From: Clytia hemisphaerica
Taxonomy: Eukaryota > Cnidaria > Hydrozoa > Leptothecata > Clytiidae
Assembly (NCBI GenBank): GCA_902728285.1
Contig: CACVBU010000805.1
Coordinates: forward strand, 97,364-161,363
DNA: 64,000 nt
Direction of reading: 5' to 3'
This document shows, piece after piece, positions 1 to 64,000 of the stretch; position 1 is the stretch's first letter, and each line of letters opens with the position of its first letter. Both the position numbers and the translations under genes were made by a program. The notes beneath the pieces were generated by a model. That model was not told where the DNA came from and did no database searches. It saw nothing but the letters and a program-made list of their open reading frames with translations.

Positions 1-1387
1 AGAACAACTTTAACATAATGGACAAGGACAGTCAAGAAGTCTACTTTGTTGAAAATTTGCACACCATACTTAGAGAAAATGGTACTATGGAAGCCCATTC
101 TATACTCCTAAATGATAGTTGAAAGATCAGCAGTTGAGAGGGTTGATTAAAAAAGAACTCCAAGCACACAATAAAGTATACATGTATATTTGTCCAGAAA
201 GAACTGGCATGTTGTTTGCTTTGTTTTGGTGTTTAAAAATATGTACTTATCAGTCCTAGAAAAATATAAATTCGAATATAAGGGCAATGAGTCTGGTTAA
301 ATGTTACTATATTTACAAGAAAGGATTACTGAAAAAATACTACTGTATGTACTACTGATGAACTAAACTCAAAAACTAAAACTTTACCATAAATTTACAT
401 TACGACAATTTAAAAATCTATCTTTAATAGCAACAAAGAAAAAAACATGGCTCAAAGTTTTAAAAACAGAGCTAGCCAGAACTTCAATTCAGTAGGTATA
501 GAGCTTTCAAAATGTGAAAGCAGACACTGCATTGGTTACTACAAGACATACTATCCACACGGTTTTTTCGATTCATGAAAAAAATAAAGTATTTATCAAA
601 AAAAGGTTCTCATTTTTTTTGGTAATCAATTCCAACAAACAACAATCAATATAACAGTTTTTTGAAAACCATCCCACAGTGTAAACATTATCAACCAACT
701 CAACCCACACCGCCAAAATTGTAAAAATAAGTCAATATAATTTCTATCAACAATTTCTCGTAAAATGTTTTTTTTCCAACATTCTGATACCAATCATGGC
801 TGGAGGCATCATTTGTAGAGTGACTGTGTGGCATTTCATTGCCATACCAAACATCAACCAAACAAAACTGATGCCAAGCCAAATCTGTCGATTAAAATTT
901 CCATGAAAATTATAATTGAAACTTATCTCGTAAAATGCTTTTTTCAACATTCTGGAGGTGTTCAAAGTTAGAGGTATCATATGTAGAGCCAAGAAATACA
1001 TGAAAAGTCATTTCCCATCCCATTTGCCATGAGATATATGAGTCAACAAATCAAACAAAAACCAACAAATCATGTCTCTTCACTTTCATGTCACATCGTG
1101 TTTATATGGGGTATCAGAAAGTCAATCCACAAGAAGAGCCATCTTCCTTTATTATGGAGTGTTCCAAAACTATTGGTAGGTTGTTTGGAAGTAAAGAAAC
1201 CCACACAGTTTGTTTTATTTTGAAGATTTAACTTGAAAACAAACTGCATCTTTCCAGCAGAAACTCGTGTTCCAACCTGCTACATAACATTGGTCAGTCG
1301 GGTCTGCTACTAACATGTAATAGTTTTATTATAGCTGAGATTGAGAATCCGTAGGCAGAACTTGTAACATGTATTATGTGTATTATT
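1..1387. other. AT-rich non-coding stretch
   Basis: I see no convincing gene here; open frames are short and mutually overlapping. Around 735-1030 there are two imperfect copies of a block of roughly 170 bp, each with a 'ctcgtaaaatg' and 'caacattctg' motif followed by 'atcatttgtagag' or 'atcatatgtagag'. On the minus strand both copies stay partly open, so an old duplicated exon cannot be excluded, but no family is recognisable. Confidence 0.4.
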
Positions 1388-1605
1388 ATGTCAGTCGACT
1401 TGAATCATGATACATTACTCACATTTCACTGGATGCATTTTCGCTGTGACATTATCCGCAAAATTTTCTGACCGCGTTCTGAGACGGAGGCTAATTATGT
1501 CAGTCGACTTGAATCATGATACATTACTCACATTTCACTGGATGCATTTTCGCTATGAAATTATCCGCAAAATTTTCTGACCGCGTTCTGAGACGGAGGC
1601 TAATT
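1388..1605. repeat. 109-bp tandem duplication, two copies
   Basis: A block beginning 'atgtcagtcgacttgaatc' at 1388 is repeated from 1497, so the period is 109 bp. The copies differ at very few positions (for example cgctgtgac versus cgctatgaa), which points to a recent local duplication. No coding capacity was recognised. Confidence 0.85.
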
Positions 1606-2189
1606 CACCGTGGCTTTTCCTTTTTGACGTGGCAGTTGTGGGCCACCGTGCGTAGACTCTGTACCCATAAATTTATTTTGGGTGGTGATACCTTAAGGGA
1701 AGAAATTTTCGCGAGAAGAAATTTTCATGGAATTTAATTTCGCGAATCAGAGTTTCAAAATGGCAAATTTCGCGGAATTTAATTTCGCGAATGAGCCGAT
1801 TTCAAAAGTTTCACGGAATTTAATTTTGCGATTGAGAAGAAGTTATCAACTTAGATTAACTTTTAAGCATCACGGAGTTGTTTATATTTGTTTATATTTG
1901 ATAATAAATACACGTTATAATGCTTAAAAATCAATTGTGTCCATCTTTTTTGGCAACACCTGGTCAAAAACAACAAAGTAAAAGAAGAAGAAAAAAATCG
2001 AATTTCGCGATTTAACAATTTTGGTGTGTTTCGCGGAATTCAATTTCGCGAATTACGCCCCAATTCGCGAAATTGAACTCCACGAAGATTTCTTCCACGA
2101 AGATTTCTTCCGCGAAGATTTCTTCCGCGAAGATTTCTTCAGCGAAGATTTCCTCCGCGAAGATTTCTTCTCGCAAAAATTTCTTCCCT
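1606..2189. repeat. Left part of a foldback repeat that served as the insertion target
   Basis: The block carries repeated 'ggaatttaatttcgcgaa' units (about 1732, 1776, 1814, 2034) and a short in-frame run of 'cgaagatttcttc' units near 2085-2165. Its outer arm at 1686-1712 (ataccttaagggaagaaat) is the reverse complement of the sequence abutting the giant element on the left (ttcttcccttaa at 2181-2192) plus that on the right (ggtatatacgatgg from 38202). The element therefore landed inside one arm of an older palindromic repeat, and the remainder of this repeat resumes at 38203. Confidence 0.75.
1691..1698. other. Uninterrupted target palindrome CCTTAAGG (paralogous empty site)
   Basis: The opposite arm of the host foldback repeat retains CCTTAAGG intact, with flanks matching, in reverse complement, the sequences on both outer sides of the tandem element. 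It is an internal control for what the target looked like before insertion. Confidence 0.75.
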
Positions 2190-2195
2190 TAAGCC
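2187..2195. other. Left attachment junction (core TAAG)
   Basis: The sequence is cct-TAAG-cc. Left of the core is target sequence; right of it (gccatttgattg) is the element's left end, which recurs exactly at 20330. The core is shared by target (cctTAAGgta), element ends (cagTAAGcca) and both hybrid junctions. Confidence 0.75.
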
Positions 2196-2249
2196 ATTTG
2201 ATTGTTTTCTATTCCCTGCGCGATTAGCACGCAAATTCATAAAAAGGAA

Positions 2250-3085
2250 GTTATTACATGTGGAGGGAATTCAATACAAGTTTTTACATTTTATTTAAGC
2301 TTCTATTGCTTATTACAAGTCTAATCTTGCATTAATGTTATGGACGTTACATGGACGTTAAAATGACGTCATTTTTAATACATCTTTGAAATCTTTCGAA
2401 TGCTGAATCAGCAAACTTTCTTATAACATGTGGAGGCAATTTTACTACAAGTCTTTACACTTTAATCACCCTTCTACGGCTTATTACAACTTTTTTTGAA
2501 ATCTTTCGAATGCTGAATCAGCAAAATTTCTTATTACATGTGGAGACAATTTTATTACAAGTTTTAACATTTCAATCACCCTTCTACGTCTTATTACAAC
2601 TATTTTTGAAATCTCTCGAATGCCGAGTCAGCATAATTTCTTATTACATGCGGAGGCATCTTTACTACAAGCTTTGACATTTTAATCACCTTTCTACAGC
2701 TTATTACAACTATTTTTGAAATCTCTCGAATGCTGAATCAGCAAAATTTCTTATTACATGTGGAGGCAATTTTATTACAAGTTTTGACATTTTAATCACC
2801 CTTCTACGGCTTATTACAAGTCTAATGTTGCATTAATGTTATGGACATTCGATATCTTTCGAATGCCGTGTCAGCATAATTTCTTATTACATGCGGAGGC
2901 ATTTTTACTACAAGTTTTGACATTTTAATCACCCTTCTACAGCTTATTACAACTATTTTTGAAATCTTTCGAATGCTGAATCAGCAAAATTTCTTATTAC
3001 ATAATGAGGCAATTTTATTACAAGTTTTGACATTTTGATCACCCTTCTACGGGTTATTACAACTATTCTTGAATTCTTTCGAATG
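2250..3085. repeat. Type-1 satellite array, copy 1
   Basis: Monomers of about 110 bp, with longer variants of about 132 bp, are marked by 'ttcttattacatgtggagg', 'cacccttctacggcttatt' and 'tgctgaatcagcaaa'. The longer variants insert a block containing 'gttgcattaatgttatgg'. The array is about 0.84 kb here but about 3.1 kb in copy 2, so it has contracted or expanded since the tandem formed. No coding content. Confidence 0.9.
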
Positions 3086-6000
3086 CTGCATCATCAAAAA
3101 TCATCATCTTATCTTTGATCTGTAATAAGGTGTAGAAGAATGAAGAATGGGTACAAAGCTGTAATAAGAATTGCCTGATTTGTAATAAGAAATTTTTGCT
3201 GAATCATCAAAAATCATCATCTTATCTTTGATCTGTAATAAGGTGTAGAAGAATGAAGAAGGGGTACAAAGCTGTAATAAGAATTGCCTGATTTGTAATA
3301 AGAAATTTTTGCTGAGTCATTAAAAATCGTCATCTTATCTCAGATGTGTAATAAGGTGTAGAAGAAGGAAAAAGGGGTACAAAGCTGTAATAAGAATTGC
3401 CTGATTTGTAATAAGAAATTTTTGCTGAATCATCAAAAATCATCATCTTATCTTTGATCTGTAATAAGGTGTAGAAGAATGAAGAAGGGGTACAAAGCTG
3501 TAATAAGAATTGCCTGATTTGTAATAAGAAATTTTTGCTGAGTCATTAAAAATCGTCATCTTATCTCAGATGTGTAATAAGGTGTAGAAGAATGAAGAAG
3601 GGGTACAAAGCTGTAATAAGAATTGCCTGATTTGTAATAAGAAATTTTTGCTGAGTCATTAAAAATCGTCATCTTATCTCAGATGTGTAATAAGGTGTAG
3701 AAGAATGAAGAAGGGGTACAAAGCTGCAATAAGAATTGCCTGATTTGTAATAAGAAATATTTGTTGAGTCATTAAAAATCATCATCTTATCTCAGATCTG
3801 TAATAAGGTGTAGAAGAATGAAGAAGGGGTACAAAGTTGTAATAAGAATTGCCTGATTTTTTATAAGAAATTTTTGCTGAGTCATCAAAAATCGTCATCT
3901 TATCTCAGATCTGTAATAAGGTGTAGAAGAAGGAAAAAGGGGTACAAAGCTGTAATAAGAATTGCCTGATTTGTAATAAGAAATTTTTGCTGAGTCATTA
4001 AAAATCGTCATCTTATCTCAGATGTGTAATAAGGTGTAGAAGAAGGAAAAAGGGGTACAAAGCTGTAATAAGAATTGCCTGATTTGTAATGAGAAATTTT
4101 TGCTGAATCATCAAAAATCATCATCTTATCTCAGATCTTTAATAAGGTGTAGAAGAATGAAGAAGGGATACAAAGTTGTAATAAGAATTGCCTGATTTGT
4201 AATAAGAAATTTTTGCTGAGTCATCAAAAATCGTCATCTTATCTCAGATGTGTAAAAAGGTGTAGAAGAAGGAAAAAGGGGTACAAAGTTGTAATAAGAA
4301 TTGCCTGATTTGTAATAAGAAATATTTGCTGAGTCTTCAAAAATCATCATCTTATCTCAGATCTGTAATAAGGTGTAGAAGAATGAAGAAGGGGTACAAA
4401 GTTGTAATAAGAATTGCCTGATTTGTAATAAGAAATTTTTGCTGAGACATCAAAAATCGTCATCTTATCTCAGATGTGTAATAAGATGTAGAAGAAGGAA
4501 AAAGGGGTACAAAGCTGTAATAAGAATTGCCTGATTTGTAATAAGAAATATTTGCTGAGTCTTCAAAAATCATCATCTTATCTCAGATCTGTAATAAGGT
4601 GTAGAAGAATGAAGAAGGGGTACAAAGCTGTAATAAGAATTGCCTGATTTGTAATAAGAAATTTTTGCTGAGTCATTAAAATCGTCATCTTATCTCAGAT
4701 GTGTAATAAGGTGTAGAAGAAGGAAAAAGGGGTACAAAGCTGTAATAAGAATTGCCTGATTTGTAATAAGAAATTTTTGCTGAATCATCAAAAATCATCA
4801 TCTTATCTTTGATCTGTAATAAGGTGTAGAAGAATGAAGAAGGGGTACAAAGCTGTAATAAGAATTGCCTGATTTGTAATAAGAAATTTTTGCTGAATCA
4901 TCAAAAATCATCATCTTATCTTTGATCTGTAATAAGGTGTAGAAGAATGAAGAAGGGGTACAAAGCTGTAATAAGAATTGCCTGATTTGTAATAAGAAAT
5001 TTTTGCTGAGTCATTAAAAATCGTCATCTTATCTCAGATGTGAAATAAGGTGTAGAAGAATGAAGAAGGGGTACAAAGCTGTAATAAGAATTGCCTGATT
5101 TGTAATAAGAAATATTTGTTGAGTCATTAAAAAATCATCATCTTATCTCAGATCTGTAATAAGGTGTAGAAGAATGAAGAAGGGGTACAAAGTTGTAATA
5201 AGAATTGCCTGATTTGTTATAAGAAATTTTTGCTGAGTCATCAAAAATCGTCATCTTATCTCAGATCTGTAATAAGGTGTAGAAGAAGGAAAAAGGGGTA
5301 CAAAGCTGTAATAAGAATTGCCTGATTTGTAATAAGAAATTTTTGCTGAGTCATTAAAAATCGTCATCTTATCTCAGATGTGTAATAAGGTGTAGAAGAA
5401 GGAAAAAGGGGTACAAAGCTGTAATAAGAATTGCCTGATTTGTAATGAGAAATTTTTGCTGAATCATCAAAAATCATCATCTTATCTCAGATCTTTAATA
5501 AGGTGTAGAAGAATGAAGAAGGATACAAAGTTGTAATAAGAATTGCCTGATTTGTAATAAGAAATTTTTGCTGAGTCATCAAAAATCGTCATCTTATCTC
5601 AGATGTGTAAAAAGGTGTAGAAAAGGAAAAAGGGGTACAAAGTTGTAATAAGAATTGCCTGATTTGTAATAAGAAATATTTGCTGAGTCTTCAAAAATCA
5701 TCATCTTATCTCAGATCTGTAATAAGGTGTAGAAGAATGAAGAAGGGGTACAAAGTTGTAATAAGAATTGCCTGATTTGTAATAAGAAATTTTTGCTGAG
5801 ACATCAAAAATCGTCATCTTATCTCAGATGTGTAATAAGGTGTAGAAGAAGGAAAAGGGGTACAAAAGCTGTAATAAGAATTGCCTGATTTGTAATAAGA
5901 AATATTTGCTGAGTCTTCAAAAATCATCATCTTATCTCAGATCTGTAATAAGGTGTAGAAGAATGAAGAAGGGGTACAAAGCTGTAATAAGAATTGCCTG

Positions 6001-7080
6001 ATTTGTAATAAGAAATTTTTGCTGAGTCATTAAAAATCGTCATCTTATCTCAGATGTGTAATAAGGTGTAGAAGAAGGAAAAAGGGGTACAAAGCTGTAA
6101 TAAGAATTGCCTGATTTGTAATAAGAATTTTTGCTGAATCATCAAAAATCATCATCTTTATCTTTGATCTGTAATAAGGTGTAGAAGAATGAAGAAGGGG
6201 TACAAAGCTGTAATAGAATTGCCTGATTTGTAATAAGAAATTTTTGCTGAGTCATTAAAAATCGTCATCTTATCTCAGATGTGTAATAAGGTGTAGAAGA
6301 ATGAAGAAGGGGTACAAAGCTGTAATAAGAATTGCTGATTTGTAATAAGAAATTTTTGCTGAGTCATTAAAAATCGTCATCTTATCTCAGATCTGTAATA
6401 AGGTGTAGAAGAATGAAGAAGGGGTACAAAGCTGTAATAAGAATTGCCTGATTTGTAATAAGAAATATTTGTTGAGTCATTAAAAATCATCATCTTATCT
6501 CAGATCTGTAATAAGGTGTAGAAGAATGAAGAAGGGGTACAAAGTTGTAATAAGAATTGCCTGATTTGTTATAAGAAATTTTTGCTGAGTCATCAAAAAT
6601 CGTCATCTTATCTCATATCTGTAATAAGGTGTAGAAGAAGGAAAAAGGGGTACAAAGCTGTAATAAGAATTGCCTGATTTGTAATAAGAAATTTTTGCTG
6701 AGTCATTAAAAATCGTCATCTTATCTCAGATGTGTAATAAGGTGTAGAAGAAGGAAAAAGGGGTACAAAGCTGTAATAAGAATTGCCTGATTTGTAATGA
6801 GAAATTTTTGCTGAGTCATCAAAAATCGTCATCTTATCTCAGATTTTTAATAAGGTGTAGAAGAAGGAAAAAGGGGTACAAAGCTGAAATAAGAATTGCC
6901 TGATTTGTTATAAGAAATTTTTGCTGAGTCATCAAAAATCGTCATCTTATCTCAGATGTGTAATAAGGTGTAGAAGAAGGAAAAAGGGGTACAAAGCTGT
7001 AATAAGAATTGCCTGATTTGTAATAAGAAATTTTTGCTGAATCATCAAAAATCATCATCTTATCCCAGATCTGTAATAAG
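3086..7080. repeat. Type-2 satellite array (113-bp monomer), copy 1
   Basis: About 35 monomers with a period of 113 bp, each with 'gtaataaggtgtagaagaa', 'gaattgcctgatttgtaat' and 'tgctgagtcatcaaaaatc'. Two sub-variants alternate (tttgatctg versus cagatgtg; gaatgaagaag versus gaaggaaaaag). A rare variant 'gatttgtaatgag' recurs at 4081, 5437 and 6789, giving a higher-order period of about 1,355 bp (12 monomers). Read in reverse complement the monomer aligns with type 1, so the two arrays are inverted relatives meeting near 3085. Confidence 0.92.
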
Positions 7081-7104
7081 AGTAGTAGATTTATGACAGA
7101 GCTG

Positions 7105-7245
7105 GCACATACAGAAAGTGAGTGACACTACAGAAAGTGAGTGACACTACAGAAAGTGAGTGACACTACAGAAAGTGAGTGACACTACAGAAAGTGAGTA
7201 CACGACAGAACGTGATTGACACCTTACAGAAAGTGAGTGTCACCA
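7105..7245. repeat. 19-bp direct repeats, left arm copy 1
   Basis: The unit 'acagaaagtgagtgacact' is present about five times perfectly, followed by degenerate units (cgacagaacgtgattgacac). It lies at the outer end of the arm beside the satellite and is mirrored at 16315-16430, 28065-28180 and 34175-34300 with differing copy number. Confidence 0.9.
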
Positions 7246-8512
7246 CAGAATAAGTTTCAAGTGGTAAATAATTTTCTGGTTATCTACAAAAGCATTAAAG
7301 TCATTTTCCCTATCGGAAACACCCGAAAACACCGGAATTTGACCAATGAGTGTTACTAAAATTGCAACACATGGGTCAAATTCAACACCTCCAGCACTAC
7401 CTAAAGAATAAGTTCCAAGTGGTAAATAATTTTCTGGTTATCTATTAAAGCACTGAGCTTCTTAATCTAATTATTCATAAATCATAAAAACTGAGTACAT
7501 TGTTGACAATAACACCATCACCATGTGAAAGATTTGATATTTGATAGGTAATTTTATCAGTAACAGGAAACATATGCGAGATAGCAACAATTCTTAATAA
7601 AGAAAATAACCAAGTCTTATTTCTAATTGTAAAAGATGAATTTGGAAACGTTCGTTACACTACTAACCCGATCACCATTCCTCACGGACATCTCCATTCC
7701 TCACTATTCCTCTTCTATTCCTCACCATTCCTCAGCGTTCCTCGAACGTTCCTCAGGAATGGATATTTCAAAACTTTGTTTTAGCATTCCTCATCTATTC
7801 CTCGAACGTTCCTGAGGAATGGACATTTATGACGTTATTTTTAAGCGTTCCTCACTCGTTCCTCGAACGTTCCTCAGGAATGGAGATATTTCAACTTCAT
7901 TTCAGCATTCCTCATCTATTCCTCGAACGTTCCTCAGGAATGGACATTTATGACGTTATTTTTAAGCGTTCCTCACTCTTCTCGAACGTTCGGGGAGAAT
8001 GGCTATTTCAACTTCATTTCAGCATTCCTCCTATTATTCTCGAACGTTCCTCAGGAATGGACATTTCTCATTTCTACGTAATTTTAAGGTGTTCCTCACT
8101 TGTTCCTCGAACGTTCCTCAGGAATGGACATTTATGACGTTATTTTTAAGCGTTCCTCACTTATTCCTCGAACGTTCCTCAGGAATGGACATTTCTGACG
8201 TAATTTTAAGGTGTTCCTCACTCGTTCCTCAGGAATGGACATTTCTGACGTTATTTTTAAGCTTTCATCACTAGTTCCTCGAATGTTCCTCAGGAATGGA
8301 CTTTCATGACGTTATTTTTAAGCGTTCCTCAGGAATGGAGATATTTCTTTTTCACCTTATTGTTTCTCATGGAGTCATCTCTATTCCTCGAATGTTCCTC
8401 AGGAATGGACATTCGTGTAAAGTGTTCATCACTTTTACCTATTTTATTATGCCCAATACAATTTTTGGTTAATTCTTTTGCATTGCAATTATTCAAATTT
8501 TAATTAAAATTA

Positions 8513-10140
8513 GACACGTGACACGTCAAAATAAATCATCGTATTTGCAGCCGAAAAAGTCTTTTATTTCAAACCCGGGGGGAGGGGCACTGGGTCTGCG
8601 GACTGACGGTATGTGCGGGCCAAAAATTGGCGTTTAAAATTGCACCCTTACAGTGCAGCAAAAATCAGTGAAAATCATACCCTTAAGGTGCATTTTCCCT
8701 CAAATTTTCGTTACCGTGGCTTTCGTGGCTTCACATTACCGAAGTTTGCTGGGGAGCCATCAGTCTATGCTTCAGAAGAGGACAAAATATGGCTGCTCTC
8801 CATAAAACCAACATTGGGATTTTCATGGCTGGATGATCATTGTTGTTTATAAATTTAAGACGCTGGGCCTGTTCACACTGAATTTGAAAATTTTATATGA
8901 TTTTCCGATAAAATCGCTCGATTTTAAATCAGAGTCTAAAAAAGTTCTTAACATATTCTTATGTTCACCATTTTGTGAGTATTTTTGTCCATTTTTGTAT
9001 GAATTCGGATCTTTTTGAGTCCCCTAAAAGCCTTAAAATGTTCTTAACTTGTTGTTTTTAAAATTTTGACCATCGAAGCCTTTTTATACAGTAGTTCGTT
9101 GTTATTTAAAGACGTGTATGATAATAACATTTTTTCTGTACAATTTTTTTCAAAGATACATGTTCATTTTCATTTTATTTTCGAAAGATTTAATTTGGAT
9201 TTTATAATAATTTTGTAACCCTTTAGTTTACTCCCCGTTTTGTAACCTTGTCATGCCACCTTTTCTCCTTCGCTCAGAGCGAATTGTATACAATTAACAA
9301 CAAGTGATATTTTTATTGACCTACTTGGTTATGCATTTAACACATATATAATTGATATCTACGTAAGCGTGACCATTAAACAATCATTCAGAACACAAAT
9401 AGTGACGATCTATTAAAATTCGTCGTTTGTTTCTTATAAAAAACACGTTTAGAAACCAAAATTTCATGCTCAAATACAAATACACTTCTGTGCCAGACCC
9501 ACTGAGACCTCATCCCTACTGGAAAATTTTGCACTCCAAAACCATCCCCACTGGATTTTTGTTCCACCTTGGAACAATAAAATTCCCATCCCCATTGAGG
9601 AAAAAGTTCCACCGGGGCTGTGAAACATCTATCTCATCAAAAAATTGAGTAATTTGGCTGAGAACATTGTTGTATGCTTATTAATAATGGTTCTTATAGA
9701 TAAAGATGCGTTTTTTGAGCCGAAAAATCTTTTTTGCTAAAATCTGCTTCAGCCATCTTTTACCTACGATAATACCCTCGTGCAAAAAATCAGAAAGAAC
9801 TAATGATCCAATCGGGCTCACATTCGAGGGTCTATAGTCATGCACCTTTGTGCCAAAATCAGAAACTTTGAATGAGCCAAACTTGAGGAAAGTTGATAAC
9901 AAACGGACGCACGAACATGGGTTAATTTATAGGACCTCCATCGGGGTAGGTCCAAAAGACCTGTAGGGATTTCCAAGGAACTTAAAACACAGGTTGAAAA
10001 AAGCCCTAGTTGTTTGCGAGCTTCCGTTACTAATGTGTTGTTCTAAAGGACAAAAAGCCTTCTCTTTCTCTAGAAGCAGAGGCTAAAATTTTAAGCGACT
10101 TAAAAGTTTTTGATATTGAATATCTTATCCATGAAAATGT
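8513..10140. other. Interior of the foldback transposon, no gene seen
   Basis: The interior is a patchwork. 9010-9100 shares 'ccttaaaatgttcttaact' and flanking sequence with 50250-50320. 9485-9620 belongs to the 'agacccactg...ccccactgg' MITE family also found at 50650-50945 and 54945-55250. The rest (8513-9000, 9100-9480, 9630-10140) shows no recognisable coding region. Confidence 0.6.
9485..9625. repeat. MITE fragment, 'cagacccact' family
   Basis: The sequence 'tgccagacccactgagacc' followed by repeated 'ccccactgga' or 'ccactggatt' motifs matches the style of 50650-50945 and 54945-55250. Nested inside the foldback transposon, it is a probable fragment of a short interspersed repeat. Confidence 0.55.
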
Positions 10141-10707
10141 ATTATAAACAGCTCAGAAAATGTCTTTTCCTGAGGAACACTTTTAAATAACGTCATGAAA
10201 GCCCATTCTTCAGGAACGTGTGAGGAATAGATGAGGAACGATAAAGTGAAGAAAAAATATCTCCATTCCTGAGGAACGTTCGAGGAACGAGTGAGGAACG
10301 CTTAAAAATAACGTCATAAATGTCCATTCCTGAGGAACGAGTGAGGAACAAGTGAGGAACACCTTAAAATTACGTCAGAAATGTCCATTCCTGAGGAACG
10401 TTCGAGGAACGAGTGAGGAACGCTTAAAAATAACGTCATAAATGTCCATTCCTGAGGAACGTTCGAGGAATAGATGAGGAATGCTGAAATGAAGTTGAAA
10501 TATCTCCATTCCTGAGGAACGTTCGAGGAACGAGTGAGGAACGCTTAAAAATAACGTCATAAATGTCCATTCCTCAGGAACGTTCGAGGAATAGATGAGG
10601 AATGCTAAAACAAAGTTTTGAAATATCCATTCCTGAGGAACGTTCGAGGAACGCTGAGGAATGGTGAGGAATGGAGATGTCCGTGAGGAATGGTGATCGG
10701 GTTAGTA

Positions 10708-10857
10708 GTGTTAGTAGTGTTCGTTTTTTGAAAGTCTTCAAGGCATTCGATTGAAAATTCTTTAAGCGTTTATTAAGCTTGTACATTTTTTGAGGTAAGC
10801 AACACTGCTGCACATGTAAAAATCGAGTCAGGTATAAACAAGTCGAGGTTGATGAAT
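10708..10857 (-). pseudogene. ORF-A, copy 1 left arm, split by transposon
   Basis: This is the N-terminal part of ORF-A (see 33626-33946), reading leftwards; its C-terminal part lies at about 7474-7656, on the other side of the foldback insertion. The protein is unrecognised, basic at the N-terminus (MYKLNKRLKNF region). Confidence 0.5.
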
Positions 10858-10868
10858 TAAGCAAATCA

Positions 10869-11250
10869 AAGTGAAATTCTCAAATCGGAAGAACAAAAGA
10901 ACATTAAATTTTGACGATGAAAACTACTTTAATAAAGACAAGGAGGATTTTTTTATCATAATTTAACGACCCAACATTTGAAGTCCAAAGAAAATTCGTG
11001 AAGGATGCTCAGAGGAGTACCCAGAGTCAATTAAATTACCACTATTGTCTAGCCACTGGAAACAAGTGTTCATAGAAGATGGTTTTTCGAACTTCACGAA
11101 AGTTGTTTAATGAACGGGAATCAAACGATATATTTGCATAGTACGCTGGATGGATGGAGAAATTGAGTATATAAAGTTGGAACTCTTAGCTGATGATCGA
11201 TGGATTAAAAATCTAAGATTACAAAAAAATTTTAGATTGTTAAATAGGGA
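10869..11250 (+). pseudogene. ORF-B, copy 1 left arm (unknown, broken)
   Basis: The reading frame runs through motifs such as FDDENYFNKDKEDFF and SSHWKQVFIEDGF but contains two stops between them and an extra T at about 11108. It diverges in transcription from the C2H2/acidic ORF further in. No family was recognised. It is a protein-like but decayed frame; see 33257-33605 for the cleaner copy. Confidence 0.45.
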
Positions 11251-11503
11251 ATGAATGAAATAGTTTATTGGAGAAGAACAAAACAACATTGGTTACAAAA
11301 TTGAACGTGGATACACCAAATAAACGATGTGTAAACGAATGTATTTAAGTTTTTACTATAATCCAAAAACCCTATGTAACACTACTTTGAACTAAAATCG
11401 TAGAGGCAATAAAAAGAACTAAGAAAACAAAATATTTATTGCTTGATGGTAATATATTTCTAGCTTATAAAACAATTATGTTATCATTTACAAGGATCAA
11501 ATC

Positions 11504-11935
11504 TCATTCTTTCATTGCATCATTTGGAATTTGTTGATTAATTAGAAAGCGACGTTTTTCAACAGCGAAATCTAATGCTTCTTCAAAATCCATGTCTTCC
11601 TCATCTCTAACCCTTTGTAAAGTTTCCATCACAGATTTATGTGTTTTATCCTTTTTCATTGCTCGAAGAAAAAGGATTTTGTATTTATAAATCTCATGAA
11701 TTGATAAGCCAGTCTCTTGACATTCGTTCAACATGCTCTCCCAAATATTAAATGTTTCTTTAACACCTTGAGATTCTTCACTATCACTGGACATGGGCTC
11801 GCTGTCTGTAAAGTCTTCATCAGACTCTTCATCTTCTTCTTCTTCTTCAGATTCTTCAGGGTGGGCCTTTGCAACATGTCGATTATAATTGCTTTTATTG
11901 GAAAAGGTCTTTTCGCAATCGTCGCATTCATACAT
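11504..11935 (-). CDS. C2H2 zinc-finger / acidic ORF, copy 1 left arm
   Basis: Starting at the ATG at 11935, the protein is about 143 aa (the frame stays open a little further upstream without an ATG). Residues 1-22 form one C2H2 finger (CDDC, 12 residues, H, 4 residues, H). A strongly acidic Glu/Asp/Ser run (about residues 24-55) follows, then a helical charged C-terminus with 'FNIWESMLNE' and 'EEALDFAVEKRRF'. The layout of one finger, an acidic linker and a Trp-containing helical tail resembles small ORFs I associate with polinton-like or adintovirus-like elements in invertebrate genomes; that is recollection, not a search result. It is present in four copies; this one is intact. Confidence 0.7.
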   Translation of the reverse strand: MYECDDCEKTFSNKSNYNRHVAKAHPEESEEEEEDEESDEDFTDSEPMSSDSEESQGVKETFNIWESMLNECQETGLSIHEIYKYKILFLRAMKKDKTHKSVMETLQRVRDEEDMDFEEALDFAVEKRRFLINQQIPNDAMKE

Positions 11936-12419
11936 CGTGTTTCTTCCGCTGGTTTTAAACTTATTTGAAGAAGTAGCATCCTTACTTACGAATTTATATG
12001 CAAAACACAAGAGTAATCCGATATCGGGTTTCTCTTTAGGAGCCTGGTTTCTCTCTAAGATCTTTGTTTCTTCCAGATTACCTAGTCTTTATTGGTCCAC
12101 GTTCGTTTCTTGGTCCGGGACTAACTTGAGAAATCTAGTCTTACTTGATCCTCTTTTGGGACTCCAGTAGTTCTTTACCTAGTCCTCCAACCAATTGTTA
12201 TTGGTGGCTGCAAAAGGTAATCCCTTTTTGTGTCGACATAGTCCCTTTTAGACTTCTATTAGGACTACCCGATTCCTGTTTCGGACTACTTAGTTTTGAT
12301 GAATCGTTTTCGGAATTAGCTAAATCCTGTTTTGGATACCCACTTTAAGCTTCATGAGTATCTATCCTCTTTTGTATCTACATATTCCTAGCTTAATTAT
12401 CCTTAGGATTAACGGGATT

Positions 12420-12765
12420 ACCTAATCCTTCTTTGGAACTAACCAATCCTTATCTGGGATTGCCTAATCCCTCTTTGGGATCAACTAATCCTCATTTCAG
12501 ATTACCCGATCCCTCTTTAGGATCAACTAATCCTCATTTAGGATTACCTAATCCCTCTTTGGGATCAACTAATCCTCATGTGGGATTACCTAATCCCTCT
12601 CTGGGATCAACTAATCCTCATTTGGGATGCCTAATGCCTCTTTAGGATCAACTACTCCTCATTTGGGATTACCTAATCCCTCTTTGGGATCAACTAATCT
12701 TCATTTGGGATTACCTAGTCCCTCTTTGGGACCAACTAATCCTCATTTGGGGACTAGCTTGAGAA
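12420..12765. repeat. 42-bp minisatellite, copy 1 left arm
   Basis: About eight units of 'ttacctaatccctctttg' plus 'ggatcaactaatcctcat', period 42 bp, grading outward into looser 'aatcctnnttt' motifs (12020-12900). Because 42 is a multiple of three, one frame stays open as a 14-residue repeat (GLPNPSLGSTNPHL). I regard this as incidental. Confidence 0.85.
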
Positions 12766-13035
12766 ATCTAGTCTTACATGATCCTCTTTTGGGACTATGT
12801 AGTTCTGCACCTAGTCTCTGTTAGTCCCTTTTTTGAGACCAACCAATCGGAACTGCATGATTCTAGTTAATCCCTCTTTTAGGATTACTTAATCACTAGT
12901 TGGATCCTTTCTTCCAATTCATATAAAAGGCTCATGGTATGTTGTTGTTGTTGTTTTCTTTTTCTTTTCTTTTTTGTTTTTTATTTACGCATTTTTTGTT
13001 TGGTGTGGGATTTTATTATTTTGTTAGTTACACCC

Positions 13036-13062
13036 GTAAGTCCCGCCAAAGGCGGGGCTTAC
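13036..13062. repeat. GC-rich hairpin, copy 1 left arm
   Basis: The sequence 'gtaagtcccgcc' then aaa then 'ggcggggcttac' forms a 12-bp stem with a 3-nt loop (one G-T pair), followed by gccccgggcccc. It is the most GC-rich spot in the element and lies near the inner end of each arm. Confidence 0.8.
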
Positions 13063-13109
13063 GCCCCGGGCCCCGTCAGAAGTGCAGTGAAGGTCAAATT
13101 TAGGGATAA

Positions 13110-13401
13110 ATATAAATCCGATCACTTTGTGATAAACACCTTTGCAGATTGTTTTTCGATTTGTCGAACATTTCATCAAGATCGGCGGGCAAACCAATTA
13201 CATATTCTACGGTTGGAAAGTAGGACTTCAACCTTTCCAAAAGTTCTTCCTGATGCTTGGTGATAACCATACTATTCTATCAAACTCTTTATCGAAAACA
13301 TCATTTCTGTATCTGATAAGATTTTGGGCAAAAACAGATTTCTCTGCACCTCTTAAACAGCTAACGAGTATACTAAAAGGATGCTTTAGCTTTCCATCCA
13401 T
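13110..13401 (-). pseudogene. P-loop packaging-type ATPase fragment, copy 1 (broken)
   Basis: From an ATG at 13401 the minus frame gives 57 codons containing HPFSILV, a Walker-A-like stretch (CLRGAEKS, lacking the canonical GxGK glycine), then helix and strand residues to DRIVW, ending at a stop at 13228. Another minus frame picks up at about 13255 (HQEELLERL, then EYVIGLPADLDEMFD) and runs into the arm. The order matches the start of A32-like/FtsK-HerA-type ATPases of polinton-like and adintovirus-like elements as I know them. The piece is truncated, frameshifted and has a damaged nucleotide-binding loop, so it should not be functional. It fills the unique centre between the arms. Confidence 0.55.
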
Positions 13402-13495
13402 TGTTTAAATCATAGTTTAATTTCTTAGCAATCGTTACGACTTTTACTGCATGAACGTGTTAGCTTCAAAGATGCTTATCAATGACTTGAAACGT
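13132..13495. other. Unique spacer at the centre of the inverted repeat, copy 1
   Basis: About 365 bp not repeated in the arms; most of it is the ATPase fragment. The arms become complementary at 'aaatataaatccgatca' (left) and 'tgatcagatttatattt' (right). Confidence 0.8.
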
Positions 13496-13859
13496 CAAAG
13501 TTGATCAGATTTATATTTATCCCTAAATTTGACCTTCACTGCACTCCTGACGGGGCCCGGGGCGTAAGCCCCGCCTATGGCGGGACTTACGGGTGTAACT
13601 AACAAAATAATAAAATCCCACACCAAACAAAAAATGCGTAAAAAAAAAACAAAAAAGAAAAGAAAAAGAAAACAACAACAACAACATACCATGAGCCTTT
13701 TATATGAATTGGAAGAAAGGATCCAACTAGTGATTAAGTAATCCTAAAAGAGGGATTAACTAGAATCATGCAGTTCCGATTGGTTGGTCTCAAAAAAGGG
13801 ACTAACAAAGACTAGGTGCAGAACTACATAGTCCCAAAAGAGGATCATGTAAGACTAGA

Positions 13860-14215
13860 TTTCTCAAGCTAGTCCCCAAATGAGGATTAGTTGGTCCCAA
13901 AGAGGGACTAGGTAATCCCAAATGAAGATTAGTTGATCCCAAAGAGGGATTAGGTAATCCCAAATGAGGAGTAGTTGATCCTAAAGAGGCATTAGGCAAT
14001 CCCAAATGAGGATTAGTTGATCCCAGAGAGGGATTAGGTAATCCCACATGAGGATTAGTTGATCCCAAAGAGGGATTAGGTAATCCTAAATGAGGATTAG
14101 TTGATCCTAAAGAGGGATCGGGTAATCTGAAATGAGGATTAGTTGATCCCAAAGAGGGATTAGGCAATCCCAGATAAGGATTGGTTAGTTCCAAAGAAGG
14201 ATTAGGTAATCCCGT
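13860..14215. repeat. 42-bp minisatellite, copy 1 right arm
   Basis: Inverted counterpart of 12420-12765, with 'gattagttgatcccaaaga' units at 42-bp spacing. This arm keeps full units where the left arm has a one-base loss near 12629. Confidence 0.85.
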
Positions 14216-14691
14216 TAATCCTAAGGATAATTAAGCTAGGAATATGTAGATACAAAAGAGGATTAGATACTCATGAAGCTTAAAGTGGGTATCCAAAACA
14301 GGATTTAGCTAATTCCGAAAACGATTCATCAAAACTAAGTAGTCCGAAACAGGAATCGGGTAGTCCTAATAGAAGTCTAAAAGGGACTATGTCGACACAA
14401 AAAGGGATTACCTTTTGCAGCCACCAATAACAATTGGTTGGAGGACTAGGTAAAAAACTACTGGAGTCCCAAAAGAGGATCAAGTAAGACTAGATTTCTC
14501 AAGTAGTCCCGGACCAAGAAACGAACGTGGACCAATAAAGACTAGGTAATCTGGAAGAAACAAAGATCTTAGAGAGAAACCAGGCTCCTAAAGAGAAACC
14601 CGATATCGGATTACTCTTGTGTTTTGCATATAAATTCGTAAGTAAGGATGCTACTTCTTCAAATAAGTTTAAAACCAGCGGAAGAAACACG

Positions 14692-15123
14692 ATGTATGAA
14701 TGCGACGATTGCGAAAAGACCTTTTCCAATAAAAGCAATTATAATCGACATGTTGCAAAGGCCCACCCTGAAGAATCTGAAGAAGAAGAAGAAGATGAAG
14801 AGTCTGATGAAGACTTTACAGACAGCGAGCCCATGTCCAGTGATAGTGAAGAATCTCAAGGTGTTAAAGAAACATTTAATATTTGGGGAGAGCATGTTGA
14901 ACGAATGTCAAGAGACTGGCTTATCAATTCATGAGATTTATAAATACAAAATCCTTTTTTTCGAGCAATGAAAAAGGATAAAACACATAAATCTGTGATG
15001 GAAACTTTACAAAGGGTTAGAGATGAGGAAGACATGGATTTTGAAGAAGCATTAGATTTCGCTGTTGAAAAACGTCGCTTTCTAATTAATCAACAAATTC
15101 CAAATGATGCAATGAAAGAATGA
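14692..15123 (+). pseudogene. C2H2 zinc-finger / acidic ORF, copy 1 right arm (frameshifted)
   Basis: Same protein as at 11504-11935. The finger and acidic run are intact. An extra G near 14882 (tttggggagagc) shifts the frame just after 'FNIW', and a one-base loss near 14955 shifts it back about 25 codons later. The end matches the other copies up to the stop at 15121-15123. This is the only one of the four copies so damaged. Confidence 0.7.
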
Positions 15124-15373
15124 GATTTGATCCTTGTAAATGATAACATAATTGTTTTATTAAGCTAGAAATATATTACCATCAAGCAATAAATATTTTT
15201 GTTTTCTTAGTTCTTTTTATTGCCTCTACGATTTTAGTTCAAAGTAGTGTTACATAGGGTTTTGGATTATAGTAATAACTTAAATACATTCGTTTACACA
15301 TCTTTTATTTGGTGTATCCACGTTCAATTTTGTAACCAATGTTGTTTTGTTTCTTCTCCAATAAACTATTCAT

Positions 15374-15753
15374 TCATTCCCTATTTAACAATCTAAAATT
15401 TTGTAATCTTAGATTTTTAATCCATCGATCATCAGCTAAGAGTTCCAACTTTATATACTCAATTTCTCCATCCATCCAGCGTACTATTGCAAATATATCG
15501 TTTGATTCCCGTTCATTAACAACTTTCGTGAAGTTCGAAAAACCATCTTCTATGAACACTTGTTTCCAGTGGCTAGACAATAGTGGTAATTTAATTGACT
15601 CTGGGTACTCCTCTGAGCATCCTTCACGAATTTTCTTTGGACTTCAAATGTTGGGTCGTTAATTATGATAAAAAAATCCTCCTTGTCTTTATTAAAGTAG
15701 TTTTCATCGTCAAAATTTAATGTTCTTTTGTTCTTCCGATTTGAGAATTTCAC
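15374..15753 (-). pseudogene. ORF-B, copy 1 right arm (unknown, broken)
   Basis: Two overlapping minus frames (15550-15753, then 15374-15580) together cover ORF-B. A one-base loss at about 15660 removes one of the stops seen in the other copies but leaves the two parts in different frames. Hydrophobic and charged residues alternate as in a real protein (MDGEIEYIKLELLADDRW), but no family was recognised. Confidence 0.45.
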
Positions 15754-15759
15754 TTTGAT

Positions 15760-16083
15760 TTGCTTAATTCATCAACCTCGACTTGTTTATACCTGACTCG
15801 ATTTTTACATGTGCAGCAGTGTTGCTTACCTCAAAAAATGTACAAGCTTAATAAACGCTTAAAGAATTTTCAATCGAATGCCTTGAAGACTTTCAAAAAA
15901 CGAACGTTTCCAAATTCATCTTTTACAATTAGAAATAAGACTTGGTTATTTTCTTTATTAAGAATTGTTGCTATCTCGCATATGTTTCCTGTTACTGATA
16001 AAATTACCTATCAAATATCAAATCTTTCACATGGTGATGGTGTTATTGTCAACAATGTACTCAGTTTTATGATTTATGAATAA
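15760..16083 (+). CDS. ORF-A, copy 1 right arm (unknown, 107 aa)
   Basis: An open frame with a basic N-terminal half (MYKLNKRLKN, KTFKKRTF) and a C-terminal half with hydrophobic strands (WLFSLLRIVAI, GDGVIVNNVLSF). It is open in three of four arms, and the fourth is split by a transposon. The annotated first codon is not an ATG; the first ATG is at MYKLNKRL. No family recognised; it could be an OB-like or beta-rich small protein, but that is a guess. Confidence 0.35.
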   Translation: MLNSSTSTCLYLTRFLHVQQCCLPQKMYKLNKRLKNFQSNALKTFKKRTFPNSSFTIRNKTWLFSLLRIVAISHMFPVTDKITYQISNLSHGDGVIVNNVLSFMIYE

Positions 16084-16314
16084 TTAGATTAAGAAGCTCA
16101 GTGCTTTAATAGATAACCAGAAAATTATTTACCACTTGGAACTTATTCTTTAGGTAGTGCTGGAGGTGTTGAATTGACCCATGTGTTGCAATTTTAGTAA
16201 CACTCATTGGTCAAATTCCGGTGTTTTCGGGTGTTTCCGATAGGGAAAATGACTTTAATGCTTTTGTAGATAACCAGAAAATTATTTACCACTTGAAACT
16301 TATTCTGTGGTGAC

Positions 16315-16430
16315 ACTCACTTTCTGTAAGGTGTCAATCACGTTCTGTCGTGTACTCACTTTCTGTAGTGTCACTCACTTTCTGTAGTGTCACTCACTTT
16401 CTGTAGTGTCACTCACTTTCTGTATGTGCC
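16315..16430. repeat. 19-bp repeats, right arm copy 1
   Basis: Inverted counterpart of 7105-7245 (tgtcactcactttctgtag), with one unit fewer than the left arm. Confidence 0.85.
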
Positions 16431-16453
16431 AGCTCTGTCATAAATCTACTACT

Positions 16454-16680
16454 AATAAGGTGTAGAAGAATTAAGAAGGGTACAAGCTGTAATAAGAATT
16501 GCCTGATTTGTAATAAGAAATATTTGCTGAGTCATCAAAAATCATCATCTTATCTCAGATCTGTAATAAGGTGTAGAAGAATGAAGAAGGGGTACAAAGT
16601 TGTAATAAGAATTGCCTGATTTGTTATAAGAAATTTTTGCTGAGTCATCAAAAATCGTCATCTTATCTTCGATTGTAACA
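16454..16680. repeat. Type-2 satellite stub, copy 1
   Basis: About two 113-bp monomers in the same orientation as the array at 3086-7080, ending at 'cgtcatcttatcttcgattg'. The long inverted repeat thus sits inside a type-2 array, as if inserted near its right end. Confidence 0.85.
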
Positions 16681-17066
16681 AGACTATTTTCGAACTTCAT
16701 ATGAAAACTTCATATGAAAACCTGTAACAAGGTGTATTAGGTAGTATCAAAGTGTATCAAGATGTAACACATTGACTAAAACCTGTAACAGGAATGTTGA
16801 TATCTCACATTTTTGATCTTGATATTAATTAGTAGAAACCTAGACTTGAATAAAATTGACATTCACATTTCTTGAAATTGTAAAGCTTCTTATCGTAATT
16901 GGTATTATATATATATATATTCCACAAGCTAATGAACTAAGTAAATTTTCTCTACAACATATTTTTTGAATATAAATATTTAGTTGTTAGGTATTAATAC
17001 AATACAAACCCAAATTTCTCAAATGCAAAGGCATATAGATAAACTCGACAAAGAATTCTCATCATA
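16681..17066. other. Spacer between satellite stub and charged ORF, copy 1
   Basis: AT-rich, with a (ta)n run at 16907-16920 and short 'aaacctgtaaca' or 'aaggtgta' motifs that look like further decayed satellite. A plus-strand frame (about 16984-17080) encodes a heptad-like stretch (QTQISQMQRHIDKLDKEF), antisense to the end of the next ORF; I do not call it a gene. Confidence 0.45.
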
Positions 17067-17429
17067 TCATGCCTTGAAATTTTTGATAAATGTGTCTATT
17101 ATTTTATCATCTTTGATACTGATCAAGTTTTTGCTTTCCTCTTTCTTTTTAATTTTGCTATTTTTAGGACTTTCAACTCTCAGCTTTTCTTGAAATTGTT
17201 CTGTTTGGGAAGATTCAGATTTGCTCTCATCTCCAGATAGCATGCACATGCCTTCCCTCTTGGAGCGCTTCAAAGTTGGTTTAGTTTGTTTCTTTGTTCT
17301 CTTTGGAGGTTGACCAGAATTGAAAGCCTCAAAATCAAACTCCTCAGATTCTTCAGAAGATGACATCAATTTGAATTCGTAAGAAAGTCTTTTAGGTCCC
17401 GTGTAATTGTTGATCTTATTTTTTGACAT
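17067..17429 (-). CDS. Small charged nuclear-type ORF, copy 1 (120 aa)
   Basis: ATG at 17429. Residues 22-35 are Ser/Glu-rich (MSSSEESEEFDFE), followed by basic clusters (PPKRTKKQTKP, LKRSKREG) that look like nuclear localisation signals, and a Lys/Glu-rich tail. It lies about 120 bp downstream of the recombinase stop on the same strand and is identical in both element copies, which supports it being a real element gene or a 3' exon. No known domain. Confidence 0.5.
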   Translation of the reverse strand: MSKNKINNYTGPKRLSYEFKLMSSSEESEEFDFEAFNSGQPPKRTKKQTKPTLKRSKREGMCMLSGDESKSESSQTEQFQEKLRVESPKNSKIKKKEESKNLISIKDDKIIDTFIKNFKA

Positions 17430-17553
17430 TTTTCAGTTATCTTAAAAATTGAAACAAGATTATTTAGAAAGCTGCTCAAGATAAAAGTAAAATTGAATAC
17501 AAATGAATGAAATATCATAATACATTTTAACACATTTGATATAATATTTACAA

Positions 17554-19775
17554 TTATTTATTATCATTAAAAAGCTTTCTAAAGCAAGCACTATCAGCTC
17601 TAACCCTCAAAGAATCTCTACTTCTAGTTTCATGAAACTTTAAGTTAGGGTCTTTCAAAATTATAGCCCATGATTTACGACCGTATTTTTCGATGCCCTG
17701 CTTTAAACAATGATCTTCTGCACTAGTGAATTTCACATTTTTAGGTTGTTTTCTGTTAGTTTGTTGTCGAGCAGCCTCCTTTTTGATAACAATATTGTCA
17801 TTTGGTATATTTAAGATGCTGACTTCCTGTACATCAGCCACGGCTGGAGTGTTATTAGTAGGAAAAGTTTCTGTGATGACCATATCTGTCGATTCGTTTA
17901 GTGATTCACTCACTGGTTGGTATGGATCGGTATCAACTTCCATATGGCTTGATGAGCAAGAAGCACTCGAAATCGAATTTTGAGCGTTAGGTTTCATACC
18001 TTCTATTATGCGTCGACTATGACTCAATACGTCGTTATCGAAAGAACAAGATATATTATTAAACATTTCAACAAGGTTTTTGTTGCCGTCAGACCTTGCG
18101 TCCTTTGTCATCTTTTCCATACATTTACGTCCCTCTACTGCAACGATCCTCGATTGAGTCTTCTTGTAGTGTATTTTAGCTACAGTAGAGCTGTGCTTTT
18201 GATCTTCGGTGATATAATGTTGCTCTTCCAAGTTAAGCCTTTCGCTGCTTTCCGTTTCGACTATTTGCCTATAACGAGTTGGGTTGATGTGCTTGCCAAT
18301 GGCTTCATGAACGAGGATCGTCATAGCTGAAGTCAAGGATTGAAATTGAGTTCCATTTGTTGAGAGTAGAAGGAAGTCGCATTGTGGATTGAGACGAGGT
18401 CGGATGTACTCTAAGTACAAATCAATAATCTCTATCGTATCGTCTGATAATATCAAAGTGTCGAAGATATACCTTAAAACAATAAACATGCATTGTTATT
18501 ATATTATACTATTAATAAAACAGTTTAAATATCATAACAAAATAATAATTATCATATGATAGATGTGATTTAAATGAGAATTAAACTTTGATTTAAAGAT
18601 ACAGTAAGTGATATAAAATGTATGGTATCATTTATTAGATCAAAAATCATCGTTTCTTAAAATTAGGATATCAAGCAGAAAAAGTAGACTTTGTCTTAAT
18701 CTAATACAAATTCTTTAGAACCATAATCATACCTTGATGCTGTTTTGAACTCTCTTTGATCGACAAATCCACCATTATTTCTTGCTTTGTTAACCATTTC
18801 AACCGTGAGAAACTGGTACGTCATAGGTCTTGAGCATTTAACTCGGAGGAAAAGCAAAGTTGTGATGAATCGAATACAGAAGACCAATTCACCTTTCGTT
18901 AGAAATCTTGCTTCGTGGCTTTCAGAACACTTTTCAATTATCTTTTTGAACTGTTTCATGTGGAAAGGTATGACCACTTCCATTTCCTCCAACGTTGCCC
19001 AGCTGTTTCTGGCGATAAGGGTTTCCAAGTCGAGGTTTCGATTACAGTCTAAGTTCTTTTTCTTTCGAAGGTTTTCATTTGCTCGCCTGAGATAAACTTC
19101 CACAACTGTGAAGCAACGAAGAGTATTGTCAGAAACTCCATTTGCTTTTCGAAAATCAATGAAATCTGTAATACACTTTACGTAGTTTACAGCACCGGAG
19201 GGACCAACTTTCCATTCTTCTTCTATCACTTTTAGAAACGATATGAAAATTGAAGCAGATGACAAACAACAGTCAACAAATTCGTTAGTTAGGTCAATGT
19301 CATTTTCATTGTTACCCATGGCATGCATAAAATATTTCATAGCTCGTTTGCCAATCTGTCTAGCCTCCTTATTGCTTTTTCCACCTCCACAAGATGTTCC
19401 AAGCCAAGTTAAAAAGTCTCTTCCAATTCCTTCATCCAATGAAAAAGACGGCTTACCGGCAGTAGATGCTCTCTTTGGTGCAACAGGAAAGTCAGTCATG
19501 TCCTCACGTTTAACTTCAGGCTGCTCGTCAAAGTAATAGTACCAAGGATGTTTAGTGTTGATATGCTTTCTCAACCCTCTGCAACTTTTGAAGTCACCAT
19601 GTAAACATAGCTTTATAGGACACGTGTAAAGGTCCCGCTGGTTTGGTCGGAGTTTTAGCGTTCTTTTACCATGTGCAGCTCCCACTAAGCTCTTCCAGTT
19701 GACCTGGAGTCGCCTTGGGCGACGCATTATGAATGACCTGATTTGAGAAGAGCCTTTTATGTTTTTTCTTGTCAA
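17554..19775 (-). CDS. Tyrosine recombinase with C2H2 and Myb/SANT-like domains, copy 1
   Basis: Two exons: about 19775-18733 and 18472-17554, with a 260-bp intron (18473-18732; donor AAG/GTATGA, acceptor TTTTAAG/GTATAT). The splice keeps frame and joins ...FKTAS to RYIFDTLIL. The product is about 650 aa. N-terminus: basic region, then a C2H2 finger (CPIKLC...H-x4-H) followed by HPWYYYFDEQPEV. Middle: helical core-binding domain. Catalytic part: Arg in KCSRPMTYQF, Lys in REFKTAS, then in exon 2 HINPTRYRQ, H in DQKHSSTVAK and the probable nucleophile Tyr in KIHYKK. The C-terminal 60 aa (FTSAEDHCLKQGIEKYGRKSW...) is Myb/SANT-like. Known Crypton-type enzymes integrate circular DNA site-specifically. 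In this copy a one-base loss (cagggggtttcat near 19784) puts the first ATG, used in copy 2, out of frame; the next in-frame ATG is at MRRPRR. Confidence 0.85.
18473..18732 (-). other. Intron of the recombinase gene, copy 1
   Basis: 260 bp, AT-rich, GT...AG, between the catalytic Arg/Lys part and the HxxR/Tyr part. Both flanking frames run into stops inside the intron, and splicing restores one continuous catalytic domain. The same intron is at 36342-36601 in copy 2. Confidence 0.8.
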
Positions 19776-19789
19776 ATCTTTACAGGGGG

Positions 19790-20329
19790 TTTCATTTTAC
19801 TTTTTATTTGTTCGAATTAAAGAATAGAATTGTTCAATTGACCCCCGTAAGCTAAACGACCAATATATTCCCACCGTTAGCAAACTTGTTCTCCAATAGG
19901 GAGAGGAAAATCAAACGTCTAGGGAATATAAAAACTTGACATTAGTCATTATTTCGTTCCCGCAATAGAAAGTTAATAAGGAACTCAATATTCTATTATT
20001 AAAAATACATTTGTGTACAAATTGTTCCTTGTTATAAAATTGAAGAAAGAACAAATTTGCTCCTTAGCGAAAGTATACATCTTATTCTTTTGTAAGAGAA
20101 CAAATTATCTGTCAACACAAAAAGAACAAATAATTCATCCTATAAAGGAACAAAGGAACAATTGAAACACAATTTTGAGATTGGAGTCTAAACCATTCCT
20201 TATTGAACAGTTTATTCCTTTATGAAAAACAACACAGAACAAAGAGATCCTTAGGGATCAAAGAGTTCTTCAGATAAAGGTTCCTTGCGAGTTCCTTAAA
20301 TACAGGAACAGACCAGAAATTAACTACAG
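19790..20329. promoter_or_regulatory. Right-terminal region, copy 1 (probable recombinase promoter and arm sites)
   Basis: About 540 bp between the recombinase start and the TAAG core with no gene but many direct and inverted gaaca/tgttcc motifs (ttgttccttg, aaagaacaaa, aggaacaaaggaacaattg, ttattgaacag, cagaacaaagagatcc, ttccttgcgag, aggaacag). Density rises toward the end. Inference: recombinase or host-factor binding sites, perhaps combined with the promoter. Confidence 0.45.
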
Positions 20330-20336
20330 TAAGCCA
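20327..20336. other. Copy-copy junction (cag-TAAG-cca)
   Basis: The right end of copy 1 (aattaactacag) meets the left end of copy 2 (gccatttgattg) with a single TAAG and no extra base. This equals the junction expected in a circular form of the element, i.e. an attP-like site, or the product of integration into an existing end. Confidence 0.8.
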
Positions 20337-20384
20337 TTTGATTGTTTTCTATTCCCTGCGCGATTAGCACGCAAATCATAAAAA

Positions 20385-23300
20385 GGAAGTTATTACATGT
20401 GGAGGGAATTCAATACAAGTTTTTACATTTTATTTAAGCTTCTATTGCTTATTACAAGTCTAATCTTGCATTAATGTTATGGACGTTACATGGGTGGTTA
20501 AAATGACGTCATTTTTAATACATCTTTGAAATCTTTCGAATGCTGAATCAGCAAACTTTCTTATAACATGTGGAGGCAATTTTACTACAAGTCTTTACAC
20601 TTTAATCACCCTTCTACGGCTTATTACAACTTTTTTTGAAATCTTTCGAATGCTGAATCAGCAAAATTTCTTATTACATGTGGAGACAATTTTATTACAA
20701 GTTTTAACATTTCAATCACCCTTCTACGTCTTATTACAACTATTTTTGAAATCTCTCGAATGCCGAGTCAGCATAATTTCTTATTACATGCGGAGGCATC
20801 TTTACTACAAGCTTTGACATTTTAATCACCTTTCTACAGCTTATTACAACTATTTTTGAAATCTCTCGAATGCTGAATCAGCAAAATTTCTTATTACATG
20901 TGGAGGCAATTTTATTACAAGTTTTGACATTTTAATCACCCTTCTACGGCTTATTACAAGTCTAATGTTGCATTAATGTTATGGACATTCGATATCTTTC
21001 GAATGCCGAGTCAGCATAATTTCTTATTACATTCGGAGGCATCTTTACTACAAGCTTTGACATTTTAATTACCCTTCTACAGCTTATTACAACTTTTTTG
21101 AAATCTTTCGAATGCTGAATCAGCATAATTTCTTATTACATATGGAAGCACTTTTACTACAAGTTTTGACATTTTAATCACCCTTCTACGGCTTATTACA
21201 AGTCTAATGTTGCATTAATGTTATGGACATTCGATATCTTTCGATTGCCGTGTCAAGAATAATTTCTTATTACATGCGGAGGCATTTTTACTACAAGTTT
21301 TGACATTTTAATCACCCTTCTACGGCTTAATACAAGTCTAATAATGCATTAATGATACGGACATTCGATATCTTTCGAATGCCGTGTCAGCATAATTTCT
21401 TATTACACACGGAGGCATTTTTACTACAAGTTTTGACATTTTAATCACCCTTCTACAGCTTATTACAGCTATTGTTGAAATCTTTCGAATGCTGAATCAG
21501 CATAATTTCTTATTACATGTGGTAGCAATTTTATTACAAGTTTTGACATTTTAATCACCCTTCTACGGCTTATTACAAGTCTAATGTTGCATTAATGTTA
21601 TGGACATTCGATATCTTTCGATTGCCGTGTCAAGAATAATTTCTTATTACATGCGGAGGCATTTTTACTACAAGTTTTGACATTTTAATCACCCTTCTAC
21701 GGCTTATTACAAGTCTAATAATGCATTAATGATACGGACATTCGATATCTTTCGAATGCCGTGTCAGCATAATTTCTTATTACATGCGGAGGCATTTTTA
21801 CTACAAGTTTTGACATTTTAATCACCCTTCTACAGCTTATTACAGCTATTGTTGAAATCTTTCGAATGCTGAATCAGCATAATTTCTTATTACATGTGGT
21901 AGCAATTTTATTACAAGTTTTGACGTTTTAATCACCCTTCTACGGCTTATTACAAGTCTAATGTTGCATTAATGTTATGGACATTCGATATCTTTCGAAT
22001 GCCAGGTCAGCATAATTTCTTATTACATGCGGAGGCATTTTTACTACAAGTTTTGACATTTTAATCACCCTTCTACAGCTTATTACAACTATTTTTGAAA
22101 TCTTTCGAATGCTGAATCAGCGAAATTTCTTATTACATGTGGAGGCAGTTTTATTACAAGTTTTGACATTGTAATCACCCTTCTACAGCTTATTACAACT
22201 ATTTTTGAAATCTCTCGAATGCTGAATCAGCAAAATTTCTTATTACATAATGAGGCAATTTTATTACAAGTTTTGACATTTTAATCACCCTTCTACGGCT
22301 TATTACAAGTCTAATGTTGCATTAATGTTATGGACATTCGATATCTTTCGAATGCCGTGTCAGCATAATTTCTTATTACATGCGGAGGCATTTTTACTAC
22401 AAGTTTTGACATTTTAATCACCCTTCTAAAGCTTATTACAACTATTTTTGAAATCTTTCGAATGCTGAATCAGCAAAATTTCTTATTACATAATGAGGCA
22501 ATTTTATTACAAGTTTTGACATTTTGATCACCCTTCTACGGGTTATTACAAGTCTAATGTTGCATTAATGTTATGGACATTCGATATCTTTCGAATGCCG
22601 TGTCAGCATAATTTCTTATTACATGCGGAGGCATTTTTACTACAAGTTTTGACATTTTAATCACCCTTCTACAGCTTATTACAACTATTTTTGAAATCTT
22701 TCGAATGCTGAATCAGCAAAATTTCTTATTACATAATGAGGCAATTTTATTACAAGTTTTGACATTTTAATCACCCTTCTACAGCTTATTACAACTATTT
22801 TTGAAATCTTTCGAATGCTGAATCAGCAAAATTTCTTATTACATATGGAAGCACTTTTACTACAAGTTTTGACATTTTAATCACCCTTCTACGGCTTATT
22901 ACAAGTCTAATGTTGCATTAATGTTATGGACATTCGATATCTTTCGAATGCCGTGTCAGCATAATTTCTTATTACATGCGGAGGCATTTTTACTACAAGT
23001 TTTGACATTTTAATCACCTTTCTACAGCTTATTACAACTATTTTTGAAATCTCTCGAATGCTGAATCAGCAAAATTTCTTATTACATAATGAGGCAATTT
23101 TATTACAAGTTTTGACATTTTAATCACCCTTCTACAGCTTATTACAACTATTTTTGAAATCTTTCGAATGCTGAATCAGCAAAATTTCTTATTACATATG
23201 GAAGCACTTTTACTACAAGTTTTGACATTTTAATCACCCTTCTACGGCTTATTACAAGTCTAATGTTGCATTAATGTTATGGACATTCGATATCTTTCGA

Positions 23301-23525
23301 ATGCCGTGTCAGCATAATTTCTTATACCTGCGGAGGCATTTTTACTACAAGTTTTGACATTTTAATCACCCTTACAGCTTATTACAACTATTTTGAAATC
23401 TTTCGAATGCTGAATCAGCAAAATTTCTTATTACATAATGAGGCAATTTTATTACAAGTTTTGACATTTTGATCACCCTTCTACGGGTTATTACAACTAT
23501 TCTTGAATTCTTTCGATTGCTGCAT
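20385..23525. repeat. Type-1 satellite array, copy 2
   Basis: About 3.1 kb of the 110/132-bp monomers. Blocks such as 'gcttattacagctattgttg' recur (21460, 21837), showing duplication of multi-monomer segments. The first 600 bp match copy 1 closely; the remainder is expanded relative to it. Confidence 0.9.
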
Positions 23526-26500
23526 CATCAAAAATCATCATCTTATCTTTGATCTGTAATAAGGTGTAGAAGAATGAAGAAGGGGTACAAAGCTGTAATA
23601 AGAATTGCCTGATTTGTAATAAGAAATTTTTGCTGAGTCATTAAAAATCGTCATCTTATCTCAGATGTGTAATAAGGTGTAGAGGAAGGAAAAAGGGGTA
23701 CAAAGCTGTAATAAGAATTGCCTGATTTGTAATAAGAAATTTTTGCTGAATCATCAAAAATCATCATCTTATCTTTGATCTGTAATAAGGTGTAGAAGAA
23801 TGAAGAAGGGGTACAAAGCTGTAATAAGAATTGCCTGATTTGTAATAAGAAATTTTTGCTGAGTCATTAAAAATCGTCATCTTATCTCAGATGTGTAATA
23901 AGGTGTAGAAGAATGAAGAAGGGGTACAAAGCTGTAATAAGAATTGCCTGATTTGTAATAAGAAATTTTTGCTGAGTCATTAAAAATCGTCATCTTATCT
24001 CAGATCTGTAATAAGGTGTAGAAGAATGAAGAAGGGGTACAAAGCTGTAATAAGAATTGCCTGATTTGTAATAAGAAATATTTGTTGAGTCATTAAAAAT
24101 CATCATCTTATCTCAGATCTGTAATAAGGTGTAGAAGAATGAAGAAGGGGTACAAAGTTGTAATAAGAATTGCCTGATTTGTTATAAGAAATTTTTGCTG
24201 AGTCATCAAAAATCGTCATCTTATCTCAGATCTGTAATAAGGTGTAGAAGAAGGAAAAGGGGTACAAAGCTGTAATAAGAATTGCCTGATTTGTAATAAG
24301 AAATTTTTGCTGAGTCATTAAAAATCGTCATCTTATCTCAGATGTGTAATAAGGTGTAGAAGAAGGAAAAAGGGGTACAAAGCTGTAATAAGAATTGCCT
24401 GATTTGTAATGAGAAATTTTTGCTGAATCATCAAAAATCATCATCTTATCTCAGATCTTTAATAAGGTGTAGAAGAATGAAGAAGGGATACAAAGTTGTA
24501 ATAAGAATTGCCTGATTTGTAATAAGAAATTTTTGCTGAGTCATCAAAAATCGTCATCTTATCTCAGATGTGTAAAAAGGTGTAGAAGAAGGAAAAAGGG
24601 GTACAAAGTTGTAATAAGAATTGCCTGATTTGTAATAAGAAATATTTGCTGAGTCTTCAAAAATCATCATCTTATCTCAGATCTGTAATAAGGTGTAGAA
24701 GAATGAAGAAGGGGTACAAAGTTGTAATAAGAATTGCCTGATTTGTAATAAGAAATTTTTGCTGAGACATCAAAAATCGTCATCTTATCTCAGATGTGTA
24801 ATAAGGTGTAGAAGAAGGAAAAAGGGGTACAAAGCTGTAATAAGAATTGCCTGATTTGTAATAAGAAATATTTGCTGAGTCATCAAAAATCATCATCTTA
24901 TCTCAGATCTGTAATAAGGTGTAGAAGAATGAAGAAGGGGTACAAAGTTGTAATAAGAATTGCCTGATTTGTAATAAGAAATTTTTGCTGAGTCATCAAA
25001 AATCGTCATCTTATCTCAGATGTGAAATAAGGTGTAAAAGAAGGAAAAACGGGTACAAAGCTGTAATAAGAATTGCCTGATTTGTAATAAAAATTTTTTG
25101 CTGAATCATCAAAAATCATCATCTTATCTCAGATCTGTAATAAGGTGTAGAAGAATGAAGAAGGGGTACAAAATTGTAATAAGAATTGCCTGATTTGTTA
25201 TAAGAAATTTTTGCTGAGTCATCAAAAATCGTCATCTTATCTCAGATCTGTAATAAGGTGTAGAATAAGGAAAAAGGGGTACAAAGCTGTAATAAGAATT
25301 GCCTGATTTGTAATAAGAAATTTTTGCTGAGTCATTAAAAATCGTCATCTTATCTCAGATGTGTAATAAGGTGTAGAAGAAGGAAAAAGGGGTACAAAGC
25401 TGTAATAAGAATTGCCTGATTTGTAATGAGAAATTTTTGCTGAATCATCAAAAATCATCATCTTATCTCAGATCTTTAATAAGGTGTAGAAGAATGAAGA
25501 AGGGATACAAAGTTGTAATAAGAATTGCCTGATTTGTAATAAGAAATTTTTGCTGAGTCATCAAAAATCGTCATCTTATCTCAGATGTGTAAAAAGGTGT
25601 AGAAGAAGGAAAAAGGGGTACAAAGCTGTAATAAGAATTGCCTGATTTGTAATAAGAAATATTTGCTGAGTCTTCAAAAATCAGCATCTTATCTCAGATC
25701 TGTAATAAGGTGTAGAAGAATGAAGAAGGGGTACAAAGTTGTAATAAGAATTGCCTGATTTGTAATAAGAAATTTTTGCTGAGTCATCAAAAATCGTCAT
25801 CTTATCTCAGATGTGTAATAAGGTGTAGAAGAAGGAAAAACGGGTACAAAGCTGTAATAAGAATTGCCTGATTTGTAATAAAAATTTTTTGCTGAATCAT
25901 CAAAAATCATCATCTTATCTCAGATCTGTAATAAGGTGTAGAAGAATGAAGAAGGGGTACAAAGTTGTAATAAGAATTGCCTGATTTGTAATAAGTCTGA
26001 TGAGTCATCAAAAATCATCATCTTATCTCAGATCTGTAATAAGGTGTAGAAGAATGAAGAAGGGGTACAAAGTTGTAATAAGAATTGCCTGATTTGTAAT
26101 AAGAAATTTTTGCTGAGTCATCAAAAATCGTCATCTTATCTCAGATTTTTAATAAGGTGTAGAAGAAGGAAAAAGGGGTACAAAGCTGTAATAAGAATTG
26201 CCTGATTTGTAATAAGGAATTTTTGCTGAATCATCAAAAATCATCATCTTATCTCAGATCTGTAATAAGGTGTAGAAGAATGAAGAAGGGGTACAAAGTT
26301 GTAATAAGAATTGCCTGATTTGTAATAAGAAATTTTTGCTGAGTCATCAAAAATCGTCATCTTATCTCAGATTTTTAATAAGGTGTAGAAGAAGGAAAAA
26401 GGGGTACAAAGCTGTAATAAGAATTGCCTGATTTGTAATAAGAAATTTTTGCTGAGTCATTAAAAATCTTCATCTTATCTCAGATGTGTAATAAGGTGTA

Positions 26501-28031
26501 GAAGAATGAAGAAGGGGTACAAAGTTGTAGTAAGAATTGCCTGATTTGTAATAAGAAATTTTTGCTGAGTCATCAAAAATCGTCATCTTATCTCAGATGT
26601 GTAATAAGGTGTAGAAGAAGGAAAAAGGGGTACAAAGCTGTAATAAGAATTGCCTGATTTGTAATAAGAAATATTTGCTGAGTCTTCAAAAATCATCATC
26701 TTATCTCAGATCTGTAATAAGGTGTAGAAGAATGAAGAAGGGGTACAAAGCTGTAATAAGAATTGCCTGATTTGTAATAAGAAATTTTTGCTGAGTCATT
26801 AAAAATCGTCATCTTATCTCAGATGTGTAATAAGGTGTAGAAGAAGGAAAAGGGGTACAAAGCTGTAATAAGAATTGCCTGATTTGTAATAAGAAATTTT
26901 TGCTGAATCATCAAAAATCATCATCTTATCTTTGATCTGTAATAAGGTGTAGAAGAATGAAGAAGGGGTACAAAGCTGTAATAAGAATTGCCTGATTTGT
27001 AATAAGAAATTTTTGCTGAGTCATTAAAAATCGTCATCTTATCTCAGATGTGTAATAAGGTGTAGAAGAATGAAGAAGGGGTACAAAGCTGTAATAAGAA
27101 TTGCCTGATTTGTAATAAGAAATTTTGCTGAGTCATTAAAAATCGTCATCTTATCTCAGATCTGTAATAAGGTGTAGAAGAATGAAGAAGGGGTACAAAG
27201 CTGTAATAAGAATTGCCTGATTTGTAATAAGAAATATTTGTTGAGTCATTAAAAATCATCATCTTATCTCAGATCTGTAATAAGGTGTAGAAGAATGAAG
27301 AAGGGGTACAAAGTTGTAATAAGAATTGCCTGATTTGTTATAAGAAATTTTTGCTGAGTCATCAAAAATCGTCATCTTATCTCAGATCTGTAATAAGGTG
27401 TAGAAGAAGGAAAAAGGGGTACAAAGCTGTAATAAGAATTGCCTGATTTGTAATAAGAAATTTTTGCTGAGTCATTAAAAATCGTCATCTTATCTCAGAT
27501 GTGTAATAAAGTGTAGAAGAAGGAAAAAGGGGTACAAAGCTGTAATAAGAATTGCCTGATTTGTAATGAGAAATTTTTGATGAGTCATGAAAAATCGTCA
27601 TCTTATCTCAGATTTTTAATAAGGTGTAGAAGAAGGAAAAAGGGGTACAAAGCTGAAATAAGAATTGCCTGATTTGTTATAAGAAATTTTTGCTGAGTCA
27701 TCAAAAATCGTCATCTTATCTCAGATGTGTAATAAGGTGTAGAAGAAGGAAAAAGGGGTACAAAGCTGTAATAAGAATTGCCTGATTTGTAATAAGAAAT
27801 TTTTGCTGAATCATCAAAAATCATCATCTTATCCCTGAAATAAGAATTGCCTGATTTGTTATAAGAAATTTTTGCTGAGTCATCAAAAATCGTCATCTTA
27901 TCTCAGATGTGTAATAAGGTGTAGAAGAAGGAAAAAGGGGTACAAAGCTGTAATAAGAATTGCCTGATTTGTAATAAGAAATTTTTGCTGAATCATCAAA
28001 AATCATCATCTTATCCCAGATCTGTAATAAG
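23526..28031. repeat. Type-2 satellite array, copy 2
   Basis: About 40 monomers of 113 bp, inverted relative to type 1 and meeting it at 'ctgcatcatcaaaaatcatc' near 23520. The marker 'gatttgtaatgag' occurs at 24401, 25418 and 27558, giving spacings of about 9 and 19 monomers rather than the 12 of copy 1. A partial-monomer junction is at about 27835 (atccctgaaataag). Confidence 0.92.
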
Positions 28032-28406
28032 AGTAGTAGATTTATGACAGAGCTGGCACATACAGAAAGTGAGTGACACTACAGAAAGTGAGTGACACTA
28101 CAGAAAGTGAGTGACACTACAGAAAGTGAGTACACGACAGAACGTGATTGACACCTTACAGAAAGTGAGTGTCACCACAGAATAAGTTTCAAGTGGTAAA
28201 TAATTTTCTGGTTATCTACAAAAGCATTAAAGTCATTTTCCCTATCGGAAACACCCGAAAACACCGGAATTTGACCAATGAGTGTTACTAAAATTGCAAC
28301 ACATGGGTCAAATTCAACACCTCCAGCACTACCTAAAGAATAAGTTCCAAGTGGTAAATAATTTTCTGGTTATCTATTAAAGCACTGAGCTTCTTAATCT
28401 AATTAT

Positions 28407-28730
28407 TCATAAATCATAAAAACTGAGTACATTGTTGACAATAACACCATCACCATGTGAAAGATTTGATATTTGATAGGTAATTTTATCAGTAACAGGA
28501 AACATATGCGAGATAGCAACAATTCTTAATAAAGAAAATAACCAAGTCTTATTTCTAATTGTAAAAGATGAATTTGGAAACGTTCGTTTTTTGAAAGTCT
28601 TCAAGGCATTCGATTGAAAATTCTTTAAGCGTTTATTAAGCTTGTACATTTTTTGAGGTAAGCAACACTGCTGCACATGTAAAAATCGAGTCAGGTATAA
28701 TAAACAAGTCGAGGTTGATGAATTAAGCAA
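28407..28730 (-). CDS. ORF-A, copy 2 left arm (unknown)
   Basis: About 107 codons, the same protein as 15760-16083 and 33626-33946 but with a 3-base gain near the N-terminus (ggtataataaaca), which keeps the frame. Conservation of the open frame across arms mildly supports coding. Confidence 0.35.
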   Translation of the reverse strand: MLNSSTSTCLLYLTRFLHVQQCCLPQKMYKLNKRLKNFQSNALKTFKKRTFPNSSFTIRNKTWLFSLLRIVAISHMFPVTDKITYQISNLSHGDGVIVNNVLSFYDL

Positions 28731-28739
28731 ATCAAAGTG

Positions 28740-29099
28740 AAATTCTCAAATCGGAAGAACAAAAGAACATTAAATTTTGACGATGAAAACTACTTTAATA
28801 AAGACAAGGAGGATTTTTTTATCATAATTTAACGACCCAACATTTGAAGTCCAAAGAAAATTCGTGAAGGATGCTCAGAGGAGTACCCAGAGTCAATTAA
28901 ATTACCACTATTGTCTAGCCACTGGAAACAAGTGTTCATAGAAGATGGTTTTTCGAACTTCACGAAAGTTGTTAATGAACGGGAATCAAACGATATATTT
29001 GCAATAGTACGCTGGATGGATGGAGAAATTGAGTATATAAAGTTGGAACTCTTAGCTGATGATCGATGGATTAAAAATCTAAGATTACAAAAATTTTAG
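28740..29099 (+). pseudogene. ORF-B, copy 2 left arm (unknown, in-frame stops)
   Basis: Plus frame with stops at about 28829 and 28841, then open from 'EYPESIKLPLLSSHWKQ' to the stop at 29097. Either a decayed gene or two exons around a very short intron; I see no convincing splice sites. Confidence 0.45.
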
Positions 29100-29366
29100 A
29101 TTGTTAAATAGGGAATGAATGAAATAGTTTATTGAGAAGAAACAAAACAACATTGGTTACAAAATTGAACGTGGATACACCAAATAAAAGATGTGTAAAC
29201 GAATGTATTTAAGTTATTACTATAATCCAAAAACCCTATGTAACACTACTTTGAACTAAAATCGTAGAGGCAATAAAAAGAACTAAGAAAACAAAAATAT
29301 TTATTGCTTGATGGTAATATATTTCTAGCTTATAAAAACAATGTTATCATTTACAAGGATCAAATC

Positions 29367-29795
29367 TCATTCTTTCATTGCATCATTTGGAATTTGTCGA
29401 TTAATTAGAAAGCGACGTTTTTCAACAGCGAAATCTAATGCTTCTTCAAAATCCATGTCTTCCTCATCTCTAACCCTTTGTAAAGTTTCCATCACAGATT
29501 TATGTGTTTTATCCTTTTTCATTGCTCGAAGAAAAAGGATTTTGTATTTATAAATCTCATGAATTGATAAGCCAGTCTCTTGACATTCGTTCAACATGCT
29601 CTCCCAAATATTAAATGTTTCTTTAACACCTTGAGATTCTTCACTATCACTGGACATGGGCTCGCTGTCTGTAAAGTCTTCATCAGACTCTTCTTCTTCT
29701 TCTTCTTCAGATTCTTCAGGGTGGGCCTTTGCAACATGTCGATTATAATTGCTTTTATTGGAAAAGGTCTTTTCGCAATCGTCGCATTCATACAT
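29367..29795 (-). CDS. C2H2 zinc-finger / acidic ORF, copy 2 left arm
   Basis: Intact. It differs from the copy 1 protein by one residue fewer in the acidic run (a 3-base loss in the gaagaa tract) and a Gln-to-Arg change near the C-terminus. In-frame indels and few substitutions suggest it was coding until recently. Confidence 0.7.
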   Translation of the reverse strand: MYECDDCEKTFSNKSNYNRHVAKAHPEESEEEEEEESDEDFTDSEPMSSDSEESQGVKETFNIWESMLNECQETGLSIHEIYKYKILFLRAMKKDKTHKSVMETLQRVRDEEDMDFEEALDFAVEKRRFLINRQIPNDAMKE

Positions 29796-30279
29796 CGTGT
29801 TTCTTCCGCTGGTTTTAAACTTATTTGAAGAAGTAGCATCCTTACTTACGAATTTATATGCAAAACACAAGAGTAATCCGATATCGGGTTTCTCTTTAGG
29901 AGCCTGGTTTCTCTCTAAGATCTTTGTTTCTTCCAGATTACCTAGTCTTTATTGGTCCACGTTCGTTTCTTGGTCCGGGACTAACTTGAGAAATCTAGTC
30001 TTACTTGATCCTCTTTTGGGACTCCAGTAGTTCTTTACCTAGTCCTCCAACCAATTGTTATTGGTGGCTGCAAAAGGTAATCCCTTTTTGTGTCGACATA
30101 GTCCCTTTTAGACTTCTATTAGGACTACCCGATTCCTGTTTCGGACTACTTAGTTTTGATGAATCGTTTTCGGAATTAGCTAAATCCTGTTTTGGATACC
30201 CACTTTAAGCTTCATGAGTATCTAATCCTCTTTTGTATCTACATATTCCTAGCTTAATTATCCTTAGGATTAACGGGAT

Positions 30280-30625
30280 TACCTAATCCTTCTTTGGAAC
30301 TAACCAATCCTTATCTGGGATTGCCTAATCCCTCTTTGGGATCAACTAATCCTCATTTGAGATTACCCGATCCCTCTTTAGGATCAACTAATCCTCATTT
30401 AGGATTACCTAATCCCTCTTTGGGATCAACTAATCCTCATGTGGGATTACCTAATCCCTCTCTGGGATCAACTAATCCTCATTTGGGATTGCCTAATGCC
30501 TCTTTAGGATCAACTACTCCTCATTTGGGATTACCTAATCCCTCTTTGGGATCAACTAATCTTCATTTGGGATTACCTAGTCCCTCTTTGGGACCAACTA
30601 ATCCTCATTTGGGGACTAGCTTGAG
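30280..30625. repeat. 42-bp minisatellite, copy 2 left arm
   Basis: About eight 42-bp units as at 12420-12765, with the full unit retained near 30490. Confidence 0.85.
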
Positions 30626-30896
30626 AAATCTAGTCTTACATGATCCTCTTTTGGGACTATGTAGTTCTGCACCTAGTCTCTGTTAGTCCCTTTTTTGAGA
30701 CCAACCAATCGGAACTGCATGATTCTAGTTAATCCCTCTTTTAGGATTACTTAATCACTAGTTGGATCCTTTCTTCCAATTCATATAAAAGGCTCATGGT
30801 ATGTTGTTGTTGTTGTTTTCTTTTTCTTTTCTTTTTTGTTTTTTATTTACGCATTTTTTGTTTGGTGTGGGATTTTATTATTTTGTTAGTTACACC

Positions 30897-30923
30897 CGTA
30901 AGTCCCGCCAAAGGCGGGGCTTA
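30897..30923. repeat. GC-rich hairpin, copy 2 left arm
   Basis: Same 12-bp stem as 13036-13062 (gtaagtcccgcc/ggcggggcttac). The inverted partner lies near 31426-31452, with loop ttt in place of aaa, so both strands of the arm pair preserve the stem. Confidence 0.8.
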
Positions 30924-30971
30924 CGCCCCGGGCCCCGTCAGAAGTGCAGTGAAGGTCAAATTTAGGGATAA

Positions 30972-31263
30972 ATATAAATCCGATCACTTTGTGATAAACA
31001 CCTTTGCAGATTGTTTTTCGATTTGTCGAACATTTCATCAAGATCGGCGGGCAAACCAATTACATATTCTACGGTTGGAAAGTAGGACTTCAACCTTTCC
31101 AAAAGTTCTTCCTGATGCTTGGTGATAACCATACTATTCTATCAAACTCTTTATCGAAAACATCATTTCTGTATCTGATAAGATTTTGGGCAAAAACAGA
31201 TTTCTCTGCACCTCTTAAACAGCTAACGAGTATACTAAAAGGATGCTTTAGCTTTCCATCCAT
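30972..31263 (-). pseudogene. P-loop packaging-type ATPase fragment, copy 2 (broken)
   Basis: Identical layout and lesions to 13110-13401: ATG at 31263, altered Walker A (CLRGAEKS), stop after 57 codons, continuation in another frame to the arm boundary. The lesions predate the tandem duplication. Confidence 0.55.
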
Positions 31264-31719
31264 TGTTTAAATCATAGTTTAATTTCTTAGCAATCGTTAC
31301 GACTTTTACTGCATGAACGTGTTAGCTTCAAAGATGCTTATCAATGACTTGAAACGTCAAAGTTGATCAGATTTATATTTATCCCTAAATTTGACCTTCA
31401 CTGCACTCCTGACGGGGCCCGGGGCGTAAGCCCCGCCTTTGGCGGGACTTACGGGTGTAACTAACAAAATAATAAAATCCCACACCAAACAAAAATGCGT
31501 AAAAAAAAAACAAAAAAGAAAAGAAAAAGAAAACAACAACAACAACATACCATGAGCCTTTTATATGAATTGGAAGAAAGGATCCAACTAGTGATTAAGT
31601 AATCCTAAAAGAGGGATTAACTAGAATCATGCAGTTCCGATTGGTTGGTCTCAAAAAAGGGACTAACAAAGACTAGGTGCAGAACTACATAGTCCCAAAA
31701 GAGGATCATGTAAGACTAG

Positions 31720-32075
31720 ATTTCTCAAGCTAGTCCCCAAATGAGGATTAGTTGGTCCCAAAGAGGGACTAGGTAATCCCAAATGAAGATTAGTTGATCC
31801 CAAAGAGGGATTAGGTAATCCCAAATGAGGAGTAGTTGATCCTAAAGAGGCATTAGGCAATCCCAAATGAGGATTAGTTGATCCCAGAGAGGGATTAGGT
31901 AATCCCACATGAGGATTAGTTGATCCCAAAGAGGGATTAGGTAATCCTAAATGAGGATTAGTTGATCCTAAAGAGGGATCGGGTAATCTGAAATGAGGAT
32001 TAGTTGATCCCAAAGAGGGATTAGGCAATCCCAGATAAGGATTGGTTAGTTCCAAAGAAGGATTAGGTAATCCCG
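31720..32075. repeat. 42-bp minisatellite, copy 2 right arm
   Basis: Inverted 42-bp units, nearly identical to 13860-14215. Confidence 0.85.
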
Positions 32076-32553
32076 TTAATCCTAAGGATAATTAAGCTAG
32101 GAATATGTAGATACAAAAGAGGATTAGATACTCATGAAGCTTAAAGTGGGTATCCAAAACAGGATTTAGCTAATTCCGAAAACGATTCATCAAAACTAAG
32201 TAGTCCGAAACAGGAATCGGGTAGTCCTAATAGAAGTCTAAAAGGGACTATGTCGACACAAAAAGGGATTACCTTTTGCAGCCACCAATAACAATTGGTT
32301 GGAGGACTAGGTAAAGAACTACTGGAGTCCCAAAAGAGGATCAAGTAAGACTAGATTTCTCAAGTTAGTCCCGGACCAAGAAACGAACGTGGACCAATAA
32401 AGACTAGGTAATCTGGAAGAAACAAAGATCTTAGAGAGAAACCAGGCTCCTAAAGAGAAACCCGATATCGGATTACTCTTGTGTTTTGCATATAAATTCG
32501 TAAGTAAGGATGCTACTTCTTCAAATAAGTTTAAAACCAGCGGAAGAAACACG

Positions 32554-32985
32554 ATGTATGAATGCGACGATTGCGAAAAGACCTTTTCCAATAAAAGCAA
32601 TTATAATCGACATGTTGCAAAGGCCCACCCTGAAGAATCTGAAGAAGAAGAAGAAGATGAAGAGTCTGATGAAGACTTTACAGACAGCGAGCCCATGTCC
32701 AGTGATAGTGAAGAATCTCAAGGTGTTAAAGAAACATTTAATATTTGGGAGAGCATGTTGAACGAATGTCAAGAGACTGGCTTATCAATTCATGAGATTT
32801 ATAAATACAAAATCCTTTTTCTTCGAGCAATGAAAAAGGATAAAACACATAAATCTGTGATGGAAACTTTACAAAGGGTTAGAGATGAGGAAGACATGGA
32901 TTTTGAAGAAGCATTAGATTTCGCTGTTGAAAAACGTCGCTTTCTAATTAATCAACAAATTCCAAATGATGCAATGAAAGAATGA
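32554..32985 (+). CDS. C2H2 zinc-finger / acidic ORF, copy 2 right arm
   Basis: Intact, 143 aa from the ATG at 32554; same sequence as the 11504-11935 protein. One C2H2 finger, acidic linker, helical tail. Confidence 0.7.
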   Translation: MYECDDCEKTFSNKSNYNRHVAKAHPEESEEEEEDEESDEDFTDSEPMSSDSEESQGVKETFNIWESMLNECQETGLSIHEIYKYKILFLRAMKKDKTHKSVMETLQRVRDEEDMDFEEALDFAVEKRRFLINQQIPNDAMKE

Positions 32986-33256
32986 GATTTGATCCTTGTA
33001 AATGATAACATAATTGTTTTTATAAGCTAGAAATATATTACCATCAAGCAATAAATATTTTTGTTTTCTTAGTTCTTTTTATTGCCTCTACGATTTTAGT
33101 TCAAAGTAGTGTTACATAGGGTTTTTGGATTATAGTAATAACTTAAATACATTCGTTTACACATCTTTTATTTGGTGTATCCACGTTCAATTTTGTAACC
33201 AATGTTGTTTTGTTTCTTCTCCAATAAACTATTTCATTCATTCCCTATTTAACAAT

Positions 33257-33605
33257 CTAAAATTTTTGTAATCTTAGATTTTTAATCCATCGATCATCAG
33301 CTAAGAGTTCCAACTTTATATACTCAATTTCTCCATCCATCCAGCGTACTATTGCAAATATATCGTTTGATTCCCGTTCATTAACAACTTTCGTGAAGTT
33401 CGAAAAACCATCTTCTATGAACACTTGTTTCCAGTGGCTAGACAATAGTGGTAATTTAATTGACTCTGGGTACTCCTCTGAGCATCCTTCACGAATTTTC
33501 TTTGGACTTCAAATGTTGGGTCGTTAAATTATGATAAAAAAATCCTCCTTGTCTTTATTAAAGTAGTTTTCATCGTCAAAATTTAATGTTCTTTTGTTCT
33601 TCCGA
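33257..33605 (-). pseudogene. ORF-B, copy 2 right arm (unknown, broken)
   Basis: The open C-terminal part (33257-33445, SSHWKQVFIEDGF to NLRLQKF) is preceded in the same frame by a stretch with two stops and then an open N-terminal part (FDDENYFNKDKEDFF). Same state as in both left arms, so the stops are ancestral to the element. Confidence 0.45.
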
Positions 33606-33625
33606 TTTGAGAATTTCACTTTGAT

Positions 33626-33946
33626 TTGCTTAATTCATCAACCTCGACTTGTTTATACCTGACTCGATTTTTACATGTGCAGCAGTGTTGCTTACCTCAA
33701 AAAATGTACAAGCTTAATAAACGCTTAAAGAATTTTCAATCGAATGCCTTGAAGACTTTCAAAAAACGAACGTTTCCAAATTCATCTTTTACAATTAGAA
33801 ATAAGACTTGGTTATTTTCTTTATTAAGAATTGTTGCTATCTCGCATATGTTTCCTGTTACTGATAAAATTACCTATCAAATATCAAATCTTTCACATGG
33901 TGATGGTGTTATTGTCAACAATGTACTCAGTTTTTATGATTTATGA
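33626..33946 (+). CDS. ORF-A, copy 2 right arm (unknown)
   Basis: The cleanest version of ORF-A, from the basic MYKLNKRLKN region through WLFSLLRIVAI to a stop after SFYDL. No recognised domain. Confidence 0.35.
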   Translation: MLNSSTSTCLYLTRFLHVQQCCLPQKMYKLNKRLKNFQSNALKTFKKRTFPNSSFTIRNKTWLFSLLRIVAISHMFPVTDKITYQISNLSHGDGVIVNNVLSFYDL

Positions 33947-34321
33947 ATAATTAGATTAAGAAGCTCAGTGCTTTAATAGATAACCAGAAAATTATTTACC
34001 ACTTGGAACTTATTCTTTAGGTAGTGCTGGAGGTGTTGAATTTGACCCATGTGTTGCAATTTTAGTAACACTCATTGGTCAAATTCCGGTGTTTTCGGGT
34101 GTTTCCGATAGGGAAAATGACTTTAATGCTTTTGTAGATAACCAGAAAATTATTTACCACTTGAAACTTATTCTGTGGTGACACTCACTTTCTGTAAGGT
34201 GTCAATCACGTTCTGTCGTGTACTCACTTTCTGTAGTGTCACTCACTTTCTGTAGTGTCACTCACTTTCTGTAGTGTCACTCACTTTCTGTATGTGCCAG
34301 CTCTGTCATAAATCTACTACT

Positions 34322-34545
34322 AATAAGGTGTAGAAGAATGAAGAAGGGGTACAAAGCTGTAATAAGAATTGCCTGATTTGTAATAAGAAATATTTGCTGA
34401 GTCATCAAAAATCATCATCTTATCTCAGATCTGTAATAAGGTGTAGAAGAATGAAGAAGGGGTACAAAGTTGTAATAAGAATTGCCTGATTTGTTATAAG
34501 AAATTTTTGCTGAGTCATCAAAAATCGTCATCTTATCTTCGATTG
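34322..34545. repeat. Type-2 satellite stub, copy 2
   Basis: About two monomers, equivalent to 16454-16680. Confidence 0.85.
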
Positions 34546-34935
34546 TAACAAGACTATTTTCGAACTTCATATGAAAACTTCATATGAAAACCTGTAACAA
34601 GGTGTATTAGGTAGTATCAAAGTGTATCAAGATGTAACACATTGACTAAAACCTGTAACAGGAATGTTGATATCCCACATTTTTGATCTTGATATTAATT
34701 AGTAGAAACCTAGACTTGAATAAAATTGACATTCACATTTCTTGAAATTGTAAAGCTTCTTATCGTAATTGGTATTATATATATATATATTCCACAAGCT
34801 AATGAACTAAGTAAATTTTCTCTACAACATATTTTTGAATATAAATATTTAGTTGTTAGGTATTAATACAATACAAACCCAAATTTCTCAAATGCAAAGG
34901 CATATAGATAAACTCGACAAAGAATTCTCATCATA
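34546..34935. other. Spacer, copy 2
   Basis: Nearly identical to 16681-17066; AT-rich with a (ta)n run at about 34777; no gene called. Confidence 0.45.
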
Positions 34936-35298
34936 TCATGCCTTGAAATTTTTGATAAATGTGTCTATTATTTTATCATCTTTGATACTGATCAAGTTTT
35001 TGCTTTCCTCTTTCTTTTTAATTTTGCTATTTTTAGGACTTTCAACTCTCAGCTTTTCTTGAAATTGTTCTGTTTGGGAAGATTCAGATTTGCTCTCATC
35101 TCCAGATAGCATGCACATGCCTTCCCTCTTGGAGCGCTTCAAAGTTGGTTTAGTTTGTTTCTTTGTTCTCTTTGGAGGTTGACCAGAATTGAAAGCCTCA
35201 AAATCAAACTCCTCAGATTCTTCAGAAGATGACATCAATTTGAATTCGTAAGAAAGTCTTTTAGGTCCCGTGTAATTGTTGATCTTATTTTTTGACAT
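34936..35298 (-). CDS. Small charged nuclear-type ORF, copy 2 (120 aa)
   Basis: Same 120-aa product as 17067-17429 with no change in the protein: acidic Ser/Glu stretch, basic NLS-like clusters, Lys/Glu tail. Downstream of the recombinase on the same strand. Confidence 0.5.
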   Translation of the reverse strand: MSKNKINNYTGPKRLSYEFKLMSSSEESEEFDFEAFNSGQPPKRTKKQTKPTLKRSKREGMCMLSGDESKSESSQTEQFQEKLRVESPKNSKIKKKEESKNLISIKDDKIIDTFIKNFKA

Positions 35299-35422
35299 TT
35301 TTCAGTTATCTTAAAAATTGAAACAAGATTATTTAGAAAGCTGCTCAAGATAAAAGTAAAATTGAATAGAAATGAATGAAATATCATAATACATTTTAAC
35401 ACATTTGATATAATATTTACAA

Positions 35423-37664
35423 TTATTTATTATCATTAAAAAGCTTTCTAAAGCAAGCACTATCAGCTCTAACCCTCAAAGAATCTCTACTTCTAGTTTC
35501 ATGAAACTTTAAGTTAGGGTCTTTCAAAATTATAGCCCATGATTTACGACCGTATTTTTCGATGCCCTGCTTTAAACAATGATCTTCTGCACTAGTGAAT
35601 TTCACATTTTTAGGTTGTTTTCTGTTAGTTTGTTGTCGAGCAGCCTCCTTTTTGATAACAATATTGTCATTTGGTATATTTAAGATGCTGACTTCCTGTA
35701 CATCAGCCACGGCTGGAGTGTTATTAGTAGGAAAAGTTTCTGTGATGACCATATCTGTCGATTCGTTTAGTGATTCACTCACTGGTTGGTATGGATCGGT
35801 ATCAACTTCCATATGGCTTGATGAGCAAGAAGCACTCGAAATCGAATTTTGAGCGTTAGGTTTCATACCTTCTATTATGCGTCGACTATGACTCAATACG
35901 TCGTTATCGAAAGAACAAGATATATTATTAAACATTTCAACAAGGTTTTTGTTGCCGTCAGACCTTGCGTCCTTTGTCATCTTTTCCATACATTTACGTC
36001 CCTCTACTGCAACGATCCTCGATTGAGTCTTCTTGTAGTGTATTTTAGCTACAGTAGAGCTGTGCTTTTGATCTTCGGTGATATAATGTTGCTCTTCCAA
36101 GTTAAGCCTTTCGCTGCTTTCCGTTTCGACTATTTGCCTATAACGAGTTGGGTTGATGTGCTTGCCAATGGCTTCATGAACGAGGATCGTCATAGCTGAA
36201 GTCAAGGATTGAAATTGAGTTCCATTTGTTGAGAGTAGAAGGAAGTCGCATTGTGGATTGAGACGAGGTCGGATGTACTCTAAGTACAAATCAATAATCT
36301 CTATCGTATCGTCTGATAATATCAAAGTGTCGAAGATATACCTTAAAACAATAAACATGCATTGTTATTATATTATACTATTAATAAAACAGTTTAAATA
36401 TCATAACAAAATAATAATTATCATATGATAGATGTGATTTAAATGAGAATTAAACTTTGATTTAAAGATACAGTAAGTGATATAAAATGTATGGTATCAT
36501 TTATTAGATCAAAAATCATCGTTTCTTAAAATTAGGATATCAAGCAGAAAGGGTAGACTTTGTCTTAATCTAATACAAATTCTTTAGAACCATAATCATA
36601 CCTTGATGCTGTTTTGAACTCTCTTTGATCGACAAATCCACCATTATTTCTTGCTTTGTTAACCATTTCAACCGTGAGAAACTGGTACGTCATAGGTCTT
36701 GAGCATTTAACTCGGAGGAAAAGCAAAGTTGTGATGAATCGAATACAGAAGACCAATTCACCTTTCGTTAGAAATCTTGCTTCGTGGCTTTCAGAACACT
36801 TTTCAATTATCTTTTTGAACTGTTTCATGTGGAAAGGTATGACCACTTCCATTTCCTCCAACGTTGCCCAGCTGTTTCTGGCGATAAGGGTTTCCAAGTC
36901 GAGGTTTCGATTACAGTCTAAGTTCTTTTTCTTTCGAAGGTTTTCATTTGCTCGCCTGAGATAAACTTCCACAACTGTGAAGCAACGAAGAGTATTGTCA
37001 GAAACTCCATTTGCTTTTCGAAAATCAATGAAATCTGTAATACACTTTACGTAGTTTACAGCACCGGAGGGACCAACTTTCCATTCTTCTTCTATCACTT
37101 TTAGAAACGATATGAAAATTGAAGCAGATGACAAACAACAGTCAACAAATTCGTTAGTTAGGTCAATGTCATTTTCATTGTTACCCATGGCATGCATAAA
37201 ATATTTCATAGCTCGTTTGCCAATCTGTCTAGCCTCCTTATTGCTTTTTCCACCTCCACAAGATGTTCCAAGCCAAGTTAAAAGTCTCTTCCAATTCCTT
37301 CATCCAATGAAAAAGACGGCTTACCGGCAGTAGATGCTCTCTTTGGTGCAACAGGAAAGTCAGTCATGTCCTCACGTTTAACTTCAGGCTGCTCGTCAAA
37401 GTAATAGTACCAAGGATGTTTAGTGTTGATATGCTTTCTCAACCCTCTGCAACTTTTGAAGTCACCATGTAAACATAGCTTTATAGGACACGTGTAAAGG
37501 TCCCGCTGGTTTGGTCGGAGTTTTAGCGTTCTTTTACCATGTGCAGCTCCCACTAAGCTCTTCCAGTTGACCTGGAGTCGCCTTGGGCGACGCATTATGA
37601 ATGACCTGATTTGAGAAGAGCCTTTTATGTTTTTTCTTGTCAAATCTTTACAAGGGGGTTTCAT
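35423..37664 (-). pseudogene. Tyrosine recombinase, copy 2 (single-base frameshift)
   Basis: Exon 1 starts at the ATG at 37664 (MKPPCKD) and runs to 36602; exon 2 is 36341-35423. Domains are as in copy 1: C2H2 finger, core-binding region, R and K, intron, HINPTRYRQ, KIHYKK, Myb/SANT-like tail. A one-base loss in an A run near 37280 (gttaaaagtc versus gttaaaaagtc in copy 1) breaks the frame between the finger and the core-binding domain. Exon 2 is unchanged. Because each copy carries a different single lesion, the ancestor was intact very recently, or one lesion is an assembly error. Confidence 0.8.
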
Positions 37665-37679
37665 TTTACTTTTTATTTG

Positions 37680-38198
37680 TTCGAATTAAAGAATAGAATT
37701 GTTCAATTGACCCCCGTTAGCTAAACGACCAATATATTCCCACCGTTAGCAAACTTGTTCTCCAATAGGGAGAGGAAAATCATACGTCTAGGGAATATAA
37801 AAACTTGACATTAGTCATTATTTCGTTCCCGCAATAGAAAGTTAATAAGGAACTCAATATTCTATTATTAAAAATACATTAGTGTACAAATTGTTCCTTG
37901 TTATAAAATTGAAGAAAGAACAAATTTGCTCCTTAGCGAAAGTATACATCTTATTCTTTTGTAAGAGAACAAATTATCTGTCAACACAAAAAGAACAAAT
38001 AATTCATCCTATAAAGGAACAAAGGAACAATTGAAACACAATTTTGAGATTGGAGTCTAAACCATTCCTTATTGAACAGTTTATTCCTTTATGAAAAACA
38101 ACACAGAACAAAGAGATCCTTAGGGATCAAAGAGTTCTTCAGATAAAGGTTCCTTGCGAGTTCCTTAAATACAAGAACAGACCAGAAATTAACTACAG
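37680..38198. promoter_or_regulatory. Right-terminal region, copy 2
   Basis: Equivalent to 19790-20329, with the same cluster of gaaca/tgttcc motifs and very few differences (for example cgttagctaaac versus cgtaagctaaac). Confidence 0.45.
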
Positions 38199-38205
38199 TA
38201 AGGTA
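38196..38205. other. Right attachment junction (cag-TAAG-gta)
   Basis: The element end (aactacag) and TAAG core are followed by target sequence ggtatatacgatgg. Joined conceptually with the left flank (cttcccTTAAG) this gives the CCTTAAGG palindrome seen intact at 1691-1698. Confidence 0.75.
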
Positions 38206-38420
38206 TATACGATGGCCCACAACTGCCACGGCTAAAAAAGAAAAGCTACGTCAAAAAAAAAATTTCATGGCAAAAAAAGAAAAATCACGGCAAAACGAGT
38301 ACTTTTGACAACTAAAAAAGAAAACCTACGGCGATCAGAAAAATGTCACGGCAAATAGAAAAGTTCACGGCAAAAAGAAAAAACGATCACGACAAAAAGA
38401 AAATGGGCCAGCGGAAGAAT
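38203..38420. repeat. Right remainder of the interrupted foldback repeat
   Basis: 'gatggcccacaactgccacg' (38211-38230) is the reverse complement of 'cgtggcagttgtgggcca' at 1629-1646 (one extra base there). Many 'cacggcaaaa' and 'aaaaagaaaa' units follow. Confidence 0.65.
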
Positions 38421-38436
38421 TCTGTCAGTAGGGTAC

Positions 38437-38649
38437 TTGCAGGGGCTTGCTACCTCAACCAGCTGTTACCTTGCAGCTGTACCGAACAAAGTTTTTCATC
38501 TCTTTGGAGATTTTTTTTGGGACATTTTTTTACCAAAGTATGAAGAAATTTCAAAGAAATATGCCATGCTAAATGAGTGTAAATTGTACCTAAACGAATT
38601 CCAATCGGAAAAAAAGCTTCGTTTCAATTGGGATAAAAAAGCAAGGTGA
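38437..38649 (+). other. Possible isolated exon
   Basis: A 70-codon open frame ends in a lysine-rich, protein-like stretch (PKYEEISKKYAMLNECKLY...). A T-rich tract and ag at 38537-38538 could be an acceptor, and 'gcaag/gtgatt' at about 38646 a donor, giving a 108-nt exon. There is no partner exon nearby on the plus strand. Low confidence; it could equally be a transposon fragment. Confidence 0.2.
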
Positions 38650-38764
38650 TTATTTATTCATGCAAACTGAAAATTAAGATATTAAAGACATAGTGCTTTT
38701 TTACATTCCTGACAAACACCAAAAATAAGCCAAGATAGGTCATTCTCACTGGAAGTATAAACTT

Positions 38765-38835
38765 TAGCTCCTACCGTGAAATCGGGTATTTAGCATCTGT
38801 GGAGAGAAACTTATATAGCCATCAAATGCCTCACC
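38765..38835. repeat. Partial MITE, 'taccgtgagatcggg' family
   Basis: 'taccgtgaaatcgggtattt', then 'tgtggagag' and 'atagccatcaaatg', parallels one arm of the foldback element at 44640-44807. Confidence 0.5.
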
Positions 38836-38879
38836 AATCAAAGCAGCAAAATTTATAAAATTGCTAAATAATCGATTCT

Positions 38880-41030
38880 CAAACTAAGTGGTTGTATAAT
38901 TTTAGAGCTCCCCCATTATGGTGGAGAGCGACCCTTTTTGGTGGAAATACAGATGACTGCTCTCCCTCATAGGGCTCAAAACGCTGATTAGTCGATTTTC
39001 AAACTAAGTGGTTGTATAATTTTAGAGCTTTTCCATTGTGGTGGAGAGCGACCATTTTTGGTGGAAATGATACTTAGGAATAGTGGCTAACATATTTTGA
39101 AGTTTAAAAGTGCAACAGATGACTGTTCTCCCTCATAGGGCTCAAAACGCTAATTAGTCGATTTTCAAACTAAGTGGTTGTATAATTTTGGAGCTCCCCT
39201 ATTGCGGTGGAGAGCGACTATTTTTGGTGGAAATAATACTTAGGAATAGTGGCTAACATATTTTGAAGTTTAGAAGTGCAACAGATGTCTGCTCTCCCTC
39301 GTAGGGCTCAAAACGCTAATTAGTCCTCAAAACGCTAATTAGTCGATTTTCAAACTAAGTGGTTGTATAATTTTAGAGCTTTCCCATTGTGGTGGAGAGC
39401 GACCATTTTTGATGGAAATGATACTTAGGAATAGTGGCTAACATATTTTGAAGTTTAGAAGTGCAACAGATGACTGCTCTCCCTCATAGGGCTCAAAACG
39501 CTAATTAGTCGATTTTCAAACTTAGTGGTTGTATAATTTTAAAGCTTTCCCATTGTGCTGGAGAGCGACCATTTTTGGTGGAAATCATTTTTAATGGAAA
39601 TGATACTTAGAAATAGTGGCTAACATATTTTGAAGTTTAGAAGTGCAAAAGATGACTGCTCTCCCTCATAGGGCTCAAAACGCTAATTAGTCGATTTTCA
39701 AACTAAGTGGTTGTATAATTTTAGAGCTCCCCCATTGCGGTGGAGAGCGACCATTTTTAATGGAAATGATACTTAGGAATAGTGGCTAACATATTTTGAA
39801 GTTTAGAAGTGCAAAAGATGACTGCTCTCCCTCATAGGGCTCAAAACGCTAATTAGTCGATTTTCAAACTAAGTGATTGTATAATTTTAGAGCTCCCCCA
39901 TTGCGGTGGAGAGCGACCATTTTTGGTGGAAATAATACTTAGGAATAGTGGCTAACATATTTTGAAGTTTAGAAGTGCAACAGATGACTGCTCTCCCTCG
40001 TAGGGCTCAAAACGCTAATTAGTCCTCAAAACGCTAATTAGTCGATTTTCAAACTAAGTGGTTGTATAATTTTAGAGCTTTCCCATTGTGGTGGAGAGCG
40101 ACCATTTTTGATGGAAATGATACTTAGGAATAGTGGCTAACATATTTTGAAGTTTAGAAGTGCAACATATGACTGTTCTCCCTCATAGGGCTCAAAACGC
40201 TAATTAGTCGATTTTCAAACTAAGTGGTTGTATAATTTTAGAGCTTTCCCATTGTGCTGGAGAGCGACCATTTTTGGTGGAAATAATACTTAGGAATAGT
40301 GGCTAACATATTTTGAAGTTTAGAAGTGCAACAGATGACTGTTCTCCCTCATAGGGCTCAAAACGCTAATTAGTCGATTTTCAAACTAAGTGGTTGTATA
40401 ATTTTAGAGCTTTCCCATTGTGGTGGAGAGCGACCATTTTTAATGGAAATGATACTTAGGAATAGTGGCTAACATATTTTGAAGTTTAGAAGTGCAAAAG
40501 ATGACTGCTCTCCCTCATAGGGCTCAAAACGCTAATTAGTCGATTTTCAAACTAAGTGGTTGTATAATTTTAGAGCTCCCCCATTGCGGTGGAGAGCGAC
40601 CATTTTTGGTGGAAATAATACTTAGGAATAGTGGCTAACATATTTTGAAGTTTAGAAGTGCAACAGATGACTGCTCTCCCTCGTAGGGCTCAAAACGCTA
40701 ATTAGTCCTCAAAACGCTAATTAGTCGATTTTCAAACTAAGTGGTTGTATAATTTTAGAGCTTTCCCATTGTGGTGGAGAGCGACCATTTTTGGTGGAAA
40801 TAATACTTAGGAATAGTGGCTAGCATATTTTGAAGTTTAGAAGTGCAACAGATGACTGATCTCCCTAATAGGGCTGAAAACGCTAATTAGTCGATTTTCA
40901 AACTAAGTGTTTGTATAATTTTAGAGCTTTCCCATTGTGGTGGAGAGCGACCATTTTTGGTGGAAATGCTACTTAGGAATAGTGGCTAACATATTTTGAA
41001 GTTTAGATGCAACAGATGTCTTTTCTCCTT
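38880..41030. repeat. 166-bp satellite array
   Basis: About 12 monomers marked by 'cttaggaatagtggctaac', 'tcgattttcaaactaagtg' and 'ggtggagagcgaccatttt'. Spacing is about 166 bp, with about 183 bp where an extra 'ctcaaaacgctaattagtc' is duplicated (39319, 40018, 40696). The regular recurrence of this longer variant suggests a higher-order unit of about four monomers. Confidence 0.88.
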
Positions 41031-42177
41031 TGCAGAGGAAAAAGTCGAATATCAAACTGAATTTCGAATATCAAACTGAATATCAAACTGAATATCAAAC
41101 CAACTTATTTTTAATACCAAAATTACATGGAATTGAAATATCATATTTACCAAATTTACAGAGAATGTAAATATCATATTTCCTATGAAATTGTAAATGT
41201 GGTAAGATGACATCCCGGATATTTACATGGAATGGAAATATTATATCTACCAAATTTACAGAGAATTAAAATATCATATCTACCAAATTTACAGGGAATG
41301 GAAATATCATATTTCCCGTGAAATTGTAAAGGTGTTAAGATCTGGTAAGATGACAATCTTGTAAAAAGTCCATATTACAAAAACTACACAGAAAGGAATT
41401 TTAATTTATAATCAATTTTAAACGACTCCCAAAAAATGGAAAACAAATAGGTACTATGGAGTTTAGAAAACACAGAATGAGGGTCTAATAATAAAGTATT
41501 CTATTTCATGAAAATACACTTTTCTTTTTTAAGGTAATAACAGTTTTAAAACATATTGCAGTATTTATATATCTACTCTCTTTAAAAAGATAAAATAAAA
41601 TGAAAACATATAAAATATAAACTTGTCTTAGACCAATCACACCAAAACGTTTCAAAATGGCACCTTGAAATAAATCAAATAGCTAAAATGTAATAACCTT
41701 ATAGAAATTAAGTTTTAGTCTTGCTAAATTTTCATACCTGCTAAGCCCAGCTGATATTAATTGCTTGTAAATGCAATGTTACTTGGACCGCAAAAATTAG
41801 TTCCGATAATGTAAAGGACTGTTCATGTAGTCCATATGAACATTATGTGAATTTTCGGTTTTCTGCTGTGTAAATAAACTAGTACATAGCTTACACTAAC
41901 ATGCCACCGCAGCAATATAATATTTAAAGAATTCTATAATAAATTGTATAATCATAACAATGTCAATTGCAAGATTATAAGAAATGCATGGGGACAAAAA
42001 AATAGTAAGTAACTACACGTTTGGTTAAACGAAGAAATAAAAGATTTTCTTTTTTCCTGAAAACCATATCAGAGTAATTAGACTACTCGAGTACCTAATA
42101 AACGTACAGTAGCGAATAAACGTACAGGGTCGAAAATGGAGGCATGCAAACCTAATTGAAGGATCTTTTCAATGAGG
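41031..42177. other. AT-rich, short repeats, no gene
   Basis: 41040-41340 has repeated 'gaaatatcatat' and 'accaaatttacag' motifs. The remainder to 42177 shows no convincing coding sequence. Confidence 0.5.
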
Positions 42178-43378
42178 TTAGGGGGTAAATATTGGGTAAT
42201 TTGCTTTCTTTTGACGAGTAGAACAAACCTCAAATGTCAAAGATGGATATTTATCATTAGAAACAAAAGTATTATATTTTTTATGTTCTTCTTTTCGTTT
42301 TGATTTTTTTACCCTTTTGTCAATTTTTTTGAACATATCATCAAGTTTGCTTTTTTTATTGCTTTGATCGCAAAGACCTGCATAACTGGTTATATTTCGT
42401 TTTCGGCTAGGATATTCTTTTTTGGTCTCAATATTCTCACTGACTTTCGTTGAAGCGTCAGCTTTTTTGTCATTAGTTTTAGCTGATTGAAGAATATCAG
42501 TATCAATTGCAAAATCAATTTCTTCTGAATTAAGTTTTTTGTAAAAAGCAAAGAACCATCCTCCTGTATTTTCTGCGAACAATTCATTTATATTTTGATA
42601 TAATATTTTGTCAGGATTTAAATCATCAATGTAAACCCATTTGTTTTCAATAAAAATTGCACACGCAAAATGGAAACCGCAACTCCTTACAATGGCATGT
42701 AATTTATAGTTAATTTCTTTCACTGAAATCTGCTCAAAAAATCTGCAATTGTTTAGGCATAATGGAGTGGAAAATTCTATCAAGAGAAAACTTGGAAGAT
42801 CAAAAGCTTGAACCTATATTGACAGAGCAAGTATCGCAATTTATTACTGAACTTGGATTAAGAAGAGAATTCAATACACAGTTTGGCCATGAACTTGCAT
42901 CAATCATTATCTCTGGATACATAATTTCTGAAAGGATACTAACAATGTTACCTGTTTCTCTACGTTCTTTTTCACAACCGCAACTATTACATGTACCTTG
43001 AATTACGGAGCTCACTTCAAAAACATGTTTCTCTCTTTCTGATAAGTTCTTGAAAATGTTACTTCCAAAAATCTCTTGAAACTCTGCGTCACTATTTCTT
43101 TTTGTAAACGTACTACAATTTTCAATGATCCTTGACCATAATGGTTCTCTAATTTCATCCAGCAGTCGAAAAGCATTACTTTTAACATCGTCATTTTCAA
43201 ATGGAATTTCCATTGATCCACTTATTTGAAGCAAATTAAAAAAGTCACTTGATTCTTCAAATGATATTTTGGCTTTTATTTCTGGGAGAAACAAGCGATA
43301 ACAAATTTCAAGAAAACAGTCAACAGCACAAGAAAAAGTACGTCCACCAGTTGATCTGCTAGAATTTCGGAACTGCAT
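42178..43378 (-). pseudogene. USP-like cysteine protease ORF, transposon-associated (frameshifted)
   Basis: Two minus frames: 43378-42800 (192 aa) and 42783-42178 (about 200 aa). The first has GGRTFSCAVDCFLEI, with the Cys expected of a USP/USPL1-type nucleophile box, then CNSCGCEKE and CDTCSV zinc-ligand-like pairs. The second frame, read just upstream of its first codon, continues with LPSFLLIEFS, then CGFHFACAIF and KWVYIDDL, which fit the His box and final Asp of USP folds. The frames meet at a run of four T (gcttttgatc), so a one-base indel accounts for the break. The lysine-rich C-terminus has NLS-like clusters. Ubiquitin/SUMO-type protease ORFs of this sort are known from large DNA transposons such as the KDZ group; assignment to a group is inference. 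No transposase is adjacent. Confidence 0.65.
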
Positions 43379-43491
43379 TGAATGTTGTGCAGTTCCGAAA
43401 TTCTAGCAGATCAACTGGTGGACGTACTTTTTCTTGTGCTGTTGACTGTTTTCTTGAAATTTGTTATCGCTTGTTTCTCCCAGAAATAAAA
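43274..43491. repeat. Palindrome made of the protease gene's 5' end
   Basis: 43274-43377 and 43388-43491 are inverted copies of about 104 bp around a 10-bp centre. The duplicated piece contains the first codons of the protease ORF, including the catalytic-Cys region, in the opposite orientation. Confidence 0.85.
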
Positions 43492-44639
43492 TTAAAAAGT
43501 CCTCCTCTTCCATTTCTTTAACTTTAATTCCTTGTACTTTCAATCAGCTTGAGGTGCTTACTCAAACTGGGTTTGACAGTGTTTAACCCAACTGGAGGTG
43601 CTTACTCACAGCTGGCAGTTGACCGTGCTTCGATCAAACTGTTCGGCCAAAAAATTAGTCAATCTGAATGTCAAAGACAGGAGACAGATTGTATAATTTG
43701 ACTGTCAGCAAATTCACTGGTTTATATGTCAATTTTTGAAAAAAGTAATGCAATTTGACTGCAAGAGACCTTTAAATTAGAGAACCAAGTGCTTTTGAAA
43801 ATCCAACTGCTTTTGAAAATCCAACATGTCTGCCAAAAGCCAGAAACGTGACTTCACACTGATATTTACACAATACACTTGATCAATTTCCAAGAACCAA
43901 TCAGATTGCGGGTACTCAAACATGGCGGCGTTTAACGTAATTTGATTTGTCAATAAAATCTTAAGAGACCAATCAAATCACGCTATTTTCGCCTAATTAT
44001 TATAGAGATCAGTGATTTTTTACCGTCATTACATGGCGTTCTAAAAGCTGTAAAAGATCCTCTCAAAAAACATGAAAAAATGTCCGCCGCGCATGCCAAA
44101 AAAGAACCACTATATTAAAGCTAACCGGGCAACAAACTTTACGGAGCATAATATTAGCCGGAACATACAATACGAACAAACGCGCGCGCGCAAAAATTCG
44201 AGATTCCTGTCCAATATCCTTGCGTGAAGCTATGAAGGCCTCCTCACTCGCTGCGCTCGTTGCGGGGGCAATAACATACAAAGAAAATGAAACTAAAGTA
44301 AATAAACGTGAAAAAAATAAAAAAAATCTGAACAAAAAGATGTATACATAAAAGAAACACTTTTTAATACGAAAGATTTTGTTATAGAATAAAAAATTCT
44401 TATGGTCAAAGGGGTGATTAAAAAAATAAAAGCTAATCAAAACTGAAAATACAAAACGTAGTTTCTCAAAATTTCAAGAAAATCATGAAAATTATTTTAA
44501 AAAGCTCTCACTAGGGTTTCAAATTTTTATGACTTCGACAGAGTTAAAATATATAGTAGGGGCTTTGTAATAATAACACCAACAATAAAGGCTCTTGTCT
44601 TCTCTTTAAAGTTATATAAAGTTAAGAAAAGAAAATACT
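43492..44639. other. No gene recognised
   Basis: Imperfect repeats of 'gaggtgcttactca' at 43551 and 43604, and a GC-richer spot near 44170-44270 (cgcgcgcgcgc). Open frames here are short and unrecognised. Confidence 0.45.
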
Positions 44640-44807
44640 TACCGTGAGATCGGGTAACTTGCATCAGTGGAGGCTAACATACATGCATAGCCCTCAAATG
44701 AAAGACTTGGCTGGTCATTAAAATTTCTTGTCTTGACCAGACAGGTCATTCATTTGAGGGCTATGCATATTTGCCTCCACTGGTGCAAGTTACCTGATCT
44801 CACGGTA
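44640..44807. mobile_element. Foldback MITE (168 bp)
   Basis: Ends 'taccgtgagatcgggtaac' and 'gttacctgatctcacggta' are inverted, and the arms stay complementary through 'gcatagccctcaaatga'. TA-like ends. A related half is at 38765-38835. Confidence 0.8.
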
Positions 44808-44826
44808 TAAAATGTCTATCAGTTAC

Positions 44827-45053
44827 ATCAATATGCCAAAAACATTTTGTTCAACCACCTTCACTTCAAGATAGGCCACCATAGAATGAACTTCCTTTTA
44901 TAGGATGAACCATATTCATGTCGCTTTCAGCCTTGCACTCCATCGCAGAGCCTATTTGAGATATTTTTATTCATCCTATAAAAGGAAGTTCATTCTATGG
45001 TGGCCTATCTTGAAGTGAAGGTGGTTGAACAAAATGTTTTTGGCATATTGATG
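44827..45053. mobile_element. Foldback MITE (227 bp)
   Basis: Arms 44827-44912 and 44968-45053 are almost perfect inverted copies (catcaatatgccaaaaac and gtttttggcatattgatg) around an unrelated centre. Near-identity of the arms implies recent activity. Confidence 0.85.
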
Positions 45054-45743
45054 GGTCTTTGACAGGTTTTGACACTTTTTGACGAAACATATGGGAACCT
45101 CAAAAAAATGCTTTCTTGGACAACCTATCACATAAACACAAATTAATTGATAAAAAATAAAATTGAAATAACCTATCTACATTGGAGCACTAAAAGATAA
45201 CCCTACAACAATCCAAACAAGAAACAATGTCGCCGTTAAAACATCAAAAAACATACTCCAAGCCAAAATGCAATGTTTATCAAATACAAGTTCACAGTAT
45301 CTCGTCAGGAAAACAACCAAAACAATCACACAAGTTTCAAAAGTTTATAAAATCCACAGAACCTCTGCTCTGACCTCATTAATGTAAGAACAACTAAGCA
45401 TTAACTTGTTCCAGAGGTATTGTCCATATAAGAGTTTGTATTCCAAAGCAAATATTTCTTGTACTGTCCATTCTTCTCAACAATTCTTCAACTTGAACCA
45501 GTTTCACATCTCAATAGAATAGAATGTTAATACCATTTTGCCAATCATTTAATGTCCAAAGTTATGGGGATGTAGCGTTTTCTTCGTGTCAAGCAAATGT
45601 CTCTCAAATCTTTAAGTTGGTTGGTTTGGTATACGTATACGTTCAAAGTGATCGTTTGTCCTTCTCTCGTACCCATGTTGGGTTTTTAGCTTCAACCACT
45701 GTCGAAAGGTTGTCTGAGTCATCCGAATATTTTTATCTTTCAT
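45054..45743. other. No gene recognised
   Basis: AT-rich unique sequence. A 73-codon plus frame at 45524-45745 has no recognisable similarity and I do not call it. Confidence 0.4.
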
Positions 45744-47251
45744 GAGGCCCCCCCCAGCGGTTGGCGTGATGGCGTGATGGAGGGTTTTTCATGGCGTGAT
45801 AGCGTGAAATTTTGAAAAAAACGGCGTGATGGCGTGAAAATGAAGTGCCGGCGTGATCGTGAAATCGAGGTTTTTTAGGCGTGATGGCGTGAAATTTGCA
45901 GTTCAGCATGATCGTGAAAGTTATATTTATTATTTGAATCGTAATTCTATGTCCATTTTAGCCAATTAAGAGGGTTTAAATTTCAAAATTTTCTTGGTCG
46001 GCCCCAAATATGGTGGGGCCTCCTATAGCTCTCATTTTAAAACATAAAAGAAGCGGTGCAAACAGTTTTAAACACCTGCCATTTATCCTTGTAACATCCA
46101 ATTGTCTTTAGCAGTTGCTAGCTAGTCTTCAAAATAAAGTCGAATGCTATGAGAGGCTCAAAATTTAAAAATTTTCCCGTCGGCGCAAACCATGGTTGCG
46201 CTTCCTCCGTAACTAACATTTTCCTCTCTTTCTTAGATGCTTATTCTTAGAAGCATCAAAGACATCGGGTCCTTTATTTCAGGAAAATATATATTTATAG
46301 CAAAGGCTTAAACAGAAAGAAGCAACAGGTTCATTATGAGGTGTAATTTTGAGCAGATTGGCATTGATCAAAGGAATCCTGTGATGTTTAAACCATATTT
46401 TGGAAAAAAGAGAGTAAATGAGGGCGATTGTAGCCATACTAAATTGAAAATTTCTCCCGTCCGCGCAAACCATGGTTGCGCCTCTTCGTTCCCCATTTAA
46501 AAACTATTCACGCTAATTCACAATTAATGCCAATGGGTCCCGTCAACAGGGGGCCAGAGGGGGCATGGCCCCTCATGTTTTACCAAAAACCTTTGTACTT
46601 TTAAAAGATTTCCATTATTTTTACATGAATTATTTTTCAAATTGAATTGAAATGGGTCCTAAAATAGCACTTTGAACCCTTCATAATTCAAAAATTTTCT
46701 CCGTTGCCAACCCCGTGGGCTTTGTCAATTTGCTCAAATATACCTCAGCCCTAAAAACCAGGGCCCTTTGATGTGAGCCACCAGTTGTCAAAGAATTTTT
46801 GATATGCATAAGTCAAGATAACGTCATTTTTCTATCGGAAACACCCGAAAAAGCTTGAAGTTGACCGCTGTGTATTACTAAAAATGGAAAAACAGGTCAA
46901 ATTCCTTCAAGATTTTTCGGGTGTTTCCGATAAGAAAAATGATATATTCTTGACTTACGCGAATGAGAATGCCAAAAAACTGATAGACGATCAAACACAT
47001 ACCTATTTATAGGCATAAATTAAGTTTTCATAGCAGCATTTTATCCATACCAATGGGTCTAAACGTGGTCTAAAATAAAACTGAATCAATCCAGAGAATA
47101 CGAGCGTGAAAACAAAAGTTTCTAGGCGTAATGGCGTGAAATCGAAGAAAATTGGCGTGATCGTGAAAATCAAATTTTTCAGGCGTGATGGCGTGAAATC
47201 GAAAAAAAATTGGCGTGATGGCGTGAATTTGGGGTCCGCTGGGGGGGCCTC
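45744..47251. mobile_element. Non-autonomous element with 'ggcgtgatggcgtg' ends (1.5 kb)
   Basis: Termini 'gaggccccccccagcgg' and 'ccgctgggggggcctc' are inverted. Each end has several 'ggcgtgatggcgtgaaa' units. The interior holds three to four copies of a hairpin motif (ggcgcaaaccatggttgcgc at 46184 and 46462, ggccccaaatatggtggggcc at 45999). No transposase. A shorter relative is at 53412-53622. Confidence 0.75.
46805..46965. repeat. Nested foldback with 'cggaaacacccgaaaa'
   Basis: 'tcatttttctatcggaaaca' with 'cttgaagttgacc' on the left is mirrored by 'ggtcaaattccttcaag' and 'tgtttccgataagaaaaatg' on the right. It sits inside the previous element. A similar palindromic block lies in the arms of the giant element (about 7293-7400 and equivalents). 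Confidence 0.75.
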
Positions 47252-47465
47252 TTTCATTTTAGATTTGCTTTTTCTCAATATTGCTAACTGAAAATAATAA
47301 GTGGTAGATCGATTCATAAAAGGAAATAAAGATAAGACACAAAAATTGAGATTTCCAACTTTGCATCATTCTAGCTCATTACATCAAATTTGACTCTCTA
47401 ATGTATATCCAGCAATATCTTGACAATCCCATCGAAATATACTCTCAAACTTGGTACTAGGTTTG

Positions 47466-47770
47466 CGAGGTGACGGGTATGTCCGAGCCGAAAATCGAAA
47501 ATCGACCCTTTGAGAGACAAAATTTTGGTGATTTTGGGACCCTTTGAGAGACTTTTTCCTAAATTTTGGTCCATTTTTTCCAAATTTTGGTTTGATTGTC
47601 ACCAAATTTTGGTCCAAATTTTTGGAAATCGTGACCCTTTGAGAGAGAAATTTTTGATTTTCGTGATTTTGGGACCCTTTCAGAGACTAACTTTTGAATT
47701 TGTACCCCTTTGAGAGACTTTTGAGGAATGAGAAAAGGTACCCTTATGGCTCGCACATACCCGGCACCCA
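47466..47770. mobile_element. Foldback MITE, 'ccctttgagagac' family
   Basis: Ends 'ggtgacgggtatgtccgagc' and 'gctcgcacatacccggcacc' are inverted. The interior has repeated 'gaccctttgagagac' units. An adjacent poly-C tract is at 47785-47795. Confidence 0.75.
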
Positions 47771-48284
47771 TTTTGCCTAAGTACCCCCCCCCCCGGATTT
47801 CAAGTTGTTCGAAAAATGTCGAAATCTCATATTTCGATACATTTTTATTAAATGTAAAGTTCAAATTTACAAATTTTGAAAATATAGTAAATATCATATT
47901 TCAAGTTCGTCGAAAAATGTTGAAACATAAAATTTCCAACATATTTCTCAAATTGAAAATTGGACTTTCCAAATCCATTTGAAATATAGTGTAAAGTTCG
48001 AGTTTACACTATATTTACAAGTTAGGAAATCTATGATTTCGCCCAGTGAAGATTTTTTCTGCTACAGAGCTTAGTTTACCACTTACTTCAATCCAGGTAG
48101 GAGCACTAACATAGGGTGTCGTATCGTCCGCATAATTCGCAACCTTAGTATCCTCAATGATGAAAAAGAGGTCACAGATATAAATAGCGCTGAAATTCTA
48201 TTGTCACGTGACCTAGCTAGGATTTCCTACTTAGCACGACATCTAGCCCTTCGGGCTTTATAACAGTAAGTCACTAAATTATTT

Positions 48285-48515
48285 GACTATGGCCCCCCCC
48301 ATAGGATAGGTAGGGTATAACAATTTTCAGTGATTTACCCCCCGGACAAAGTGACTTTTGGTCCACCGGACAACCCAAATTACCCCCGGACAGAGCAAAT
48401 TTACCCCTGGACACAGCAAATCTTGATGATTTTTCGCAACCCCCGGACAATATATCCTGCACCCCCCCCCCCATGTACGGACATTTTGTGGAAGAGCCCA
48501 ATCCGGCAATTACTT
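48285..48515. mobile_element. MITE, 'acccccggaca' family
   Basis: Repeated 'ttaccccnggacanag' units ending at 'atgtacggacattttgtgg' and 'aagagccc'. The same unit and end motif occur at 53128-53393, where both ends are preserved. Confidence 0.6.
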
Positions 48516-48539
48516 CCAATGCAATAGAAAATCATAGTA

Positions 48540-50640
48540 AACTTCCCTCAGCCTTCTTCAGGCACTCTCAACTCAACACCACTTTGCAAATGATAAATCA
48601 AAACACTTTTGACAAAATATAAACAAACTGAAACATTCGATCTGGCCTAACATCCTAAGAAAATTGAATAAATTAATGAACATAATAATACGATTTCCAA
48701 TGCAGATTCATTTAACAAAAGCTGTTAAACTTGATCTTCTTTCTCGCGGATTACTAAATCTCGTAAGTAGTGCGTTGCTAGTAAGTAAAAAGAAACTGAT
48801 CCTAATGAACACCCCTGTCTCAGTGACCGGGTGATGTTTGAAAGCCACCGCCTTGGCTATGAAAAAAAGTTAAATTTCGCTGAAATTGAGTTTGAGTTCT
48901 CAAAAACCTAATGGAGCCGAGAACTGTTACTTTCACCCTGGGTAGGGAGAATTTAAATTTCAAGCATTAGCAAGTCAGGCTCTCCTAGAATTCATTAAAA
49001 TGTTGTGTTTTTTTTCGATTTTGACCGGGTCGATCTAGATTGACCAAACTGAAACGCTTATTAGAAACCATAAATTTCCAGGTTTTGATCGGAGTAGAGA
49101 AATTCGATTAATTTTGACAGGGCTTTCTCCTCATCATAATACTAGGGCTTAAGATTAAGCTGTTTTAGGTTCGGGCCACTTTTACAGAGGTGAGAAAGAG
49201 AAAGAATTTAGAGCTTTAATTTTCCAAATAGGGTACATTTACCCACTTCTCATACGAGGCTTTCAAAGGGTCCCTATAGTACAAACTCTACCATACAAAA
49301 TAATTTCTTTAGTTAGTGTGGCCATTTCCCTCTCATTTAATTTTCCTCACTTTAAAGTATCATTTACTAAACCACTTGGCACGTATTAAGTAACCAGATA
49401 CAAAAACATACTTTAAAAAGCCCGAGCGTAAACAATAAAAAGGCAAAAAGTGTTTCGACCCCATTAATTTTGACAGGAGCTCAATTTACTGAATCGAATA
49501 TCAAATCTAAAGTTTTCTGTGTTTGTATAAACTCCGATTTTCGAATCAATGTTTTAAAACTTTACAATAATAATATTTCTATAGCTTTTTATATTAACAT
49601 TTGTCAGATATAGATTGCCCATGTAATAGTATATGTTAATTTTCTCTAAAACTTAACAAACCCCGCTAATTGGGCTGTTCCATTTAAAATCTATACAGGG
49701 GGAGACAAGCCCTATCAAGAATAGGAGAATTTACACAACTACCTACTTTTACTACTGTAAAAAGGATTCTATTGCCCTTAGTTAGAGCGCTTCCAAATCG
49801 TTTGTGGCTATAAGATTTCGTGGGAATTTCCCTTTTTTCTTAAATTTAAGATAGGGTTCCACTAGGTCTGTAACGAAAAGGCATAAAATCTTTTTATAAA
49901 GATAGATGTGAAATCTAAAAGGAAGCCAAATTCAAAATTATACTTAACTTTTCAACGTGGAATGAATCCGATCTCCCCTCTGTACATATAGTATAGTGTT
50001 GTATCTTGAAGCCACTTCGTGAATAACAAGGCAAAGGGGTTTTCATAGCAAGGGAAAAAGATGACAAAACAGGGTATAGTACCAATCAGGACAACACCTC
50101 AAGTACACATATTTTTTATAAGAGCATCCAAAATTATTTAAGTCTTCAGATGTTCTTAAACTTTTTAGCTTTAAGACTTAAAATGTTCTTAAAATGTTCT
50201 TATGTGTGCACCTTTTAGTGAGGATTCAAGGGCGATTTAGAGTCCGCGAAGCCTTAAAATGTTCTTAACTTGTTCTTAATATTTTGATCATTGAAGCCTT
50301 TTCTCTTATATAGTCTGCCCTCGTATAAAAAAGGTTAAAAGCCTTTTCCAAAGAGTTTTTCCGAATTCAGTTGGAGTTCCGAAATACATAAGGATTTATT
50401 GAAGATAGCCTACTAATAAATGTGTGAAATTCGCAAGATGGGTATTAAATATTTAGAGTGCTATATTTTTCATTTCCGAATGAACTTCTTTTTGTCACGA
50501 AGACAAAACTTACTATTCGAACTAAGTCCTATCAGCTGAAAAGTGGTTTTTAAATACTCCCTGTAATTCGAGTCTTCCACTAAAGAATAAACCGAGCCTC
50601 GGTCAAAATTTACTTTATTGTTTCTAATAGAAAAGCTTCA
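48540..50640. other. Unique AT-rich DNA, no gene recognised
   Basis: No convincing exon on either strand. 50130-50320 contains the interspersed motif 'ccttaaaatgttcttaact' that also occurs at 9034-9052. Confidence 0.4.
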
Positions 50641-50647
50641 CACCATA

Positions 50648-50945
50648 CATCCCCTTCTCACAGACCCGGTGGGATTTTTTCAGCTAGTAGGGGTAAAAAT
50701 AGTAGTCCAAAACTCGATGGGGATCGATATTCCCATGTTTGATTATGACTGGGGATTTGAATTCCATTGTTTTCGAGCCAGAAAATTCAGTGGGGATGGG
50801 AAGAATAGCACGATAATTTTCAGTGAGGATCGGCTTATCTGTTTTTTAGCGGGGACAAAAATTAGAGTATAATTTTCGACTGGGGACGATATTTTGGCCA
50901 ATTTTCCAGTGGGAAGGGTTCCCATTGGGTCTGTGAGAAGGGGGT
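50648..50945. mobile_element. MITE, 'cttctcacagacccggtggg' family
   Basis: Ends 'ccccttctcacagacc' and 'ggtctgtgagaaggggg' are inverted; the interior has spaced 'agtggggat' motifs. An opposite-orientation relative is at 54945-55250. Confidence 0.75.
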
Positions 50946-51978
50946 CTTACCATCTTACATCAATTTGAGTCAGAAAATTGATTTATTTTTTCCACATTTT
51001 ATTCAATTGTATATTATGAATGTTTTACAATATCACAAAAATAACAGTTTTGGTATACATATTAACATTTGATCAAATATTTACAAGATAATGCTTTTAA
51101 AAAAAATGAAAAAAACCCTTAGTTTTCTCCCGCTTACAATATATCATTGATGGAATAATGGAGGGCAAAATAGGGGGACAACCACAGAAGGCTAATACCC
51201 CGATATACCATAGACAAGATAGTCACATATTTGGGTTGGCTTCAAAATTTTCAATTCTTGAAAGAATTTAAATGAGGCGATTTTGCTCTTTTTAGCTTTT
51301 TATGCCTTTTGAAATGTTTTTATTAGGTTTTAGTTAATTTTTCTGTTGCTTCTGTTATTATTTTACTGATAAATAATTTTGGGTTTTTAAATATAAACTG
51401 ATTAAGTTTTGGTTTTAGATTTTTGTTTATTTTTTTTTGTTCGTTGATGATTTTGTATGTTTCTTCTGGTTTCTTTTTGAAAAAAAATTCTTTATGTTTT
51501 TTTGTTGCATGTGTTTTTTAAGGTTTGTTAGTTTTATTTTGCTTTTTGAAAAAAAAAGTTTTTGTTTTTTGTGCATGTGTTTTAATTTTAATTATTTTTT
51601 TCAGGATTTTGTTGGATAAGTTAATTTCGAGATCGGGTATGAATAGATGCCATGAAATAAAAAGGTCAAATACCTAAAAAGAAATTCCAGAAGTTCTTTA
51701 TCGGTTTCCCAAACATTAGAATATATGAAAATTAATTTAAACATGCTGTGAAATCGAAAACGAAAAAAATTTCATCTTTTGACAAACAGTATTATAGTTG
51801 AGGGCAAAGAGATCTTGTTTGAATACTGTTGACCAAGAAAATAAATTTCAAATGTTTTAAATACAACATCATGAAAAGAAAATCAATATAAAGTAATTTT
51901 TGAAAACCAAAAATATCCGTAGAAAGTTCTGGAATTTCCTTTTGGTATTCGAACTTTGTTCATTTGTGTTTTCACGAA
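50946..51978. other. No gene recognised; T-rich tract
   Basis: AT-rich, with a T-rich segment at 51290-51610. A possible polyadenylation signal for the minus-strand host gene is the 'tttatt' at about 51426, but nothing decides it. Confidence 0.35.
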
Positions 51979-52105
51979 GTAATGTTTCATACGGAAGCAC
52001 TCAAAAAAAACTGGGTGTTTGCCACTGATTTTGAATTTGTAATCATAAACCTAGTGAGAAACACCCGGGATATTTTGGGTGCTTCTGCATAAAACATTAC
52101 GTCAT
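51979..52105. mobile_element. Foldback MITE just downstream of the host gene
   Basis: 'gtaatgtttcatacggaagc' and 'gcttctgcataaaacattac' are inverted, with inner 'gggtgttt' and 'aaacaccc'. About 125 bp, ending 30 bp from the last coding exon. Confidence 0.75.
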
Positions 52106-52133
52106 GGAGACCTCGACCGACCTCGAAAGAAAC

Positions 52134-53102
52134 TTACACATTGTTTATAGGAGAAACGACTGTCTCTCTATCTTCAGGGGTAGGGGTTACCTTTTGGGTA
52201 TGGTTGGTAAAAGATACCCTCTGGGTGGGGTTGGTAGGGACCTGCCCTAATTTGGGATTGGTTAAATTCTCGCTTTTTGACGTTTTAGTATCGTTATCCT
52301 TTTCTACATGGATATGATCCTCCTCTTCTTCTTTTCTGTCGTTCAGTGGTGACATGGGCGTTGTTCCAATGGGCGTTGTTCCAATGGGCGGGGTGGTTTC
52401 TTGATGATTACACTGATCTACATCTTTGATGATTGTAGATTTGCATTTATCATCAATCAATTCAGTGGATGTCTGTGACAAAGATTTTTCTAGTGTCTTT
52501 GATTTTCTGAAGACTCTACCAAACATTGATGATTTTTTAGGTTTTTCTTTTTTGCCTTTCTTGTTGTCTTTCTTATTGGCTTTCAAGTTTTGTTTGGAAG
52601 GTGTTTCGGTACTTGTGTTGCTACTGGTAGCAGAAAGGGGGGCGAGGATGGTGGTATTGTCTCTGACAGAGTCAACAGTCGGTGAGCTTTGTTCAGCTCC
52701 ACACTCGGTTGCCGGTAGAAAGGGCATACTCTCGTCACCCGCCATTTCTCGAAACCGAGTTGATCTTGCGCTTCCACACCAACGACCTGGATTACTTAAT
52801 TTCTTCAGAGAACTTCCAGCACGCGATGCCTTCATAGCAACTCGTTGCGCAAGCGTTCTTTTCTCGCTCGCATCACATAATAGCTTAGCTTCCAGCCTAC
52901 TTTTCTCATTACGTAAGAGCTCAATCTCTTGCTGATTAGTCAAAAGCTGATTATCTTTATCAGCACACACAGCGACCAATTCGTCGATACGTGTCGTGGC
53001 TTTTTCATAGCGCACGTTCGATTCGTTGATGCGCGTTGATCCAGTATCAACTTCCGCTTGTAAATCTGCGATTTTGTAGTTCCGCGTTGCAATGATCTTA
53101 TC
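52134..53102 (-). CDS. Host coiled-coil gene, exon 5 (C-terminal part)
   Basis: Acceptor CACAG/GATAAG at 53103. The first 80 codons continue a coiled coil (IADLQAEVD, EIELLRNEKSRLEAKL). Then a linker, a lysine-rich basic patch (KKDNKKGKKEKPKKSS, residues about 165-180 of the exon) and a Ser/Thr/Pro-rich tail ending at TAA (52134-52136). The stop overlaps a perfect donor (gt/gtaagt at 52137), so the gene may instead splice on to an exon further left that I could not find. Unknown family. Confidence 0.7.
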   Translation of the reverse strand, partial: DKIIATRNYKIADLQAEVDTGSTRINESNVRYEKATTRIDELVAVCADKDNQLLTNQQEIELLRNEKSRLEAKLLCDASEKRTLAQRVAMKASRAGSSLKKLSNPGRWCGSARSTRFREMAGDESMPFLPATECGAEQSSPTVDSVRDNTTILAPLSATSSNTSTETPSKQNLKANKKDNKKGKKEKPKKSSMFGRVFRKSKTLEKSLSQTSTELIDDKCKSTIIKDVDQCNHQETTPPIGTTPIGTTPMSPLNDRKEEEEDHIHVEKDNDTKTSKSENLTNPKLGQVPTNPTQRVSFTNHTQKVTPTPEDRETVVSPINNV

Positions 53103-53127
53103 CTGTGTAGAGAAAGACAGAGTAGAT

Positions 53128-53393
53128 TAATGGGCTCTTCCAGAAAAAATCCGTTCATGGGGGGTGGAGGATATATTATTTTTTCATGAATTACCCCTGG
53201 ACATTTTGATTTTTAACCCCCTGGACACGGGTTATACCCCTGGACAAACATCAAATCAACCCCGTGGACACAAAAAATTACCCCTGGACATTGGAATTTA
53301 CCCCCTGGGCATTGCAATTTTTTGGTATTTTTTCAATACCCCTGGACAATTCATCCTCCACCCCCCATGAACGGATTTTTTCTGGAAGAGCCC
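53128..53393. mobile_element. Foldback MITE in the last intron
   Basis: Ends 'gggctcttccagaaaaaatc' and 'gattttttctggaagagccc' are perfect inverted repeats, continuing into 'cgttcatggggggtggagga'. The interior has 'acccctggaca' units. It lies within 30 bp of the exon 5 acceptor. Confidence 0.88.
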
Positions 53394-53411
53394 AATTTGC
53401 TAAATATTATG

Positions 53412-53622
53412 AGATCCCCTAGCGGTTTTCGTGATGCCGTGATTGGCGTTTTTCCAAGTTCGTGATTTTGTGATTTAAGATCTTAAAGTGCATGATTTCG
53501 TGATTGGAGGAAACAACTTGATTAACGTGATTGTGATAGAAAGGAAATTTAACTCGTGATAACGTGATTTGGATTTTTTTTTGCGTGATTTCGTGATTTG
53601 AAAGGTGACTGGGAGGCCTCTA
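53412..53622. mobile_element. Short relative of the 45744-47251 element
   Basis: Starts 'gagatcccctagcgg' and ends 'ctgggaggcctc', with repeated 'cgtgatttcgtgattt' units inside. Intronic. Confidence 0.65.
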
Positions 53623-54593
53623 TTATAGTCTGTTAAAAGTACTTTTGTCTCAGTGAGGTATATAAGGAGGCTTTCCCATCTCGAAATTCTGCATCTTTCA
53701 GCTAAATTTCAAGAATATAAACTAATTTGCTGTATAAAAAAAATAAGTGGATTCATTCCCTTCCAAGAGATTTAAACCTAGCATCTTTGGGCTTAGAAAT
53801 GAATGGTTCATAAGGAGCGGATTGACTACAATCAAAGTCATAATATTTGAGAAAAAAGGGAAATTCCCACCAAATCTTACAACCACAAACGATTTGGAAG
53901 CGCTCTAAATTAGGTTGGACGAGTAGTGTTTTAACTCTGAATTTTAACGCTAGAGTTGAGACTGAGGATCTGAGGAACTAAAAGTTCAAGAATGATCCGA
54001 TAGGGCTCAGAATATACCCTGGAAGTCTATAAACCCCTCCCAAATTGAAATATTCGAATGAATTTATCAATTTGCCCAAAAGCGACTTTTTCTTCCGATC
54101 TTTAAATATCTGAAAACAAGGAATTAACCAAAATTCCCAATATATTTTGACCCTAATTGTAGGCCGAACCACGTAATATTATTGCGTTTAAGTAGTGTTT
54201 GACCAATCGAATTGCTCTAAATAGGTCACGTGACTTGTCAAATATTACACCCTCTTTTGATATAACCAGAATTCGCATTATTTTCTTAGTAATTTGTCAA
54301 ATCTGAGGCTGGAATTGTTCTTGATTTGTTCATATAAAAAAAGTGCACTTTTTCTGCAATACATGTTTTTTCTTTTATAAGCATAAAATTTATAAGCATA
54401 TGAAGGCTCAGTTTTTGGTACCTAAACAATGGCTCTATTGTTCTCAAACTAAACATAATGCGAGCCTGATATAGGGACAAACACTTGCTTATAAAAAAAA
54501 CATGTATCGTACCCAAAAGCCACTTGCAGGACTTGAACTTTGGAATCAGAAAAAGGGAACTAAGGGACTGGGTTTGAGTTTGAATTTCCTTAC

Positions 54594-54860
54594 CTTTTCG
54601 CTCATCGAGTTTTGTAAACGATTTTTATCATTTTCAGAGTCCTCCAATTCATCTTTAAGTGAGTCGATCATACATCTTTGATCAGACATTTCAGCATAGA
54701 CATTTTCTAATTGTTGGCTTGCCATATCCATCATCTCGCCATCAGCAAACACTTGATCGTCAAGATCTTTGACTTTCGATTTGAGGAAAGCATTTTTTAA
54801 TGTAGTGATTGTGAAACGTTTGATAAATGTTTTTCTGGAATACTTTGTATGTGTTAAGTC
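54594..54860 (-). CDS. Host coiled-coil gene, exon 4
   Basis: 267 nt, phase 0 on both sides. Acceptor TCTCTAG/GAC at 54861; donor AAAAG/GTAAGG at 54593. It encodes 89 residues, the second half strongly heptad-patterned (QQLENVYAEMSDQ, IDSLKDELEDSENDKNRL), running straight into the coiled coil of exon 5. Confidence 0.8.
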
Positions 54861-54944
54861 CTAGAGAAAAGAAATAAAAGTGTTTTTCATGTTTCATGAT
54901 ATTGATTACGTAATGTTCGAAGTGGCTGCTCATATTTGAATACA

Positions 54945-55250
54945 CCCCCTTCGCTCGCAGACGCACTGGGAGCCCTTCCCACTGGAAAAATTAGCCAAAA
55001 TATCTTCCCCAGTGGAAAATTATCCTCCCATTTTTGTCCCCACTGAAAATTATTAAATAAACCAATCCTCGCTGCAAAATGTTATGTTATTTTTCCATCC
55101 CCATTGAATTTTCTGACTTGAAAACAAAAGAATTTAAATCCCCGGCCATAAGAAATATGGGAATACCAATCCCCATCGATTTTCAGTCAGTTATTTTGAC
55201 CCCCACTGGCTGAAAAAATTCTACCGGGTCTGTGAGAAGGGGTTGTTTGA
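54945..55250. mobile_element. MITE in intron 3, 'cagacccggtaga' family
   Basis: 'ccccttcgctcgcagacgca' at the left and 'ctaccgggtctgtgagaagg' at the right frame repeated 'ccccactg' motifs. Same family as 50648-50945. Confidence 0.7.
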
Positions 55251-55688
55251 ATAGTATATAGTTCATTGAGAAAATCAGTATGACAAAAAATACTTTTCGA
55301 TTTTATGATTATGGGAAACCTATGATAGCTTTTAAAAAGTGCCTAACCTAAAGACAACTGCTGACAACAAGTTTAACTTTCTTTTTTCTAATATATCCAA
55401 CCATAGTTCGTATAAACAACTCTGGTCTGGAAGCTTATTTATTGTTTTAATCTTTTTTTTTTAGCTTTTTCCTTCAAAAGATAAAAATCGATTGCTCAGT
55501 TTTTGATCACGTTACCAAGTATTCCTCGTGGGATTGGTTTAAGATTTAATCACATGATCAAATAGCGAGCAAAGCAAAATAATTTCTCAAACACAAGTTC
55601 AAGTAAGAAACAATGGAAAGTTTTTTATATGGACTATGATTCAACCACCTCCAAAACTACTTTACCGTGAAATGAAAGCAGAACTTAC

Positions 55689-57929
55689 TTTACGTAGAGA
55701 CGATTTATCCGATCTTAAACATCGAATGGTTTCGTTATGTTTAGTGATTATTTCCTCTAAAGTTTTGACATAATCTTCTGCATTTTTATCAAGAGATGTT
55801 AGAGATGGAATTGAGGATGTCATCTGGACCTCCTCATTGAAGGCAACTCGTTTACGTTGTTTAGTCGTCTTCTTATTATTACTTGGATACGATAAAGTTG
55901 ATGGTTTGGTGTTCGGTTTGGTCACGTTAGAGTCTCTGGTAGAAATGGTCTCAGTACTTGGAATAGGTAGAGTTGATGATTGGGTAGTGTGTTTTGTCAC
56001 GTTAGAGTCATTGGTAGCAATGGTCTCAGTACTTGGAATAGGTAGACTTGATGATTGCGTAGTTAGCTTGGTCATGTTAGAGTCTTCGGTAGGAATGGTC
56101 TCAGTACTTGGAGAAGATACAGTTAATGTTTGGGTAGTGTGTTTTGTCACGTTAGAGTCTTTGGTAGCAATGGTTTCAGTACTTGGAATAGGTAGACTTG
56201 ATGATTGCGTAGTTAGCTTGGTCATGTTAGAGTCTTCGGTAGGAATGGTCTCAGTACTTGGAGAAGATACAGTTAATGTTTGGGTAGTGTGTTTTGTCAC
56301 GTTAGAGTCTTTGGTAGCAATGGTTTCAGTACTTGGAATAGGTAGAGTTGATGATTGCGTAGTTAGCTTGGTCACGTTAGAGTCATTGGTAGCAATGGTC
56401 TCAGTACTTGGAGAAGGTAGACTTGATGATTGGGTAGTTGGTTTGGTCATGTTAGAGTCATTGGTAGCAATGGTCTCAGTACTTGGAATAGGTAGATTTG
56501 ACGATTGCGTAGTTGGTTTTGTCACGTTAGAGTCTTCGGTAGGAATGGTCTCAGTACTTGGAGAAGATACAGTTAATGTTTGGGTGGTTGGCTTGGTCAC
56601 TTTAGAGTCTTTTGTGGCAATGGTCTCAGACTTAACAGCTTGGGTGGATGTTGGCATATCGCACTTAGCTTCAATGCTAGGTGAATGATAATCTTCAGCG
56701 CTGGATTGACGGTTAGCAATTTCTGTTGACTTTGAAATAGTGATAATATCAGAAATGGTCGAGAGATTCTGCATCTTAGTGGTTGTTTGAAAGCTAGATG
56801 TTTTAGTTTGCAAGGTGGTCGCAGCAGTGGAGAGATGATCTTCAGTCTTTGGTTGAAGTTTAGAATCTCCTTTAGACTCAGAAGTAGTGGAAATGTCAGT
56901 AAGGGATGAGACATTCTCTTTTATCTCTGTAGCAGTATGAATGTTGGATGTTTCTTTACTCTCTGTTTGCGAGGAGGTTGCATCAGTGGAGAAATGATCA
57001 AGTTTAAAATCTTCTTTAGGCTCAGTAGCAGTGGAAATGTCAGTAAGGAATGATACATTCTCTTGTATTTTGGTGACAGTATGAATGATCAATGTTTCTT
57101 TAGTTTCTGTATGCGATGTCAATGGTGAATTATCCATTTTATTGTTTGTATGAGAGACGGACAGCTCATTTGGTTTTAATGAAACTGTTTGTGTATTTTC
57201 GTCAACCAGTTTACACGTTGTTATTTTGTCACCTTCTTTAGTAACGAGTACATAAGATGAGTAAGTATCAATGTTATCCAGCAAAACAAAAACTTCTGAT
57301 GAATTATTAGATTTTCCGACTTCCACATTGGGAGAATGTTGGCGTGGTTCGGATTCGCTGGAAGCATCGGTTTTTGACATAGATTGTGGCTCATGATTGG
57401 CTTCGGAGGATGATAGTATGTTGGTTACAGCAACTTCTGATTCAAAAGGAGCTTTAGATTTGAGAATATTGGCATTAGAATCAGTATGGTTTTCATCAGT
57501 TTCAATGATGCCACACACTTTGGATTCGTGAATGTTAGCATCCTCGTTATTTTTGGATGGTTTGGCGTTGAAAACAGTTGTTGTGGTTTGGTGTTCACAT
57601 ATATTCTCCGAAGTCCCTGATAGGGTGTTATCATCTTCGGTGATGACGGTTTCAATGTATTGTGTTTTGATTCTATTAGTTTGAGTATTATCAATTTCGA
57701 TTTTATCATTTCTCATATCTACAGTTTCAGCGGCAGCGAGGGCGTGGGCGTCAACAGTTTCGTTGGTGGGAGTATCATCGGATTTAGAATCTATATCGAC
57801 AGTGGGATTATCACCTACAGATTTGTTGGTAGTAGCATTTCCAGCGTTATTACACTCCTCTTGGAGGTTGGGAAGGGCGTTGGTTAGCGAGTTGGCGAAA
57901 ACAATCACTTTCGATTCTTTACTGCCTCC
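55689..57929 (-). CDS. Host coiled-coil gene, exon 3 (large Ser/Thr-rich exon with 25-aa repeats)
   Basis: 2,241 nt, phase 0 on both sides. Acceptor TTTATAG/GGAGGC at 57930; donor CGTAAA/GTAAGT at 55688. It encodes 747 residues, very rich in Thr, Ser, Asn and Glu. Near the end there are nine to ten tandem 25-residue repeats with TETIATNDSNVTKPTTQ as core (about 55930-56640, period 75 bp). Earlier there are looser repeats of about 60 residues (KENVSSLTDISTTSE). After the repeats come a short basic patch (NNKKTTKQRKRVAF) and a heptad stretch (YVKTLEEIITKHNETIRCL). No catalytic domain; a disordered scaffold or spacer is the likely nature. Confidence 0.85.
55930..56640. repeat. 75-bp coding tandem repeat
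   Basis: 'ggtctcagtacttgg' recurs at 55947, 56022, 56097 and onward every 75 bp. Two subtypes alternate (attggtagcaat versus cttcggtaggaat), and a 150-bp pair (about 56050-56340) is duplicated nearly exactly, suggesting recent slippage. The period keeps the frame. Confidence 0.9.
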
Positions 57930-58712
57930 CTATAAAAGTTTTAGAGAATATCTTCTTTAATCAGAATGTTCTTGTCTTTCGATACCAGAGCGAACATGAG
58001 AGATTTGGCATGAGAGGGGGGTGGTATTTTTTTCACTTATATACTCGTCAAGAATAGGTTTACATAGCTTAATGAGAACTCGAGACTTAAATTTGACCAA
58101 AACCCAAGAACAAACTCAAAACATGGTCGGTCCTTGGAAATTAGAAATTTGCTGAATCTTTAACTCTTCCAGCGCGCAACATTTAAAAAAATGCAAAATT
58201 GCTCAAATTCAAGTCTGCAACATCAAAGATGTAAAAGTTATCCAGTATTTGCCTTCATTAAACTTCTAAACTTCAAGAAATGATTTACCTATGTTAACTT
58301 TGGGATTTATTAGCCTTACGGACACTTGATAATTAGAAGGTCTAAGAAATACTTAGTACAAACAGTGGAGACACCCAGGGTGGGTTAAATAGGCAAAAAT
58401 GGGTGCTGAGTATTTGCGGATGATAAGAGTCGGTCTTTTCACCTTCCAAAGTCTCTCTAAGGGTTACGAAAATCAGAAAAAAAAATTCAAAGTAGTCCCT
58501 CAACGTGTAAGGACGATTCTTAGGGAATTTTTTTTATTTCGAGGGGAAAAAATGTAAAAGAAGTCTAAGGGTGGGACATTTTTCAAAAATTGATGAAAAT
58601 TTTTCAAAAAAGTCTCAAAAAAAAAGAATCGAAAGCACGAAAAACGTCCAAATATGAAATGAACATCACTGGGGCTAAATAAAGTTAAACTCATTTATAT
58701 CATAGTATATAC

Positions 58713-58828
58713 CTTTTTATCTTCAGTGACGGTTGATGGTGGCAATACATTCTTCGATACAGTTACAGATGTAGATGCAAGAGATGGATTATTGGACTCG
58801 GAAGTCTTCTCAGAATTGGCTGTCACTC
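58713..58828 (-). CDS. Host coiled-coil gene, exon 2
   Basis: 116 nt. Acceptor TTTTTAG/GAGTGA at 58829; donor AAAAAG/GTATAT at 58712. Joined to the last G of exon 1 it stays in frame, giving a Ser/Thr-rich 39-residue segment (VTANSEKTSESNNPSL). Confidence 0.8.
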
Positions 58829-59214
58829 CTAAAAATAATGAACAGAACCCGTCTTTGTGTCAAATAAATCTGTGTTATTTTTAACCCTATTCGTCCTAGG
58901 GGAGGGGGCTGTTTCTATTTGGGGATAAAACTATTGTTAATAGCTCCTGAAATAATAGAGCTTTTGGCATGAAATTTTCTGTAAATTCTTAACTTTTATT
59001 TAGCTTCAAAATACAAAAAATTTGTCACCTAACAATTTCCACACCCTTGAGCGTGATGACATTTCTGACAGTAAGGTGTCACAAAAATTGACACATTTTC
59101 AATACAAATTTATTTTTCATGTCAAATAATATATCGTTTAAACAGTAATTTATTGAATATTTAGGATAAAATAAGCATTTTAGACGACTCAGGGAACTTT
59201 TTTCTAAAGTGTTT

Positions 59215-59525
59215 GTTAAAATACATACACTTTTTTTTTATAAGAACCAGTAAATCTTTGTTGAGGCTCGGCTGTTCTTATTTTTTTGGCACTTTGAGCC
59301 TTGAATTGTTCTTATTTTGCTCTTATTTTTTCTAAGGTAAAAAACAAGTTTTGGCTATTTACTTTACTATTTAGAGGATTTTAGAAACCAGTGATTCTTT
59401 TTGCTATAACTCTCTAACTTCAGCCTCTCCACTGTTCTTAAATTGTTCTTATTTTTTGGCATTTTTGAGCCTCATTGTTCTTATAAAATTGTTCTTATAT
59501 AAAAAAAAGTGTAGCTTTTTAAAAG
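59215..59525. repeat. Imperfect foldback in intron 1
   Basis: 'cacttttttttta' and 'taagaacc' at the left face 'ttcttatataaaaaaaagtg' at the right. Internal 'ggcactttgagcc' and 'ggcatttttgagcc' are direct copies with repeated 'tgttcttat'. Probably a decayed MITE. The rest of intron 1 (58829-61580) has no recognisable gene. Confidence 0.5.
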
Positions 59526-61580
59526 ACCATGACGAGTGAAGTCATCAAAAGTGGTACAGAAACAACCCCCCTAGTTTTGAACCGCCTCTAATAGCCTAGT
59601 ATGAATAGGGTTAAACAGTCGGCCAGGCAGAAGTCTTAAGTTTTATCTTATGGCAGAAATGATGCTCGGAATTCAAGGCTTGGTAGACTTGCTTTGACGT
59701 CAAAGTTGAATTTAGAACGCGTATGCTTATGAACGAATAAATATTCACTGAACGATGCTTCTTGAAGTCGATTATTTCACAACGTTGTTTCCTTTTTTTT
59801 AATTTTCTATATTGATAATGTATTCCACTGCTAACTATCTTCCTAACGACCATAGATTTGTAAAAATCCTTCTCTTATTTCCGATAGTGAATTTTTCATA
59901 CTTGCCATGTACAAAGTATAGATTTTTGCCTGATCATAGTCATTATAAAAACACTGGTCTGGAAGGCTTTTTGTCTCTTTTTATTGTTAAAAGATGGAGC
60001 TTACGTGCCAACATCGATTTATTTTGCAAACTTTTTGATCATGTGATTAGAAAATAGACCAATCCCAAGAGGAGATTTTGGTAACGTGATCAAAAAGTAT
60101 GCAAATCGCAACTTGTCTTTTGTTTGTAACAAAACAAAATTGAACAAAAAGCTAAAACAATGCATTACCAGACCGGGTTTTTTTTATAATGACTATGGCC
60201 TGATGTAACCAATAAAACTATGGCATGTTTTACATTTTCTGTTACGCCAATTATTCCTGAATCTGAAAATTTAGAAATCGGAATGAAAAAAATTGATGAG
60301 AAAGAGAATGAAGATTTTTACGAAGAAGAGTACGTATTTCAACTTGGAAGGCCTTTTTTTCGGCGAAGAAAAAACATTTTGAAAATTATTTTTGCATTAT
60401 AAACCAGCAAACTAAAAAATGAATTTTCGGAAAACTTTTGTAAAAGCTTCTTTGTCTCAAAATCTTGAAAAGTGTTTTTTGACCAATTTTTTGTCCTAAT
60501 TTTTTTGTAGAAAAACAGTCATAATTTTTAATACATCAATTTAGAAAATTTTTGCGAAAATTTTAAAATAGCGTTCAATTCTTTGCGGATAATTTAAAAA
60601 CATTTCGGAAGAAAAAGGTTGATTACCCATTGAAACTTAGCATTTTTTGTCAAAGAGGGTGATAGAACATTTTATTAACGTCTTCATAACGTTCATAACG
60701 TCATTTTTGTTATCAAATTTTAAATTACTCTAGACAGAATGAATCTGTAAACAATTTGTAAAGGCTGTTGTTAGTTAAAAATGTCAAGGAACCCAAAACA
60801 AAAGTTTTATCTTCAGATCCCTTAACAAATTTTTTGACAATGGTCAGAGCCCTTAAGTCATACCTTACTTATGTCAACTTCCATTAATCTTTAGAATTTG
60901 GGCTTTTTGAATATCCATCCGCCTGGAATGTAGCTTCCAATTTAGTTACTCTCGGGCGCTTAGCAAACGGAGGAGGGAGGTCTTCAAAAATTAATAATAA
61001 ACGGGGTCCCTAATTAACAGGTTATTAATTAATTATTAATCATTAATTAACAGGGTTAGAAATTCTAGAAAATATTTTCAGAAATAAGTAAACATTAAGA
61101 TTAACGAGCAGGGGGGGCGTTTATTAGGCACCTGAGATAAGTCATTCACTGTTAAAGTCCTTCTGAACCTTGATTGTTACTCTTTGGAAAGGTGGAGTGG
61201 CTTATTAAACACGAGGACAAATCAGAGTCACTAAAACTACCCTAAGATCACAAGGTGGAAAAAGTTTAACTTCCGGTAAATATATAGTCAGCATCCGGCA
61301 ATAAATAACTGCTTCCCCTACACTTTTCTGTAAACAGACCCGATATTGGAAATTTCCAAAATCATTGCTGTACACTGTGCCACAGGTGAGATACATTCTG
61401 GCACAGCGTAACCCTACATTAACAGCCTACAGGTGCTATATTGAAAGGGAAAATCCATCCGAAATCTAAGAACATATTACATTCAGTTTGAATGCTAGAA
61501 AGCTTCATTATGATTTCATCTATATGTTTTATTCAATTACTCTAAATCGAAATTAAAATAAATTAAAATTTATATTATAC

Positions 61581-62103
61581 CTTTGATTTCATTAATGATG
61601 TCATTTATTAGTTCCGGTGATGACGGTTTCAAGATTTCACGCAACTCCGCAAAAGGGTCTTTGGTGAGCGTAATAGCGGCAGGGTTGACGGCATTTGATT
61701 TGGTTCCACTTCCGCTGGCGGATACCATGTTAGCCATACTAAATGTGCCACTATCATGGCTTTTATAATCACTGTCTTTAGAGACTGATCCACTAGAGCG
61801 TGGTCTGGCTCCTTTACGTCTCCATTCGGTCATCTGCGACTCAGGTGGGGCAGTACCAGAAAGTAATGCAGGAACGCTTGATATACGGTTACGTTTAATC
61901 TGTTCTTTAGTGCACGAACATGTTGAGGAATTAACCGAGGCTAAATGTAACCCACTTGCCATTGGTAAAGTAGCAGAGCTAGGCGTACACCAATGCATAG
62001 TGACGACACTTTGCGGAGCCAACAAGGCGCTCTTTGATATCCCATTAAAAGCTTTTGGAGTAGTATGGTTCTTTGGAACGTTTTTATTGTTTTGTTTACT
62101 CAT
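61581..62103 (-). CDS. Host coiled-coil gene, exon 1
   Basis: Starts at the first in-frame ATG (62103, MSKQNNKN) and ends at donor AAAG/GTATAA at 61580, leaving phase 1. 174 codons, Ser/Ala/Thr-rich with basic spots (MTEWRRKGARPRSS) and an amphipathic end (DPFAELREIL, ELINDIINEIKG). No signal peptide or membrane segment. With exons 2-5 the protein is about 1,371 aa. I do not recognise it; the overall plan (disordered N-terminus, repeats, C-terminal coiled coil) suits a structural or cytoskeletal adaptor, which is inference. Confidence 0.8.
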
Positions 62104-62249
62104 GATGATGTTGTTGTTAATATAAGCAGTGTAAAATGTTCTTGTAAGTGTTGCTGAATGTTCAAAGTTGTTTTGTGAGTGAGTGTTGGTAAGAAGTTGA
62201 AGAGTGGTGTTTAGAGCGTCATGTTGTGTTAGAAGCAAGAAGTATTTAC

Positions 62250-62352
62250 ATTTTTATCTTACTCTTGGGCACCTTTTTATAGATGAAACATATTGACGTC
62301 AAATACTGATCACTTGTGACGTCAAATATTGCTTTTTAATTATTTGACGTCA
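62250..62352 (-). promoter_or_regulatory. Core promoter with TATA box and three CREs
   Basis: On the minus strand CTATAAAAAGG lies at about 62272-62282, placing a start near 62250 and a 5' UTR of about 150 nt before the ATG at 62103. Upstream are three perfect TGACGTCA palindromes at 62294-62301, 62317-62324 and 62345-62352. TGACGTCA is the classical CREB/ATF site. Confidence 0.7.
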
Positions 62353-62414
62353 TATTTTTGTAAATTTTCAAATGATGCATCATTTGTTCCTGAATTTGAA
62401 TTTTAAATCATTCG

Positions 62415-62500
62415 CACGGAGGCAGTCCCGGCGCGCCAAATATTAAATATATACTACACAATTTTTGCATGGAGGCAGTCCCTGCTCGCCAAATATTAGA
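62415..62500. promoter_or_regulatory. Two-copy promoter-proximal repeat with E2F-like site
   Basis: 'ggaggcagtcccggcgcgcc' followed by aaatatta (from 62419) is repeated from about 62471 as 'ggaggcagtccctgctcgcc' plus aaatatta. The first copy contains GCGCGCCAAA, an E2F-type sequence in reverse; the second has a mutated core. Confidence 0.5.
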
Positions 62501-62699
62501 TATGTTAAATAAAACAAGACGACTTAAAGTCGAAAATTTCGCCTAGAATTTAAACTACATAGGAAAAACAAGAAGTAGAGATTGAAGCCAATTTGAAATC
62601 TACTTTACATCGAGCCTTGATGAAACAATTTTACAAGAACAACGAAGCTTAAAATCGCTAAAAAAAGAGACCAATTTAAGAACAACTGCTGTTTAATTT

Positions 62700-63410
62700 T
62701 TAAGAACTAATAAACAAAGGTAATATCACCGTCTATCAAAAGTTATTTATTTGATTCTTATAAAGTATATGCTTATATAAGAAAAATAAGTAAGCTCATA
62801 TTGTGCGCCATCCCTTGTTTACTTTGTAAGAACTAATTACCGAAAGGTATATCACCGTCTATCAAGAGTTATTGATTTGATTCTTATAAAGTGTATGCTT
62901 ATAAGAAAAATAAGTAAGCTCATATTGTGCGCCATCCCTTGTTTACTTTGTAAGAACTAATTACCGAAAGGTATATTACCGTCTATAAAGAGTTATTGAT
63001 TTGATTCTTATAAAGTAAATGCTTATAAGAAAAATAAATGAGCTCATATTGTGCGCCGTTCCTTGTTTACTTTGGAACAACTAATTACCGAAAGCTATAT
63101 CACCGTCTATCAAGAGTTGTTGATTTGATTCTTATAAAGTATATGCTTATAAGAAAAATAAGTAAGCTCATATTGTGCGCCATCCCTTGTTTACTTTGTA
63201 AGAACTAATTACCGAAAGGTATATTACCGTCTATAAAGAGTTATTGATTTGATTCTTATAAAGTAAATACTTATAAGAAAAATAAATGAGATCATATTGT
63301 GCGCCATCCCTTGTTTACTTTGTAAGAACTAATTACCGTAAGGTATATTACCGTCTATCAAGAGTTATTGATTTGATTCTTATAAAGTATATGCTTATAA
63401 GAAAATAAAG
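62700..63410. repeat. 126-bp tandem repeat, five to six copies
   Basis: Units with 'aactaattaccgaaaggta', 'gatttgattcttataaagt' and 'ctcatattgtgcgccatccc' at about 126-bp spacing (62835, 62961, 63087 and onward). Alternation of 'tatatcaccgtc' and 'tatattaccgtc' suggests a two-unit higher-order repeat. It lies about 400 bp upstream of the host gene promoter. Confidence 0.88.
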
Positions 63411-64000
63411 AAAAATCAAAACTGTGGAGCTAAAGACACAAACATATATGACGTCATCCAAAGAAAACCCGCGAAAATCGTCCGTGGTTATACGAGCGTG
63501 TAATTTGTAAGTTAAATTTAGTGAGTTCGTCCACCGTATCAAGCACTTTCGTTTTCTAATTTTTTTTGCGAGGACACCGCAGAAAGGCTATCGTAATACT
63601 TTCGCTAAGCGAAATTAACTAGGTCACAGTGTGGATCTAAACCACACTGAAACGACCGCCTACCATCACGCATCACGCTTGCAAAATAGCGCGCACACAT
63701 TATTAACGCCTACATGTCATCTCCAGTACATTTTAGATTATTCATTGAAAACAGATTACAATATAGTCATTTTTCATGTCTCGATTATTCAATTCCGAAT
63801 CAAAGACATTCAGGGAAAAAAAGAGAAACACCTGGGTAATCTAGTTAAAAAACCGAAAGTAAATGGCAGACAAAGTAACGAGCCAAGGCAAAACGAGATT
63901 AGCGTACCACTATGAAAGAAACCGCCTCCGGCGGTCGATAAGTTTTGTCAAAAATCTAGAAGGAACACAAAAATTCAGAGTCACTAGAACTATATGAGAG
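63411..64000. other. No gene recognised
   Basis: Slightly richer in GC than its surroundings. 'tgacgtca' occurs once at 63450-63457. A 94-codon plus frame at 63631-63915 has no recognisable similarity. Confidence 0.4.

Follow-up and report, generated by a model that had tools for sequence, protein, structure and literature searches.

Cryptons were first found in fungi, where they carry 4- or 6-bp direct repeats at their edges, and a circular intermediate has been proposed for them by analogy with prokaryotic elements (PMC3212892, Kojima and Jurka 2011). In that article, the animal groups CryptonA and CryptonI are described as having neither a C-terminal domain nor terminal repeats, whether direct or inverted. 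The fungal Starships are characterized by a DUF3435 captain and accessory genes (PMC12134995), and SGI1 of Salmonella, which integrates site-specifically, is on record as forming tandem arrays (PMC2297512). Maverick/Polinton elements have the end motif (AGT)2//(ACT)2, a 6-bp target duplication and terminal inverted repeats (PMC8097293). Here, we analyze a stretch of 64,000 nucleotides from the hydrozoan Clytia hemisphaerica (the window, to which all coordinates refer) that contains a tandem of two large units. We consider it probable that the tandem arose when a circular form of a Crypton-like element, equipped with a tyrosine recombinase and iteron-like satellites of its own, integrated at a copy that was already in place.

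Results

Self-comparison of the window revealed two direct units of approximately 18 kb, arranged head to tail with a single joint between them: positions 10719-20333 correspond to 28582-38202 in the same orientation at 99.5% identity, and the satellite halves of the units (2382-7089 and 22797-27517) match at 93%. When the edges were read base by base, three TAAG cores were found for the two units. The left core (2190-2193), at the border between the flank and unit 1, reads ...CCCT-TAAG-CCATTTG; the middle core (20330-20333), which forms the joint of the two units and corresponds to the junction that a circular form should have, reads ...ACAG-TAAG-CCATTTG; and the right core (38199-38202), between unit 2 and the flank, reads ...ACAG-TAAG-GTATATA. 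Between these cores lie the bodies of unit 1 (2194-20329) and unit 2 (20334-38198), both on the + strand. An earlier, sequence-only reading of this DNA had proposed two same-orientation units of about 18 kb meeting at a clean junction, which the self-comparison and the edges bear out, and its outer limits, 2190 and 38202, proved exact. The 4-bp TAAG direct repeat at the unit edges, which are known from one locus, is a short edge repeat of the Crypton style. As that reading had also stated, the unit has no terminal inverted repeats (score 6, against a mean of 7 and a maximum of 13 in shuffled sequences), in agreement with the definition of Cryptons. Because such repeats are lacking and a single core is common to both units at the joint, DDE-type transposition of the unit is not favoured.

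The flanks, judged by their pairing, form a coherent empty site. The insertion interrupts an inverted repeat whose left arm (1609-1649, + strand) pairs with a right arm at 38209-38250 on the - strand (1609-1649 against 38250-38209, 88% match, E 9e-8). Since each flank thus supplies one arm of a single split repeat, the whole 36-kb block entered one site.

Over 9,562 aligned bases, 26 substitutions and 25 gap runs distinguish the two units. In unit 1, the array of the 110-bp satellite is approximately 0.7 kb long, compared with 3.0 kb in unit 2, and a later 3-kb insertion (7657-10711), located inside the left arm of the foldback described below, is present in unit 1 only, with its empty site near 28583 in unit 2; this insertion has identical inverted ends of 48 bp and, by eye, a probable 5-bp duplication, TTCGT. 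To the right of the foldback, the units are separated by 8 substitutions in 3,631 bases, on which basis we judge the units to be recent. Many of the unit differences are 1-base indels typical of long-read errors, as would be seen if the assembler had duplicated one element or joined two haplotypes, but the substitutions, the differing satellite lengths and the unit-specific 3-kb insertion argue against an assembly duplicate, and the joint is devoid of the flank sequence that joined haplotypes would carry. We hold an assembly artefact to be highly improbable.

The foldback (7081-16453 in unit 1, including the later insertion, and 28032-34321 in unit 2) has the ends AGTAGT...ACTACT, i.e. (AGT)2...(ACT)2, and is bordered by the 6-bp target duplication AATAAG in both units. 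By these marks, the foldback is an element in its own right, of Maverick/Polinton type, that lies within the satellite, and it is a passenger, distinct from the mobile unit proper. It shares with Mavericks/Polintons the end motif, the 6-bp target duplication and the terminal inverted repeats, and differs in its architecture: in unit 2, it measures 6.3 kb, with a 366-bp spacer between arms of approximately 3 kb, each of which includes a C2H2 ORF. The longest frame in this copy is a C2H2 ORF of 194 aa, and the spacer contains what we take to be a broken packaging-ATPase-like fragment. Pfam detected no polymerase, integrase, capsid, protease or ATPase among the six foldback frames scanned, and a viral-contig search with the C2H2 ORF and the ATPase-like fragment yielded no useful relatives; the foldback is at best a Maverick derivative without the typical gene set.

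The sequence-only reading had seen in the satellites, the foldback and several accessory ORFs the cargo of a giant element. We reject a giant element loaded with genes, since the long inverted repeat is delimited by Maverick end motifs and by a 6-bp duplication separate from the unit's core; the apparent cargo is the nested element, and one small charged ORF is left (34936-35301, - strand; 121 aa, with the same translation in unit 1 and no Pfam match). Outside the satellites and the Maverick, arithmetic from the coordinates leaves only about 4 kb of element DNA, a length that falls within the few kilobases usual for Cryptons. A large share of each unit is instead satellite, apparently carried by the element, together with the unrelated, virus-like Maverick-type insertion.

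Comparison of the foldback arm pieces like to like across the units gave 4 and 4 substitutions, whereas left versus right gave 12 and 9 within units and 9 and 13 across units. Corresponding arms of the two units thus resemble each other more closely than left and right arms do, which places the arrival of the Maverick before the doubling. The inclusion of this passenger in the doubling would also be accounted for by a microhomology duplication, in which unequal sister exchange or template switching took place between the flanking TAAGs without recombinase activity; the TAAG common to the edges is exactly the microhomology needed. Four bases provide little homology, however, and breakpoints falling exactly on both edges would be a coincidence unless an enzyme cuts there, so that we regard this route as unlikely. 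Only a small chance is assigned to a variant of circle integration in which a dimeric circle or rolling-circle concatemer entered in one step instead of by two successive integrations. Such an entry would yield the order core-unit-core-unit-core equally; the differing satellite lengths and the 26 substitutions in 9,562 aligned bases speak against it, but these could postdate the entry.

Each unit carries two satellite arrays that run convergent. In unit 1, the 110-bp satellite (2385-3099, + strand) is associated with 11 forward exact nonamers over 2187-3083, and the 113-bp satellite (3084-7080, - strand; approximately 35 copies) with 90 reverse exact nonamers and 4 more to the right of the Maverick. 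Their counterparts in unit 2 lie at 20525-23533 (+ strand; 46 forward exact nonamers over 20334-23516) and at 23517-28017 (- strand; 98 reverse exact nonamers and 4 more to the right of the Maverick). The presence of two satellites and a long inverted repeat in both units, as previously described from the sequence, was confirmed by self-comparison. The satellites had been counted as two, but we reject two independent satellites: with one of them inverted, they align as homologues (score 139, versus at most 57 across 300 shuffles) and constitute a single family present in both orientations.

Each consensus monomer holds three nonamer sites of the CTTATTACA type, with an identical 21/39-bp spacing in both satellites. 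Site positions are identical between the consensus monomers in 25 of 27 cases, versus 51 of 89 positions elsewhere (Fisher p 4.6e-4, from one monomer pair). The units contain 253 copies of the exact nonamer, which is absent from 28 kb of flank, both sides included. Within the 113-bp array, variability is only modestly lower at the sites than in the remainder (0.019 versus 0.046), and for the 110-bp array, 3.4% of block pairs drawn at random reach the conservation of the sites. An Rfam scan produced nothing above gathering scores. A DNA pattern search with two neighbouring sites returned 14 loci and one with the unit end a single locus; 13 of these contain one exact nonamer, one contains two and one contains none, and tblastn of the recombinase against them gave nothing at E up to 1. 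Because exact nonamers are few and the tblastn search was empty, the 15 loci look like chance matches.

In both units, a putative tyrosine recombinase is encoded on the - strand, towards the right end. In unit 1 (17554-19796), two exons separated by a proposed GT-AG intron (18732-18473) would encode 637 aa from a Met at 19727; in unit 2 (35423-37595), the frame is shifted near 37279, where one base present in unit 1 is deleted. The residues R300-K328-R400-H425-Y434 stand in catalytic order with spacings of 28/72/25/9, a pattern that also arises in 13.7% of 20,000 shuffles, and the catalytic HxxR, which ends in R400, reads TxxR. When the whole protein was aligned by hhalign to a XerD/XerC/FimB/FimE/lambda Int profile, the best match placed residues 339-379 on XerD 180-222, in the expected register between K and HxxR but with weak scores (probability 0.26%, E 0.23). 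Taken by itself, the 200-aa catalytic part was aligned in another, wrong register, with a score reached by 7 of 100 shuffles. The recombinase profiles of Pfam, NCBIfam and PHROGs did not match the protein, and its PHROGs matches were to families of unannotated function (best E 0.012). Among PDB entries, the catalytic part matched the exonuclease ERI1 best (E 0.027), and PDB sequence searches otherwise returned weak Myb-type matches. The C-terminus has a Myb-like Pfam match slightly below the curated cut-off (E 1.6e-4 and 3.5e-4), and the N-terminus is zinc-finger-like. Single-sequence structure models had mean pLDDT values of 33.9 and 36.4 and were unusable for fold search, and no relatives of the two recombinase reading frames were found in viral or prokaryote genome contigs.

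From the layout of the catalytic residues and the weak in-register alignment, we infer with moderate confidence that this protein is a tyrosine recombinase. A gene of this type had been placed beside each unit end by the sequence-only reading; the position stands, whereas the class, matched by no profile library, is held at that moderate strength. If the protein were no recombinase, the units would be a large tandem repeat with incidental coding frames, in keeping with the empty recombinase profile searches and the weak PDB match to an unrelated exonuclease. Yet the 637-aa frame is broken only by a plausible GT-AG intron, residues of the catalytic type occur in order together with a weak match in register, and the units have edges with a core and an empty site; in our estimate, this alternative is very unlikely.

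Discussion

In the preferred reading, a Crypton-like element doubled by circle integration, the unit would comprise one recombinase, with a zinc-finger-like N-terminus, a core and a Myb-like C-terminus, together with two convergent arrays. By cutting and rejoining DNA at the 4-bp TAAG core, the recombinase would generate a circle, through release or copying of the element, with the joint ...ACAG-TAAG-CCATTT.... The first copy would have entered a TAAG located where a small, TTAA-flanked repeat ends on the right, and a Maverick/Polinton-type element would then have landed in the satellite of this resident copy. Recently, a second circle that included the Maverick would have inserted itself at the border of this copy and so produced the order core-unit-core-unit-core. 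We infer the circle as the intermediate of this doubling, and the nonamers are presumably bound by the element's own protein, with the Myb-like domain as the first candidate. Of the earlier interpretation, we retain an element that lacks terminal inverted repeats and became a head-to-tail pair across a short core, in the manner of a circular intermediate; the giant element with cargo is not retained.

The tandem with its one common core displays in a genome the joint predicted for a circle and supplies a sequence to look for. The paired, opposite satellites with their fixed site spacing suggest that a satellite family can be kept as the binding array of a mobile element. Among the literature titles listed, with most subscription journals outside the scope, there was none on a recombinase element that carries its own satellites. 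The locus is also a case of a Maverick-type element that became the passenger of another element and was doubled along with its host. We see a slim chance that the unit is a plasmid-like eukaryotic episome that integrates by tyrosine recombinase, its convergent nonamer satellites being a replication/partition locus bound by the Myb-like domain of the recombinase or by the small ORF product. If this were true, the satellites would serve a mobile element as working parts and not be debris, and such an episome could seed satellite arrays in genomes.

Set against the described systems, the element shares with Starships a (here putative) tyrosine recombinase towards one end, direct edge repeats and a total length of more than 15 kb. 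It differs from them in that DUF3435 is absent among the Pfam matches to E 10 (HMMER filters drop most matches above approximately 0.1) and that the apparent cargo consists of a nested transposon and satellites; in place of accessory genes, one small ORF remains. SGI1 likewise integrates site-specifically and stands in head-to-tail copies at a single locus, but it is a bacterial island, and the likeness considered here is one of layout. Unlike CryptonA and CryptonI, the element has a C-terminal Myb-like match and, at its one locus, a 4-bp TAAG edge repeat. It further departs from animal Cryptons in its intron, its large inverted iteron-like satellites, its tandem copy and a putative recombinase that no library profile recognises. 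With Cryptons, it has in common that a putative recombinase is its only likely enzyme, that a circular intermediate is proposed, that it lacks terminal inverted repeats and that its edges bear short repeats.

Two tandem units and their cores

In the window, two units of the same orientation lie head to tail (unit 1, 2194..20329; unit 2, 20334..38198), and their edges, read directly, are formed by three identical 4-bp cores, TAAG, at 2190-2193, 20330-20333 and 38199-38202. This bears out the sequence-only reading of two direct units meeting at one junction, as well as its claim that terminal inverted repeats are absent: no inverted repeat was found at the unit ends (score 6, against a mean of 7 and a maximum of 13 after shuffling). 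In self-comparison, the two units agree at 99.5% along their right-hand 9.6 kb, and an alignment of 9,562 bases contains 26 substitutions and 25 gap runs; to the right of the foldback, the long inverted repeat within each unit, 8 substitutions separate the units over 3,631 bases. Many of the other inter-unit differences are 1-base indels, possibly sequencing errors. An assembly copy is argued against by a 3-kb insertion (7657-10711) found in unit 1 only and by the unlike lengths of the 110-bp array, about 0.7 kb in unit 1 versus 3.0 kb in unit 2.

The insertion has 48-bp identical inverted ends, and its empty site lies near 28583 in unit 2. It is itself a 3-kb foldback, and each end carries an array of 61/121-bp TTCCTCA-type repeats, the two arrays being oppositely oriented. 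We identify it as another element, one with inverted satellites for ends.

One satellite family in two orientations

The consensus monomers of the 110-bp and 113-bp arrays align with a score of 139 when inverted (maximum 57 in 300 shuffles) and 30 in the same orientation. Each carries a nonamer site, CTTATTACA or one close variant of it, at three positions with spacings of 21 and 39, and the two monomers agree at 25/27 site positions versus 51/89 elsewhere (Fisher p 4.6e-4). A count of exact nonamers in the units gives 57 on the forward and 196 on the reverse strand, against a chance expectation of ~0.5 per strand in 36 kb; neither flank (2.2 and 25.8 kb) has any. Inverted homology, common site spacing and nonamer counts together identify the arrays, previously read as two separate satellites, as two convergent arms of a single site-bearing family. 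Variability in the 113-bp array (73 monomers) is modestly lower in sites, 0.019 versus 0.046 elsewhere; in the 110-bp array (27 anchor-picked monomers) it is 0.012 versus 0.087, a degree of conservation that 3.4% of randomly chosen block pairs also reach.

A Maverick/Polinton-type foldback

In both units the foldback (7081..16453 and 28032..34321) sits inside the 113-bp satellite, starts with AGTAGTAGATTT, ends with AAATCTACTACT and is flanked on both sides by AATAAG. A 5'-(AGT)2//(ACT)2-3' end motif is common among vertebrate Mavericks, as are 6-bp target duplications (PMC8097293), and the foldback has both an AGT/ACT end motif and a 6-bp flanking duplication. Because these features fit, we identify the foldback as a Maverick/Polinton-type derivative with AATAAG flanks of its own, rather than the cargo of a giant element that it had been taken for. 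Its target AATAAG falls inside the reverse-strand nonamer TGTAATAAG. The arms contain a C2H2 ORF (Pfam E 1.1e-6); a short reading frame in the spacer, which we take to resemble a packaging ATPase, had no profile match in Pfam or PHROGs. Arm pieces compared like to like across units differ by 4 and 4 substitutions, and left versus right by 12 and 9 within units and 9 and 13 across, so the Maverick predates the doubling and was doubled along with the unit. Subtracting its coordinates leaves ~8.8 kb for unit 1 and ~11.6 kb for unit 2.

The putative recombinase gene

Two minus-strand reading frames of unit 1 in the ORF listing (19796-18696 and 18495-17554), joined via a plausible GT-AG intron (18732 to 18473), give a predicted protein of 637 aa; the unit 2 copy has a frameshift near 37279. 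A match to a Myb-like domain at the C-terminus (E 1.6e-4 and 3.5e-4) falls just short of Pfam's cut-off. No recombinase profile in Pfam, NCBIfam or PHROGs matched the protein; PHROGs returned two functionally unannotated families (best E 0.012), and the PDB match to the catalytic part was an exonuclease (E 0.027). R300, K328, R400, H425 and Y434 are spaced 28/72/25/9, a layout that we take to match that of known recombinases and that 13.7% of shuffles also produce. In hhalign comparison with a profile of five sequences (XerD/XerC/FimB/FimE/lambda Int), the best match of the whole protein placed 339-379 on XerD 180-222 (probability 0.26%, E 0.23), weakly but in the expected register between K and HxxR; when aligned by itself, the 200-aa catalytic part fell out of register, at a score reached by 7/100 shuffles. 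The protein is likely a tyrosine recombinase, and only likely because the profiles are silent, the residue pattern also arises in shuffles and the hhalign match is weak.

Insertion site and proposed history

The left flank terminates in a ~500-bp repeat (1693-2192) with TTAA on either side, ~35-bp inverted ends 94% alike and several TTCGCGAA-like motifs, which is probably a miniature transposon of the TTAA type, lying where the units inserted. The right flank starts with GTATATACGATGG. Since 1609-1649 matches 38209-38250 in inverted orientation (88% across 42 alignment columns, E 9e-8), the flanks made up a single small inverted repeat until the 36-kb block inserted between them.

Further right lie a 351-bp composite satellite (38949-41018) and, after it, two minus-strand frames (42178-43402), for which Pfam found nothing convincing and which may resemble a domain of the ubiquitin-specific-peptidase type. 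A minus-strand 755-aa frame (55662-57929), a low-complexity Ser/Thr-rich repeat protein, includes a 75/150-bp repeat (55880-56633), and a 124-bp tandem repeat of ~5.8 copies occupies 62690-63405.

If a recombinase works on a 4-bp core, n tandem units should come with n+1 cores, and the circle joint would have the same sequence as the unit/unit joint. The window holds three TAAG cores for two units; the circle is a predicted intermediate. The main rival explanation is that a microhomology duplication at TAAG produced the tandem. In the history that we propose, the element would have entered at TAAG, a Maverick would have inserted into the resident copy, a circle would have integrated beside that copy, and unit 1 would later have received its own insertion.

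Comparison with known elements

Tandem arrays of an integrating element, like the two units here, are documented for SGI1 (PMC2297512). Starships have DUF3435 captains and gene cargo (PMC12134995), neither of which was found in the units, judged by Pfam matches and by unit contents. Animal Cryptons are described as without a C-terminal domain and without terminal repeats (PMC3212892), whereas the units have a C-terminal Myb-like match and TAAG edge repeats. We provisionally file the units as a variant of a Crypton-like element, differing from animal Cryptons in these respects.
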